Shown here piece by piece: positions 1 through 64,000 of a stretch of 64,000 bases of DNA. A program made the translations under genes and the position numbers. The notes below the pieces were generated by a model that was not told the DNA's origin, made no database searches, and saw only the letters and a program-made list of their open reading frames with translations. The DNA lies in NCBI RefSeq assembly GCF_026151205.1, contig NC_087072.1, forward strand, positions 24,641,799 to 24,705,798, given 5' to 3'. Numbering within the stretch: position 1 is the stretch's first letter; each line of letters opens with the position of its first letter. Source of the DNA: Bolinopsis microptera. Its lineage: Eukaryota; Ctenophora; Tentaculata; Lobata; Bolinopsidae.

Positions 1-2653
1 GCTCACCGCTCTACTGCAGAAAACAAATAAGTACAGTATTATAGTTGTAAGTTTCAAAATTTGAACTGTCGAATCAAAATCATAACCGAAATAGGACGAA
101 CGATGATAAACGTACTTGGCTTTCAAAACTTGATGAGAAGCCCGGTAGGCCTGTTGTTCTTCGGCTTTAACTAAACCAGCAGTGGCGGCCTGTTTGTTGA
201 GTGTAATAAAATCTTTCTGAAAAAACCCTCAATATTATTGTTACAGCCGGCTGTTACACAGCCATGAATTAAGTAAAAATCTTTGAAGTTCCTAAACTTA
301 ACTGTAACAATACGCAACGATAAACAGTTCAAGTTCTAAGATCTGTGATACCCACATTTGTGCTCGGAGACCGATTTGTCTTTGGTAATGAAAGCCACTA
401 AATTTTATGTTGGCGATAAAGCACTGGCTCTAACTCGAAGTTAGAGCAGGCACTTAGTAATAAATAATGAATTTCATCAGAATCAGTTTGATCAAAGCCC
501 GAACATTATGTGTCTCACCACAAATCCGTTTTTATTGTAAGGTTTTACAACAGCAATGTTGAAATGGTTCAGTGCTGCTGGAACACCACCGTCGATAAAG
601 TTGTAGCATTGTCCAAACGTCTGAAATTTCAATAATCTTTACTTTGCATTGTCAAAATTAAATCAGATTATGGTTCAGTAAAATTATGGCATGGTAACAA
701 TTTTAATTCAATCAGATATTATTCCTTTTTTGCAGGCCACGAGAATCAAAAAATTTTCCCTGATTTTGGACACTGATTCCACACAGTTTTACACCAAATA
801 TGTCTGTGTTTAGTGCTTACCCCGTTTGCGTTGTAGGGTGCGGTGTAGCAGCGAGTTAGGGGCCTTCCCAGAGGTGGTTTTACCAGAAGAGGGTTCATTT
901 CGTTCCTCGGCTCCCCCAACACTACTTGGTCGCTCAGTAACGCCGACATGTTTCTGGTTTCACTTTTATCGCATTCAACCCGTTCTAGACAGTGATGATA
1001 GACGAATATTATAAAAAGAATTGAAATATGCATTTCTTCGGTAAAGATAAGCTTATTTAAGTATTTATAAAATTAGAACAAGCTATTGTTTCATAATCGA
1101 CAGAATTCGATGCCACAAAAGATAATCCAACTTTATCAATGCTTAATCTACCAATACCATCTGCACCAACTTAAATTTTCATAGTGCCGTCCTAAAAGTT
1201 CTGTATAGACATTGAAGCCGCATTATTTCATCAGTTCTTAGACACAGTTCTTAGAAATCCAATATAAACAGAAGCAATGGAAATTAACTTGCGACAATAG
1301 TCAGCATATTAAATGTGCTGAAAATACGATCGATCACTCAGCCAAGTACAAATAGCAGCTTATATTGAACAAGCAACCAGTAGAGCAGTAGTAAGATAAA
1401 GGCACATCACTGCATGTATAACTTGTACAGTACAACTTAGCTATCACAAGCATTCATTGGAGCTGATGAACTTCCATACGGTTTCAGAGGACTCCCATCA
1501 TGCACTACAGCAAAAACAATCCGGGGATTGGATCCTGGTTTTGACCACATTACTAGCGTTATTATATGGCTATTAAAGTGGATCACAAGGTTTAAGTGTG
1601 TGAAGTGTATTACCATGCCGATTGCAACTTTATAATCAAGTTTCTCAGCAGAAAATCTAATATCCTGGCCCAGTGTGGAAATATGATCCGTATTTGCGTC
1701 ATAAAGGTTGCTTAGTTCCACGAAATAACCTTAGTACTTTCGTCTCGATTGAAGGCACCGAAAGACTGAAGCATTCAGCAAGACTTCATTGCGAGATTTC
1801 AAGACACAGACTTGTGGGACTCGAGTCCCATCATTATATACACAAGGATCAGCACAAACAAACACTGGACTTTAATACAGAAATTAAAACATTAAACTAA
1901 AGTGATCATAAGCCTAAAGCCTCGGTATTCAGCATAATATGCCCACAACACAATTCCGTTGCCAAGACACCATGTAAGGAATATATTTTAATCTTACCTG
2001 CCGTAAAGAGGTGATTGTGATCTGCTGCAGTTGGAGTATGATCGTTGTTTGATATCAGAATATCTCTTGAAAAGCTGCTAAAATCGTAAAAGATGGTCCA
2101 CAAAACTGCTGTAAAATCATTAGAATTACCTTGATAAAGTTAACGTCGCGCTATCCGCGCGAGCATAACCTGCACGTGCAACAAAGCGCGTTATCATGGA
2201 AACGGCGAAATCAGGCGCGGATTGCAATGGTCAAGAATTGCGTTCAGGATTGAGTAGCCGTTTTTAGCCTGGCATTTCCAATTCCATATTATTATTAGGC
2301 CGATCGGGCAATCGCCGATGTAATGGTTGTAACTTGAAACTTATAGGTATAGATACTATTAGAGTATTAGTGTGAACTGTGAATGTGTGATTCGCGATTC
2401 GCATAATTCATATAGTTTAAGTTTGATTTAAAACTTTAAACTTGTGAGACTGAGACCTAGGCAACTGCAGAGGCGTCCCAACTAATAGTATTTAGTTTTA
2501 ACTGATCATAATCATAATTTTGAACATCGGTTTTCATTGAGCAGTCAGCATGGTATGTGTACTGCCTTACTGCAGCACACGCGAATATTATATAAGTCGG
2601 TAAGTTGTAACATTCTTACTCCAAGACCACAAAATGATTTTCAATCTCTGCAA
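1..2653. other. No recognised gene; unique-looking AT-rich DNA
   Basis: I see no conserved domain or convincing exon set on either strand. Open stretches near 0.75-1.03 kb and 1.44-1.72 kb (minus) are short and resemble no family I know. The 1.44-1.72 kb frame is moderately hydrophobic and could be an isolated exon, but nothing nearby supports it. A short GC-richer patch lies at about 2.15-2.22 kb. Confidence 0.4.
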
Positions 2654-3084
2654 TCACAATGCTGGCAAGCATAACCGTTGCCCTTATATTCACAACACAA
2701 TTTAACCCCTATACTATTATATCCCCTTTATTGTTTTCCAGGCATTAAGACTCATCGAAAGTAGTTCAGCAGGCATATTTAAGTTCAAAACATTCTAATT
2801 CAATGTTAAAGATGACAGGAATAAGAAATAGTTATGTGGAGGTTTTTAAGAAATTTGCGCAAAATACGCGCCAGCATGTTATACGAAATTAGGTAAAAAA
2901 CCCAAAATCGCCATATTCAGGTGCCTTAAAAACCATGTTAAAATTGAGTCAGAGATCTGAAACGTTGCAGGGCGTCTAGACCTTGTCCAAATCGACTGTA
3001 AAAAAATTTCATGTTTCAGGAGTATCGGGAAGTGGGTTTTCTGGAACCCCTGTTTTACAACAGATTGTCGTGAAGACTGAAGTA

Positions 3085-3601
3085 CCTTATCGGACCTTAT
3101 TTGGACGGACATTACTTGAACGCTGGAGGCCCTAGCGTTCATCTTAATGTCCGTTCAAATAAAGTCCGTTCAATTAGTGTCCGTCCAAGTTAAAGTCCGT
3201 TGAAATTTTTCAACCACTTCACGCCGAATGGCTGGTAAAAGTTAACACTGAAATACAGGACCGGGGTAGTTTGATAAAAAAGGTTTCCATAAAGCTAGAA
3301 ATCACTGATGCTTTAAGCATGGACTATTTCATGCACGAAAACCCATTTGATGAAGAGGATATGTGATATTAGAAATTGATCATATACACATATTTTAACA
3401 TTTTTACTGCTTAATGACTGCTTTTCTTACTTACTGTATAAAAATGGATTTAAAAATCATTTGCTGAAATTAAAAAAACGTCAAAAAATTGAAAAAAATT
3501 CGGATTTTTGATGGTTTTGAATGCCTTCGAACGTTCGTATTAATGTCCGTTCATAATTATGTCCGTTCATGTAATGTCCGTCCAAATAAGGTCCGATAAG
3601 G
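3085..3601. mobile_element. MITE with ~38-bp terminal inverted repeats and TA target duplication
   Basis: The ends are inverted copies of CCTTATCGGACCTTATTTGG and continue as inverted repeats for about 38 bp. TA dinucleotides flank both sides (3083-3084 and 3602-3603), as in Tc1/mariner-type insertion. The inside is full of the word GTCCGT in varied spacing. It interrupts element R1 copy 1 at a point where copy 2 (near 6.40 kb) is uninterrupted, so it inserted after R1. No transposase is encoded. Confidence 0.8.
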
Positions 3602-4630
3602 TATATCTATCTATGTATAGACGCTTTGGCAGTCAATTGGCAGTCAATTGTAGCCTAGATTCAAGTGTCCGTAGATTCAAAAGTATAAAAGATACAGTCA
3701 TTTCGAACCACAGGTCTTGAAGATAATCGTTTACACTCCAGTTTCCATTATATTGAAAAATAATTTAACGTCATCATCATCACTTGATGACGTCATCAAG
3801 TTAAGTGTTTTTTAAACTTGATTTTTGACAAAATAACAACTTTTCAAATCGATTTTACACCATTAAAAAGTAATTTTATTCAAAATCTGAGGACATTTTT
3901 ACCTTAAATAATTGTTCAAGCATTCTGAAAATCTACCGGAAAAGTTTCCTACCTTACTCCTTCATAAAGATATTCGCTATTGAAGTTAGTGGTTTTTTGA
4001 AGAATAATTTTATAAAAACACAAAAGTTGTGAATTAGTATTCTCTGGTGTTGGACCATCCCTTGGGTTGTGGAGCTCAATTTTGCTTCTTATAGCTCTAA
4101 ATTGTGTTATAGGCTAGTTTTAAAGTTGAAAATCGAAAAGTTGCACACGTGGGGACACGCCCAAATTGATTTAAAATAGCTTATATCACTAAAAATTGTT
4201 ATTTTCACGATTTTTATCAACTTTGGAGTCCCGCTGTGATCCAAGTTCTTTTTGAAATCTTCTGAAACTTTGCATGCTTATCTAATTATATATCAAATAA
4301 CACTATGCAAAAATTTACGGTGATTCAATATTGTATGCGCACGCAATGACCGCTCAAAGTTTGCACGTGCGAAAGGTGAGAATTTTGCTCATTCGTGATT
4401 TCGAATATATTCTGCTTTCCCACGATATTTAAATGGCATTATATATGAATTAAATGCCAACTTGAATGAGTAAAAAGTGCCATATTCAGTCAGTTATCGA
4501 CAGATATACCTACCTGAACACAAGGAAATGTTTTCAAAGGTAAAATTTCGAAATCGTTGAAATTACCTCCTTATTAATGAAGTTTTGACTGTGTAAATTA
4601 TCCTGACATTATAATCAAAAAGAGACGATA

Positions 4631-4957
4631 TTTGACCAAAACCCATAATCATGGGTAGAGTGAACCGCTGCCAGTGTCTCTCTTTTCCAAACAAAAGGAA
4701 ATGATATTAATTTGAGGAACCGTCCGCAAATGCAAATTGATACCGAGAATGAAATCGGTCGCTCGCTTTTCCCATTCATTCACGGCTTAGGAATTGTAAT
4801 AAAGCTTATTGAATGGGAAAAGCGAGCGACCGATTTCATTCTCGGTATCAATTTGCATTTGCGGACGGTTCCTCAAATTAATATCATTTCCTTTTGTGTG
4901 GAAAAGAGAGACACTGGCAGCGGTTCACTCTACCCATGATTATGGGTTTTGGTCAAA
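4631..4957. repeat. Long hairpin at the end of R1 copy 1
   Basis: Two ~146-150-bp arms are almost perfect inverted copies around a loop of about 25 bp near 4.79 kb. The outer ends read TTTGACCAAAACCCATAATC and its complement. Because the arms pair, both strands show similar small ORFs; these are artefacts of the palindrome. Confidence 0.9.
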
Positions 4958-5500
4958 TTATATAATGGATTTTGGTGTCCTTCTAATTTTGACGATGCGT
5001 TACCACAGGAACTGATTACTGTGATTTTCCAAGCTCGGTTAAATGTTTGAAGATTCGGTGGAGAGGGAGGCTATTAGCTATATAAGCGGCGCGGCGACCA
5101 ATATTTTAAGTACAGTAGAATTTACATTTTTATATAGTACCTATAGAGTCAAGACACAGCTGTTCGTGCTTTTGAATTTTCATGAGCTATTGTATAGCGC
5201 TTAGCAGACTATCAGTATCACAGCAAGACACGTAGTTTAGGATTTTAATTTTATACCAAAACGAGGAATGTAAACGCATAAATTTGGATACGCGGTCCTC
5301 ATTAATCATGCACCAGAAGCTAACAAAGACCAGTTCTTTTGTAAACCAGTTTCAAAACCATCTGTACCATAAACCTTGTGTTGAATGTGCCTGGGCAGAT
5401 TACACCGCAGCTATAGTTATACAGCAAAGAGATTATTGTCTACTGGGGAGATTATTGAATATTTTAAAACTTGACTATATAAGTGAACTACTCGATTCCT
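4958..5500. other. Spacer between R1 copies; no recognised gene
   Basis: AT-rich DNA. A plus-strand open frame at 5284-5574 (about 96 codons) has no recognisable domain, and its last dozen codons run into repeat DNA shared with the MITE at 3085-3601. I would not call it a gene. Confidence 0.35.
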
Positions 5501-5657
5501 TAAATTATGATTGCTTACTGATATCCAAAGATATCAAAAAATTCGGATTTTTGATGGTTTTGAATGCCTTCTGATCTAGTGTTCATATTAATGTCCGTTC
5601 ATAATTATGTCTGTTCATTTAATGTCCGTCCAAATAAGGTCCGACAACTCGACAAGG
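5500..5657. mobile_element. Partial second copy of the GTCCGT MITE
   Basis: The right end of the MITE is recognisable: the run from ATTCGGATTTTTGATGG through TAATGTCCGTCCAAATAAGG matches the end of the copy at 3085-3601. The left end and its inverted repeat are missing, and the terminal bases are altered by a short insertion (GACAACTCGACAAGG). Confidence 0.7.
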
Positions 5658-5971
5658 TATCCGTATATTATCCTGTTTAATTCTTGTTTAATTCCTGTGA
5701 CAGCCAGACCTGTGGTTGGTTTTTGCGACCGCAGGGTGACTGCTAGCATGGAAGCATGGAGTGCTCATTGGCGAGACGGCGTGTCACGTGGTGCAAGCAA
5801 ATGCGTTGTGCCGTCACGCAGTTTGGCGTGACAAGTTTTGAGAGTATACCCAGAGTGCCGGAAGTGGAGAGCTCACTTCATTGTTGCCCCTTAATCGTTT
5901 TAAGGGATTCGAATTCTTTGCCTACCTCTGGGGTATGGCAGTCCTCTGGGAGGATGCCGGTGGAATCAAGA

Positions 5972-7747
5972 TCACAATGCTGGCAAGCATTACCGTCGCC
6001 CTTATATTCACAATACTATTTACCCCCTATACTATTATATCCCCTTTATTGTTTTCCATGCATTAAGACTTTTTCGAAAGTAGTTCAGCAGGTACATTTA
6101 AGTTCAAAACATTCTAATTCAATGTTAAAGATGACAGGAATAAGAAATAGTTATATGGAGGTTTTTAAGAAATTTGCGCAAAATACGCGCCAGCATGTTA
6201 TACGAAATTAGGTAAAAAACCCAAAATCGCCATATTCAGGTGCCTTAAAAACCATGTTAAAATTGAGTTAGAGATCTGAAACTTTGCAGGGCGTCTAGAC
6301 CTTGCCCAAGTCGACAGTAAAAAAAATTTCATGTTTCAGGAGTATCGGGAAGTGGGTTTTCTGGAACCCCTGTTTTACAACAGATTGTCGTGAAGATATA
6401 TAATAATAATATGTATAGACGCTTTTTGCAGTCAATTGTAGCCTACATTTAAGTGTCCGTAGATTCAAAAGTATAAAAGATACAGTCATTTCGAACCACA
6501 GGTTTTAAAGATAATCGTTTATACTTTACTTTACTTTATATTGAAAAATAATTTATCATCATCATCATCACTTGATGACGTCATCAATTTAAGTGTTTTT
6601 AAAACTTGATTTTTGACAAAACAACAACTTTTCAAATCGATTTTACACCATTAAAGAGTAATTTTATTCAAAATCTGAGGACATTTTTACCTTAGATAAT
6701 TGTTCAAGCATTCTAAAAGTCTACCGGAAAAGTTTCCTACCTTACTCCTTCATAAAGATATTTGCTATTGAAGTTAGTGCTTTTTTGAAGAATAATTTTA
6801 TAAAAACACAAAAGTTGTGAATTAGTATTCTCTGGTGTTGGGCTATCCCTTGGGTTGTGGAGCTCAATTTTGCTTCTTAAAGGTGTAAATTGTGTTATAG
6901 GCTAGTTTTAAAGTTAAAAATCGAAAAGTTGCACACGTGGGGACACGCCCAAATTGATTTAAAATAGCTAAAATCACTAAAAATTTTGATTTTCACGATT
7001 TTTATCAACTTTGGAGTCCCGTTGTGATCCAAGTTCTTTTTGAAATCTTCTGAAACTTTGCATGCTTATCAAACTATATATTAAATACCACTATGCAAAA
7101 ATTTACGGTGATTCAATATTGTATGCGCACGCAACGTCCGCTCAAAGTTTGCACGTGCGAAAGGTGAGAATTTTGCTCATTCGTGATTTCGAATATATTC
7201 TGCTTTCCACAATATTTAAATGGCATTATATATGAATTTAATGCCAACTTGAATGAGTAAAAAGTGCCATATTCAGTCGGTTATCGACAGATATACCTAA
7301 CTAAACACAAGGAAACGTTTTCAAAGACAGAATTTCGAAATCGTCGAAATTACCTCCTTGTTAATGAAGTTTCGACTAGCTGTGTAAATTATCCTGACAT
7401 TATAATCAAAAAGAGATGATATTTGACCAAAACCCATAATCATGGGTAGAGTGTACCGCTGCCAGTGTCTCTCTTTTCCAAACAAAAGGAAATGATATTA
7501 ATTTGAGGAACAGTCCGCTAATGCAAATTGATACCGAGAATGAAATCGGTCGCTCGCTTTTTCCATTCGATCACGGCTCACGAATTGTAATAAAGCTTAT
7601 TGATTTGAAAAAGCGAGCGACCGATTTCATTCTCGGTATCAATTTGCATTTGCGGACTGTTCCTCACATTAATATCATTTCCTTTTGTTTGGAAAAGAGA
7701 GACACTGGCAGCGGTACACTCTACCCATGATTATGGGTTTTGGTCAA
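5972..7747 (+). mobile_element. Hairpin-ended interspersed element R1, copy 2
   Basis: About 1.78 kb, direct orientation to copy 1 and highly similar over its whole length, including the TCACAATGCTGGCAAGC start, a CACTTGATGACGTCATCAA block, and the terminal hairpin (7422-7747). It lacks the MITE found in copy 1 and shows the uninterrupted site near 6.40 kb. Confidence 0.8.
7422..7747. repeat. Long hairpin at the end of R1 copy 2
   Basis: Inverted arms of about 146 bp around a ~30-bp loop, with the same outer sequence (TTTGACCAAAACCCATAATC) as copy 1. The arms have diverged slightly more from one another than in copy 1. Confidence 0.88.
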
Positions 7748-8463
7748 ATGTGTAATCAAGGATGATGGTAAGTGTTGAGGGATGTGTCATAGATTCGAAC
7801 GCTTAAGTGTGGAAGAGAGAGGCGAAATAGGACGACGTTTGAGTAGTCGCTATGTTACACCGGTCTGGTCCAACTCCTCTGGCACCATTAAGCGTTTAGT
7901 GTGGTTTGCAAAGTTGACGATGGTGGAGATATGTTAGTTGTCGAATATGTCATTGACAGAGTAGTCCCGGAAATATTGACCTCTCATTTGGGCAATAGCC
8001 AGGCACTGTCCGTTACGTTCACTTTGTATTACTTATCTATTTAATTATTTCTCCATATCAATTTACTCGTTTCATTTCTACCATACGGTACGCCCTGCCG
8101 TTTGTGTTACGTGACGAGAGCTTTGACTAGCATACACTAAACCCCAAGAAACTTGGATTTCTATAACAGCTTGTAATATGTCGCAGCGAATGGTAAAGAC
8201 CCGTCAGTGTGAGATTATCTTACTGTGAAATAATGAAAGGAGTCAAAGCAGGTACTCAGACCAATGGCATAACGATGCTTTATTCATGGGCATTGCATGT
8301 GAAGAGTGTTCCTGCTCTATTGTGGCAAGCAAACTCCAGATCCCCACCAACAAAGGATTAAAACAAAGGCCATTAGAAAAGCCATGGATCATACTCTAGG
8401 CGAGAGCGGCTTTGGTTTACTTCTAGAACACACTCTACAACCAAGTTGAGCACAGTGGTTTTT
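7748..8463. other. Unannotated AT-rich DNA
   Basis: Nothing recognised on either strand; no long open frame, no strong tandem repeat. Confidence 0.4.
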
Positions 8464-8755
8464 GGCGACGGGCCACATGGCGTGGGTCAAAAGGCACATT
8501 GTGTTTAGAGCTCCCGCCAAGTGGCCGTCCTCTAAACACACTGTGCCACTTGGCGTGGATTTAGCAAGGGGAATAAAGGCACGGATTTTTAGCAAGGATT
8601 TTAAAATTCCGTGCCTCTAATATTCTCCGAGAGTTTCCACGCCAACTGGCGGGAGCTTTAAACACACTACGCGCCTCGTTGTGTGAATCCGGTGACTAGT
8701 GGCGGGAGCTCTAAACACACTGGGCCTTTTGACCCACGCCATGTGGCCCGTCGCC
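8464..8755. mobile_element. Foldback/MITE-like element with ~59-bp inverted ends
   Basis: The left arm (8464-8522, GGCGACGGGCCACATGGCGT onward) is the inverted complement of the right arm (about 8698-8755). Inside are further partial copies of the words GGCGGGAGCTCTAAACACAC and its complement, so the element is a nest of inverted sub-repeats. It is GC-richer than its surroundings. No coding capacity or clear target duplication was found. Confidence 0.7.
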
Positions 8756-9185
8756 GCATGGCGTAGTGTGGACAGACCCTAAGGCTTTTAGGTGTTCCTT
8801 AGCCTTAGGCTTAAGTGTCCTACCGCGGATCTTTCACTTTCTCAAAGTATGTAGTTCTTTAAGCTTTGGTTTCTAAAGCTCTTCGAGATCAAAGTTAAAA
8901 AACTAGCAGGTTAAAGTTATAAATATACAATCAACTTGTAAGTACTTGTAGTTAATTACCAAAAAACAAATGATAGATATCAGTTGTTTTTTAAATATTT
9001 ATAACTGGAGAACGATCGAAGAAGCTTTACATTATTTATAAAAAGTTGTTTCCCAGGTCTGGAATTGTCACATAAAGGTATTAAATGCAATTTCACGAGC
9101 AAGAAAATTGAGTTATTATTAATTCAACTTTATTATTAAGAATCCAGGATCATTGCCAATCAAATACTTACGCTTTTTATAAAAC

Positions 9186-9395
9186 TTACTGGGCGGCGCT
9201 CAGCTTGTAGCGCGATGCGTTACTGTGCCGCGCCGCGCACTTAATAAGGCTTCTCACAGCGACACTGGCTAGATCGGCGAAATGCGCTACTGTGCCGCGC
9301 CGAGCTGCCATGAATTGACATCGTCAATTAAGCGCTCAGCCTGTCATTCCGCCGAATCTTTATTTATGTTTATGAACATAATAGCCTGGGGTCCT
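9186..9395 (+). repeat. Interspersed repeat R3, copy in left arm
   Basis: GC-rich words GCGCTACTGTGCCGCGCCG and GCGCTCAGCCTGTCATTCCG, followed by TATGAACATAATAGCCTGGG. Related pieces occur at 17995-18045, 30957-31012 and (inverted) 61650-61790. Class unknown; non-coding. Confidence 0.6.
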
Positions 9396-10039
9396 CAGGT
9401 AATTAAAAACTAACTGCAACTTTTACCATTTACATCTTCTATGTCTTTAAAATAACTAGCTATTTGTTGTTTGACTACATATCATGACAATATACTATTC
9501 TACTAGTACTAGTACTATCTAGTCGCCTTTGGATCGTGCGCGCGTACTATAATAATAAAGTGCACGGCACGAATGTGTTTTCGATACGAATGTTTCTCCA
9601 ACGTGATTCGTACGTGCAGTCACTTTTGCATTTTGGTCAAATTAGCTATGAGTACTGCACTTTCTTCTGTGATTTTGTTTTTTTATCCGCCAAACTAGGT
9701 ATAAATATAATGTTTTAATTTCTACAGGTTCAGCTGAACACCTACCCCTATTTACCCCTTATTGCGGAGTAGGGATTCTCACGACGTGCTAAGCATTAGA
9801 AGAATATATCAATTAACAACTGCCACTCCTCAATCCTCATCAGTTATAAAATAGTCAGACAGTGGGTGCATCTGAAAAAATGTCACTTTACGATCATGAC
9901 AGTGAACTAACTTCGAAATCATTTGCTTGATCGTAAAAATTGTTTAAGTTTGAAATTTTGCTTTGCCGTCAAAACTTAGCAAAACTGTTAAAAAGTGAAA
10001 AATCTGATTGAAAAATGAATACTCAACATATTTAATTGT

Positions 10040-10275
10040 TCTGTTAGGACGCCATTACCATGAAAGAAATGTGCCGTTTACGATGGAGTCCCAACAGTAC
10101 AGCTTTACATCTATGGAGACATGACAAGGATTCTGATCTTCATCATTACCGTTATTATATATGGTCGTTTTGTTCATGGAAAGTGTCGCAGATGATTATC
10201 ATGGTAAGATTTGATAGCAGTTTGATACCACACGATCTAGAATCCTACCCTCTTCATCTCAAGACAGTGTAGAAT
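10040..10275 (+). pseudogene. Truncated exon 1-exon 2 chimera of the LDLa receptor (left arm)
   Basis: The stretch copies the receptor's 5' flank and signal-peptide exon (compare 11.56-11.65 kb), then jumps within the donor intron straight to the part of exon 2 encoding PHDLESYPLHLKTV, and ends. The signal-peptide reading frame is shifted by extra bases near GTTATTATATATGG. It lies about 1.3 kb upstream of the real exon 1. An inverted counterpart lies at about 30.05-30.28 kb, so the fragment predates the inverted duplication. Confidence 0.75.
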
Positions 10276-10486
10276 GCAAAACAAAAATGTGTCTTCGATA
10301 CGAATGAATTAGCCTAGGTTATATTTTAATTTCTACCCGTCCAGCTGAAAGCGTAACCCTATTGTGAAGTAGGGATTCTCACGACGTGTTAATCTTTATA
10401 AGAATAGATCAATTAACAACTGCACTGTATCATATTTAGATACTTCTTGACTCATCATATTCATACTTGACTTACTTGACTTAAGC

Positions 10487-11367
10487 CTAAGGCGGGTAGT
10501 GTTCCCGAGATCCATTGACAACAATTCTCCACAGCTTTCTGTCCTCCATCAGTCTAGCTATCTCATCTACTGACTTCAGCCCAGTATCTGCTTTTAGGTT
10601 ATCTAGTAGTGTTAAGTAAGGTCGCCCCCTGTTAGTATGCCCATGACTCGGCTTCCAGAGGATCAGTTTGTTCAGTGTCAGCTCCGGATGTCGATGAGCA
10701 TGACCTGAAAGTCTGAGCCTTCGTTGGGTTATCTCGGAGCCGACTTTGAGAAGTTCACCGTACAGGCTGTGGTTGCTGACATGGTCTTGATATTGATTGA
10801 TGTTAAGGGCCATTCTTAACATTCGCGTATAGCAACCATCAACCATCTTCTCTAGTCTTTTCGTCATAGTCCAAGTCTCGGAACCGTAAAAAAGCACCGA
10901 CTCGACGAGTGCTGTAAACACTCTGATCTTGATAGACTTCCTAAGCTTAGAATTCCAAAGTTTTTTGAGTGTGTGGCATGCTCCCCATGCTCTTCTTTTC
11001 CAAACCCTGATATCACTCTCACTGTCTCTGATTCTAGAACCCAGGTAAGTGAAGTCATCCACATGCTCTATTGTGCTGTTACCCACGGACTTGATGGTAT
11101 CAGGATGCTCCATGTTCTGAGTAAATGTAATGGATTTGGCTTTCCCTTCATTCATTCTAAGTCCCACTGTAGCAGCAACTCTTTAGGTCTTTCTACCTCT
11201 TGCATCAGCGACTCAGCCTCCTTTATATTATTATAGTATCCGCTATCAGAATTCAGAGGAATGTCATCCGCAAAACCAGTGTCCGATATCTTCTCCGCCT
11301 TGACTCTCCTTATCCAATAAACTTCGAAATCATTTGCTCGATCGTAAATATTTTTTAAGTTTGACAT
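10487..11367 (-). mobile_element. LINE reverse-transcriptase C-terminal fragment (left arm)
   Basis: The minus-strand reading carries the C-terminal part of a non-LTR reverse transcriptase: a YLGSRI segment, a WKRRAWGACHTLKKLWN segment, then LFYGSETWTM and RMLRMALNI, typical of the thumb/connection region of RTE-like and related LINEs. The catalytic palm box FADD is partly preserved at the upstream end (TGFADDIPL), in a second frame. The fragment is 5'-truncated and broken by at least one frameshift. It sits between the truncated chimera and receptor exon 1 and has a longer counterpart at 26.56-27.71 kb. Confidence 0.85.
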
Positions 11368-11572
11368 TTTGCTTTGCCGTCAAAACTTTCTATTCAGTTT
11401 TGGTACCAAAACTGTTAAAATGTGAAAATTATGATTGAAAAATGATTACTTAACATATTTTATTATTTTACTAGGATGCCATTACCATAAATAAAAAGAA
11501 ATCGAGAGTGCCGTTTATCTTGGACTGAATAACGATGGGGTTCTAACAGTACAGCTTTACAGCTATTCTGGA

Positions 11573-14500
11573 ATGATAAGGAAACGGATCTTGATCATTA
11601 CCGTTATGGTCGTTTTGTTCATGGAAAGTGTCGCAGATGATTATCATGGTAAGATTTTATACTTATAGCAATTTGTATAATCGTTACAATTTAATTTTAA
11701 CTCATTGAGGTGATCCGTGATGGTGATACATTTACTGGGGTCCTCGTACTTTATAATATACTTTCAGGATGGGAATATGTAAAGATAGATACAATGATAC
11801 CACACGATCTAGAATCCTACCCTCTTCACCTCAAGACAGTCTCGAAAATAAAGGATGGAGATTTCATTAATGTGCTTATCGATCCAAGCAATGAAATTTC
11901 CTTGTCCTTATATTTCACACCTCTTGATGTTGAAATTTATCTTTTCGTGTTTAATGAGAATTTGTGTGCATCTAGGAACGGGCATGCTAATACCACAATA
12001 GATGGTGATTTTATAACAAACAGCACTGAGAATATCTGGTCAATACGAAAGACAAACATTTCACTAGACCTAGATGTGAATAGCATAACATTGTTCCGAT
12101 ACAATTTCTCGAAGATCGAACAGGAGTGTGTAAGTCTACATTCGATAAATGTTGTCGGGATTTATTTCACGTCGGACTTCTCAAGCGATGTAATTGATGA
12201 ACTGCAGTACAAACCCCACAATAGAGGTAATAAGACATTATCTCATTAGAACTACGAAAATCTAATTCCAGACCAGAAAATCCTAAAACAGAATAGTAAT
12301 ACTCCCCAGAACATACATATTAAATATTCATTAATACATTCCTGTCGACATTTTTATTTGTTGAGAGTTTAAATTTAAACTGGTCTAGAAATAGAATTAG
12401 AAATTGCACTGTATGTATTTTTTTTTCAAAGTACATACATACTAATTAGGGGTCGTTATATTATGTGATAACATTTTGGGCAATTTGTACCCCCGCCCCC
12501 TTCTATAAATAAACCACACTAGCGTAATCATGCAATCATTTTTATTATGTGAAAATGTGAACGACCCCTTAACATGCTTAAGATCTGATAAACCACTTCA
12601 GCTAGTGAATGAAGGTAGAAAAACGTAGATTTCTGTGAATAATATCCTTACCTCATTTTCTAGATCATAATCATAAACTTAACTTTCTCAGATTACTCCG
12701 ATTGTCAGGTGAAGGAAGTAGGTAATCCTCCATACTTGAAATTGGCATGCAAATATGACAACACTACCTGGTTTTCGCTGCCCCTTCACTAATAACTACT
12801 ATACAGTCGGCAGTACATTAAGATGTGTTATAACGTTATTTAACTCAGCATGTCCAAAGGACACACATTTTTATCAAGCGTGTGGACACAGTGATTGTAC
12901 TGGATATCAAGTACTGGAGCATTCGACACTCTTCTGTTCAACGTATGTATGCGATATCAGAAACCGTTCATCAGCTTACCAACAACCTCAAGCAGGTACA
13001 ATGAACGAGGCTGAATTTTCTTGCAATGGGAAATATGATTGCCTCAATACTAAAGTAGATGAGCAGTTAGATTGTCGGTTTGATGAGGAAGATCAGTATC
13101 AGTGCAAGGACAACTCTAGTTTAAGAACTAGGAAGAAACTAGCAGCCTCAAAGACGTGTGACAACAAATGCGACTGTTACGATTGTGACGATGAAGCTCA
13201 TTGTAATAGTTTTCACTATGGAATTGAATGTGAATTGAAGGACAAAGGTTCTAATTTTGGTCATTACTACGACGGTGGAAGTTACGCAGCCCCAGGAAAT
13301 ATTTGCGATGGTATTGAACATTGCACTGACAGAAGCGACGAAAAAAATTGTTCTCAATCAAATAAGACTTGCCATGACAGTTGGCACGGTGATGTTCGTT
13401 ACTTGAAAGATAACCAAATATGTGCAGTTCCCCGTGGTTCTGCACTCTGTTCAGATGGTAAAGATCAAGTAAACTGTTCAGACCCTCATAAAATAGCTAT
13501 GTCTTGCTTATTGGCAGGATCTCCCACTAACATCTCAAAATTTGCTGTCTGCAAAGACTACCCGTTGTGTGACGATGACTATAACAACAATTGCCTAGAA
13601 CCAGAGGGAGGGTGTTCTGTCCACAAGAGCTTTCTCTGTGATGGAATAGCAGACTGTCCAGGAGGTTCTGATGAGAGTGAAGTATACTGCTCTCACATGT
13701 CCAGTTTCAACTGTACAAGAAGAGTAGCCAGATTGGAAGCAAAGGGCAACAAAATCGTCCACCCCTTTCCTTTAAGCTGGGCGAATGATAATGAAATAGA
13801 TTGTATGGACGGGAAAGATGAGGACGATACTTATTGGAATGTGTGTGAGTTCGGATCGATTAAACTGTTTATCGAAAAAGAAAGTCGCTGCATGGATGTG
13901 AAGAAATGTAGAGAGCAAGAAGAGAGGTTTATAAGTGTAAAGAACCTGTGTGATAGAGTTGAAAGCTGTGGGGGAGAGAACGATTTATGTGGAGTCTCTA
14001 GAGGCATTCAAACAACTTGGAACACTCTCATCGAACAAAAGGCTGCGGACACAAAAGTAGTATCGTATTGTTTGAAGGGGTTACTGAATCTTCAACGCTC
14101 TGCAAGCCTTCTGCTTCTTGAGAGGGGTACCATCTCCAAACGCATGGGACACTGCACAATTTGTGAGAAAAGGCGGCAAGTTAAATTTACCGAACAGCAA
14201 GTTTGACTGCAGGTTCGTATACGGTGAGATGTATGTTTATCTGGCTTGTTCCAACTCCTGCTTAGCATCCTCCACACCGTGTCCTTTGAGGACAATTCCT
14301 CCTGACACTTGTGTCAACAAGATGAATGAAAGAGTCTTCACAGTTACTGACTCTAACAATCTTACAGTTTCTCTGAGAAAACTGAGGGAGTACCACAATG
14401 AAATTTACCCGTGTGACAATAAGAACTGTGTGCTATACAACGAAGTTTGCAATCTAGTTGATGATTGTGGGGATGGAAGTGATGAAGTTAACTGCACTAA

Positions 14501-15891
14501 TCACTTTTACTGCCCAGAATATAAAGAGTACATACCGCTTACCTCCAAATGTGATGGTCAGGTTGATTGCAGAGATTTCTACGACGAGTGTAACCATGAC
14601 TGCGTCACTACACAGAGGTACATATTCGGCAACAATATTCTGAGAGGCTTGTCGTGGACAGTGGGAATTCTTGCTATCTTGTTCAATGGTTTCAACATCG
14701 TTCATTCTATACTTGAAGCAAGAACAAGAGAGACGTTTGGAGGTCTGATGAACAAATGTTTTATCATTCTCATAAGTTTGGGAGACTTCATAATGGGAAT
14801 ATATTTGGTGGTCATAGCTTGTGTTGATCAACAGTTTGGCGGAAGATATTGTGAATCTAAGTACATCTGGATGTCCTCACAATGGTGCTCACTACTTGGA
14901 ATTATGAGCACATTTGCAACTCAGATCTCACTCTTTTCGATGACAGGTCTGAGTCTGTTCCGAATCTGGACAGTTGGAGATATAATTCAACGTGATAGAT
15001 CCTCAGCCAAGTCAAAATTACAGCTGATTCTAACGATATCAACAATATCATTTTTATCAGCTGCTATGGCATACATACCGGTGTTGACTCAATTGGAGGA
15101 CTTTTTCGTGAACGGACTCTACTACCACGACAACCCTCTTTTCACTGCGTCCGTATCGAAAGATATCCACCGCCAAATATTCCGCAGCAATTATGGATAC
15201 ATGAAGAACACTGATATGTCGTGGAAGTTGATACGATCAATCGTAAGGGACATGTTTACATCTGAATATGGAGGTAAGATATATTTGAACAGGATAAAAT
15301 TCAATTTTACCTAATTTAGATTACTCAAATTAGTGAAGATGATTTTGACTTTTTGTTAGCAAAGAAGAAACAAATAAGTTGAAAAATATACTAACCGGTA
15401 GCATTTTAGGAATAGAAGGAAAAGCAATCCATTTCTACGGAAGTGATGGAGTCTGTATTTTTAAGTACTTGGTGACAAAAGAAGACCCTCAAAAGTGGTA
15501 CAGTTTAACAATTCTGGCAATCAACTTCGTCTGTTTTGTCATCATATCGGTATGCTATATATTTATAACTGCCAGAGTTGTCCGCTCATCAAAGAATACC
15601 TCGAGAAACGACAACACCCAACACACAAGGGACCTCCAGTTGAAAATCAGTGCCATCATCTTTACTGACTTTATGTGCTGGATACCGCTGACCGTCGTTT
15701 GCTTCCTGCACTACGGAGATATCATCAACGCCACCAAATGGTATCCCTACTTCTCAATCGCACTGCTACCGATCAACTCCGTGATAAACCCACTGCTTTA
15801 CAACGGGGATCTAGCAAAGATGTTGATTGGTCCAGTCAGAGTTTTAAACAGATATATGCAGGAAACGAAAGCTAGATGGACAACTACTTGA
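11573..15891 (+). pseudogene. LDLa-rich GRL101/LGR-like 7TM receptor, left copy, frameshifted
   Basis: Four exons in the same structure as the intact copy: 11573-11648 (signal peptide MIRKRILIITVMVVLFMESV), 11768-12226, 12692-15273 and 15410-15891, with introns in phase 1. Exon 3 encodes about nine cysteine-rich LDLa or LDLa-like modules (for example FLCDGIADCPGGSDESEVYC), then TM1-4; exon 4 encodes TM5-7 with NPLLY. Compared with the right copy, exon 3 carries one extra base in each of two places, near 12775 (GGTTTTCGC against GGTTCCGC) and near 14107 (AAGCCTTCTG against AAGCTTCTG). The full receptor therefore cannot be read. Both long part-frames remain open, so the damage looks recent, or could be assembly error. 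Splice sites all look sound. Confidence 0.85.
12449..12568. mobile_element. 120-bp MITE with TTA target duplication (PIF/Harbinger-like)
   Basis: Starts GGGGTCGTT and ends AACGACCCC, with inverted TATGTGATAA/TTATGTGAAA words next in; flanked on both sides by TTA (12446-12448 and 12569-12571). It lies in intron 2 of the left receptor copy and is absent from the corresponding intron of the right copy (25167-25549). Assignment to PIF/Harbinger rests on the 3-bp TTA duplication only. Confidence 0.65.
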
Positions 15892-17125
15892 ACTAGACGA
15901 AGAAAAGTGCAAAATGCAAGCAAAGATAATACTTGTGCAATAAGTGAACTATAAAAGCACCTGACCTCTCGAACAAGGCTGGAAATTTAACAGGAGCAAG
16001 TAAAATCGGGTATCGTAGCCCGCCTTTTTTTTCTTTTTTTGAGAGGCTTGACTTGGATGGCCCACGAAAAGATAACATGAAGATGCTATGCCTGCCTCTG
16101 GGGTATGGTGACTCAGAAGGAGGTTGCCAGAGTTATTCAAGTGAACCAGCCTGCTATTTTATCTTAAAATCTTAATTAACTTGATAAAGTTTTGCACGTT
16201 GTCGGAGGAACCGTTTGACACGTGCACTAGATTTACCTCTCTATCTATTTTGTTTTATTTTTAGCCTATATGAGTATAGAATTATAAAACCTTGTGTGGA
16301 AACGTTTTATTTTTTTAGTTTTCTAGACGAACTTTATTACTAATAGTAATAGTAATTTTTACTCATAAACCCGTCACATAAACATATTATCTGATTATCA
16401 TTGTTATTGAAATATTGGAATTTCAGTTCCTCATAGTGGTCAGTACACATGCAAAGTGTCTTCAAACAACCCTAGATTTGGGTAAGATTGGGAAACAAAA
16501 AGAGAGACTCTTAAAACAACGATAACACGGCCGACAAGAACAAAGACCCATTTTCAGTTAACCGGCAAACATTAGGCAGTTTTTGACCGTCATAGTTATA
16601 CTGTTATGACCGTTGAAGTAGAGCCAACGAAGATACAAACTATTCACAATGCCGACCCACTTTTAAGAATAGAGACATTTTCCACATTTACAAGTCACAT
16701 GACATACTTCCGCAAAATGTATTAAAATTCGTGTCATGATAATCAAATAATTTAACCAAATCCGCCACGACTTGCCAAAATGCCGCATATATATTGTTTC
16801 CTTTTCAGACTGTACCTTACTTATGTTTAATTTACACTAAACACCGCACCTGAGTGTTGCCTCGGATTATGTAATATTACGAAAAGCATTGATGGTAAAT
16901 ACGTCAAAAACTCGCCTCTAAATACGCCGTATTCAAAAATTCTAAGAAATGCGTGAAATACGGCAAAATTTGGCGCATAAATTCTTTGCAGATGGTAAAA
17001 TTTTTCAAAATACGCGCGTATCTCTTTCGAAATACGTGATTACAGATTCTGATTAGTGATATTTGCGCGCGCGTCGCTGGCCCAGTGGTATATATGATAT
17101 ACTTATATAATAGCAATACTGACAG
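15892..17125. other. 3' flank of left receptor and inner edge of the inverted repeat
   Basis: From 15892 to about 16315 the sequence is inverted-repeat arm. Beyond that the spacer begins; nothing recognisable is seen up to 17.1 kb apart from AT-rich DNA. Confidence 0.5.
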
Positions 17126-17332
17126 TTGTTCTGGAGACTTTACGGTGCTCGAATGAAAACAATGCAGCGACTTGCTATTCTTATTGCTTATGCTGCGAAC
17201 AAACCGATCAGTCAGTCTGCTGCAGAGCAGAGCTTCTCAAGTTATAAAGCAGTTATGCCTCCCTCGAGGAATAGACTTTCACCCGACCCAGCAAACCCTA
17301 CCGACTGGTGTATATCTCCAAAAGTAAAATAA
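17126..17332 (+). pseudogene. Possible hAT transposase dimerisation-domain remnant
   Basis: A 68-codon open frame contains ILIAYAANKPISQSAAEQSF followed by SSYKAVMPPSRNRLS. The A-E-x-x-F-S-x-x-K spacing followed by R-x-R-L resembles the conserved C-terminal dimerisation region of hAT transposases (usual form: ER-FS--K-----R--L). No DDE catalytic region or zinc finger is seen nearby, so if correct this is a short relic. A chance or host match is possible. Confidence 0.35.
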
Positions 17333-17362
17333 ATAGAACCTTCCGGTTTTCAACAAAATTTT

Positions 17363-17475
17363 TGTAGGTTTACAACCTACCAGGACTCGCGCCGATATGG
17401 AACAGATATTTTACGAGTATCACCCGTTTACGAGTATCACCCGTTTACGAGTATCACCCGTTAACAACATTTCCG
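17363..17475 (+). repeat. Repeat R4, copy 1
   Basis: Begins with the palindrome GTAGGTTTACAACCTAC, continues GGACTCGCGCCGA, then three tandem TTACGAGTATCACCCG words. Related copies are at 17789-17881 and 61882-61995. Non-coding, probably MITE-derived. Confidence 0.7.
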
Positions 17476-17788
17476 TCTCGTTAATTTAAAGTTAGCTCCC
17501 CAGGAGCCAAATTTGGGACAACTTAGATTCTGAATTAAACCGAAAAGTTTGATTTTGGGCTAAATAAAAGATCACAGCTTTTAAACTTTGTTAAGTAATG
17601 TCGTTGTCATGACTACTAGTACTAGGCTAAATGCAGCGTGCGAAAAGTAAACTTGACGTGACGCGCGACGACAAACGTGCTGTTTAAAATATATCACCTC
17701 TTATCTAGCGAGCCCAGCAGGCGGTAAGGTTTTCTGGGAGACCCAGTTCCAGTGCATTTTTATCTATTACAATATTCGCAGACTAAGA

Positions 17789-17881
17789 TTTGTAGGTTTA
17801 CAACCTACCAGGACGCGCGCCGAGTTGGACTCGTCGACGGTCCAATATATGGAACAGATATTTTACGAGTATCACCCGTTA
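17789..17881 (+). repeat. Repeat R4, copy 2
   Basis: Same start palindrome GTAGGTTTACAACCTAC, then GGACGCGCGCCGAGTTGGAC, a second palindromic word around CTCGTCGACGGTCC, and a single TTTTACGAGTATCACCCG end. Confidence 0.7.
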
Positions 17882-18639
17882 AACTAAGATCACAAGTCTC
17901 TCTTGCTTGAATTTTGAAACCGGATTAACCCGGACTTCCCAGTGGCATAAATTTAAAAAGTGACTAGGAATCCAGCCTAGCGGAAAGAAAAAACGGCTAT
18001 AATAAATCATGTTTATGAACATGATAGCCTGAGGTTCCCAGGTAATTTAAACCTAGTATCAATAACAAAGAAGAGTGCGAGAAGCTTAAGGGATTTCTTT
18101 TACAACATATTCAGAGACAAATTTAAACAAATAGCACACGACCCTTATCACCATTTTCAATGTAATATATAATACCATTTGATGTAACCTGTATTCAGTG
18201 TATGTAATTTTAATTTAGCATTTTAACTAGTACTAGTAGTAGTATAGAAGCATTTATAATCATATTCATATACTAACATTTATACCAATTTTAGCCTGAA
18301 GATGGCGTTGCGCCGAAAATTTGCCCTTACACCTAACTTTCTTGTTTCATTTGTCCTTGTCTCTTCCAACCGGATATTATCCAGATATCAATCATAAAAC
18401 CGTTCACATGTAAATTGCAACCAAGTACGATGACTTGGCATTATCATTGATAATATAAATATTGCGCAAATACGACCTCAAAAAAAGTGACATACAACAG
18501 ATTTATACCGACAGTTAATCAGAAAAAAATCCAACCACGTCGCGTGACACAAAAACCATCCAATCAGAAAACAAGACTATTCAAAAACAAATCTGAATAT
18601 TACAATATCTCCTGTTCATTACAATAACACTAAATTCCT
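17882..18639. other. Non-coding spacer DNA
   Basis: Contains a fragment of repeat R3 (about 17995-18045, GTTTATGAACATGATAGCC) and a GATGGCGTTGCGCCGAAAAT word at about 18.30 kb that looks like the end of a dispersed element. No gene seen; the stretch 18.4-18.6 kb is the 3' flank of the lectin gene. Confidence 0.45.
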
Positions 18640-21104
18640 CTAGTCCTCTTCATCCATAACCTCAGTCCCCTCCTCCTGTACCTCCAACACTATTACTTCG
18701 CACAAAGTGAGGACTCCTTCACCCACCTTCTTCACTGTCACCTCTCTTCCTTCTTTACCGTCACACAGTACTCTGTACATCTTCCTCATTTCATCGTACT
18801 CACTTCTCCGCACTTCTCATCTCCTACCCATACCTGCAAAGGATAAACATCTGAACAATGTGTGGACATTTGTTTAGATCTGAGCTACATTTGCAAATAA
18901 TTCTTGTGATCATTTCAATAATAATATTCCGAGTCAAATTTTTGTTCAGTGATAAATTAAGTCATATTATTTTAGTGGGAACATTACCTGAACGCCATTA
19001 ATGCGCTGAGAGAAAGCATCCATTCTATTGACGATAACTACAGACCTAACAACAGTGCCCTGATCAAGCTTCACTCTCCACCAAGTGCCGTCACCAGAGT
19101 TACCGTCACCAGAGTTACTGTCACCCGAGTTACTGTCACCCGAGTTACTGGTCTCCGACCATGTGCAGGAGTTACTCCGAATCTTCCCACTTGTGTTACC
19201 GTCTACAGCTCTCCCTGCGTTCTTTGCACTGTTGTGTCCCTGGCTAGCTTCTCGTCCCAGTGCCACGTTAGTGTAGGTAGGAATGTGAGGAATGTTCCTG
19301 GACTTCACCACAACCTGAACTTCACACACACTCATCACACCCTGGTCCAGAGTTAGTGAGACTGTGCTCCCTCTCCTCCCTCCACACTCTACAAAGTAAA
19401 TGTTCTCTCCCTCCTTGTAAGTTATCGTCCCACACTGGAAGTCTCCGACCCACACTGCAGTGTTGTTGATCCTCTCCTGTTTACTATCAGCTCTGTTGTA
19501 CACCACCACTCTCTCCACCGGGTACTTGACCCCCACCTCCCATCCCTCCAGATCCACTCTCCACTGGATCTTGTTACCAGGCTGTGTCAGTGTACACGAG
19601 TCTCCCTTCCAGTGGGTAAAGGTTAACCCGTCTATAGCTCTGCTAGCCTCGCCCCCTAAACTTGTGGATGTTTGGTAAGCTCGTCCTGCTGGGGCCACGT
19701 TTATCAGAGGTTCTGAAGTGGAGTCCTGTTCCTGCACAAACACCTCAACCTCACACAGTGTCAGAGCTATTTTCTCCTGTCTGATAGTTATCCTACCCCC
19801 TGTAGAGTTACACGGTATGTTGTACAGTATTTCACCTTCCACATGAGCTATCCGACCACATAACTCATCCTCCAGCCACACCTCCGCTCCGTGCAACCGT
19901 TCCCCACAACAATCCTTCCTGTTGAATATCACCACACTCTTGACCCCGTACTTTACTCCAAGCCTACCCCCTGGTAGCCACAGTGTCCACGTGTTCAAAG
20001 TCTGAGACTTGGTCATACTACAGCTGCCTTTATTCAGAGCACCTGTCCTCTTCCCGTCTACTGCTCTAGAGGCGTTGAACCTGTCCTGGTAGTCAGACGA
20101 TTGGGTTGCTGTACTGTTGAGTGCTATATTTACGTAGGGGAAGTGAGAGTGTTGTTCTGATACCATCACCTGTACTTCACACAGTGATAACATTTCCTTC
20201 TTTTGCTTTATCAATACCTCGTTTCCTGGAAGTGGAGAGGCCGATTTATATTTATTTTACTGTCTTACGATTGAAAAATAAATCTGATCAGCTTTTGATG
20301 CCGTTAGCACAATTAAGTACAAGATCTGTCTGATAATAAATGTTTTGTTAAATTGACCTAGGTAATTGAACGTAAAAAATGTACTCACCATAGGTTTGAT
20401 TACAGTTTATTTTGTAAACTGACTGATCTTTAACATAGTTAATAGTACCACACAAAATTGGAGAGTCTTTATTAACTGTCTTTACAAACACCTGTTATTA
20501 AATTTATCAATAACGATGTTGTATTTTGGTGAGGCTGAAAGCTGAATCTTTATTGTTGCCGTTTAAATTTAGTTTTCATTGTAAATAGGTATAATGTATA
20601 AGATGAACTTTCGTGCATTGAGAAAGATCTGAGCCTAGGCGCCTATACCTGAACATCGTGGATTCTCTTCTGCCTGTTATCCAGCCTATTGTAGATGAGA
20701 ACGTGGTCTACTGGTACAGCCAGGTTTAAAAAGGAATGTCTCAGCTTGACGCTCCACCAGTTCTCCTCCTCTGAAGCCGTCAGCGCACAACTCCCGTCAC
20801 TCAGCTTCCCACTAATGTTCCCATCTATAGCTAGATCAGCTCTACTCCCACTTTTAGAGGAGCTCGCTTGTGCGTATCCTCCTGGTGCAACATTACGGTA
20901 CCCACTATTACCACTATTACCACTATTACCACTACTGTCGCTTATGTCGCTTGTGTCGCTTGTGTCGCTTGTGTCGCTTGTGTCGCTTGTGTCGCTTGTG
21001 TCGCTTGTGTCGCTTGTGTCGCTTGTGTCACTTTTGTCGCCTGTGTCGCTTGTGTCGACGATACAGGCCAGCGCTATCGCAAACAGCACAACTAAACGGA
21101 ACAT
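18640..21104 (-). CDS. Secreted protein with four F-type lectin (fucolectin-like) domains
   Basis: Four exons on the minus strand: 20649-21104, 20389-20491, 18988-20225 and 18640-18833, with phases that match at each junction. Exon 1 starts with a signal peptide (MFRLVVLFAIALACIV), then a low-complexity SDT/SGN repeat stalk, then domain 1 (NVAPGGYAQASSS). Exon 3 carries domains 2, 3 and most of 4. Each shows the F-lectin pattern: NVALxxxASQ start, AVDGxxxG, a cysteine before the W-x-V-x-L strand, VVIxNRxD, and the closing LTLCEVEVxVxE. F-type lectins bind fucose-containing glycans and commonly act in innate recognition or adhesion; binding here is inferred. Domain 4 has an inserted SNSGD repeat. 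Exon 4 completes domain 4 (VWVGDEKCG to LTLCEVIVLEVQ), but the two halves lie in different frames: its length of 194 nt is not a multiple of three, suggesting one missing base or a sequence error. Confidence 0.8.
20937..21056. repeat. 9-bp coding minisatellite (SDT)n in lectin exon 1
   Basis: Tandem 9-bp units (GTCGCTTGTG on plus) encode Ser-Asp-Thr about a dozen times on the minus strand, preceded towards the lectin domain by three SGN units. It forms an acidic, hydroxyl-rich linker between signal peptide and first lectin domain, likely length-polymorphic and possibly O-glycosylated. Confidence 0.85.
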
Positions 21105-21662
21105 GTTTTAAAAAGTGAGAAACAATTTCTAAACTTTAAGGAGTACGTTCTTTATTTGCGTTTTAAGCCCAGTAACCTCCTTTGTTGGATTGTCTTGAAA
21201 AGGACAAAAGAATTCCTGGTCGAAGAGTCTTGTCAGTGGTTCGGCCCTCCTGACATATTGTTAGCTAACAAGGGTTTTACAAACAATGGGTATAATTATT
21301 ATACTCCACAATTAAAGCTTTATAAAGGTCCGGTCATGTGGAAGCTTGCTTTAAGGCCTTCTCAATTCTAGCACGATCTCAATCATTAGTGTACACTGTA
21401 CATTCATAACACTTTCAATTGAAACTTACTTTAATTTTTGGGTGACGGACGTATTAGTTCAATAAACAATCCCAGGACGTCATTTATATTTTGTATTTCA
21501 ATTTTGCTGAAGATAAACCTCGTCCAAAATATATTTTTATAAAATTTTAGATTTTCATCGAATTTGTGTCTTTCAAAAAGTTAAACGATGATGATAAAAG
21601 AAATTAAATTAAAAATCACCGAACTTATTCAACAAAATCTAAAACACTTTTGATCGGGTAGA
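21105..21662. other. 5' flank of the lectin gene, right edge of the spacer
   Basis: AT-rich, no gene recognised. The lectin promoter should lie in the first few hundred bases; no clear TATA element could be fixed. Confidence 0.4.
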
Positions 21663-21968
21663 AAAAAATAAAACGATTCCACACAAGTTTTTATAACTGC
21701 AGGCTTAAAATGAAACAAAATAGATAGAGAGGTAAATCTAGCGCACGTGTCGAACAGTTCCTCCCATGCAACATGCAACACTTTATCAATTAAGATTTTA
21801 AGATAAAATAGCAGGCTGGTTCACGATACCCGATTTTACTTGCTCCTGTTAAATTTCTAGCCTTGTTCGAGAGGTCAAGTGCTTTTATAATTCACTTATT
21901 GCACAAGTAGAGGTGGGGAGAGGGTTTCGTTTCTCCGAATTATCTTTGCTTGCATTTTGCACTTTTCT

Positions 21969-24900
21969 TCATCTAGTTGTCCATCTAGCCTTCGTTTCCT
22001 GCCTATATCTGTTTAAAACTCTGACAGGACCAATCAACATCTTTACTAGATCCCCGTTATAAAGCAGTGGGTTTATTACGGAATTTATCGGTAGCAGTGC
22101 GATTGAGAAGTAGGGATACCATTTGGTGGCGTTGATGATATCTCCGTAGTGCAGGAAGCAAACGACGGTCAGGGGTATCCAGCACATAAAGTCAGTAAAG
22201 ATTATGGCACTGATTTTCAACTGGATGTCCCTTGTGTGTTGGGTGGTGTCGTTTCTCGAGGTATTCTTTGATGAGCGGACAACTCTGGCAGTTATAAATA
22301 TATAGCATACCGATATGATGACAAAACAGACGAAGTTGATTGCCAGAATTGTTAAACTGTACCACTTTTGAGGGTCTTCTTTTGTCACCAAGTACTTAAA
22401 AATACAGACTCCATCACTTCCGTAGAAATGGATTGCTTTTCCTTCTATTCCTGAAATGCTACCGGTAAGTATATTTTTCAACTTATTTGTTTCTTCTTTG
22501 CTAACAAAAAGTCAAAATCATCTTCACTAATTTGAGTAATCTCAATAAGGTAAAATTGAATTTTATCCTGTTCAAATATATCTTACCTCCATATTCAGAT
22601 GTAAACATGTCCCTTACGATTGAGCGTATCAACTTCCACGACATATCAGTGTACTTCATGTATCCATAATTGTTGCGGAATATCTGGCGGTGGATATCTT
22701 TCGATACGGACGCAGTGAAAAGAGGGTTGTCGTGGTAATAGAGTCCGTTTACGAAAAAGTCCTCCAATTGAGTCAACACCGGTATGTATGCCAGAGCAGC
22801 TGATAAAAATGTTATTGTTGATATTGTTAAAATCAGCTGTAATTTTGACTTGGCTGAGGATCTATCACGTTGAATTATATCTCCAACTGTCCAGGTTCGG
22901 AACAGACTCAGACCTGTCATCGAAAAGAGTGAGATCTGAGTTGCAAATGTGCTCATAATTCCAAGTAGTGAGCACCATTGTGAGGACATCCAGATGTACT
23001 TAGATTCACAATATCTTCCGCCAAACTGTTGATCAACACAAGCTATGACCACCAAATATATTCCCATTATGAAGTCTCCAAAACTTATGAGAATGATAAA
23101 ACATTTGTTCATCAGACCTCCAAACGTCTCTCTTGTTCTTGCTTCAAGTATAGAATGAACGATGTTGAAACCATTGAACAAGATAGCAAGAATTCCCACT
23201 GTCCACGACAAGCCTCTCAGAATATTGTTGCCGAATATGTACCTCTGTGTAGTGACACAGTCATGGTTACACTCGTCGTAGAAATCTCTGCAATCAACCT
23301 GACCATCACATTTGGAGGTAAGCGGTATGTACTCTTTATATCCTGGGCAGTAGAAGTGATTAGTGCAGTTAACTTCATCACTTACATCCCCACAATCATC
23401 AACTAGGTTGCAAACTTTGTTGTACAGCACACAGTTTTTATTGTCACACGGGTAAATTTCATTGTGGTACTCCCTCAGTTTTCTCAGAGAAACTGTAAGA
23501 TTGTTGGAGTCAGTAACTGTGAAGACTCTTTCTTTCATCTTGTTGACACAAGTGTCAGAAGGAATTGTCCTCAAAGGACACGGTGTGGAGGATGCTAAGC
23601 AGGAGTTGGAACAAGCCAGATAAACATACATTTCACCGTATACGAACCTGCAGTCAAACTTGCTGTTCGGTAAATTTAACTTGCCGCCTTTTCTCACAAA
23701 TTGTGCAGTGTCCCCTGCGTTTGGAGATGGTACCCCTCTCACGAGGCAGAAGCTTGCAGAGCGTTGAAGATTCATCAACCCCTTCAAACAATACGATACT
23801 ACTTTTGTGTCCGCAGCCTTTTGTTCGATGAGAGTGTTCCAAGTTGTTTGAATGCCTCTAGAGACTCCACATAAATCGTTCTCTCCCCCACAGCTTTCAA
23901 CTCTATCACACAGGTTCTTTACACTTATAAACCCCTCTTCTTGCTCTCTACATTTCTTTACATCCATGCAGCGACTTTCTTTTTCGATAAACAGTTCAAT
24001 CGATCCGAACTCACACACATTCCAATAAATATCGTCCTCATCCTTGCCGTCCATACAATCTATTTCATTATCATTCACCCAGCTTAAAGGAAAGGGGTGG
24101 ATGATTTTGTTGCCCTTTGCTTCAAATCTGGCTACTCTTCTTGTACAGTTGAAACTGGACATGTGAGAGCAGTATACTTCACTCTCATCAGAACCTCCTG
24201 GACAGTCTGCTATTCCATCACAGAGAAAGCTCTTGTGGACAGAACACCCTCCCTCTGGTTCTAGACAATTGTTGTTATAGTCATCGTCACATAACGGGTA
24301 GTCTTTGCAGACAGCAAATATTGAAATGTTAGTGGGAGATCCTGCCAATAAGCAAGACATAGCTATTTTATGAGGGTCTGGACAGTTTACTTGGTCTTTA
24401 CCATCTCCACAGACCCCTAAACCACGGGGAACTGCACAGATTTGGTTATCCTTCAAGTAACGAACATCGCCTTGCCAACCGTCATGGCAAGTCTTATTTG
24501 ATTGAGAACAATTTTTTTCGTCGCTTCCGTCAGTGCAATGTTCATAACCATCGCAAATATTTGCTGGGGCTGCATAACTTCCACCATCGTAGTTACCCCA
24601 AGAACCTTCGTCCTTCAATTCACATTCAACTCCATAGTGAAAACCATTACAATGAGCTTCATCGTCACAATCGAAACAGTTGCATTTGTTGTCACACGTC
24701 TTTGAGGCTGCTAGTTTCTTCCTAGTTCTTAAACTAGAGTTGTCCTTGCACTGATACTGATCTTCCTCATCAAACCGACAATCTAACTGCTCATCTACTT
24801 TAGTATTGAGGCAATCATATTTCCCATTGCAAGAAAATGTGGCCTCGTAAAATTTACCTGCTTGAGGTTGTTGGTATACTGATGAACGGTTTCTGATATC

Positions 24901-26213
24901 GCATACATACGTTGAACAGAAGAGTGTCGAATGCTCCAGTACTTGATATCCAGTACAATCACTGTGTCCACATGCTTGATAAAAATGTGTGTCCCTTGGA
25001 CATGCTGAGTCAAAATCCGTTGAAACACAACCACTGTCGCTTTTATCGCCGACTGTATAGTAGTTATGAGTGAAGGGGCAGCGGAACCAGGTAGTGTTGT
25101 CATATTTGCATGCCAATTTCAAGTATGGAGGATTGCCTACTTCTTTCACCTGACAATCGGAGTAATCTGAGAAAATTAAGTTTATTAGTATAATCTAGAA
25201 AGTAATTGTAAAGTAATTAGATTAAACAACTTTTGACATAGAGATATTTTGACAGGAATAAATTGATGATTATTTATTATCAATATGTATATTCTGGGGT
25301 GTATTCTAGTATTCTGTTTCAGGATATTCTAGTCTCGAATTTGATTTTCACTTATTAATCTCTTATCACCTCTAATAATCTCTTATCACCTCTAATAATC
25401 TCTTATCACCTCTAATAATCTCTTATCACCTCTAATAATCTCTTATCACCTCTAATAATCTCTTATCACCTCTAATAATCTCTTATCACCTCTAATAATC
25501 TCTTATCACCTCTAATAATCTCTTATCACCTCTAATAATCTCTTATCACCTCTAATGTGGGGTTTGTACTGCAGTCCAACAACAGTGGTTGGGATCCATG
25601 GAAACGATTTTTCAGACGACGTGAGATAAATCCAAAGAACATTTATCGACCGTAGACTTATACACTCCTGTTCGATCTTCGAGAAATTGTATTGCAACAA
25701 TGTTATGCTATTCACATCTAAGTCTAGTGAAATGTTTGTCTTTCGTATTGACCAGATATTCTCGGTGGTGTTAGTTATAAAATCACCACCTAGTGTGGTA
25801 TCTAAATAATGGTCCCCGTTCATGGATGCACACAAATGAGAATTAAACATGAAAATTCGAACGTGAAGAGGCATGAAGGATAATGTCAAAACAATGTCAT
25901 ATTTTTGATCGATAAGCACACTAATGCTATCTCCGTCCTTTATTTTAGAGACTGTCTTGAGATGAAGAGGGTAGGATTCTAGATCGTGTGGTATCATTGT
26001 ATCTGTCTTTACATATTCCCATCCTGAAAGTATCATTATAAACTACAAGGATACCAGTAAATGTATCACCATCACGGATCACCTCAATGAGTTAAAATTA
26101 AATTGTAAAGATTATACAAACTGCTATAAAATCTTACCATGATAATCATCTGCGACACTTTCCATGAACAAAACGACCATAACGGTAATGATCAAGATAC
26201 GTATCCTTATCAT
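21969..26213 (-). CDS. LDLa-rich GRL101/LGR-like 7TM receptor, right copy, intact
   Basis: Exons 26138-26213, 25550-26023, 22587-25166 and 21969-22450 join in phase 1 to give about 1203 aa. Order: signal peptide (MIRIRILIITVMVVLFMESV), a ~155-aa N-terminal domain I cannot name (ends WSIRKTNISLDLDVN, then a paired cysteine), about nine LDLa or LDLa-like modules (CDGYEHCTDGSDEKNC, FLCDGIADCPGGSDESE, CDGQVDCRDFYDEC), then seven membrane segments beginning near LRGLSWTVGILAILFNGFNI. The TM6-7 part (SAIIFTDFMCWIPLTVV, then NSVINPLLYNG) resembles GRL101, relaxin and glycoprotein-hormone receptors; no leucine-rich repeats are present. LDLa modules bind calcium and often ligands; ligand and G protein here are unknown. 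The TM3 DRY site reads GLSLFR, unlike the usual motif. TM5-7 lie on a separate last exon. N-glycosylation sites are frequent. It faces the lectin gene on the same strand. Confidence 0.88.
25356..25556. repeat. 20-bp minisatellite that multiplies a splice donor
   Basis: About ten perfect 20-bp units (ATTAGAGGTGATAAGAGATT on the minus strand) start exactly at the exon 2/intron 2 junction of the right receptor copy. Each unit repeats the donor AGAG/GTGATAAG. The left copy has a single unit-like sequence there (AGAGGTAATAAGACATT). Use of any downstream donor would add multiples of 20 nt. Confidence 0.9.
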
Positions 26214-26564
26214 TCCTGAATAGCTGTAAAGCTGTACTGTTAGAACCCCATCGTAATTAAGTCCAAGATAAACGGCACTCTCGATTTCTTTTTATTTATG
26301 GTAATGGCATCCTAGTAAAATAATAAAATATGTTGAGTAATCAATTTTTAATCATAATTTTCCTATTTCAACAGTTTTTGTACCAAAACTGGATAAAAAA
26401 TTTTGACGGCAAAGCAAAATGTCAAACTTAAAAATGTTTACGATCGAGCGAGTGATTTCGAAGTTTATTCACTGTGATCCTATATTAGCAACATTCTTTT
26501 CATATTATACCTTTAATGTCTGACCATGTTATTACTGATGACTAGGATGAGGATTTACCATTAA

Positions 26565-27706
26565 GCCTTATTGGATAAGGAGAGTCAAGGCGGAGAAGAT
26601 ATCAGACACTGGTTTTGCAGATGACATTGATCTGATAGCAGATACTGTAAAGGAGGCAGAGACGCTGATGCTAGAGGTAGAAAGGGTTGCTGCTACAGTG
26701 GGACTTAGAATGAATGAAGGGAAAACCAAATCCATTACTCAGAACATGGAGCATCCTGATACCATCAAGTCCCTGGATAACAGCACAATAAAACATGTGG
26801 AAGACTTCACTTACCTGGGTTCTAGAATCAGAGACAGTGAGAGTGATATCAGGGTTTGGAAAAGAAGAGCATGGGGAGCATGCCACACACTCAAAAAACT
26901 TTGGAATTCTAAGCTTAGGAAGTCTATCAAGATCAGAGTGTTTACAGCACTTGTCGAGTCGGTGCTTTTTTACGGTTCCGAGACTTGGACTATGACGAAA
27001 AGACTAGAGAAGATGGTTGATGGTTGCTATACGCGAATGTTAAGAATGGCCCTTAACATTAATCAATATCGAGACCATGTCAGCAACCACAGCCTGTACG
27101 GTGAACTTCCAAAAGTCAGCTCCAAGATAACCCAACGAAGGCTCAGACTTGCACTTGCAGGTCATGCTCATCGACATCCGGAGCTGACACTGAACAAACT
27201 GATCCTGTGGAAGCCGAGTCATGGGCATACTAACAGGGGGCGACCTTACCTAACACTACTAGATAACCTAACAGTAGATACTGGGCTGAAGTCAGTAGAT
27301 GAGATAGTTAGTCTGATGGAGGACAGAAAGCTGTGGAGAACTGTTGTCAATGGTTGCTATACGCGAATGTTAAGAATGGCCCTCAACATCAACCAATATC
27401 GAGACCATGTCAGCAACCACAGCCTGTACAGTGTACGGTGAACTTCCAAAAGTCAGCTCCAAGATAACCCAACGAAGGCTCAGACTTGCAGGTCATGCAC
27501 TTCGACATCCGGAGCTGACACTGAACAAACCAATCCTCTGGACGCCGAGTCATGGGCATACTAACAGGGGGCGACCTTACTTACCACTAGATAACATAAA
27601 AGCAGATACTGGGCTGAAGTCAGTAGATGAGATAGCTAGTCTGATGGAGGACAGAAAGCTGTGGAGAACTGTTGTCAATGGATCTCGGGAACACTACCCG
27701 CCTTAG
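26565..27706 (+). mobile_element. LINE reverse-transcriptase fragment with internal duplication (right arm)
   Basis: Counterpart of 10487-11367. It encodes TGFADDIDL (palm motif with both aspartates), then YLGSRI, WKRRAWGACHTLKKLWN, LFYGSETWTM and RMLRMALNI. About 350 bp (from the ENAVVDG-equivalent region near 26.99 kb to 27.34 kb) is repeated in tandem at about 27.35-27.70 kb, a duplication not seen in the left arm. The element ends SREHYPP followed by a stop and a short TATGAATATGATGAGTCAAG tail. It is 5'-truncated and not functional. Confidence 0.85.
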
Positions 27707-27926
27707 GCTTAAGTCAAGTATGAATATGATGAGTCAAGAAGTATCAGTACCAATATAAATACAGTGCAGTTGTTAATCACAGTGCTGGCAAGCACGACCG
27801 TTGCATTTATTGTGGGTATACTATGTTCCCCATTTACTATTATACCCCCTTTACTATTATACCCCCTTTACTATTATACCCCCTTTACTATTATACCCCC
27901 TTTGGTACACGTTACAAGCCTCTTTT

Positions 27927-27981
27927 GTGCACGCGAAGCGTGCACTCCGGCCGGAGGCGGCGGCCGAAGGCCGCCGCCTCC
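27927..27981. repeat. Two GC-rich hairpins with GAA loops
   Basis: GTGCACGC-GAA-GCGTGCAC (27927-27945) is followed by a 13-bp-arm hairpin GGAGGCGGCGGCC-GAA-complement (27953-27981). The first contains GCGAAGC, known from structural work as an unusually stable DNA mini-hairpin. It is an island of very high GC in AT-rich DNA and is missing from R1 copies 1 and 2. Confidence 0.85.
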
Positions 27982-29384
27982 GGCAGGAGTTTTCCAGGCA
28001 TTAAGACTCATCGGAAGTCGTTCAGCAGATTTATTTTTAGTTCAAAACATTCTAATTTGATGTCAAAGATGACAGGAATAAAAAATATTTATGTTGAGAT
28101 TTTTAAGAAATTTGCATAAAATACTCGCCAGCACTGTTATACGAAATTCGGTAAAAAACCCAAAATCGCCATATTCAGGTGCCTGAAAAACCATGTTAAA
28201 ATTGAGTTAGAGATCTGAAATTTTTCAGGGCGTCTAGACGTTGACCAAATCGACTTTCAGGTTTCAGGAGCATCGGGAAATGGGTTTTCTAGAACCCTTG
28301 TTTTACGATAGATTGTCGTGATACATACATACATACATATATATATATATATACATATATTCAGGGATAGACGCTTTGCCAGTCAATTGTAGCCTGTATT
28401 TAAGTGTCCATAGATTCAAAAGTATAAAAGATAAAGCCATTTCCGACCACAGGTCTTGCAAATAATTGTTTACACTTTAGTTTTAATTGTATAAAAAAAT
28501 TATTTGACGTCATAAACACCCCTTGATGACGTCATCAAGTTAACCGTTTTAAAAACTTGATTTTTGACAAAGTAATAACTTTTAAAATGAATTTTAAACC
28601 ATTAAGGAGTAATTTTATTCAAAATCTGAGGAAATTTTCATCTTAGATAATTGTTCAAGCATTCTGAAAATCTACCGGAAAGTTTTTCTAGCTTGCTCCT
28701 TCATAAAGATATTCGTCATTGAAGTTTGTGCTTTTTCGAAGAATTATTTTATAAAAACGTCAATTTTGCGATTTAGTATTCTCTGGTGTTGGGTCATGCC
28801 TTGGGTTGTGGAGCTCAGTTCTGCTTCCTATAGGTATAAATTGTGCATTAGGCTAGTTTTAAAGTTGAAAATCGAAAAGTTGCACACGTGGGGACACGCC
28901 CAAATTGATAGAAAATTGCTAAAATCACTGAAAATTGCTGTTTTCGTCATTTTCTGTCAACTTTAGAGTGCCGTTGTGATTACAGTTCTTTTTGAAATAC
29001 TTTGAAACTTTGCATGCTTATCAAGCTATATATAAAACAATTACATGCAAAAATTTACGGCGATTTAATATTGGATGCGCACGCAACGTCCGCTCAAAGT
29101 TTGCACGTGCGAAAGGTGAGAATTTTGCTCATTCGTGATTTCCAACAAATTCTGCTTTGCCACGACAGTTTAATGTCATTATATATGAATTTAATGCCAA
29201 CTTGAATGAGTATTAAGTGGTATATTCAGTCAGTGATCGACCGATATGCTTCCCTAAACACAAGGAAATGTTTTTAAAGGAAAAATTTCGAAATCGTTGA
29301 AACTTCCTCCTTATTAATGAAGATATCAGTTTATATTTCGACTTTATAAAGTACCCTGACATTATAATCAAAAAGAGATGATAT

Positions 29385-29903
29385 TTTACCAAAACCCATA
29401 ATCATGGGTAGAGTGGACCGCTGCCAGTGTCTCTCTTTCCCAAACAAAAGGAAATGATATTAATTTGATTGACCGTTCTCAAATGCAAAATGATACCGAG
29501 AATGAAATCGGTCGCTCGCTTTTCCCATTCATTTACAATTGTAATAGATTAAGAAGAACTACCCAAAGGCAGCTGTACTCGGCAATCAGCAATGAAGATT
29601 CAATAAACTTCAGCTTGTTCAATAAGTAATAACTAACACCCTTGTCCCTTACCCCGAAATACTAAGTATCGACCCAAACGCAACCCAAAAATATTTTTAC
29701 AGCATCTGATTGACGTAATCAATCGAAACTTATTTATACAATTCGTAAGCCGTGAATGAATGGGAAAAGCGAGCTACCGATTTCATTCTCGGTATCATTT
29801 TGCATTTGAGAACGGTCAATCAAATTAATATCATTTCCTTTTGTTTGGGAAAGAGAGACACTGGCAGCGGTCCACTCTACCCATGATTATGGGTTTTGGT
29901 AAA
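29385..29903. repeat. Terminal hairpin of R1 copy 3 with a large loop
   Basis: Arms at about 29385-29535 and 29755-29903 match those of copies 1 and 2, but the loop is expanded by unrelated sequence. Confidence 0.8.
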
Positions 29904-30049
29904 ATTGATCTATTCTTATAAAGATTAACGCGTCGTGAAAATCCTTACTTCACAATAGGGTTACGCTTTCAGCTGGACGGGTAGAAATTAAAATATAACC
30001 TAATTCATTTGTATCGAAGACACATTTTTGTTTTGCATTCTACACTGTC

Positions 30050-30283
30050 TTGAGATGAAGAGGGTAGGATTCTAGATCGTGTGGTATCAAACTGCTATCA
30101 AATCTTACCATGATAATCATCTGCGACACTTTCCATGAACAAAACGACCATATATAATAACGGTAATGATGAAGAACAGTATCCTTGTCATGTCTCAATA
30201 GATGTAATTAAGCTGTACTGTTGGGACCCCATCGTAAACGGCACTTTCCATTTCTTTCATGGTAATGGCGTCCTAGCAGAACA
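30050..30283 (-). pseudogene. Truncated exon 1-exon 2 chimera of the LDLa receptor (right arm)
   Basis: Inverted match of 10040-10275: part of exon 2 (ATCGTGTGGTATCAAACTG junction) fused to the signal-peptide exon region through a shortened intron, including the same extra TATATA bases. Non-functional. Confidence 0.72.
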
Positions 30284-31012
30284 ATTAAATATGTTGAGTA
30301 TTCATTTTTCAATCAGATTTTTCACTTTTTAACAGTTTTGCAATTGCTAAGTTTTGACGGCAAAGCAAAATGTCAAACTTAAACAATTTTTACGATCAAG
30401 CAAATGATTTCGAAGTTAGTTCACTGTCATGATCGTAAAGTGACATTTTTTCAGATGCACCCCCTGTCTGACTATTTTATAACTGATGAGGATTGAGGAG
30501 TGGCAGTTGTTAATTGATAAATTCTTCTAATGCTCAGCACGCCGCAATTAGGGGTATATATACTATATTAATATAGGGGTAGGTGTTCAACTGAACCTGT
30601 AGAAATTATAACATTATATTTACTTTTAGAGCTAGTTTGGCGGATTAAAGAAACAAAATTATAGAAGAAAGTACAGTTGACAGTTCTCATAGCTGATAGC
30701 TAATTTGACCAAAATGCAGAAGTGACTTCACGTACGAATCACGTTGGTAAAACATTCGTATCGTAAACACATTCGTGTCGTGCACTTTACGCGCGCACTC
30801 CAAAGGCGACTAGATAGTACTAGTAGATAGTCATGATATGTAGTCAAACAACAAATAACTAGTTATTTTAAAGACATAGAAAGTTGAACTAGTTTAGGAC
30901 AACATCTTTCCTTGTTTTGAGATAAGTCAATTCTTACATTGCATTAACACAACACTTAATTGACGATGTCAATTCATGGCAGCTCGGCGCGGCACAGTAG
31001 CGCATCGCGCTA

Positions 31013-31820
31013 CAACACAACACACTCACAGTATGAGGCAAGAGCAAATTTCTCACGGTGCCGGGAGCTAATTTCTCCTTATCAGTCTGTCACGTGACAG
31101 TTATTCCTCGAAATCAGTAATACGGGGGGGGGGGGGGTGTCACGTGATAGTATTTCGTCGAAATGGTAGGTTCACGTGACCACTGCGTACGAGTCACTGA
31201 TCAGTCATGACCAAAAAGAATCATCTTCAAGCAAACACGGCGTGTGCCAACGTATTCAGTGCTTTGAGACCCTGAGGCGTTGTGCGACCCGCTGTTGTCT
31301 CTTTAATATGAAACTTGATTGTTTGTTGCCGTGTTGGGTGGTACAATAACATCTGATAGTTGCTTGGAAATGTATTATAATGCATTCGATTGGCACTGTT
31401 TATGCATATCATGAAACGGATCGTTTGCAAACGTTTTTAGTAATATGAAACATCAATCTAGTTTTGAAATTGGTTTATCTAATGACTGTTTCATTTGTTT
31501 GTGAGTACACTCCGGAAATCAAAATATCAGCTGCTCGGTGCTCTCAAAACAGTGCGATTAGTTTATCATCGCATTGTTTTGAGAGCAACTTATAACAACA
31601 TAGTCGGTGCGATTATAAACTAATTGCACTGGTTATAACTCCAAAAGCGTGGAGTTATACGCGAATCTAACTGCATGTATAATACGATAACACCAGTTAT
31701 TGCACTCGGCTGCGCCTCGTGAAATAACTGCAATAATCGAACTCGGCTTCGCCTCGTGCGATTATTGTATCAATTTGCACTCGGCTGCGCCTCGTGCAAT
31801 TATTATTAATAGTGTAATCG
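31013..31820. other. Right-arm-only insertion with palindromic and CpG-rich words
   Basis: Not present in the left arm. Includes a run of 13 G at 31125-31137, TCACGTGAC words, a ~20-bp-arm inverted repeat at about 31540-31585 (GCTCTCAAAACAGTGCGAT and complement), and a 31.68-31.81 kb stretch in which CTCGGCTGCGCCTCGTG recurs three times between short AT-rich pieces. No gene seen. Confidence 0.6.
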
Positions 31821-31965
31821 CGAAATTTCATTTAATACCTTTATGACTATGTGAGTATGTGACAATTTCAGACCTGGGAAAACAACTTTTGATGAAAAAT
31901 GTAAAGCTTCTTCGATCGTTCTCCAGATGTAAATAGTTACAAAAAACAACTGATATCTATCATTT

Positions 31966-33515
31966 GGGCAATTCGGTAGTGTGGCATAACACGGTTAACG
32001 CACGGTTAAGGCACGGTTAAAGCACAGTTAAGGCACGGTTAAGGCACGGTTAAGGCACAAGGGTTACATAAGGCACGGTTAAGGCACGGTTAAGGCACGG
32101 TTAAGGCACGGTTAAGGCACAAACTGCCCAAAAGCAATCATTATGGTCGCTTAAGGCACGGTTAACACACGGTTAACGCACGGTTGTGGAAATATAACAT
32201 ATAAATATAACATAAGCACGGTTAAGGCACGGCTAGGGAACAAGGGTTACATAAGGCACGGTTGAGACACGGTCACTTAAGGCACGGTTAACGCACAGTT
32301 AAGGCACGGTTAAGGCACAAACTGCCCTAAAGCAACCATTGTGGTCGCGTAAGGCAGCACGCGACGGTTAACGCACGGTTGGGGAAATATAACCTATAAA
32401 CATACAAGTGGTTAACTAAGGCATATGATCTGAATGTGACGATCTGTAAATTTTACAGTGCGATTCCCGCTATAAATAAATTTTCTAATTGTAAAGCAAC
32501 AGTTTGACCGTCCTATATTTAAAATCCTTATCTCGATTAATGATCTCTTCAAGTAACAAGGCTCTTCAAATTAAGTTAACATCTCCTAGAGCTCACACCT
32601 TTTTATTTGAGCGAGGTGATCTACACAACCTACTTCGCAGTCATGTATCAGATCACATCACCCAACCTTGCTGCGTGCTGACACCACCCGCACACCTATC
32701 AATACATGCAAACTTTTGACAGAGCTTGTTTATTTCGGGATATGATCCATGTCAGCTGATCAACGAGATCAAAAGTTTGCATGTATTGATAAGTGTGCGG
32801 GTGGTGTCAGCACGCAGCAAGGTTGGGTGATGTGATCTGATACATGACTGCGAAGTAGGTTGTGTAGATCACCTCGCTCAAATAAAAAGGTGTGAGCTCT
32901 AGGAGATGTTAACTTAATTTGAAGAGCCTTGTTACTTGAAGAGATCATTAATCGAGATAAGGATTTTAAATATAGGACGGTCAAACTGTTGCTTTACAAT
33001 TAGAAAATTTATTTATAGCGGGAATCGCACTGTAAAATTTACAGATCGTCACATTCAGATCATATGCCTTAGTTAACCACTTGTATGTTTATAGGTTATA
33101 TTTCCCCAACCGTGCGTTAACCGTGCCTTAGGCGACCACAATGGTTGCTTTTGGGCAGTTTGTGCCTTATTAACCGTGCCTTAACTGTGCGTTAACCGTG
33201 CCTTAAGTGACCGTGTCTCAACCGTGCCTTATGTAACCCTTGTTCCCTAGCCGTGCCTTAACCGTGCCTCTAGCTTAGTTAACCACTTGTATGTTTATAT
33301 GTTATATTTCCCCAACCGTGCGTTAACCGTGTGTTAACCGTGCCTTAAGCGACCATAATGGTTGCTTTTGGGCAGTTTGTGTCTTAACCGTGCGTTTACC
33401 GTGCCTTAAGAACCGTGCCTTATGTAACCCTTGTGCCTTAACCGTGCCTTAACTGTGCTTTAACCGTGCCTTAACCGTGCGTTAACCGTGTTATGCCACA
33501 CTACCGAATTGCCAA
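31966..33515. mobile_element. ~1.55-kb near-perfect palindrome made of tandem repeats (foldback-like element)
   Basis: Outer ends are inverted copies of GGCAATTCGGTAGTGTGG. Each arm (about 750 bp) has an outer half made of many variants of an 11-bp unit, AAGGCACGGTT, and an inner unique half. The inner halves contain the same 71-codon frame once on each strand (32504-32719 plus, 32769-32984 minus), which reflects the palindrome rather than coding. The centre is a ~45-bp loop at 32721-32767. Long inverted repeats built from short direct repeats are the hallmark of foldback (FB) transposons. Confidence 0.85.
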
Positions 33516-33619
33516 AATCTCACCATGGAGTAATGTAACCGGTCCCTAAAATAGTAAACAATAGCTTCCCTAAAATTATATACAATCTTTCTAGAATCTA
33601 TATTTTACGACAGCTGTCA
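33516..33619. other. Short gap after the palindrome
   Basis: Nothing recognisable; 3' flank of the most distal tail exon on the minus strand. Confidence 0.4.
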
Positions 33620-34068
33620 TCACTCATTAGATTGTTTCTCTCGGAGACCCTTCCGAGTGAACCCCTTTTTCAATGGGGCTGGGGCAACACTATTTCCCAC
33701 GTTCCCCCTTAAACCCAGAGTTTTATCCTCAGAGATCATTGGGGTCGTATCACAGCTAGATGCTTTTTCTCCTATCTTATCACCGACACTCAGAACTTTG
33801 GACAACCTTCTTGTAAAACCACCCAGTTTACTCACGTCTTGGACCTCATTTTTCTTTCTTGCCTTGTTTTTTCGTTTTTTTGATAAGTCCAATCGTGAAG
33901 CAATAGGAGCTGTGTCAGTGGATATCCTGTAGGCGCCTGATCTGAAGCTGATGCCAGATAAACGTTTATTTTCAACTTTACGTTCTGGATCCAGATCAAT
34001 ATCCATTAAGTCCATGTCCGTGATAGATGAGTCTGAAGAATCACTGCCGGACGATAGACAATCATCGA
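33620..34068 (-). CDS. Candidate alternative cytoplasmic-tail exon H (149 aa)
   Basis: A strong acceptor (TTCTTTCTCAG) at 34069 is followed by an open frame that enters in phase 1 and runs to TGA at 33620. The peptide starts with an acidic-serine patch (DDCLSSGSDSSDSSITD), then FRSGAY, a lysine/arginine cluster (KKRKNKARKKNE), and a C-terminal KKGFTRKGLREK. It shares two motifs with exon G. It is hydrophilic throughout, with many possible phosphorylation sites, as expected for a GPCR tail. Inferred to be the most distal tail option of the receptor at 55.2-59.8 kb; it could instead be the end of an unrelated gene whose other exons I cannot see. Confidence 0.6.
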
Positions 34069-34498
34069 CTGAGAAAGAAGGGAAATGAGGAGGTAAGAAT
34101 GCAGTTATTACATGCTGTTATTCAGACGATGCTATTGCTGTCAAATGCGTGGGATCTCTGAGTTTGAGCCCGACTTGAAACCCAAAAAACTGCATTCAAA
34201 CACTTCGAACATGGATTAAAATGCGTTCATTCAATTTTAGGAGAATGTTTGGTACAATTTTTGTAACAATGACGAAACTAAGTTGTAAAATGTTCATACA
34301 ATTTACAAATCAACATCCACATTTATATTATAGTATTATAGAGGTATTTTACTCAACAACATCTATTTGAAGCTGATGTAGTTACTGAATCCATCTACAA
34401 AATATGTCAACAGGTTTTTTTTATATTAAAACTCTATAACATGCAGCATAGTACATTTAAGATATTAATTATGATTCATAATACATCAAATTATCAAA

Positions 34499-35262
34499 TT
34501 AAATGATGTCCTGATCAGAATCACCTCCATGATCCACATCAGGCCCACAACCAGTCCCTACACTCTCGAAACTGTCAGTACCACCCAAGGTGTCAGATCC
34601 TACTCCAGAGTCTACATTAACACCTTCATTAACAGTTTCCTCTTCCTTGCTGGCCATTCTTTCAAGCTTCTGCACTTGTAATCGAGCCTGTTCCGCTTTT
34701 AGGGCCAGCTTTTCCCTCAACCCCTTTCTCAGATACCCTTTAGTTGGAGCAGGCTGTTTCTCAACAAATCCTGGTTCTACGTCTGATAGAGATGAGGTGT
34801 GGTGGTTACGAGACACTGGTGATGTTTGATGGTTAACGAACACAGTGGACCCTAACCCCGCCAGTTTTGCTGCCTCGGAGACCACACCAAAGAAAGTCTC
34901 CTGGTACTTGCCAGTGGCAACGTACAGTGAAGTTTGTGTAGCGATAAGGTTGTTTAAGATAAGGGAGTCTGGTTGTTGTTTCCCGTTGCAGACCATCAAG
35001 CTTTCAGTGCTTGAACCTGTTGCTGGTGAACTATTGCTCTGTTTCAGTGACCTTGGTTTGGGTTTTGTAGGGACTCTAAAGCTAAAGGCAGACCCGGAAA
35101 AATTGAAATTAAGGGAATTAAAGAAAAGGTCAGCATGTTTCAGGTCCTGAGAGGTCTCCCTAAGATATGTCCCAGTTCTAAAGTTCACTACACTTCTTCT
35201 AGGTTGTGGAGGGCAGTGTTCCTGCTCCTTGCTGCTCTCAATTAGTGTTTCTAATCTCCTGC
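34499..35262 (-). CDS. Candidate alternative cytoplasmic-tail exon G (254 aa)
   Basis: Acceptor CATCGTCATACAG at 35263, phase 1 entry, open to TAA at 34499. It begins RRLETLIESSKEQ, then NFRTGTYLRE, serine/threonine-rich segments, the motif PAPTKGYLRKGLREK, a likely short coiled coil (LALKAEQARLQVQKLERM) and an acidic C-terminus ending DQDII. It is the longest tail option. The C-terminal D-x-hydrophobic end could be a class III PDZ ligand. Motifs FR(T/S)G(T/A)Y and RKGLREK are shared with exon H, suggesting exon duplication. Confidence 0.6.
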
Positions 35263-36396
35263 CTGTATGACGATGAGGAGTTTAAATATGAACTGGACAC
35301 GATTCGTTAACAGCTTAACTGATTGATTAAATTTAACGAAGACACTTAACAGATTTTTTTAAAATTACCAACATTCCAACAATCTTACATTCTAATTATG
35401 ATAATATGGTGGACACTGGATAACAAAACATCACTTGTGATCACGATTTGTATAGTTGATTTTATAAGTTATGTATTTCCTAAACATACTGGGACATGAA
35501 CTTTTTCTACTGGTGCTTCACTCACAATTATCACTTTGTGTAATGATTATGGATGCTGCACTTTCATTTTTCACGATGCTTAACTATTATTAAGGAAAAA
35601 TAACACCAGAACATTTAATATTATGCTGAAGAATATACTCTCAAAATTGACATATTATGATAACAACAGTAAAAATGCTAAAATTCCTTGTTTTGAAAAT
35701 TCGGATTAAATGTTAAATTAAGACCAAGGTTAATCATGAGGAGGTGATTGATTTTCATTTTCTTCTTGAGCAAAAAATTTACCTAGGTAGTTCAAAATTG
35801 TGCAAAATGTTGGCAATGGTAACATTTATTTACAACGGAAATATGGGTCACCTCCCCACAATTACCATCGTTCATCAAACACAATATAATGGTTCGAAAG
35901 AGGAACAATTTTCAATTATTGTTTTTTAAGACAAAACTAAAATTAAAACATCTAATGGTAGTATCAGTGCCTTGAAAGAACCCAGTCAACAAAAAGTCTA
36001 AAATATGGAAAATAGCGCTAATGATACTTTTACCCGCAGTAAGATAATAACTAGAACAACTAAAAACACCTCATGTCGCTTTTGAAAATTCCAGTGCTAA
36101 GTAAGATATCACTAACAACAATGGTACTTGTAAAATAAAGTATTCAATTATATTTACAAAAGAAAAATAAGGTTAAGGACGTCTGCTGATCGAATTTCGG
36201 CCAAAAAATACGAAGCTGAAATTTAAAGTTGACATTACATTATGTCTGCTAGTTGTAAAGTATTGATAATCTTTAGGAGTCTCATAGACAAGCCCAAGAC
36301 GCATCTCACGAAAAAATTGAGCGTAAATTAATGATGTTGGATAATTTAGCAGGCGTCCTAACTATAGACACAAAAACAAGTGCTGAAAACATACAA
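35263..36396. other. Intervening DNA between tail exons G and F
   Basis: AT-rich, no convincing exon. A plus-strand frame at 35744-35929 resembles nothing known. A minus-strand AATAAA lies near 35825, downstream of exon F's stop. Confidence 0.4.
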
Positions 36397-36959
36397 TCAA
36401 CTGCCCGCTTCCTCTAACACAACACCATTACCCGTGATCTGAGGTTGCTGCTGCACATAAAAGTCACTTTCACGACACGGCACGTCCCGACACGGCACTT
36501 CACGACACGGCACGTCGCGACACGGCACGTCACGACACGGCACGTCACGACACGGCACTTCACGACACGGCACGTCGCGACACGGCACGTCACGACACGA
36601 CACGTCACGACACGGTACGTCACAACACAGCACGTCACGACACGGCACGTCGCGACACGGCACGTCACGACAAACCACGCCATTTGAGTTTTCAACTTCC
36701 TCTCTAAGGGGATTGCGAGCAACGAAAGTGTCCGGGGCGGGTAATAGAACCCCAAGGCCGTCTCCTCGACTCGACGACATTGTTAAGACTTGAGTCTGGC
36801 CTAAGCCTTCTTCCTTACCTTCAACACCGACCTTCATCTTCCCGACAAAAGTCTTAGCGATGGCTTCGCCCTTGTTATGGCTGGCGGCGATGATGAAGTC
36901 TTGGGCTGCTTTTTCGACAGGAGTGAGGCGATGTCGGGTGCTGATCAACTTACGGGGAC
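36397..36959 (-). CDS. Candidate alternative cytoplasmic-tail exon F (187 aa) with CRDVP repeats
   Basis: Acceptor TTTTCCCCAATAG at 36960, phase 1 entry (PRKLISTRHRLTPVEKAAQD), open to TAG at 36397. The middle is an array of about 14 pentapeptides CRDVP/CREVP encoded by a 15-bp minisatellite; the end is QITGNGVVLEEAGS. Cysteine every fifth residue in a cytosolic segment could give palmitoylation or metal binding; this is speculation. The 15-bp period keeps the frame. Confidence 0.58.
36474..36672. repeat. 15-bp coding minisatellite in tail exon F
   Basis: About 14 units of CACGACACGGCACGT-type sequence with small variants (GTCGCGA, CTTCACGA). Variants change D to E but preserve C, R, V and P in most units, which hints at selection for the peptide. 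Confidence 0.85.
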
Positions 36960-37653
36960 CTATTGGGGAAAAGTTGTCAGAGAATTTGTCAGAATTCTTG
37001 AATCTATATTATTTAGAATGAAACGAAATAGAGTAATTTTTGACTGCTGATTATGTGAGCTCATTTGATTATCTCTGTGTTACACAACTATCTTAATATA
37101 ATAACTTAGCAAAAAATCAATTTGTTATAAATCCATCTCACACTTAAATCACACATGCCTTTGTTTTTTATTGACATGGAGGGTGGATCGATAGAATTGA
37201 CCCTTTTGAGTGTCATGTGCTTAGCCCATATTACATGGCGCTAAGCACAACAGTAAAAAACACAGTAAAAAACAGCGCACTTTACCATCCAATTTGAAAA
37301 TATCTCACTTGTGATTCAGAAACAGCGTTTGTTAAAAAAGCAAATGCTTTGAAGTGAATAAATAAATAATAAATGATTATATTTGTAAATAATTTGTTTC
37401 AATCACTTTCTTCAGCAGCAGCAAAATTAGAATCGGAAACTATGCCAATAAATTAAAACCATCACAATAGAGGCTGATTGGCCACACAAATGGTAGACGA
37501 TAGAAGAAGGACAAGACGTCACGAGGCTGACACTTATTGTTGCCTCACTTCTTACGCCCAGATAAACATTACTACCACTACTACTAACCAACTACACTAA
37601 ACTACAGCATTGTTATAAAACGATGAAACACCACATGCTGGTAGAACCTGCAG
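36960..37653. other. Intervening DNA between tail exons F and E
   Basis: Nothing recognised. A minus-strand AATAAA lies at about 37.17 kb, about 490 bp past exon E's stop. Confidence 0.4.
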
Positions 37654-37796
37654 CTACGCCTCCGAATCGTCCTCAGAAATGACTGTTATTCTGGAGGAGA
37701 TAGAGCTTGCGTTTCTCAGCTTTACATCTGACATTCTGACTGTACTGCCTGTACTGACGGCCCCATTTTCGGCGGTCGAATCGTAGTTCACATTTA
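37654..37796 (-). CDS. Candidate alternative cytoplasmic-tail exon E (47 aa)
   Basis: Acceptor AAACTATTCCACAG at 37797 and phase 1 entry give VNVNYDSTAENGAVSTG, then a serine-rich stretch (RNASSISSRITVI) and an acidic end SEDDSEA before TAG. Dense Ser/Thr beside basic and acidic residues suits kinase and arrestin regulation of a receptor tail. Its start resembles that of exon D (VNPDYQS). Confidence 0.55.
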
Positions 37797-38432
37797 CTGT
37801 GGAATAGTTTTCATGCTATGCTGTGGTTCCTAGAAATCAAAACTTGTTGTTTGATGTGGTCGGGTGTGTTGAAGTGCGGTGAATTTTATTATTTCTGTTA
37901 TTACAACATGCCGAGACAAAGGATATAGAGACCCGAGGTTTTTAAAATAATAGAAATTCAATGATAAACGGAAAGTGAGTGCAGATAATCTTACAAATTT
38001 TGGATTTCAGGACAGTGATCAATAAGTCATTGATATGCATGATCACTGACATTGAAAGGACAAAGCATGCATTGAAACATCAAGATTAAACAATTCCTTC
38101 ATGATCATCATAACAATGACATATTAATACCAAAACATCACTATGAATAGGATGACATTGACAGTATAGAGAGGGTTAACGTCTAAACACGAACTTTTGA
38201 ATCATGCGGTGCGAAAAGGGAATGTTTTACACATCTACAGAGTATGAAGAATGACCTCATGATATTTCAATTTTCATACTTATTAATTATCTGATTTTCA
38301 ATTAGTCCTTCCCGGCAACTATGTCATCTGGTGAAAATGGTTTTATTTGAGTTGAGTGCTATTCAGCTATTACAGTAGGTTATTTCAGCAACTTTTATCA
38401 TTTAAACTCATACCAATAAAATATCTGGCGTA
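37797..38432. other. Intervening DNA between tail exons E and D
   Basis: No exon or repeat recognised. Confidence 0.35.
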
Positions 38433-38626
38433 TTATGGATAAAATTGATAATAACCGAACAGAGGGTGCCGGTCACCATGGTTACCTAGGTTAATGATTC
38501 TCGTTCTTGTTTTGTTCAGATTTCTAGTTATTTGTCTGTCACTGTCCCTTCTGTTGACACCCTGGCTATAAGTCCGGGAAGGTATTTCCACTTCGGATGT
38601 TTCTGGTGACTGGTAGTCAGGGTTAA
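38433..38626 (-). CDS. Candidate alternative cytoplasmic-tail exon D (64 aa)
   Basis: Acceptor ATACCTCTTCCTACAG at 38627, phase 1 entry (VNPDYQSPETSEVEIPSRTY), hydrophilic to the TAA at 38433. An internal CCTAG/GTAACC donor near 38.487 kb is also in phase 1, so the exon could either terminate or splice on to the next tail exon. Confidence 0.48.
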
Positions 38627-39364
38627 CTGTAGGAAGAGGTATTTTACCAGGACAAGATCCGTGCTCAAGTGTGCTATAGCTCTTATTGTATAAATACATG
38701 AGAGTAGCAAGATTAAGAGGTGTGCTGTTAGTAAAATTAAGTCAGGACTCAGCAATACTCGATACCTCACATTATTTCTCTCACTGCACAATTTCCGACT
38801 CGATTACATACGCACTGAGTAAAAATCTCAATGGAATACTAAATCTCGCTTAATTTTGACTTTGACGATTAGTAACAGATACTAAAATTAATTAATGACG
38901 TAATTAACTTCGTGTTTGGTGTGATAAATCCATGATATAACCTTTGGTAATGCGCGCGCAAATAGTTATAGTGAACGCAGAAATTTCAAATTGAATCAAG
39001 ATTTCTACATTGCGCCGTACGTTTATAAGGAATTGGAAATGCACATACAACTCGCCTTCCGTGCATGCTTGTCGACGATCTTGCTGTTCTTTCTGAATGT
39101 ATTCGCACAGATTCCCAAGCACCAAAAGAACATTCCAGCATGCGTGCTAAAGAATTTCGTGCTAGATCCCAAGATTATCTTAAACTGCTCACTCAAGATT
39201 ATCATAGTCTTTTGCGAGATAAAAATAGACCTCAGTTTTTCTAATTGGAAGACAAAGAGATACCGCCGACATTCGGTGATATTCGAAACGAAGTGTGAGA
39301 TCTTTTTTCTAATTTGATCTTGAATGGATCACGGTACAATTATCGCTTCCTACTCATCTAAAGA

Positions 39365-39501
39365 CTAAACCACTCTGATAAAGATACGAATCGAAATTCG
39401 ATGCACTGAATTGAGTCTGTATAAGTGTATATTCTTCAAAACCTCAGTAAGTGAAAATAAAACTGGTGCTACCTCCTCTAATGAGCTCTTGAAAATTACC
39501 T
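39365..39501 (-). CDS. Weak candidate tail exon D0 (45 aa)
   Basis: A good acceptor (TCATTTCTCATTTCAG at 39502) and phase 1 entry give EVIFKSSLEEVAPVLFSLTE, then an Ile/Arg-rich end to TAG. The composition is less tail-like than that of the other exons and chance is a serious alternative. Confidence 0.3.
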
Positions 39502-41621
39502 CTGAAATGAGAAATGACCTGATTGAATGGAAAATCTTGGCCCGCCTACCACTAACTCGTACAAAATAGTGAAAATAGTAGTGGCAGTGCAATGTCGAAT
39601 GATGAAATGACTAATAACTTCTAGATTGTTCTCGGACCTCATTCTTCTACAATCACGTCTGCCGATGGGCTTAAGAGGACAACATCCATTAAACTTCCCC
39701 TCTTTGGGTACACCAGAATGTCTGTTTTATAAAACAGATGGGTTATTACATGTCTAGGGCTACATGTACCGGTATTGTGATCGACAGACTTTAATGTGGC
39801 ACGTGGTATCTTTCGTCTTAGTACATAATAAACAGCTGGCCAACATTACTTTCAATCACGCTACCGTTTAAATTTGGAGCGTAATGTTCAGTGCGAGAAT
39901 TAATCAAATTCAAATTAATCTGACTAATTGGGTGGACTGTCGTGTTAAATCAGCAGGTAATTTTGACAATTAGTTAATACATCCGCGCTAGCCCTCAACA
40001 ATGCCTGTAGTCGTCGTGTAATGAAGGCAGTAACAAATTGGCAGTGTTTTAGTTCAGTTCAAGTGTTCAACGTTTTAATTAGGTCTAATAAAAGCTAAGA
40101 TTATAGTGTTACAGTTACACGCTGTTTTCAATTATAGCGTGTCAGACCACTTGGTTGGAAAACTCTTCCAACAGTTTAAAAGTTAACATGATGGGCTTCG
40201 TGTTAAAGGTATGGAACCCAAAACTAACAACCCCGGCCTCGTACAAGCAAATTCTTGAAATAACGTTTCTTTGCGTCACGTACCGTTTAGCCAGGCCTGG
40301 GGTCTAATGGTTCGTAATTTAATTTCCTTTCAGAGGTTCAAATCTAGAGAAGAGCATTCTCAAAATCCAGCAATAAGGAAAGTTGCGTACTGTTTTAAAT
40401 TAGGCGATGAAATTTCTAGATGTCATATGTTATCTAGAAATGTCTAGAAATGTCAGCACTCACTATTTGGGAATTACGATTTTGTTTTCGATATTTATCA
40501 ACCAAAGCAACCACTTATTCAATTTATGCCAAGAATGAAGTCGAGAACAACGCAATTAAAGAATTTAGATGGAAGCTGTTCAATAATTTTATCACTCAAA
40601 ATAATTTCAAGAATGACACACATTTACCACAATCTTCAGCTATCTGGTGTCAAAGGAGGAGGATTGCGAGGATAGGGGTCCTGGAAAATATGAACTTGGT
40701 GAAATTCTTTAAAAAATTATCGAGTTCTTGGACGATGTTAATAATATGGGAATGCCAATTGTGACATTTATCAAATAGCTGAGGTCATGAGCATGTAACT
40801 GATTTTGAAAACACAGATTGATTTTATTTGCGACTGATAGAGCTTGAATTATTCTAATCGACTAGCTTGTGTCCCGTGTCTTCGCTACCTGGAAGCAGAT
40901 GGCATATTTTACTCTATCACTAGAGGTTAATGTCTTCACCGAATATAGAAGACAATCATGTTCAGCTATAACACTATAAATCGTCCAATATAACACCTAT
41001 AATATACGGCTGGTATCGGATATAAAAAACGTGATGGCAGGTCTAGAGTTGACAAGAAACCTAAATTATATCCTCAAACCTTCCAAATATAATAGGATGA
41101 CCTGAACTAAGTAATTACAAGCCAAATAGAGAGGTTGACAGGGACTAAAGTGCATTACGCCACACCAGTTCATATCCTGTTGTCTACTTGTCAAGTGTCA
41201 AATACTAATTGAAATATCTAATCTAGGTACGTTCAATAATCAATATCTTGCACAGTTTTACCCCAAATAACCCACAATGACGAAACTTCTATAGTGAAGT
41301 ATTTCAGCAGAACCCTTTGATATAAGCCATACTGGCATTCCACGTCACAGACACCAGAAATCAACACACATTGTGGAACTATAACACGGATGCTTCTTAT
41401 AGCATGTTCGATCATTGTGAGGTTTCTCTTAAAGTTAATGAGTTGTTTTAGGTTTTACGCCGTCACAAATAAAATGAATTTGGAAAAGGATAATTTAGAC
41501 CTTTTTCTTTCGACATCAAGTGAAAAAATGATATTCATGCAAAATCGTACAGTAAATTTATAAGAATAATGCTCTATAGCTCCTCGATAATAACGCTGTC
41601 CACTCACATCATTCTTTAATC
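39502..41621. other. Intervening DNA
   Basis: AT-rich; small open frames on both strands (for example 40450-40764 plus) show no recognisable domain. Confidence 0.35.
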
Positions 41622-41878
41622 TCACACACCACACGACACGGTACTTTGGACGCGCGCCATATTGCACTTCTCGCGCCCCGCACTGCCCATCACACGTGCG
41701 CTCACAGTCTTGTTCAGGGCCCGAGGAATGCCTCCGTTCAGAGCCCGCGGAACTCCTTTACCCGGAGGTCGGGAAAAGGAGTCCGTCTGGACGAGTTGGG
41801 ATGTGTTGCTGGCTGCTGTTAGGTCGTTATCGTCCAGAACCACTTCCAGAGATCGAGAAGATTTGTACTTCTTCTGGG
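41622..41878 (-). CDS. Candidate alternative cytoplasmic-tail exon C (85 aa)
   Basis: Acceptor CCCGTTTAATTCAG at 41879 and phase 1 entry give AQKKYKSSRSLEVVLDDNDL, a Ser/Thr-rich centre (ASNTSQLVQTDSFSRPP) and two related GVPRALN/GIPRALN words, ending STVSCGV before TGA. Basic start followed by acidic and Ser/Thr patches is typical of receptor tails. Plus-strand frames here are shadows. Confidence 0.55.
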
Positions 41879-42329
41879 CTGAATTAAACGGGATATAATA
41901 TATGTGGTTGAATTCTCCTTAGTTTGTTTGAATGAGTAGGTACCCTGATCGTACAGTAACAATATGGAACTTGGACAATGGACGAGTAACACGCTTACAT
42001 CATGGACAGATTTTGTATACGACAGACAGAACATTTCCATCTAAAACCGAACAGAATTTATACAAGTTGATTTCACGGAACCAGCAGCAAATTTACCAGC
42101 GTTCAGGTTTAACCGGTAACCGGTCAGCGTTTTGACAAATGAAAACTGATATTATATTTCATTACTTCTTACTTTCTTAGGAACTTAGGAAGGGGAGCAA
42201 AAGTGTTTAATCACACCACTGTCAACAGCTAGATCAAATCAACGATTTTCAGCGGAAAAAACTCATCATAAAATAATCAACCCAGCAGAAAATAAACAGC
42301 TCCCTCACACTCATTTTGCCTACTCATTT

Positions 42330-42428
42330 TCAGGTGATGAGGTCATCAACTCGAGTGACTTCGTCATTTTTCATCATGACAAGTGTAGTTGCCGCGACCG
42401 CCGGACAGGGGCTCGATGGTTCCGCCGA
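42330..42428 (-). CDS. Candidate terminal exon B2 (32 aa), partner of exon B1
   Basis: Acceptor CCGTGTATCTCTCAG at 42429. Read in phase 0, the only phase that matches the donor of exon B1, it gives SAEPSSPCPAVAATTLVMMK and ends DEVTRVDDLIT before TGA. Confidence 0.45.
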   Translation of the reverse strand, partial: SAEPSSPCPAVAATTLVMMKNDEVTRVDDLIT

Positions 42429-43100
42429 CTGAGAGATACACGGTGGGTGTGACCTTTAAGTTTAACCACCATATCCATAAGATCATCAAGTTTTGGGATG
42501 TTAAAAAATAAGATATATAAAATGCAGCGCACACAGTGCTCCGTTATAAAGACATTTTCACCGTTACAGTTTGTATTTTAGAACGTATAGAAAGAGGAGT
42601 GTATAATTCCGGCCAGCAATGCACCTGTTGTTCTTGTCAACGAGTTGCTGCATGCTCGGTCGAATTGGGTTGATAAAGGAAATAATTGTGAAGGAATGTA
42701 CCAAAAGTCAAGACGGATAAATGTGGAAATTACACACAAGTTCAGCAATATCTTACATATTCTATTCGCATTGAATATTTACATTGGTATCTGATATTCA
42801 CAATGGCTACCGTTAATGTAAAAAGCATTTCCAGAATAAAGTAAAAGATTGGATCCACCTGACAGTCTTAACAAACTAGGCGACTAGACACTTGTGTTCA
42901 ATTATTAATTTCATCGGATTTATCCTTAACTTAAAGATATACCCTCGAACTCAAGTTCTTAGAAAGTAAAGCTGCTATTGTATTTGAGATGTAACAACCA
43001 GAATATATCCAATGCTAGGAAGTTACACACTGTTCACTGTTCAGGTATGAACAATTGCAACTCTACAAGAAGGAAAGCACACTCCTGCTCTAATACTCAC

Positions 43101-43369
43101 CTTCCTACGTAGATGATATCTATTATTTGTAGGTCGCAGAAAAGTGCCCGCGTTTGTCACATTAGTCCCGGCGCGCACCATATTCCCAGAGCCGCCATTA
43201 CAAGTATTGGCATTTATACGACGTTCTATCCGAGGTGAAAACATTGGAGAAGGAGCCCCATTTTTTGCGCCGCGGACCATAGTGCCTTGTGGAGACGTGT
43301 GAGGAGACGCAGCCGGAGAAGCAGCCTGCACCATCTCGCTCATCTCAGAATATAAGTGCTCGGAAGGAC
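43101..43369 (-). CDS. Candidate internal tail exon B1 (90 codons)
   Basis: Acceptor TTCAACCTCCATAG at 43370, phase 1 entry (PSEHLYSEMSEMVQAASPAA), proline-directed serines (SPHTSPQG, APSPMFSPR), then a perfect donor AAG/GTGAGT in phase 0 at 43100. Its exit phase suits exon B2 and no other tail exon, so B1+B2 forms a two-exon tail. If unspliced it runs 19 codons further to a stop at 43041. Confidence 0.55.
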
Positions 43370-45569
43370 CTATGGAGGTTGAACAGCGCTTTTTCTCTGT
43401 ATGGTTAAGAGGATTACTAACAAGTGATTACTGAGAAAGAGGTTGACGAAGAGTTCGTCAATACAAGAGCTTGTATTTGGAGTGGTTTGTTCATGATGAA
43501 CTGTTCATGATGAACTGTAAACATTTTAGAGCAACCTAAAGTACTACGATTGTGCCAATTGCCAAAAAGTGCTTATTTTTTGTTAAAGTGCTTCTTTTGC
43601 TCATAACTGCCTCGCACATTCGTCTTTCATACAAATAAAATGATCGTTCCATCGGCAATATGAAAATAATTTTAAATAATAATTCACTGATGATACGCAT
43701 ACGGGGCTCACGTTTTACTCACAAAATCAGTTCTTCCTAAAGGAGAGATTGATAGAACTATTTTTAATTTATCACGTGTAAACCTACGCTTGAATACTAG
43801 TAAATTCTTTTCGTGTCTTAAGCATAGTGACAAAAGCCACGGATTATATATTCACAGGTACTCAGGTAAAAATTTGGCGAGGCGCACGTTTTACTCACGT
43901 TTTACAGACAAAATCAGTTCCTTAACTAAAGGAGAATTATCAAAATTTTGAATTTTGAATTTTTCTGTTAAAAATTTGAAACCGCATGATTTTACCCTCT
44001 AATATATATTACTTAACTTATGTTGTTAGATGTATTGACTAGATAATAGCTATGTCACCTTCACTGATGAAATAATATTTAAGTGTATGTGCTCATTACA
44101 ACAAACACACGTGAATCATCTTGACGATTAATAGTGCGTTATTTTCAGTAGTACGTTATTTTATGTGAAGTGTGTGGTGACTGGTGATCCATCTTCATGT
44201 GAACTACAGTACGTGTTTTCCAGAAGAGCTATTTTGAAAATATTATTTATAATTCGCACATAATTAAACAAGCATTATAGCAGTTAACTGGAAAATGAAT
44301 GAGTTTTATGCTTAGCGAGAAAATCACGAATAAACCATTAGTTGTAATGAAACATGAATGACTTAGTTCTAATTATTGTCAGAAAACATTGAGTTTGCCA
44401 CATCAAAAGCCAGAATTCAATCCATTAGAATTAAACGATGATGAACAATTTAAAATCCCCACAGATCATCAATTCAAATATTTCGATTTTTGAGTTCAGT
44501 CCAAGTTCAGTCCAAGTTCAGTTCCGACTACCGTCTACCAATTATATACCTAAATTCTTCCCAAAACCAACACATTCCATACTCTGGTGTCACACAGACG
44601 AAATTCAATAAATAATTTTCCTGTCACGTCCAGATACGGCATTATTTCAGCTAGATTCACCTGGAGATGTACTTCTCTCAGTGTTGACATATCTTACTAA
44701 TTCTACTACTTTTAACACACGTCACATGACCTTACTGAACATAGTTCCGTAACCACGCAACTACAAAACTAGTGGAGCAGATGTATTGTAGTTCATATTA
44801 CAGTTCTGATAATACATCTCTACACTACACAAGTTCTTCCCACTTCTTTCAACCAACCAGAGACGTCTCTCAAGGTCACGTGACTTGCCACCAATCTGAC
44901 CCCTTTTACTTGATCACATGACAATCACAAGCGTCTACAGAACACCGAAGAGGTTTAGGAACTGCAGTGAAGAAAAGTGAAGTAATTGTGCGATTAAGTT
45001 CGTGACACTCTCACCCTTACCCGCAAGCAGTGTAGGGCATGTTTTTGAATGTTTAACGTACACAGGGGTTATTAGAAGCAGGAGTATGGGGGTAGTTTAA
45101 CTTGGGTAAAACCTTTTTAACTAGATCAACAGACACGCACTGTCGCAGCTGATGCTCAACTCGGCCTCACAATTCTGAAGAAACTGTATGTCTGAACATC
45201 TAACAGTTACCGAAACTTAGGTTTCTATTCTTAATATAAACCTTTTTCAAACTTCTTGAGGACGATGAAAAGTCGTACTCGTCAGTTCCTAATTGGTTGG
45301 TATTTGAAAACTGCATTCTTTACGATGTTGTGACGATTACGTAATGAACTTAGCTCCTAAATTTACATGTACACCTTGTAAGTTCCCCATTGCAGTAGCT
45401 AAATTGCTTTTTTATACATCTGGAACAATTGTTTTATAGTACACACTGAGCGTCATATGATTGCTAAAACCAATTGTTAATTGTTAAACGTACCATAGAT
45501 GAAGGACAATAGGATGGATACGGCAGGAATTAAAAATAAAATATATCAGAGCATATATTTAACCCGGAT
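43370..45569. other. Intervening DNA
   Basis: Unique-looking AT-rich DNA; no exon or mobile element recognised. Confidence 0.35.
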
Positions 45570-45727
45570 CTACTGTGTCCTGCCATGGCTGCCATAGCTG
45601 CCATTGTTCTCTCGACCAAACACAAGCATGTCACCGTCCAGCTCTTCCTCTCGTATACCGCCCGAATGCACATTAGTCGAATTCCCCCACAATCCACATA
45701 AAAGAATCTTTAGAATTGTAATATTTG
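45570..45727 (-). CDS. Candidate alternative cytoplasmic-tail exon A (52 aa)
   Basis: Acceptor GTTTTCATACACAG at 45728 and phase 1 entry give ANITILKILLCGLWGN, then HSGGIREEELDGDMLVFGRE and a Gly/Ser-rich end to TAG. The first part is hydrophobic, which is odd for a tail; the true acceptor may lie further in. Confidence 0.38.
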
Positions 45728-47081
45728 CTGTGTATGAAAACTTCGTGGATTGTATGTACAAGCATCAACTATGACAATCCAGCTCTTTGCATGCATTCAT
45801 TCTCATAACACATCACAGCTGACCAATTGAGTATTAGTGCAATCAACGAAGAGTGAAAATATTGGCATTTGTTGCACGCTAGACTTAATAACATACAATT
45901 TATCGACATGGAAATTCAGATTTTAGTTATATCTCAAGGCTATGTCGTCAATCCGGGATAGTTATGTTTAAATAATAGTCGCTCAACTGTTTAACAGCGG
46001 TTACCATTTAACCAGTGGAGCGTTACAGTTTAACCGTGAACAAAGTAGTTTTTCTACATTATTATTAATAGACATGTTTTGTTTTGAGCGCGGAAGCTTG
46101 AACAACAATAGTTTCTTACGTATTATAACTCCACTGTATAACAATATAGTGGAACAAAACGGACTTTATAAATAATAAAGCAGTTTATAATAGCACCTCT
46201 CTCTCTGTTTAGCGAAATGTTTCAGTGAAGAATACGTAACCTCGGATAGTTCTGAAGAATTCAGATGCTAAACTAGTAGTGACCACATAATACGAGCTTA
46301 TATTCTTTTCAAAGAACCCTATTTTATCAAACGATTGAGTTGTTAGACTGGTCCTTTGCATAATGAGTTATACGTCTCACCGAAAAAATGGAATGGTTAA
46401 AATGTTACAACTACAACTACAAGCGTGGTTCCTGCAAACAGGAATTAATAATAATAGATAGTTCTGACTTTGGTTGAGTACTTCTGAGTTCACAACGGTT
46501 CATAACCTTCCTTAGGACCAGATCTCCATTTCCTACCAGTTATAACCGGTGCCCGACCAACCAGAACAACTAATCAGGCTCCAACACAGCTATAACCACA
46601 ATTTTCTCTCATGCTCTATTTCTATCGGTTAGGTAATAACGGGACAGGTGGTTGACTAACCATTACCCCACGTGACTAACTATTACCCGGCCTGTGCTAA
46701 TTAGGGCTGCTGAATCACCCAAGTGTAACACTCCCAACATCATCCCATTCAATTAAACGGAAAACAATACCCTTTTTAGCGTGTGAACCACACAAAAACC
46801 TGTCACACTATTGTTTGTGATAATATGGTTGTGTCTTGGCGCGCACTTCATGTGCACACCTTATAAACGGAGGAGAGTTTTAATAATATTGATGGCGGCC
46901 TCATTCAGAAACCTCGGTGGAGAAACTTGAATCGATAGAAAAAAGAGGTCTCAAGTAGATCCTTAATAATATTTCCTTGAGCCTTAGGGACAAAAAAAGG
47001 TATTTCATAGCGTGTAGGGAACTAAATATCCTTCCACTCTCGGTAAGGTTTGATTACAAGGATATTATATTGATGTCTCGG

Positions 47082-47246
<165 letters not shown>

Positions 47247-50200
47247 TGGACGTTTTCTTTCAGTAAAACGTATTAACCCTAGGAGGCTGGAAAAGTGCTA
47301 ATATTTGGAAAATACTTTCAATTCAGAACAAAAGTGATAATTTGCCGGAGATTTAATTATTTTAACAATGCTAAAATAAATTGATAAATTGATCGTTTTT
47401 CTTGAAATTTAATACGGAGTCTCACAGGAAGAATAAATCTCTAATAAAGGTGTCAGATTGACTGAAGAGGAAATCCTGGCAATGATAAGTAGGAACCCAC
47501 GATAATTGCTACCCATATCATAAGCATGATTATGATTGAAAATTCTTGGAATAATCCTTGAGAGTATGTGAGAATTTAGAGTAAAATGCCAAAAACGCTA
47601 GGGTTTCAAATTCCATTCATTAGCGGCCTTAAACTGAAACGTTCTCGAACAAATGCTCGGTATTATCACCGCCTGAACATGGCTTTAACTCCATCAATCG
47701 GTCTATGAAACTCAAAGATTCTTTACTTGTAACTTAATAAAACCTAGCATATTTTGAACCGGGGAAATTTAATAAAGTGAAAAATAACACATTTTGTTTG
47801 TGAACGAAACCTGATATCTTTGTCTTGAACTCTGATGACCCGCCGTCTTCACAGATTCGGATTTAATTCATTTTACACATTAATTTTACACATAAATTAA
47901 TTGTGCATAACGAAATATATTGTTCACGTGTTACAAGTAATCCATATTCCATGCACATTGCACAACTTAGCAGCTGATGGCCTTGGATCACCCAGACGAC
48001 CAAATTGATAATAACATTTCAATTGTTAACAAAATTGCAAATACGTCTGATCGAGCTCGAGAAGTTATTGTTACAGAGTAAAGCTTCATTACAGTAATTT
48101 GATGTGATCTTAATTTCTGACGTTATCTATTTCTATATCAATCGATTAGGAAATGGTCGCCTTAATTCAGAACATCACGTTTTCTGTTTCAAACAAAAGG
48201 TTAATTAGGACATATGCGTACAATATTTATTTTTTATCCACTATCCCTGTGACTAAGTTTACAGAAATTAAACTCTGCGTAAATAAGAAAATGTCCAGCT
48301 ATCAGTAGCTTCCTTGTGTCGTTCAATGTTGGACGGATTGAAGAACCAACTAACTGCTAGTTAAATTGGTTCGAGTCTCGAGATTTGTGTGATAAAGGGT
48401 TCACAGAATTGAAACTTTCTTGAAAATTCCAGGAAAGATTCTATGAATATGATAATTAGAAGAAGATTTTCCACTCTGCAACGTGACTTAACAATATTGA
48501 GATATTGGGTATTCAGTCAAATACAGTGGACATTTTACTTGCATGTAAGGTAAACTGGATCTCGTTTCATGGTAAAAATTGTATCATATTTCAAGAAAAG
48601 TGAGCAAAGAAGTAGTTGCTAAAACATATCTCATCCTGAACATTAGAAGGTGGTTTGTTCCCTGTTTGTGCTGATATCTCATGCTAACATGAGCGGTGAA
48701 GTTTATAAAAATCTCACGCTGTGCGTACTTAAGTTTCTAGCACGATAAATTATCATAACTTCTGAGTGACAAATTGTGCACACAGGCAACTGTCATAGTG
48801 CTAAATTACAATCACTCTTTATGCTGTTTTAATAACATGTTTAATAGGGACAAATGGTGGTGGGAAATTTTAGCTAGGAGTACTGGGATGAAAAATACAT
48901 ACTTTTGAAAGGTAAGAACATATGTTACCAAGACTGTTGTCTTTAAATTTATTAAATTATTTATTACTTTGCAGGATGGGGTCCTTCAAAATAGGGTCTC
49001 TTGTATCTGTATAAAAGTAGATGTAAACATTGAATTTATTAAACAATTTGTTGAGTCAGATATAATAGGCAGTATTATATCTAATATCTTGTTAAACTTT
49101 TTTTCACTTCATTAACAAACTAAAGATACCCCTATAAATTGTGTATCGAGTCAAATAGGCAGCATTCTGGCTTAGACTTGGTTTAACATTTATCTTTCAA
49201 CTTAATTTTTGTTTGAACTTGTTTAAAGTTATTCATTAACTTACAAAATATAACCCCATATCTTTAAAGACTTTGACCTTGTACTATCTCTGTACACACA
49301 ACGGCCTCTGTCATAAAGTTCATCACCAAAATTCGTCCCAAGGACCAAAGATAAGAAGCCCTAAGCGCACTATTACAGTATTACGGAAACGAATTATTGG
49401 CTAATCGGCAAGAAAATGCTGCATGATTTAGTTTGCTAGAGTTTGCTGGTGTCACTGTAACAGTGTTACATAGACACAAGGCACTTATCTGGGGAAAGTG
49501 ACATAATCTCCTGTCAACAGTTACCATGACAACAACTGTTATTATGGTCACGTGACATGAGCACTTGTGAGGTTCGCTACATTTCCCCGAGGAGTGACTT
49601 GAGGGTGCTATGGGCTCAGGGCGGATCAGCATTCTGTGGAATTCACGAAAAACTGGAAGTGCTATTTCATGGTTTGTTTGATTTATTACATTTTATTTGT
49701 TAAGATATTCAAGCGGGCTTGCTTTAAAAGATAAAAGTGGACTAAGAATTTTAATAAAATCAAACACTAAATTTTGTGAACTGTTGGTAATGACCCTAAC
49801 TAAAAGAATCAGTCACACTTATGACAAACGGTTGAAGCTATAAACGGTTGCCATATCTGTGTCATAATCACCACTTTAATAGTGTCCTGAATAATTTGTA
49901 TCACCAACTGGCACTCTGTTTCTACTGGCAACCACTTTATCCAGACTACGAGAAATATGTCAGGTATGAAAGTTCATTATTCATGGCTAAATATTCTCGT
50001 GATGACGGGGGTGTTCTAGAATCATCAGAACTAACTGTGAATTACTGAGACCAGCCACACAGCTGCATATTATACATATTACCTCCCTCACATTTAACTT
50101 TTGTACCCAAAATTACAGGTCTATTAATTTATTAATTTCCGTTCTTTAGCTCCCAGCTTTAAAGACTGTTCTGAGAGATCTCAACAGGTGCACTCTTTGC

Positions 50201-51127
50201 ATCATAATAATATAGAGGAACACTGTAAATCCCTCCTTAATAGACTAATAGTGATCTGAGTATCAAGTTTCACTGGATCTGGAAGTTCACAGGGAAACTA
50301 GAGATTTACCAGGCTTTATCCCACAGCTCGGCATATTATTTTGTCATCAGGAAGTGGTATTGCCTCTCCAGTTCCGGGTGTGTACGTGGAGCCTATAGTG
50401 ACTCACGAACAGATTTTATAAAATTTTAAAAATGTAACGTACAATCAGGTCAATTTGTAGAGACGGCTCCATAAAGTGGAGAAGGTAGGCTAGATATAAA
50501 GTGGAGAAAGTAGGCTAGGTGTAGGTATTTTGATAATGCCGCTGTTGTGTCCGCAAATTAAGTTAATGGGACACTTTTGTGAAACCAGATTACCTTACCA
50601 GTACTTCAATTTGAACAGGTAGGTACCTATATTACACTGGTATTTGAGATAGAATCTAGAATTCCAACAACTTCTTCATATCATGGAACCAGGGTGTGGA
50701 CTGCTGGTTAAAACCCGTCCATCCCATTACATGATACTCAACAAATGTGATAGATTTGTGGTGTTGTAATTAGTACGTATATTGAATAGCGACTATAACA
50801 GTTGATTATTACTTTATTATAGTGAAATTGATTGAATTATACAACTGTTACAAATTGTTAAGGGTTAGTTATTTAGTAAATTAACTGTTTTATACTATTT
50901 TTAGTTGAGGCCGAGCCCCGAGGCCGAAATACTTATGCAGGTTTAACATCTAGATTATAATTAATACCGTTAGACCAGTATCGGAATAACTAACGTTTTA
51001 ACATTCACAATAATAATATAATAAGCATGTTCGTCAAATGTTATAGGCTATTTATGTTTGATAACATAATACTTATCGAATTTGATATCTGCACTGTGAG
51101 TAACATATTATAATCATCATCATCATC

Positions 51128-51247
51128 AGACATCAGTAATATTGGATCTGACTATATCTCGAGCGTTCGAGAGTTTTAACTTAAATTAGACATCAGTAAT
51201 ATTGGATCTGACTATATCTCGAGACTTCGATAGTTTTAACTGAAATT
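51128..51247. repeat. 60-bp direct tandem duplication
   Basis: Two adjacent copies starting AGACATCAGTAATATTGGAT, differing at a handful of positions. Confidence 0.9.
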
Positions 51248-53171
51248 AGACAAACTAGACATGTTTTGGGTCTCTAGCAAGACGCGAGTAGCATCGAAGT
51301 ACGTTTACCAGATTTAAGCCTCGGAATCAATAAAAATGCCAAGAGGGGCGCACTAACGTACTTTATGTTAGAAAGTATGGGTCTCAAGAAACATTCGGAG
51401 TATTAAAACCCTATGTAAATGTTTGCCGCATTCCCATCCCACAAGCTTCTCCGTCAAGAAGGTAGCACTTATTTAGTTTCAAGAAAAGTATTAGTTCCCT
51501 GAGTCGAATTGTAAACGCGTCTGTGGGTCTGAACTGAAATCTGTTGATTGCAACATAAATTAGTGCACTTTGCATCGAGATTATTGTCTGGATTAAAACA
51601 ATTGAAATGTTGGATTTTAAGCTTCAATTACTCACTAACTTGGATATGACAATACTGAATCAGTATTACTAGACGCAAGAAGGAGATGTCAATACTTTAG
51701 TTTACTACGTCTGTAGTCAGTAAACGGGTAAGGAGCCAAAAACATTAATTTTAGCTCCAAAGACAGGAGATATACTGGTTCCATAAGTCTTCTCCCTAAT
51801 TCATCTATACAGAATACATGTAATGTTCCTACATAATCCTGAACTGAGTCTGCACTCCGGACTAATTCAGGGTAATGTGATAGATAATACCCCTTTCAGA
51901 GTTCATGTGCTCAATATTGAGGAACTAAAAGTAAAAAACTAAGTAACAGGATCGTGTGTCCTCAAAATGGGAACATACCGTCTGGGCTGATGAGGTCTGT
52001 ACACTATAGCCGAGAGAGAGCCTAATATCCTATATCTCGTGTTGCTAGGCACCAAGACTTTAGCTGAGTTCAGTTACCAGCTTCCGGCTACAAGATCATA
52101 TCAGAAAGTTTAAAGTTTTAGTTATTACGACAAACTGAGAAAACTTATCTGTCATCTAAGGTCGGTTTAATCACCAAAAATAACCCACCGGAAGGTGTTT
52201 TCTCATCCTTTATTAAAACACACTATCTGATATTTGAACCCTTCAAGCCCACTCTAATTCAGTAAAGGACCCCCACTTATTCAGGTTGTTTGCCTGACAC
52301 TGCCTGGCGTCAAGTGTATCTTATAAGGTTTCATCTGATAAGTCGCTTTTATTGCGACTACATTAACACAGGTTTCTTTCATCATACCTGCATTTCCATC
52401 CACTACATTTAATGTGATTCCAAGTTTGCCAGTTGGTTGAATACACAAGTTGAATTATGTGACATTTGGACTAATTTGACTATCATGTGTTAACGGATTA
52501 TGGCATGATGCGTATTTAGACACAGTGGATTCCACGTCAGTGAACAGCACTTGAACTGCTTCTCTTCGTCAAAACAATCAGAACGTGTTGGTTTCCTGGT
52601 GCAGCACCCAAATCAAGGTGTTACTGCCAACCTCCTCAGAAGACATACAAGCCTAACATTATTGGATTTTTTTATGGGAAAGAATTTGCGCCCTCCTTGG
52701 TGCTGTTTAATTTCAATTAATTAGTCTGATTTTTTAAAAGGGTAGGAAGCTAGGGCTTTTGTTGGCTGAAAATTAGGTAGTCTTGTGGTCTTTTTCTTCT
52801 TTTTCCATGTACGTGACTAAATATCCGAACGAGTTTTGAGATGAGAAAGTGAGTTTGATAGCTTGACCTGCAAATGTCGGCCAATTAGGACTTAATGAAA
52901 CTCAGTTTATTTTTAGACTGAAGAGTGATGGTAGTTAGTCAGCCTGTACACATCAAATTAAAAATTATAAACTTCTCAAAGTCTAATGCATCTATGCTGT
53001 TTGGGCGGTTTTGTGCTCCAAATATACGCCTAACTTCTATAATAAAGAAGAAGAATTCGTCTTGTTCATTCATCTTGGGGTATAAGATACTAGGGCGTAT
53101 GAAACAAGGGCGGTGGACGCAAGAGCGTCTACCCAGAGTAAATACCCGTTTTGGTACGTACTACCCCTGAT

Positions 53172-53299
53172 CTAAACCCGGGTAACCGTAGCATCAGCGA
53201 CTGTGATATTTTGAAGGCCAAGTTTGTCACATGAACATCTAGCTGCTGAGCTGGCTGAGATATTCAAGGAAAATCTCTCAATTATTGGCTCGTTCAAAT
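53172..53299 (-). CDS. Weak candidate tail exon (42 aa) ending in a PDZ-ligand sequence
   Basis: Acceptor AATCACCCAG at 53300 (poor pyrimidine tract) and phase 1 entry give DLNEPIIERFSLNISASSAA, then RCSCDKLG and a C-terminus ADATVTRV. T-R-V-COOH is a classic class I PDZ ligand. If real it would be the option nearest to the receptor core. Confidence 0.28.
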
Positions 53300-55055
53300 C
53301 TGGGTGATTATTTGTGACATCACTATGTTTTGTTTCAAATTTACACGTGAGTAGATCCAATTCTTCGAGCTAAGCTTTACCTCAACCAGACTGTTGAGAA
53401 CATCAAAAAGCTCGTTTGTTCATGTTAATTTGATTCATGTGATTCGCCCTCGTGTCCGCCCTTTTAAGAAAGTACCGCCCTTGTGTCCTATACCCTCGTG
53501 TCCGGTTCCCGTTTTTTACATAACGGTAAACACAAGGTTTGACCTATAATCACATTGTTGCTAAGGCTCTACATTTTACATTCCTAGTAGGGCTTGCTAC
53601 AGTGATCGGTTATATCGGTGAAGATCACAATGTACGGAGTGCCATGATGAAAATATATAATTATGTGAATAGTTAGACTAACCCGATATATCGGGTTATT
53701 AACATAATATAATTATAACTTTACGCGACTCACTGCGGTACTTGAACGAGACAATGGTTATAATAGATTACATTGCACCGTGTTGTAGCGTAACGAATTA
53801 TTGGACTATACAATATATAAATATGCTTCACACATGACTTGTAGAGCCTGCCAATCAAGTGCTTCTTCGATAGTTCAACTTGTAACAGCAAAGAAAGCTT
53901 AAGATTTCGAGTGGTCATTCCTAGGATAAGAATAGATGTCTAAATTCCATAAACTCCAGAGTCTAGTTGTTGTTGTTACAATTGTTGAAAATGTAACTTC
54001 AGTACGTGTCCATAGTACTGGTGACCAGTGATAAGTTGACACAGTGAATATATATTTAACTGGCCCTACGGCGAGGGAGCTGACGCACAACTGTATTAAA
54101 TGGTCACCTTGGTAACCAATCACTGGCTTCTTTATTTCCCCAGTGTATACTGTCGTGTCGATAATGGTGATTATGAATTTGAGTCGCTATCGAACAAAGT
54201 TTTAAGTTTGAGCAGTACACGTGAAGTTGAATATAATTGATTCTATTAAACACATGATTGATTTTATTAAACATCAAAGGATTTAAATATGAAGATTGAC
54301 CCGAAAATGCAATGATTGTGTCAAGTATTTAATGAGTTTATGGCTACTGAGTATTGCCACATCTGGGGTGGGCACCATGTCCATATTTCACTAGCAACAT
54401 GTTTCAATTACGTCGACTGAAAGTGCACGGAGGACTTTTTAAATTTTGGGCGAAACTTGTAATCAATGATTTGAGGAGGAACATTCTTTTCTGCAGGTTG
54501 GAAGTAAGTGAAGTACTGAGGTGTCAAATATTCAATATTTTCGTGTATTTAAATCACAAACGTAACAAATAGTTACGAAAGTCAGGTAAATTTATCTCTT
54601 ACCGCACATTTCAATCCTTTTAAGTGTCACAGGTAAAAACAAAATAGTCTATGAATTAGTGAAGTCGAAATGGTCAAATATGGAACTGAAAGTCGACCAC
54701 GTGGTAATGTAATTATGAAACCTACATATTTCCCTGTAAAATTCTTTGATTATTGGTCGCCCCTAGCAGGCGGTCGGTGGGCAAGGGACACCGATGACAG
54801 ATGAATCTATACTTGAATGTTCAGTACATCACAAGGTAACAAGTGAGCGTAAAGACGTATGACGTGATGGAGTGAAAATAACGCACTATCAAGGACTCGT
54901 GTCTCAGCAAAGTGTTGTTGAGCTGATATTTTGGGAGAATGGGTATTTTATTCCAATCGATTGGTTTAATAATATAAATTGATTGATTTAAAATTGGTTA
55001 TAATATTTCACTTTTTGTATTTTAAACGACTTTCAACACTCTTTAAGTTTGGACA

Positions 55056-55056
<1 letters not shown>
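53300..55056. other. 3' flank of the receptor core; non-coding
   Basis: No gene. A minus-strand AATAAA at 54947-54952 could serve the short read-through form of the receptor, which stops at 55175. Confidence 0.45.
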
Positions 55057-55102
<46 letters not shown>

Positions 55103-55135
55103 ACACGCACAGTCACACTCACACACACGCGGCTT
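55057..55135. repeat. (CA)n microsatellite with degenerate tail
   Basis: About 20 CA units followed by imperfect CACACT/CACACG words, just downstream of the receptor core on the minus strand. Confidence 0.95.
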
Positions 55136-55174
55136 CACAATTCACATTATCACACACGAACCACTCACACACAA

Positions 55175-58100
55175 TCACACAAAAGTACCTGCACCACTAT
55201 TCACAATGCTGTGTAACATACCTAGACGCTCAGGAACGGGGATCTTCTTGCAACAGAAGAAACCAGCGCAGGATTTGAGGACATAGAGGCAGCCAACACG
55301 GTATATCTTGTTACTTAGCCCGTATATCAGCGGGTTCACTACCACTATAAAGGACGTTAACCTGGTCAGGGGAGAGAGAGTGAGTTTCTTTTTGAGATAA
55401 GAAAATGAAATGTTGGCTTATTATCCTCAAGAGTGGCAAAAAGTGAAAAGTATGTAAGTTTATAACTTTTTAACGGAGCCAGGTAACACGACTTTGTAAT
55501 AACTCGGAGATAAGAGATAGCCTGGACATGTTTCATTGTTAAATAACATGTAGTGAACTGTCTACTTGTCTACGTTTTAGTCGTGTTACCTTAGCAACAG
55601 GGCTTAGCTAATTTACGTGCAGTAATAATAACAAGGATTCGTAAGGACTTGCTGCCAGAATAATTACTTGGTGGCAATGCGAGAATCAATGGACATAAAG
55701 CAAGGGTGTCACTTCATGTTGATACATTTTAATTTTATTATTAGCATATGTACATATTTGACTGATAACAGAGTAAATGCCAACATGTTCATGGAAATTC
55801 CCGTGACTCAAACACGTAACAATACCTTACAAACATCCACATTAATTCACTTAATTAACTCAATTAATTATCAAATTAACTTACCTCATGGACCAGAAGG
55901 TAAAATTCTCGCTCAGCCCATGTCCAGCGATGTTGGATATAACGAGAACCTGAAATATTATCTCACTTAGAAAGCCGCATTGTAATGTTACATCGAATTT
56001 TCACCACTGGCCACATTATTTTTAGATGGCACATCCGATACCTATAAACCCATATGTAATTGGTTTTCATCAAACCACGTGACCCAAACCACGTGACCCA
56101 AACCACATGACCCAAACCACGTGACCCAAACCACGTGACCCACACCGTTGAGGGAGCAAGACGACCAGACCGCCACTTTGAGCTTATATGTAGCGCAACT
56201 CATTGGTGAGCCGTGATAGAGTTTACTATTGGCCTGCACCGGGAAAGTGCTGGTGTATTTACACCTTACCTGTCCGTAACAGACGTGCCTCTTTTGTGTT
56301 GGAAATAATGAGATGAGAAAGTAGGTATAAACATACATGAGGAGAATGTATAGATCTCAAATATTTGGCATGGCTGCTAAATGTTGGGCCCCAGGGCTCA
56401 GCCGAGTGTGATCGGTAACTTGGTTAACCCTATAATCCAGCCGGCTAAAGACTACGTTAGTATATTATAAGTCATCAACAGTCTCTCAACTCTGTCTCTC
56501 TGTTATTTATCTGTGTTTTAGTGGCTTTGTGGACAGCGTTACTGCAAATAGTGGAGTGTTATAGAGCAAATAGTGGAGTGTTATAGAGCAAATAGTGGAG
56601 TGTTACTGCAAATAGTGGAGTGTTACTGCAAATAGTGGAGTGTTAGGGAGCAAATAGTGAAGTGTTATAGAGCAAATAGTGGAGTGTTAGGGAGCAGTGT
56701 GGGCAGACCCTTATAGAGCAAATTAAGCGTGGAGAAGGGAGGAACAGCGGAACAGGTGTGGAGTTCAGGTCAACTGTGAACACACTGTATATAATGATCT
56801 GTAGGTAGACTACTAGACTAGTTGTATCACACTGTGTGAGTGTAATAAGAGTATCTAGCAACACATTCCCTACAATCTACATGACATACTGTGGAACTCA
56901 TATAATATATTTCGGGTAATAAGTATACTACTTATCATACTTACTACGTAGGAGGAGGAGGAGAGATGAAACCAATTAAATGTACCATGAGTTATATAAT
57001 ACTATGTACTTAATATAGTAATATTATGTTGTATTCAGTATACACACGTGTTACTTTATCTTAGTGAGGGGGAGTCATTCACCGTGAAACTGAGTCGTCT
57101 CGCATGATGAGACACTTAATTAATATGTCAGGAGTAAAATATAGTTAAAGTAGTGAAAATATATATGTTTTTATTTTACAAGCTTACAAGAAACAGCTGC
57201 TAGCAATGTATCATTACATCATTATTTGATCCCTTCACCTATCCTCAAACAATTATGTCATGGTTCATGGGTATTTAGATGTTTCTGTGTATTTCGATCA
57301 AGAAACAAATAATCCATTAAATCTCGATCCACTGCCACTAAACGTTTTTAAAAATCGTTTAGATCGTTTTTTATTAAATATAGGTTACATCATGGCCATT
57401 GCATAGTGGTTGAAGTTACAGCTCCCCCTCAATACTTCAGTAACAGTACCGAGTGCAGTTTATCCCCGATTGTTCAGACCGATTTCTTCGGTAAATCAGG
57501 GTTTTGTTTTAAACTAAACAACCGAAAATGGAGTTTTATTCAGGAAGAAACAAGTAAATCGACGTATGAACCTCAAGGTAAACCAGGGTACACTAAATCA
57601 GGATCGAAATATCCTCAATAAATATGGTATGATAAGAAATCTCACCATGGTCGGCAGAAAGGTAATGTAGAACACCCCTGCTATCATCAACATCAGAGCA
57701 ATAAACTGCAGCTCTTCTGGCTCAAACTTCTTGATCTGAGGGCGCCTCTTTGCCAGGAAAGATTTGCTCTTGTCCAAGATGGAGGGTTTACCGACCACTT
57801 TATTTTTGACTGTATTTTGGTCTTCGTCGGTGGCGTCGGGCGCTTTCACTGAGTATGTTTTGGAGGCTGATGTCTGAGGAAACAGTCTCAGTTATTTAAA
57901 ATTGGGCAGAACCTAGTTTTATTTTGTTCCCTCCATGAAACAGCAAATTCACACTGTTGTATAAATTGTCGGTCAGCACCACTATAGTTGAATCTAAAAA
58001 CTTACCGGTTTATCTAAAAACTTACCGGTTTTTTGCTACTGGTAGCGTTGAACCTTGGTCTGCGAACCAGGAGAATACGACAGATAAAGAAGACACACGT

Positions 58101-59842
58101 TATCACTATCGTCAGACTTATACAGCCGAACAGCACGAATATTATGGAGTATATTAGGTTTCCCAAACCACTTGACTGCTTAACCTGGTGGAAAGATTGT
58201 TAGAGGCAATGTCACGATACAATAGAACTGTCAGTCTTATCTGCATAGTTTTAATGATAAGATGATTCATGATGATTTTAGAAGACATTTGATTGTTGGC
58301 TACTCTGTAACGCACATCTAAGTCACTGTAGTCCATAAAACAGAAGAAGTATGGTGGATCAGATGAAGTAGTAGTCTCTCCGGCGTCTAAATGTACATTC
58401 CAATGTAACTTAACCTGGAAAATGGTGTAAACTTTCAGCTGAATTTAAGAAATAAGATGTGTTGTGGAATATTTTAGTAACGTGATAAATATTTGTATCT
58501 TTGATATGTTTTGTAGACAAAGCCACGATGAGCACCTATGTGTAACTTACATGACCAATATTTAATATCGGGAGGAGTGAATAGACAAACATGGAGGTCC
58601 ATATTCCATAGACACATTTCCGTAATCGTCCTGCAAAATTAACAATATCATTAGCATATTCTATATCACTGTGACTCGATCCAGTCTGGTTTACCTAAAC
58701 ATTACTTTAAATCTTAGTGTCAAAAGTTTACACAGTGCACGAGTGTATTGCCCTCTATAAGTATTATTAGCGTGTACCAAAATTCATTCACCTGCTGTAA
58801 CAATTTCTCTGTGTACAAAGGGTCTGGTGATAGCTAAAAACCGCTCAATGCACATCATTGTGATGATAAACATTGTGCTCAGCCGGCCCCATACCAGGAA
58901 CAAATAAAACTGAAACAAAATGGCAAATTAGTTGAACAGTATTGTGATGGAGAAATTGAACAAATGGACTTTTACGGGAAATAAAGAAAAGGTTTTTAAA
59001 TCATGACAGTTATTTTTCTTTTCGGCTGTAAATTTCCAATATGATAGATAAATATTTGAATATACTCACAAGTTTACATGTAATATTAAAAGTACTAAAG
59101 GATTGATTGGCTCCGCTGGTACAACTCCCTGGCCAGAATCCTTGCATGTATGCTATTATAGGTATAGGAACTCCTACTAGAGTACTGACTAAATCTGAAA
59201 GATATGAGTTTTGAGTACCTGTTGTCATTTGAACATCTGTTACAAGTCATGATACAACGCTCATTTACTCATTTAGCGTTATAAGCTGTGCCACGACCAG
59301 AAAGAATACAATCAATTAAATATATTTGTTGGTATGGTAACTTCTGTAAAACACTTTAACATGCTCCATTGGGCCTACATGTATCATGTACCAAATGATA
59401 TAACATTGCGGTGTACACTGTACCTGTTATAGCGAGAAAAGATACAAGATAATCTAAACTCCATCTTAAACTTCTGTGTTTCACCCTGATGGAAAAATAT
59501 GATATTCTTAAATTTGTAATTAAATCGACATGCTTAGGGGAAAACATGGCTCAGTTAATACTGAGATACTGTTCAGGTATGCCCAAAATGTCAAAATGTA
59601 CAAACCAGGTAAGAGATGATAATTAAATGACAGAGACTTAAAGATATTCCATAAAACAATAAAAATATGACACGAAAAGAAATGCTGCATTACCCAAATA
59701 TGACAAATATGATAAGGCTGTTGAAGGATAAAACTGCTATGTAGACCACGACCAATGTCAATCCACTGCTCATGTTGACATGACTGTTGATGTTTTCAGG
59801 ACACTTGTCTGAGTTGTCACTTGTATTTGAAAATGAAACCAT
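55175..59842 (-). CDS. Class A (rhodopsin-like) GPCR core, prostanoid-receptor-like, ten exons
   Basis: Exons: 59694-59842, 59424-59485, 59070-59194, 58792-58909, 58551-58630, 58304-58414, 58026-58184, 57646-57873, 55885-55949 and 55175-55361. All junctions keep frame; total 427 aa with the read-through stop. The N-terminus has three NxS/T sites. TM1 ends FNSLIIFVIFG; TM2 has LVSFLAITDLV (LxxxD); TM3 follows the conserved Cys in NITCKLF and carries ERFLAITRPF in place of DRY; TM4 has the conserved Trp and LLPILNIGH; ECL2 supplies the partner Cys in FFCFMDYSD; TM6 reads FYITFLPTM without CWxP; TM7 has NPLIYGL. Helix 8 leads to KSCAGFFCCKK, likely palmitoylated. ERFLAITRP followed by LLP recalls prostanoid receptors, although those lack NPxxY. 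After CTA-G at 55222 a donor GTATGT opens in phase 1, giving access to downstream tail exons; without splicing the protein ends GMLHSIVNSGAGTFV. Confidence 0.85.
56072..56141. repeat. 14-bp tandem repeat with CACGTG boxes
   Basis: Five units of AAACCACGTGACCC, one with CACATG. Each unit carries an E-box/bHLH-type CACGTG palindrome; regulatory role untested. Confidence 0.9.
56543..56700. repeat. Imperfect tandem array of AAATAGTGGAGTGTTA units
   Basis: About seven units of 18-27 bp, joined by either CTGC or TAGAGC linkers. Confidence 0.85.
57987..58026 (-). repeat. Duplicated splice donor at the TM5 exon
   Basis: On the minus strand AAACCG/GTAAGTTTTTAGAT occurs twice, 20 bp apart. The upstream donor (58025) keeps the frame into the TM6 exon; using the downstream one would add 20 nt with an in-frame TAG after three codons. 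Confidence 0.85.
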
Positions 59843-60607
59843 CTTTCTGCTATGTGACAATAAAAATAGAATAAGTGAAACTTGAAAAACTACATCTAGA
59901 TATATAATGTGTCTTATAGCGTATTTCAAAACAAACGAAAAACTACTATACAGAATATGCCTGTGTTCGTTCAAACCCCTTTTTGCTACACCACCCATTA
60001 TCTGCTGTGCTTGCACATTAACACTCAAATTACCCGTAAATGACATAAAGTATAACTGAGTCTGCTGTAAGTACAAACAAACAGATAAAGCATAGGGTCC
60101 GCCAATTGTTAGAAGCATGAAGATCTTGACTTTGAGGACACACAGTTTCATGTCCGTGATCCCCTACCTCCATGACAGATAGTGTAGCTAAATCCTTCGT
60201 TGTAGTAAAGATAGAAATGTATTATACAATTAACACATTATCAAATCAAAAAATTATCTTCTCTTTTTCTTTTATCGAAATCACACAATTAAAATCGCAA
60301 AATCATGTACGCCCAAGACAAACAGTCACAGATAGATAAATCTTTTTCCAAAATAAGATTTCTACTGAAACAACAAATAGTCTTCCCAAGGGAAAATGCC
60401 AAACAGTACAATTATTCAAATTATGTAACTACAGTTGTATAAGTAACAGTGGCATAATTTCCAATAACCACACCATTGAATTTCAAGTCCAATGATTTGC
60501 AGATATGTAATATAAGTAGTGTACTTATTGCTTGTTCATCAGATAATTGTTTCCAATTTAAAAGCCGCCTATCTGCACGATGATACAACAAGGACGATTT
60601 ACCCTGC
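59843..60607. other. 5' flank or 5' UTR of the receptor
   Basis: The receptor frame stays open upstream of the proposed ATG to about 60151, but this stretch is AT-rich and not receptor-like, so the start at 59842 (AGAAAGATGG) is preferred. A purine at -3 is present. A 5' UTR intron is possible. Confidence 0.45.
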
Positions 60608-60615
60608 AATGTGCT

Positions 60616-60902
60616 CAGTGGCGTAACAAAGGGCCCTGCTGACCCTGCTGTGCAGGGGGGCGCCGTCTTAGGGGGGCGCCAAATCGTCGTTTGAATGTGG
60701 GACAATTTCGAAAACTTAACTAAAGTACTAGCAAAACTGCGCGTTTTGCTCTAGATACACACTTTTTTAGAGATTTTATCTGCGTATCCTCTAAAATCAA
60801 CTAATTTGTTCAATTTTAGGGAGGGGCACCAAAAGGGGAGGGGCGCCAACAGGGGGGCGCCTTTTCGGCAGGGGGGCGCCAACAGGCAACGTTACGCCAC
60901 TG
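60616..60902. mobile_element. hAT-type MITE with 8-bp target duplication
   Basis: Terminal inverted repeats CAGTGGCGTAAC and GTTACGCCACTG bound 287 bp; the perfect 8-bp duplication AATGTGCT flanks it (60608-60615 and 60903-60910). The interior contains several GGGGGGCGCC words. 8-bp duplications and CAGTGGCG ends are typical of hAT transposons. No transposase is present. The overlapping minus-strand frame is an artefact. Confidence 0.92.
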
Positions 60903-60910
60903 AATGTGCT

Positions 60911-61649
60911 GTGTGCACGGTTATGCCCTGGTAAGTGGTAGAATTTCGTTTGTTAGCTCTATTCCTAAATATGGACAAATTTAACTTCTATCCCCAAAAC
61001 ATCACTGATCTAGCCAGTGTGCACTCTGACAAAGCTTTGAGACACTAACAAAAATACTTCCATTACAAGAGCAATCCTCACAATTCAGTCCGTTTTTCTA
61101 CTATATTTTTAGAACCATTCTACTTAACAATAAACAATACTGAGTGGTAGGAATGAAGAACCAACACGCTCGGGGCTAACAATGGCCCATTGACAAACCA
61201 CTTCAGGCATAACAATGATACTATGTATGCTTGACATAACATGATCGCTGAATAAATGCTAGCCGGGTACGGTCTTCAGTCAATAGATGGCTGGTTCAGA
61301 ATCATTACTTATAATTAATAGTATTGGGACAATTTAATGTACAACATATTATGTAAAGGAAAAGTAAAGTACTTTAATACTTTCCTCTTTCTATTATTAT
61401 ATTTAGGATTTAGCATTATGCAAAAGATCATTTAGTTAACATTAATGTAATGTACTGTGAGCTGGTCATTGACTACTGATTAAGTATATACTTAGTATGT
61501 AGTACTCACTTAACTCTTTCTTTAGTCTCAATAAAAATGAAAAATGACAGAACATCGACAATCAGGAAAATTATTTCTGAAGCTATTATAGTGCATGTAT
61601 AGCGCGAGAGCTTTGCACTTTTCCGATCTACTGTGGTTGCGAAAAGAAT
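60911..61649. other. Non-coding DNA
   Basis: No gene or repeat recognised. Confidence 0.4.
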
Positions 61650-61790
61650 TATTTGATGCGCGGCCCGGCCCAGTAGTGCATCGCGGCTACAAATAATTTA
61701 CCTGAAGACCCCAGGCTATAATGTTCATTAACATATTAACGAATAGAGATTAGGCGGAATGACAGGCTGAGCGCGGCCCAGTAACAAATA
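61650..61790 (-). repeat. Repeat R3, inverted copy
   Basis: Reads as the complement of the left-arm copy: ACCTGAAGACCCCAGGCTAT, then GGCGGAATGACAGGCTGAGC. Confidence 0.6.
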
Positions 61791-61881
61791 ATACCGCGAC
61801 GTAAGCCACAACATATAGGGAAAAAGAAAAGCTAAACAATATCGCGCAGCGGATAACATCTACAATCTACAAGTATTAATA

Positions 61882-61995
61882 TTGTAGGTTTACAACCTAC
61901 CGGGACGCGCGCCGAGTTGGACTCGTCGAAGGTCCTGATAATTGGAACAATCATTTTACAAATATTGGAACAAATATTTTACGAGTATCACCGGC
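61882..61995 (+). repeat. Repeat R4, copy 3
   Basis: GTAGGTTTACAACCTAC start, GGGACGCGCGCCGAGTTGGA next, and two TTTTAC(G/A)A-type end words. It lies 44 kb from the other two copies. Confidence 0.7.
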
Positions 61996-62630
61996 CGTTA
62001 AGTATTAATACAACAGCATGGTCCGGGGCGTCCCACCCTGCATTGAGGTCGGCTTAATATTATACTTTTAAGACATTATACATTATAAATGCAACATTGC
62101 TCTAACCAGAGCCCTCTCGCTCGCGCTTTCACCTAACCATGTGCTTTCGCGCCACTTCGGGCGCGCTTGTTTCACAAGTCAAGAAAAGCACCTATCCACG
62201 AACCCCGATGGGAAGGTTCGTGCGCGCGTGAGCAGTGCTGACAACAGCGTCTATGTAGCGCAGGTAGTCTTGGCACTTCTCCCTCCAGTATGCAGTAACC
62301 ACTTTTCAGGTTTCTATAGTGCATAGTGACAGTGTATAGGGGTTAATTAGGTATAAACTACAGTACAGCTGTACTTACACCTACAATCACAAGCATGCAA
62401 GCTCACCTGGTCCAATGAGCGGGAAACATAGGACAAGGTCTGGTGACGTCATAGTCACGTGACCTCATGGCTCATAATCACGTGACCTAAGACCCAATCA
62501 ATGATCAATTAGGTTCGGGCATGGTGAGCCCCCTGTCACCCGATCTTAAGGTGACGTACGACATCTCGTTTACGCAATAAATGTCTGAAAAGCTACACAC
62601 GTCGCATATGAGGACAAAAGTGCGAGTAAT
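61996..62630. other. Non-coding DNA
   Basis: A short open frame at 62141-62326 (plus) lies in GC-richer DNA but shows no domain. Several CACGTGAC words occur near 62.45-62.49 kb. Confidence 0.35.
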
Positions 62631-62662
62631 TTTGGCACCACTGTAGAGTGGTGCCAAAATCG
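62631..62662. repeat. Perfect 14-bp-arm palindrome
   Basis: ATTTTGGCACCACT-GTAG-complement. A second, looser inverted repeat with arms around GCGCGCTACTGCAAGCGC follows at about 62.68-62.78 kb; together they look like the end of a foldback-type element. Confidence 0.75.
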
Positions 62663-62780
62663 TTGGGTGGGTTGATGGCTAGAGCCCTTTTTACCGCCGT
62701 GAGGCGGGCGCGCTACTGCAAGCGCAAGGGCTCTGGATAGAGCAACTCGCGCTCGCAGTAGTGCGCGACCGCCGAAGGCG

Positions 62781-63149
62781 TATACACATGGCTATGTGAA
62801 CTATAGTCCATCAACAATGAAAAATATTTTACAATTCAAAATTCCAATTGCATTCATAAGTAGGTACAAAACAACGTTTAATTTTTATAATTATATTTAC
62901 TTAGTAATAGGTAGAAATACAAATATTTTCACCCCAAGTTAAAAATATAAATACTTTATTTTAAAAACACTATCAAATAAGTTGATCGATCAGTTACGTG
63001 TGTCATTACGACGACATCGTTATATCAAGTCAAAATATTCCCCAAAATATTTTAAAGATTATTCTTTAAAGATTTATTTTTTAAAGATTAATTTTTTAAA
63101 TCGTCTTTAAATTAGTTCAAGGGGGCTATATTTATGAGTCGCATTTGAA
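62781..63149. other. AT-rich non-coding DNA
   Basis: No gene; short (TTTTTAAAGATT) words repeat at about 63.05-63.11 kb. Confidence 0.4.
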
Positions 63150-63346
63150 CTTGATTTCTCTTGGAGAATTTCTCTTTAGACTCTTAACTTGCGAACAAAT
63201 TGAAGCAAATTTTATTACAGAACTGAAGAAGACGTTGTTACGTGGAATGATTATTTCAATTCAATAAAGTTTCTAGCCTAAAGTTTGCTGCTTCAATTTG
63301 TTCGCAAGTTAAGAGTCTAAAGAGAAATTCTCCAAGAGAAATCAAG
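63150..63346. repeat. Hairpin with ~59-bp arms
   Basis: The left arm starts CTTGATTTCTCTTGGAGAAT; the right arm is its inverted complement, ending at 63346; the loop is about 75 bp. It lies 180 bp upstream of the PHD-finger ORF and could be part of the same mobile element. Confidence 0.85.
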
Positions 63347-63523
63347 TCTTTAAATTATTTTTGGGAATATTTAAGTAGTTGCCTCGATCGAATTTATATT
63401 TTGTAATTTATTCTGGAATGATCACCGACCTAGCGTGGTTTAAATATGGCTTCCATGCAAAACATTTTGTAGTTTTAAACTAATTACAACACTACAAATC
63501 TATTACATTTATTGAGGTACCCT

Positions 63524-64000
63524 ATGTCCAATGATCCTATGTACAATCCTATGTCCAATGATCCTATGTCGCCCAACATGGCCTCCACAAATCCTCATAA
63601 TCAGAAAGTATTAAACTCAACCAATACTATTAAACCTCAAGCCTCCTCTTCGAGATATGACTTTCGCCACATCAGAACAGAGAAACCTTTGTCAATTAAA
63701 TCTCAACTCCTAGTAGTAGACTTAGAAAAAGTATCAGAAACATATCATTCAGTGAAAGTAGAAGCTCCTAATATTCATAGCCCTGTTGAGGCACCAATCA
63801 GAAAAGGAATCGACAACGATGATATTTCCCCTCTTGTTTTATATCCATGTGGTAAATGCTCTCAAGACGTCACTGGCTTCGAGTGTGTTAATTGCGATGG
63901 TCCATGTGGTAAATGGTATCATACCAAGTGCTGTATGCACAGAAAAACTTTTGAAAAACTTGGGCAACACACAGAAATAATGTGGGTATGTAAGAATTGC
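63524..64000 (+). CDS. PHD-finger ORF, truncated by the window edge
   Basis: The frame opens after a stop at 63476; the first ATG is at 63524 and it stays open for 159 codons to the window end. The N-terminus has repeated MSNDP/MYNP words, followed by a polar linker. Residues from about 111 to the end form a C4HC3 PHD-type zinc finger (CGKCSQDVTGFECVNC, then CGKWYHTKCC, a gap, and WVCKNC). PHD fingers of this kind occur in host chromatin readers and in the first ORF of many LINEs and related elements. The adjoining hairpin favours a mobile-element origin; the downstream sequence needed to decide lies outside. Confidence 0.65.
   Translation, partial: MSNDPMYNPMSNDPMSPNMASTNPHNQKVLNSTNTIKPQASSSRYDFRHIRTEKPLSIKSQLLVVDLEKVSETYHSVKVEAPNIHSPVEAPIRKGIDNDDISPLVLYPCGKCSQDVTGFECVNCDGPCGKWYHTKCCMHRKTFEKLGQHTEIMWVCKNC

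What the first reader, a model, noticed from the sequence alone, without database searches (positions are those of the whole stretch)
33620..59842. One GPCR core with a 22-kb bank of alternative cytoplasmic-tail exons
Seen: a complete ten-exon class A receptor on the minus strand ends, just after a helix-8 Cys cluster, at a consensus donor (CTAG/GTATGT) in phase 1. Downstream on the same strand lie exons A, B1, C, D, E, F, G and H (plus weaker D0 and 53.2 kb). Each begins at an acceptor giving phase 1 entry, codes for hydrophilic, Ser/Thr- or charge-rich peptide and ends in its own stop; B1 leaves in phase 0 and B2 enters in phase 0. Known: C-tail splicing just after helix 8 is used by EP3 and TP prostanoid receptors, 5-HT4 and mu-opioid receptors to change G-protein bias, arrestin binding and trafficking. 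Inferred: this receptor can choose among eight or more tails of 15 to 254 aa. I know of no invertebrate receptor with so large a tail repertoire. In a few cases I chose among several acceptors with phase in mind, so the phase agreement is not wholly independent evidence.
Basis: partly seen in the sequence, partly recalled or inferred. Interest (0 to 1): 0.92.

Follow-up and report, generated by a model that had tools for sequence, protein, structure and literature searches.

The report
Comb-jelly receptor with many interchangeable tails
A single receptor gene in what is probably a comb jelly, most like prostaglandin receptors, is followed by a row of seven credible alternative end-pieces, five of them with relatives in other sequence data, which would let one receptor be built with very different signalling tails, although no RNA has yet been seen that joins them.

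Summary
The anatomy is real and mostly as described. A ten-exon class A receptor (408 aa; 59842-55222, minus strand), of which no second copy was found, ends in an unpaired phase-1 donor. Its nearest solved relatives are prostanoid receptors EP3 and EP4. Downstream on the same strand lie seven supported tail exons: B1, C, D, E, F, G, H. Five (B1, D, F, G, H) have protein relatives in unnamed sequence sources. For D, F, G and H one relative each reads into the intron, and similarity begins at or within two residues of the predicted acceptor, which fixes phase-1 entry. C and E score as coding in a test not trained on them. Exon A is not supported. B1 probably starts 27 bases further upstream. 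D may be a phase 1-1 cassette. G and H share two collinear motifs and look like duplicated exons. Tails C, F and G lack a start codon ahead of much of their sequence, so they need an upstream coding exon. Splicing to the receptor is the best explanation, but inferred: no transcript was available, and my scan for competing exons is insensitive. It works like EP3 and mu-opioid tail splicing. The genome is probably a lobate ctenophore.

The parts
59694..59842 (-). receptor exon 1 (ATG, TM1)
59424..59485 (-). receptor exon 2 (TM2 start)
59070..59194 (-). receptor exon 3 (TM2, ECL1 with WPG)
58792..58909 (-). receptor exon 4 (TM3, ERF in place of DRY)
58551..58630 (-). receptor exon 5 (TM4)
58316..58414 (-). 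receptor exon 6 (ECL2)
58026..58184 (-). receptor exon 7 (TM5)
57646..57873 (-). receptor exon 8 (ICL3, TM6)
55885..55949 (-). receptor exon 9 (ECL3, start of TM7); acceptor scores poorly (-2.8)
55222..55361 (-). receptor exon 10 (TM7 NPLIY, helix 8 Cys cluster), phase-1 donor CTAG|gtatgt
55175..55221 (-). 15-aa tail if the last intron is retained (GMLHSIVNSGAGTFV)
   Evidence: use unproven
45570..45727 (-). exon A, unsupported candidate tail (52 aa)
   Evidence: coding score like background
43041..43396 (-). tail B1 (118 aa with acceptor at 43396; 109 aa with 43369)
   Evidence: relative P0009
41622..41878 (-). tail C (85 aa)
   Evidence: codon score: 0 of 203 background stretches as high; no relative found with a 39-aa piece
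38486..38626 (-). exon D as possible phase 1-1 cassette (141 nt, 47 aa); read on to the stop at 38433 it is a 64-aa tail
   Evidence: relative P0014
37654..37796 (-). tail E (47 aa, 30% Ser/Thr); weak acceptor score 1.8
   Evidence: codon score: 0 of 203; not searched for relatives
36397..36959 (-). tail F (187 aa), with a 15-bp minisatellite and an internal phase-1 donor-like site after 36819
   Evidence: relatives P0015-P0018
34499..35262 (-). tail G (254 aa)
   Evidence: relatives P0001-P0007
33620..34068 (-). tail H (149 aa), related to G by two shared motifs
   Evidence: relatives P0008, P0010-P0012

Best explanation
One prostanoid-receptor-like class A receptor gene uses mutually exclusive 3-prime terminal exons. 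The phase-1 donor after helix 8 (55222) is spliced, across introns of about 12 to 21 kb, to one of the terminal exons B1, C, E, F, G or H (D as tail or as inserted cassette). The ligand-binding core stays the same while the cytoplasmic tail changes from very short to about 254 aa. Shown: the core, tails as coding sequence (seven of eight), the phase match, no second copy of the core found, and G/H motif sharing. Inferred: that the spliceosome joins them, and that the tails change desensitisation and trafficking. G and H carry most arrestin-type phosphorylation patterns; A, B1 and D carry none, C and F one each; G and H share a basic motif (KG[FY]xRKGLREK) that could bind membrane or a partner.
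For: Core rebuilt with nine consistent introns, 7tm_1 97.3 bits. A genome search with the core gave 15 rows at E up to 1: 10 are its own locus, the other five have E 0.097-0.19. Tails B1, D, F, G, H have relatives, with similarity starting at or within two residues of the acceptor in D, F, G, H, one relative each. G and H share an N-terminal block (hhalign P 3.3e-5, probability 72%, 19 columns) and a C-terminal block (blastp E 5.8e-5 within a 9-sequence set, about 15 residues). In seven of eight tails (D is the exception) there is no ATG in frame between the preceding stop and the acceptor; the first Met is residue 90 of 254 in G, 42 of 187 in F, 64 of 85 in C, and in G and F conserved blocks lie before it, so an upstream coding exon is required. 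A codon-score scan of both strands of 33.4-64 kb ranks G, F, H, C, core exon 8, B1, E and D as the leading minus-strand segments; of these, only C and E are independent of the training set. Tails occur only here in the genome apart from one H copy on C10 (9 rows).
Against: No transcript evidence. The scan for competing exons is insensitive: only 3 of the 10 core exons (1, 6, 8) appear in the right frame among the 40 segments shown, so an unseen 5-prime exon in the 9.5-kb gap is possible. Polyadenylation hexamers after the stops are not enriched (0 to 2 in 700 nt against 1.96 expected). The acceptors of A and E are weak by my simple score (3.4 and 1.8). B1 and H codon scores are not exceptional (28 and 11 of 203 background stretches as high) and synonymous-only scores separate poorly. 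The phase-1 excess in a blind acceptor scan is modest. In B1, E and H the first Met is at residue 19, 22 and 19, so for these the no-start argument is weaker. Synteny of tails and receptor in other species could not be checked; relatives were available only as short predicted proteins from unnamed sources.
Confidence: 0.78

Rival explanations
1. The tails are real coding exons but belong to another gene (or several) on the same strand whose 5-prime exon lies in the 9.5-kb gap or outside, not to the receptor.
For: No RNA evidence links them to the receptor. My codon scan would miss many exons: it shows only 3 of the 10 core exons among the 40 segments listed. Nested intronic genes are reported in the ctenophore Hormiphora (PMC8527503, passages).
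Against: Each terminal exon carries its own stop, all enter in phase 1, and the receptor donor is unpaired in phase 1 with only 15 aa of read-through. Among the 40 segments shown, the minus strand of 45.8-55.2 kb has only a CT-repeat (7.5 bits) and 19 codons at 7.0 bits. The tails occur nowhere else in the genome except one H copy on C10, which lies on the strand opposite to the nearest receptor copy there.
Confidence: 0.13
2. The bank is a set of short independent genes whose mRNAs get a trans-spliced leader at these acceptors, as is common in ctenophores.
For: Leaders were on 56% of Hormiphora Iso-Seq reads (PMC8527503, passages), and one leader-like sequence with a donor is in this genome. 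B1, E and H have a Met at residue 19-22, from which most of B1 and H, including the conserved blocks of H, could be translated.
Against: In G, F and C the first Met lies at residue 90, 42 and 64, behind conserved residues in G and F, so these would not be translated. Similarity of H and its relative P0012 starts at the acceptor, before its first Met.
Confidence: 0.05
3. The bank is real but smaller: only G and H (perhaps D and F) are used; B1, C and E are decayed exons or chance open frames.
For: C found no relative (39-aa piece), E and A were not searched, B1 has one relative only, from a 618-base contig.
Against: B1 is 88% identical to P0009 with three single-residue gaps inside; C and E rank high in the codon scores without being trained on.
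Confidence: 0.2

Closest known systems
EP3 prostaglandin receptor (PTGER3) C-tail splicing
   Same: Closest solved sequence to the core (E 1.6e-12). One 7TM core with identical first 359 aa and alternative carboxyl tails giving different signalling and internalisation (PMC7509579, passages).
   Different: Human EP3: 10 mRNA variants, five isoforms, tails 6-59 aa. Here seven supported exons, tails up to 254 aa. The splice point here lies 36 residues after the NPxxY proline; by recall it is nearer in EP3, so intron homology is not claimed.
Mu-opioid receptor OPRM1 3-prime splicing
   Same: Common exons encode the 7TM body and alternative 3-prime exons give distinct tails; 22 mouse, 13 rat and 12 human full-length tail variants (PMC8534031, passages).
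   Different: More variants are proven there than exons shown here; unrelated receptor; exon 4 there encodes 12 residues, the longest tail here 254.
Aplysia tachykinin-related peptide receptor tail isoforms
   Same: Invertebrate receptor with alternative C termini; one isoform also shows phosphorylation-dependent desensitisation (PMC11365428, abstract and outline).
   Different: Two isoforms only; peptide receptor.

Membership tests
Prostanoid receptors (class A) | Closest sequence relatives are prostanoid receptors | tested here: met
   EP3 E 1.6e-12 and EP4 7.2e-11, ahead of the first other receptor, GPR52, 2.1e-8, in the PDB sequence set (60 of 95 matches shown); no tree was built
Prostanoid receptors (class A) | WPG motif in ECL1 (motif label recalled) | tested here: met
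   YMQGFWPG aligned with EP4 YMKGQWPG
Prostanoid receptors (class A) | Arg in TM7 that pairs with the ligand carboxylate (role recalled) | tested here: met
   MRLTSF aligned with EP3 VRLASL and EP4 IRIASV; the EP3 TM7 piece alone scores -1.6 bits
Prostanoid receptors (class A) | DPxxY in TM7 (recalled as the family's form) | tested here: not met
   NPLIY in exon 10, so filed as prostanoid-receptor-like only
Prostanoid receptors (class A) | GTWCF-type ECL2 (recalled) | tested here: inconclusive
   PYFFCFMD aligned with GTWCFIST, Trp absent
Prostanoid receptors (class A) | Activated by prostanoids | not testable with these tools
   needs an assay
Receptors with alternatively spliced C-tails (EP3/OPRM1 type) | One 7TM body ending at a single donor after TM7 | tested here: met
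   phase-1 donor at 55222
Receptors with alternatively spliced C-tails (EP3/OPRM1 type) | Several downstream exons in matching phase, each with a stop | tested here: met
   seven supported exons, all phase 1
Receptors with alternatively spliced C-tails (EP3/OPRM1 type) | Transcripts joining body to different tails | not testable with these tools
   no RNA data held
Receptors with alternatively spliced C-tails (EP3/OPRM1 type) | Tails change signalling, desensitisation or trafficking | not testable with these tools
   only sequence hints
Ctenophore (Bolinopsis microptera) genome | Genome size, GC, chromosome scale and spliced leader | tested here: inconclusive
   264.65 Mb, window at 24.64-24.71 Mb of C1, window GC 0.35-0.41, against 265 Mb, 13 chromosomes, largest 26.2 Mb, GC 38.5% (PMC11797021, passages; that assembly is listed with 346 scaffolds, this one has 232). 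One leader-like match, against 718 leader sequences reported in Hormiphora. Species is inference

The most novel reading that the evidence does not exclude
A prostanoid-type receptor in a ctenophore carries a conserved, combinatorial tail bank: two symmetric phase 1-1 cassettes (D, and F up to its internal donor) can be put in front of terminal tails, giving well over ten receptor forms from one core, with G and H born by exon duplication. Large-scale tail switching of a receptor would then be ancient or have arisen independently outside vertebrates.
Probability: 0.32. Interest if true: 0.82.

Novelty: new variant of a known kind. Interest (0 to 1): 0.62.

Why it matters
The large receptor tail repertoires that I saw in the literature are from mammals (EP3, OPRM1). 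A conserved bank of seven or so tails, several far longer than EP3 tails, in an early-branching animal would show that switching the cytoplasmic tail while keeping ligand specificity is an old or repeatedly invented way to diversify signalling. It also makes a direct test possible: same core, different natural tails, one assay.

Tried and rejected
Tails as parts of a mobile or duplicated segment: rejected, they were found only here except a copy of exon H on C10 (94% DNA; 3 synonymous and 10 non-synonymous changes, dN/dS 1.0; a 7-base gap near the end). The 50-kb C10 stretch that I examined has no match to this receptor's core; it does hold a copy of the window's LDLa-type receptor region, on the strand opposite to the H copy. 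I read the H copy as a decaying fragment. Paralogous receptors with their own banks: none found. Relatives of G in viral contigs: 27 pattern matches, none confirmed. Blind acceptor/phase counting: only a modest phase-1 excess, not used as main evidence. Poly(A) hexamers: no enrichment. Structure prediction of tail G: mean pLDDT 48.6, one confident helix (181-206, pLDDT about 82 over 181-200), otherwise low, so no fold search was made. Homology between other tails (G against F, B1, D; H against F): none; C, E and A were not compared by profile. P0013 (E 6.6) was dropped as not significant.

Literature: in the listings of searches (titles and abstract beginnings; 10 of 10, 20 of 63, 15 of 49, 3 of 3, 2 of 2 and 10 of 25 papers listed) I saw no paper on this receptor or on a comparable invertebrate tail bank. 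This speaks only for those listings of the held open-access library.

Full report
What is there. The window lies at C1:24641799-24705798 of a 264.65-Mb genome of 232 contigs. Size, window GC (0.35-0.41 in 4-kb steps) and position on a contig of at least 24.7 Mb fit the ctenophore Bolinopsis microptera (265 Mb, 13 chromosomes, largest 26.2 Mb, GC 38.5%, 346 scaffolds; PMC11797021, passages). A 32-base part of the Hormiphora spliced leader (PMC8527503, passages) has one match in the genome, with 3 mismatches, at C13:12848936, followed by GTAAGA; the reversed control pattern has none. Hormiphora has 718 leader sequences, so one match is thin support. The species name is inference.

Receptor core. 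Reading the minus strand and joining exons by script gives ten exons, 59842 to 55222, nine GT-AG introns with consistent phases, and 408 aa ending ...NPLIYGLSNKIYRVGCLYVLKSCAGFFCCKKIPVPERL at the donor CTAG|gtatgt in phase 1. Pfam 7tm_1 97.3 bits. The best PDB chains are EP3 (1.6e-12) and EP4 (7.2e-11); the first other receptor is GPR52 (2.1e-8). ECL1 WPG aligns with EP4 and the TM7 Arg with EP3 and EP4, but TM7 has NPxxY, where by recall prostanoid receptors have DPxxY, so I call it prostanoid-receptor-like. A whole-genome search with the core gave 15 rows: 10 at its own locus, five with E 0.097-0.19.

Tails. All eight stated acceptors are present and in phase 1. Tail G: seven of seven hits are relatives (P0001-P0007, E 9e-133 to 6e-28; identity to the window 94, 68, 55, 57, 58, 58, 49%). 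P0003 runs on upstream and becomes similar at HTGRRLETLIE, i.e. within two residues of the acceptor. A chimeric query of pieces of H and B1 gave six hits: four match H (P0008, P0010, P0011, P0012), one matches B1 (P0009), one is not significant (P0013, E 6.6). A chimeric query of pieces of C, D and F gave five hits: one for D (P0014), four for F (P0015-P0018), none for C. P0014 is similar from VNPDY, the first residues after the D acceptor, to INLGN, i.e. to a possible phase-1 donor CTAG|gtaacc after 38486; beyond it similarity fades. P0015 matches from GPRKL (with one identical residue just before it), after the F acceptor. P0012 matches from DDC, after the H acceptor. So the acceptor is pinned by one relative in each case. 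The organisms of P0001-P0018 are not named by the tool; that they are ctenophores is inference. A and E were not searched for relatives.

Coding scores. A codon score was trained on the longest open frames of eight receptor loci of this genome, the core, and the tails B1, D, F, G, H (each left out when tested). It puts C and E above 203 of 203 background open stretches of 45 or more codons; background stretches as high: F 4, D 5, G 5, H 11, B1 28, A 41. Synonymous-only scores discriminate poorly (A 107, B1 114, C 4, D 1, E 10, F 43, G 19, H 66 of 203). A best-segment scan of both strands of 33.4-64 kb ranks G, F, H, C, core exon 8, B1, E and D as the leading minus-strand segments. Here five of the tails and the core were in the training set, so only C and E are independent; simple repeats and antisense stretches score on the plus strand; and only core exons 1, 6 and 8 (3 of 10) appear in the right frame among the 40 segments shown. 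Between 45.8 and 55.2 kb the minus strand shows a CT-repeat (7.5 bits) and 19 codons at 7.0 bits. This gives no sign of another upstream exon that could feed the bank, but does not exclude one. In a list of 16 phase-1 open frames of 40 or more residues behind a passable acceptor, B1, C, D, F, G and H have 22-27% hydrophobic residues and the ten others 36-51%.

Phase. C enters in phase 1 by a good acceptor (score 7.2), E by a weak one (1.8). For B1 the conserved KRCSTS moves the likely acceptor to 43396 (CATACAG|AG, phase 1; the AG two bases on would give phase 0, so B1 is less certain). Seven of eight tails have no in-frame ATG between the preceding stop and the acceptor; D does. In G the first Met is residue 90, behind the conserved NFRTGTYLRETSQDLK block; in F residue 42, behind AAQDFIIAAS; in C residue 64 of 85. 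These must be spliced to an upstream coding exon. In B1, E and H a Met stands at residue 19-22, so the argument is weaker there.

Origin and possible function. G and H share two collinear blocks, [SN]FR[ST]G[AT]Y (hhalign P 3.3e-5, probability 72%) and PAP.KG[FY].RKGLREK (E 5.8e-5 in a 9-sequence set), and so look like duplicated exons serving the same place. F, B1 and D show no relation to G, nor F to H. AlphaFold2 on G gives a low-confidence chain (mean pLDDT 48.6) with one confident helix, 181-206, overlapping the shared basic motif. Counts of two arrestin phospho-code patterns (recalled) are 10 in G, 10 in H, 3 in E, 1 in C, 1 in F, 0 in A, B1, D and the 15-aa end; only H clearly exceeds its shuffles (0.005; G 0.083; E 0.548). 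So tail choice plausibly sets arrestin recruitment and trafficking, as described for EP3 (PMC7509579, passages) and OPRM1 (PMC8534031, passages). This is inference.

Against. No RNA. Poly(A) hexamers are not enriched after the stops. A blind acceptor scan shows only a modest phase-1 excess, e.g. 3, 11, 8 stops for phases 0, 1, 2 on the minus strand against 3, 6, 3 on the plus strand (score 4, 60 aa). Synteny elsewhere could not be tested. Exon A is not supported; B2 and D0 were not tested. One H copy lies on C10, apart from any copy of this receptor's core in the 50 kb examined.

Verdict. A real receptor gene with seven supported alternative tail exons, best explained as an EP3/OPRM1-like tail-switching gene in a probable ctenophore, with longer tails than EP3's and perhaps cassettes. 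Known kind, new and large variant; the junctions remain to be shown.

Noticed in passing
window 12740-15891 (+) and 21969-25194 (-): Two inverted copies of a receptor gene of LDL-receptor-class-A plus 7TM type, facing each other. Pfam 7tm_1 hits both 180-aa pieces (51.4 and 50.7 bits); Ldl_recept_a passes only in the minus-strand copy.
   Followed up: partly
window 9757-30489 against C10:8262001-8276304: Mosaic duplication (73-100%, most long pieces 88-95% identity) between this window and C10, in both orientations, including the LDLa receptor region. Frames at its edges look like a reverse transcriptase by eye; Pfam gave only a below-cut-off DUF6451 match in one of them.
   Followed up: partly
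C10:8276444-8277294: A 94% DNA copy of exon H with flanks, without a copy of this receptor's core in the 50 kb examined; dN/dS 1.0 and a 7-base gap near the end suggest decay.
   Followed up: yes
window 36470-36672: 15-bp minisatellite inside tail F coding for CRDVP-type repeats; relatives P0015-P0018 show no such array, so the expansion looks lineage-specific.
   Followed up: partly
window 38486-38626 and 36819-36959: Exon D and the part of F up to an internal phase-1 donor-like site are both exactly 141 nt; possible pair of symmetric cassettes.
   Followed up: no
tail G (window 34499-35262), residues about 218-223: DSGVGS matches the beta-TrCP degron pattern DSGxxS (recalled); the last Ser is kept in four of seven relatives and is Leu in P0003-P0005.
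   Followed up: no
window 55175-55221: The 15-aa end made if the last intron is retained finishes in TFV, like a class I PDZ ligand (pattern recalled); conservation unknown.
   Followed up: no
C13:12848936-12848967: Spliced-leader-like sequence with a GTAAGA donor, the only match in the genome at up to 3 mismatches.
   Followed up: partly
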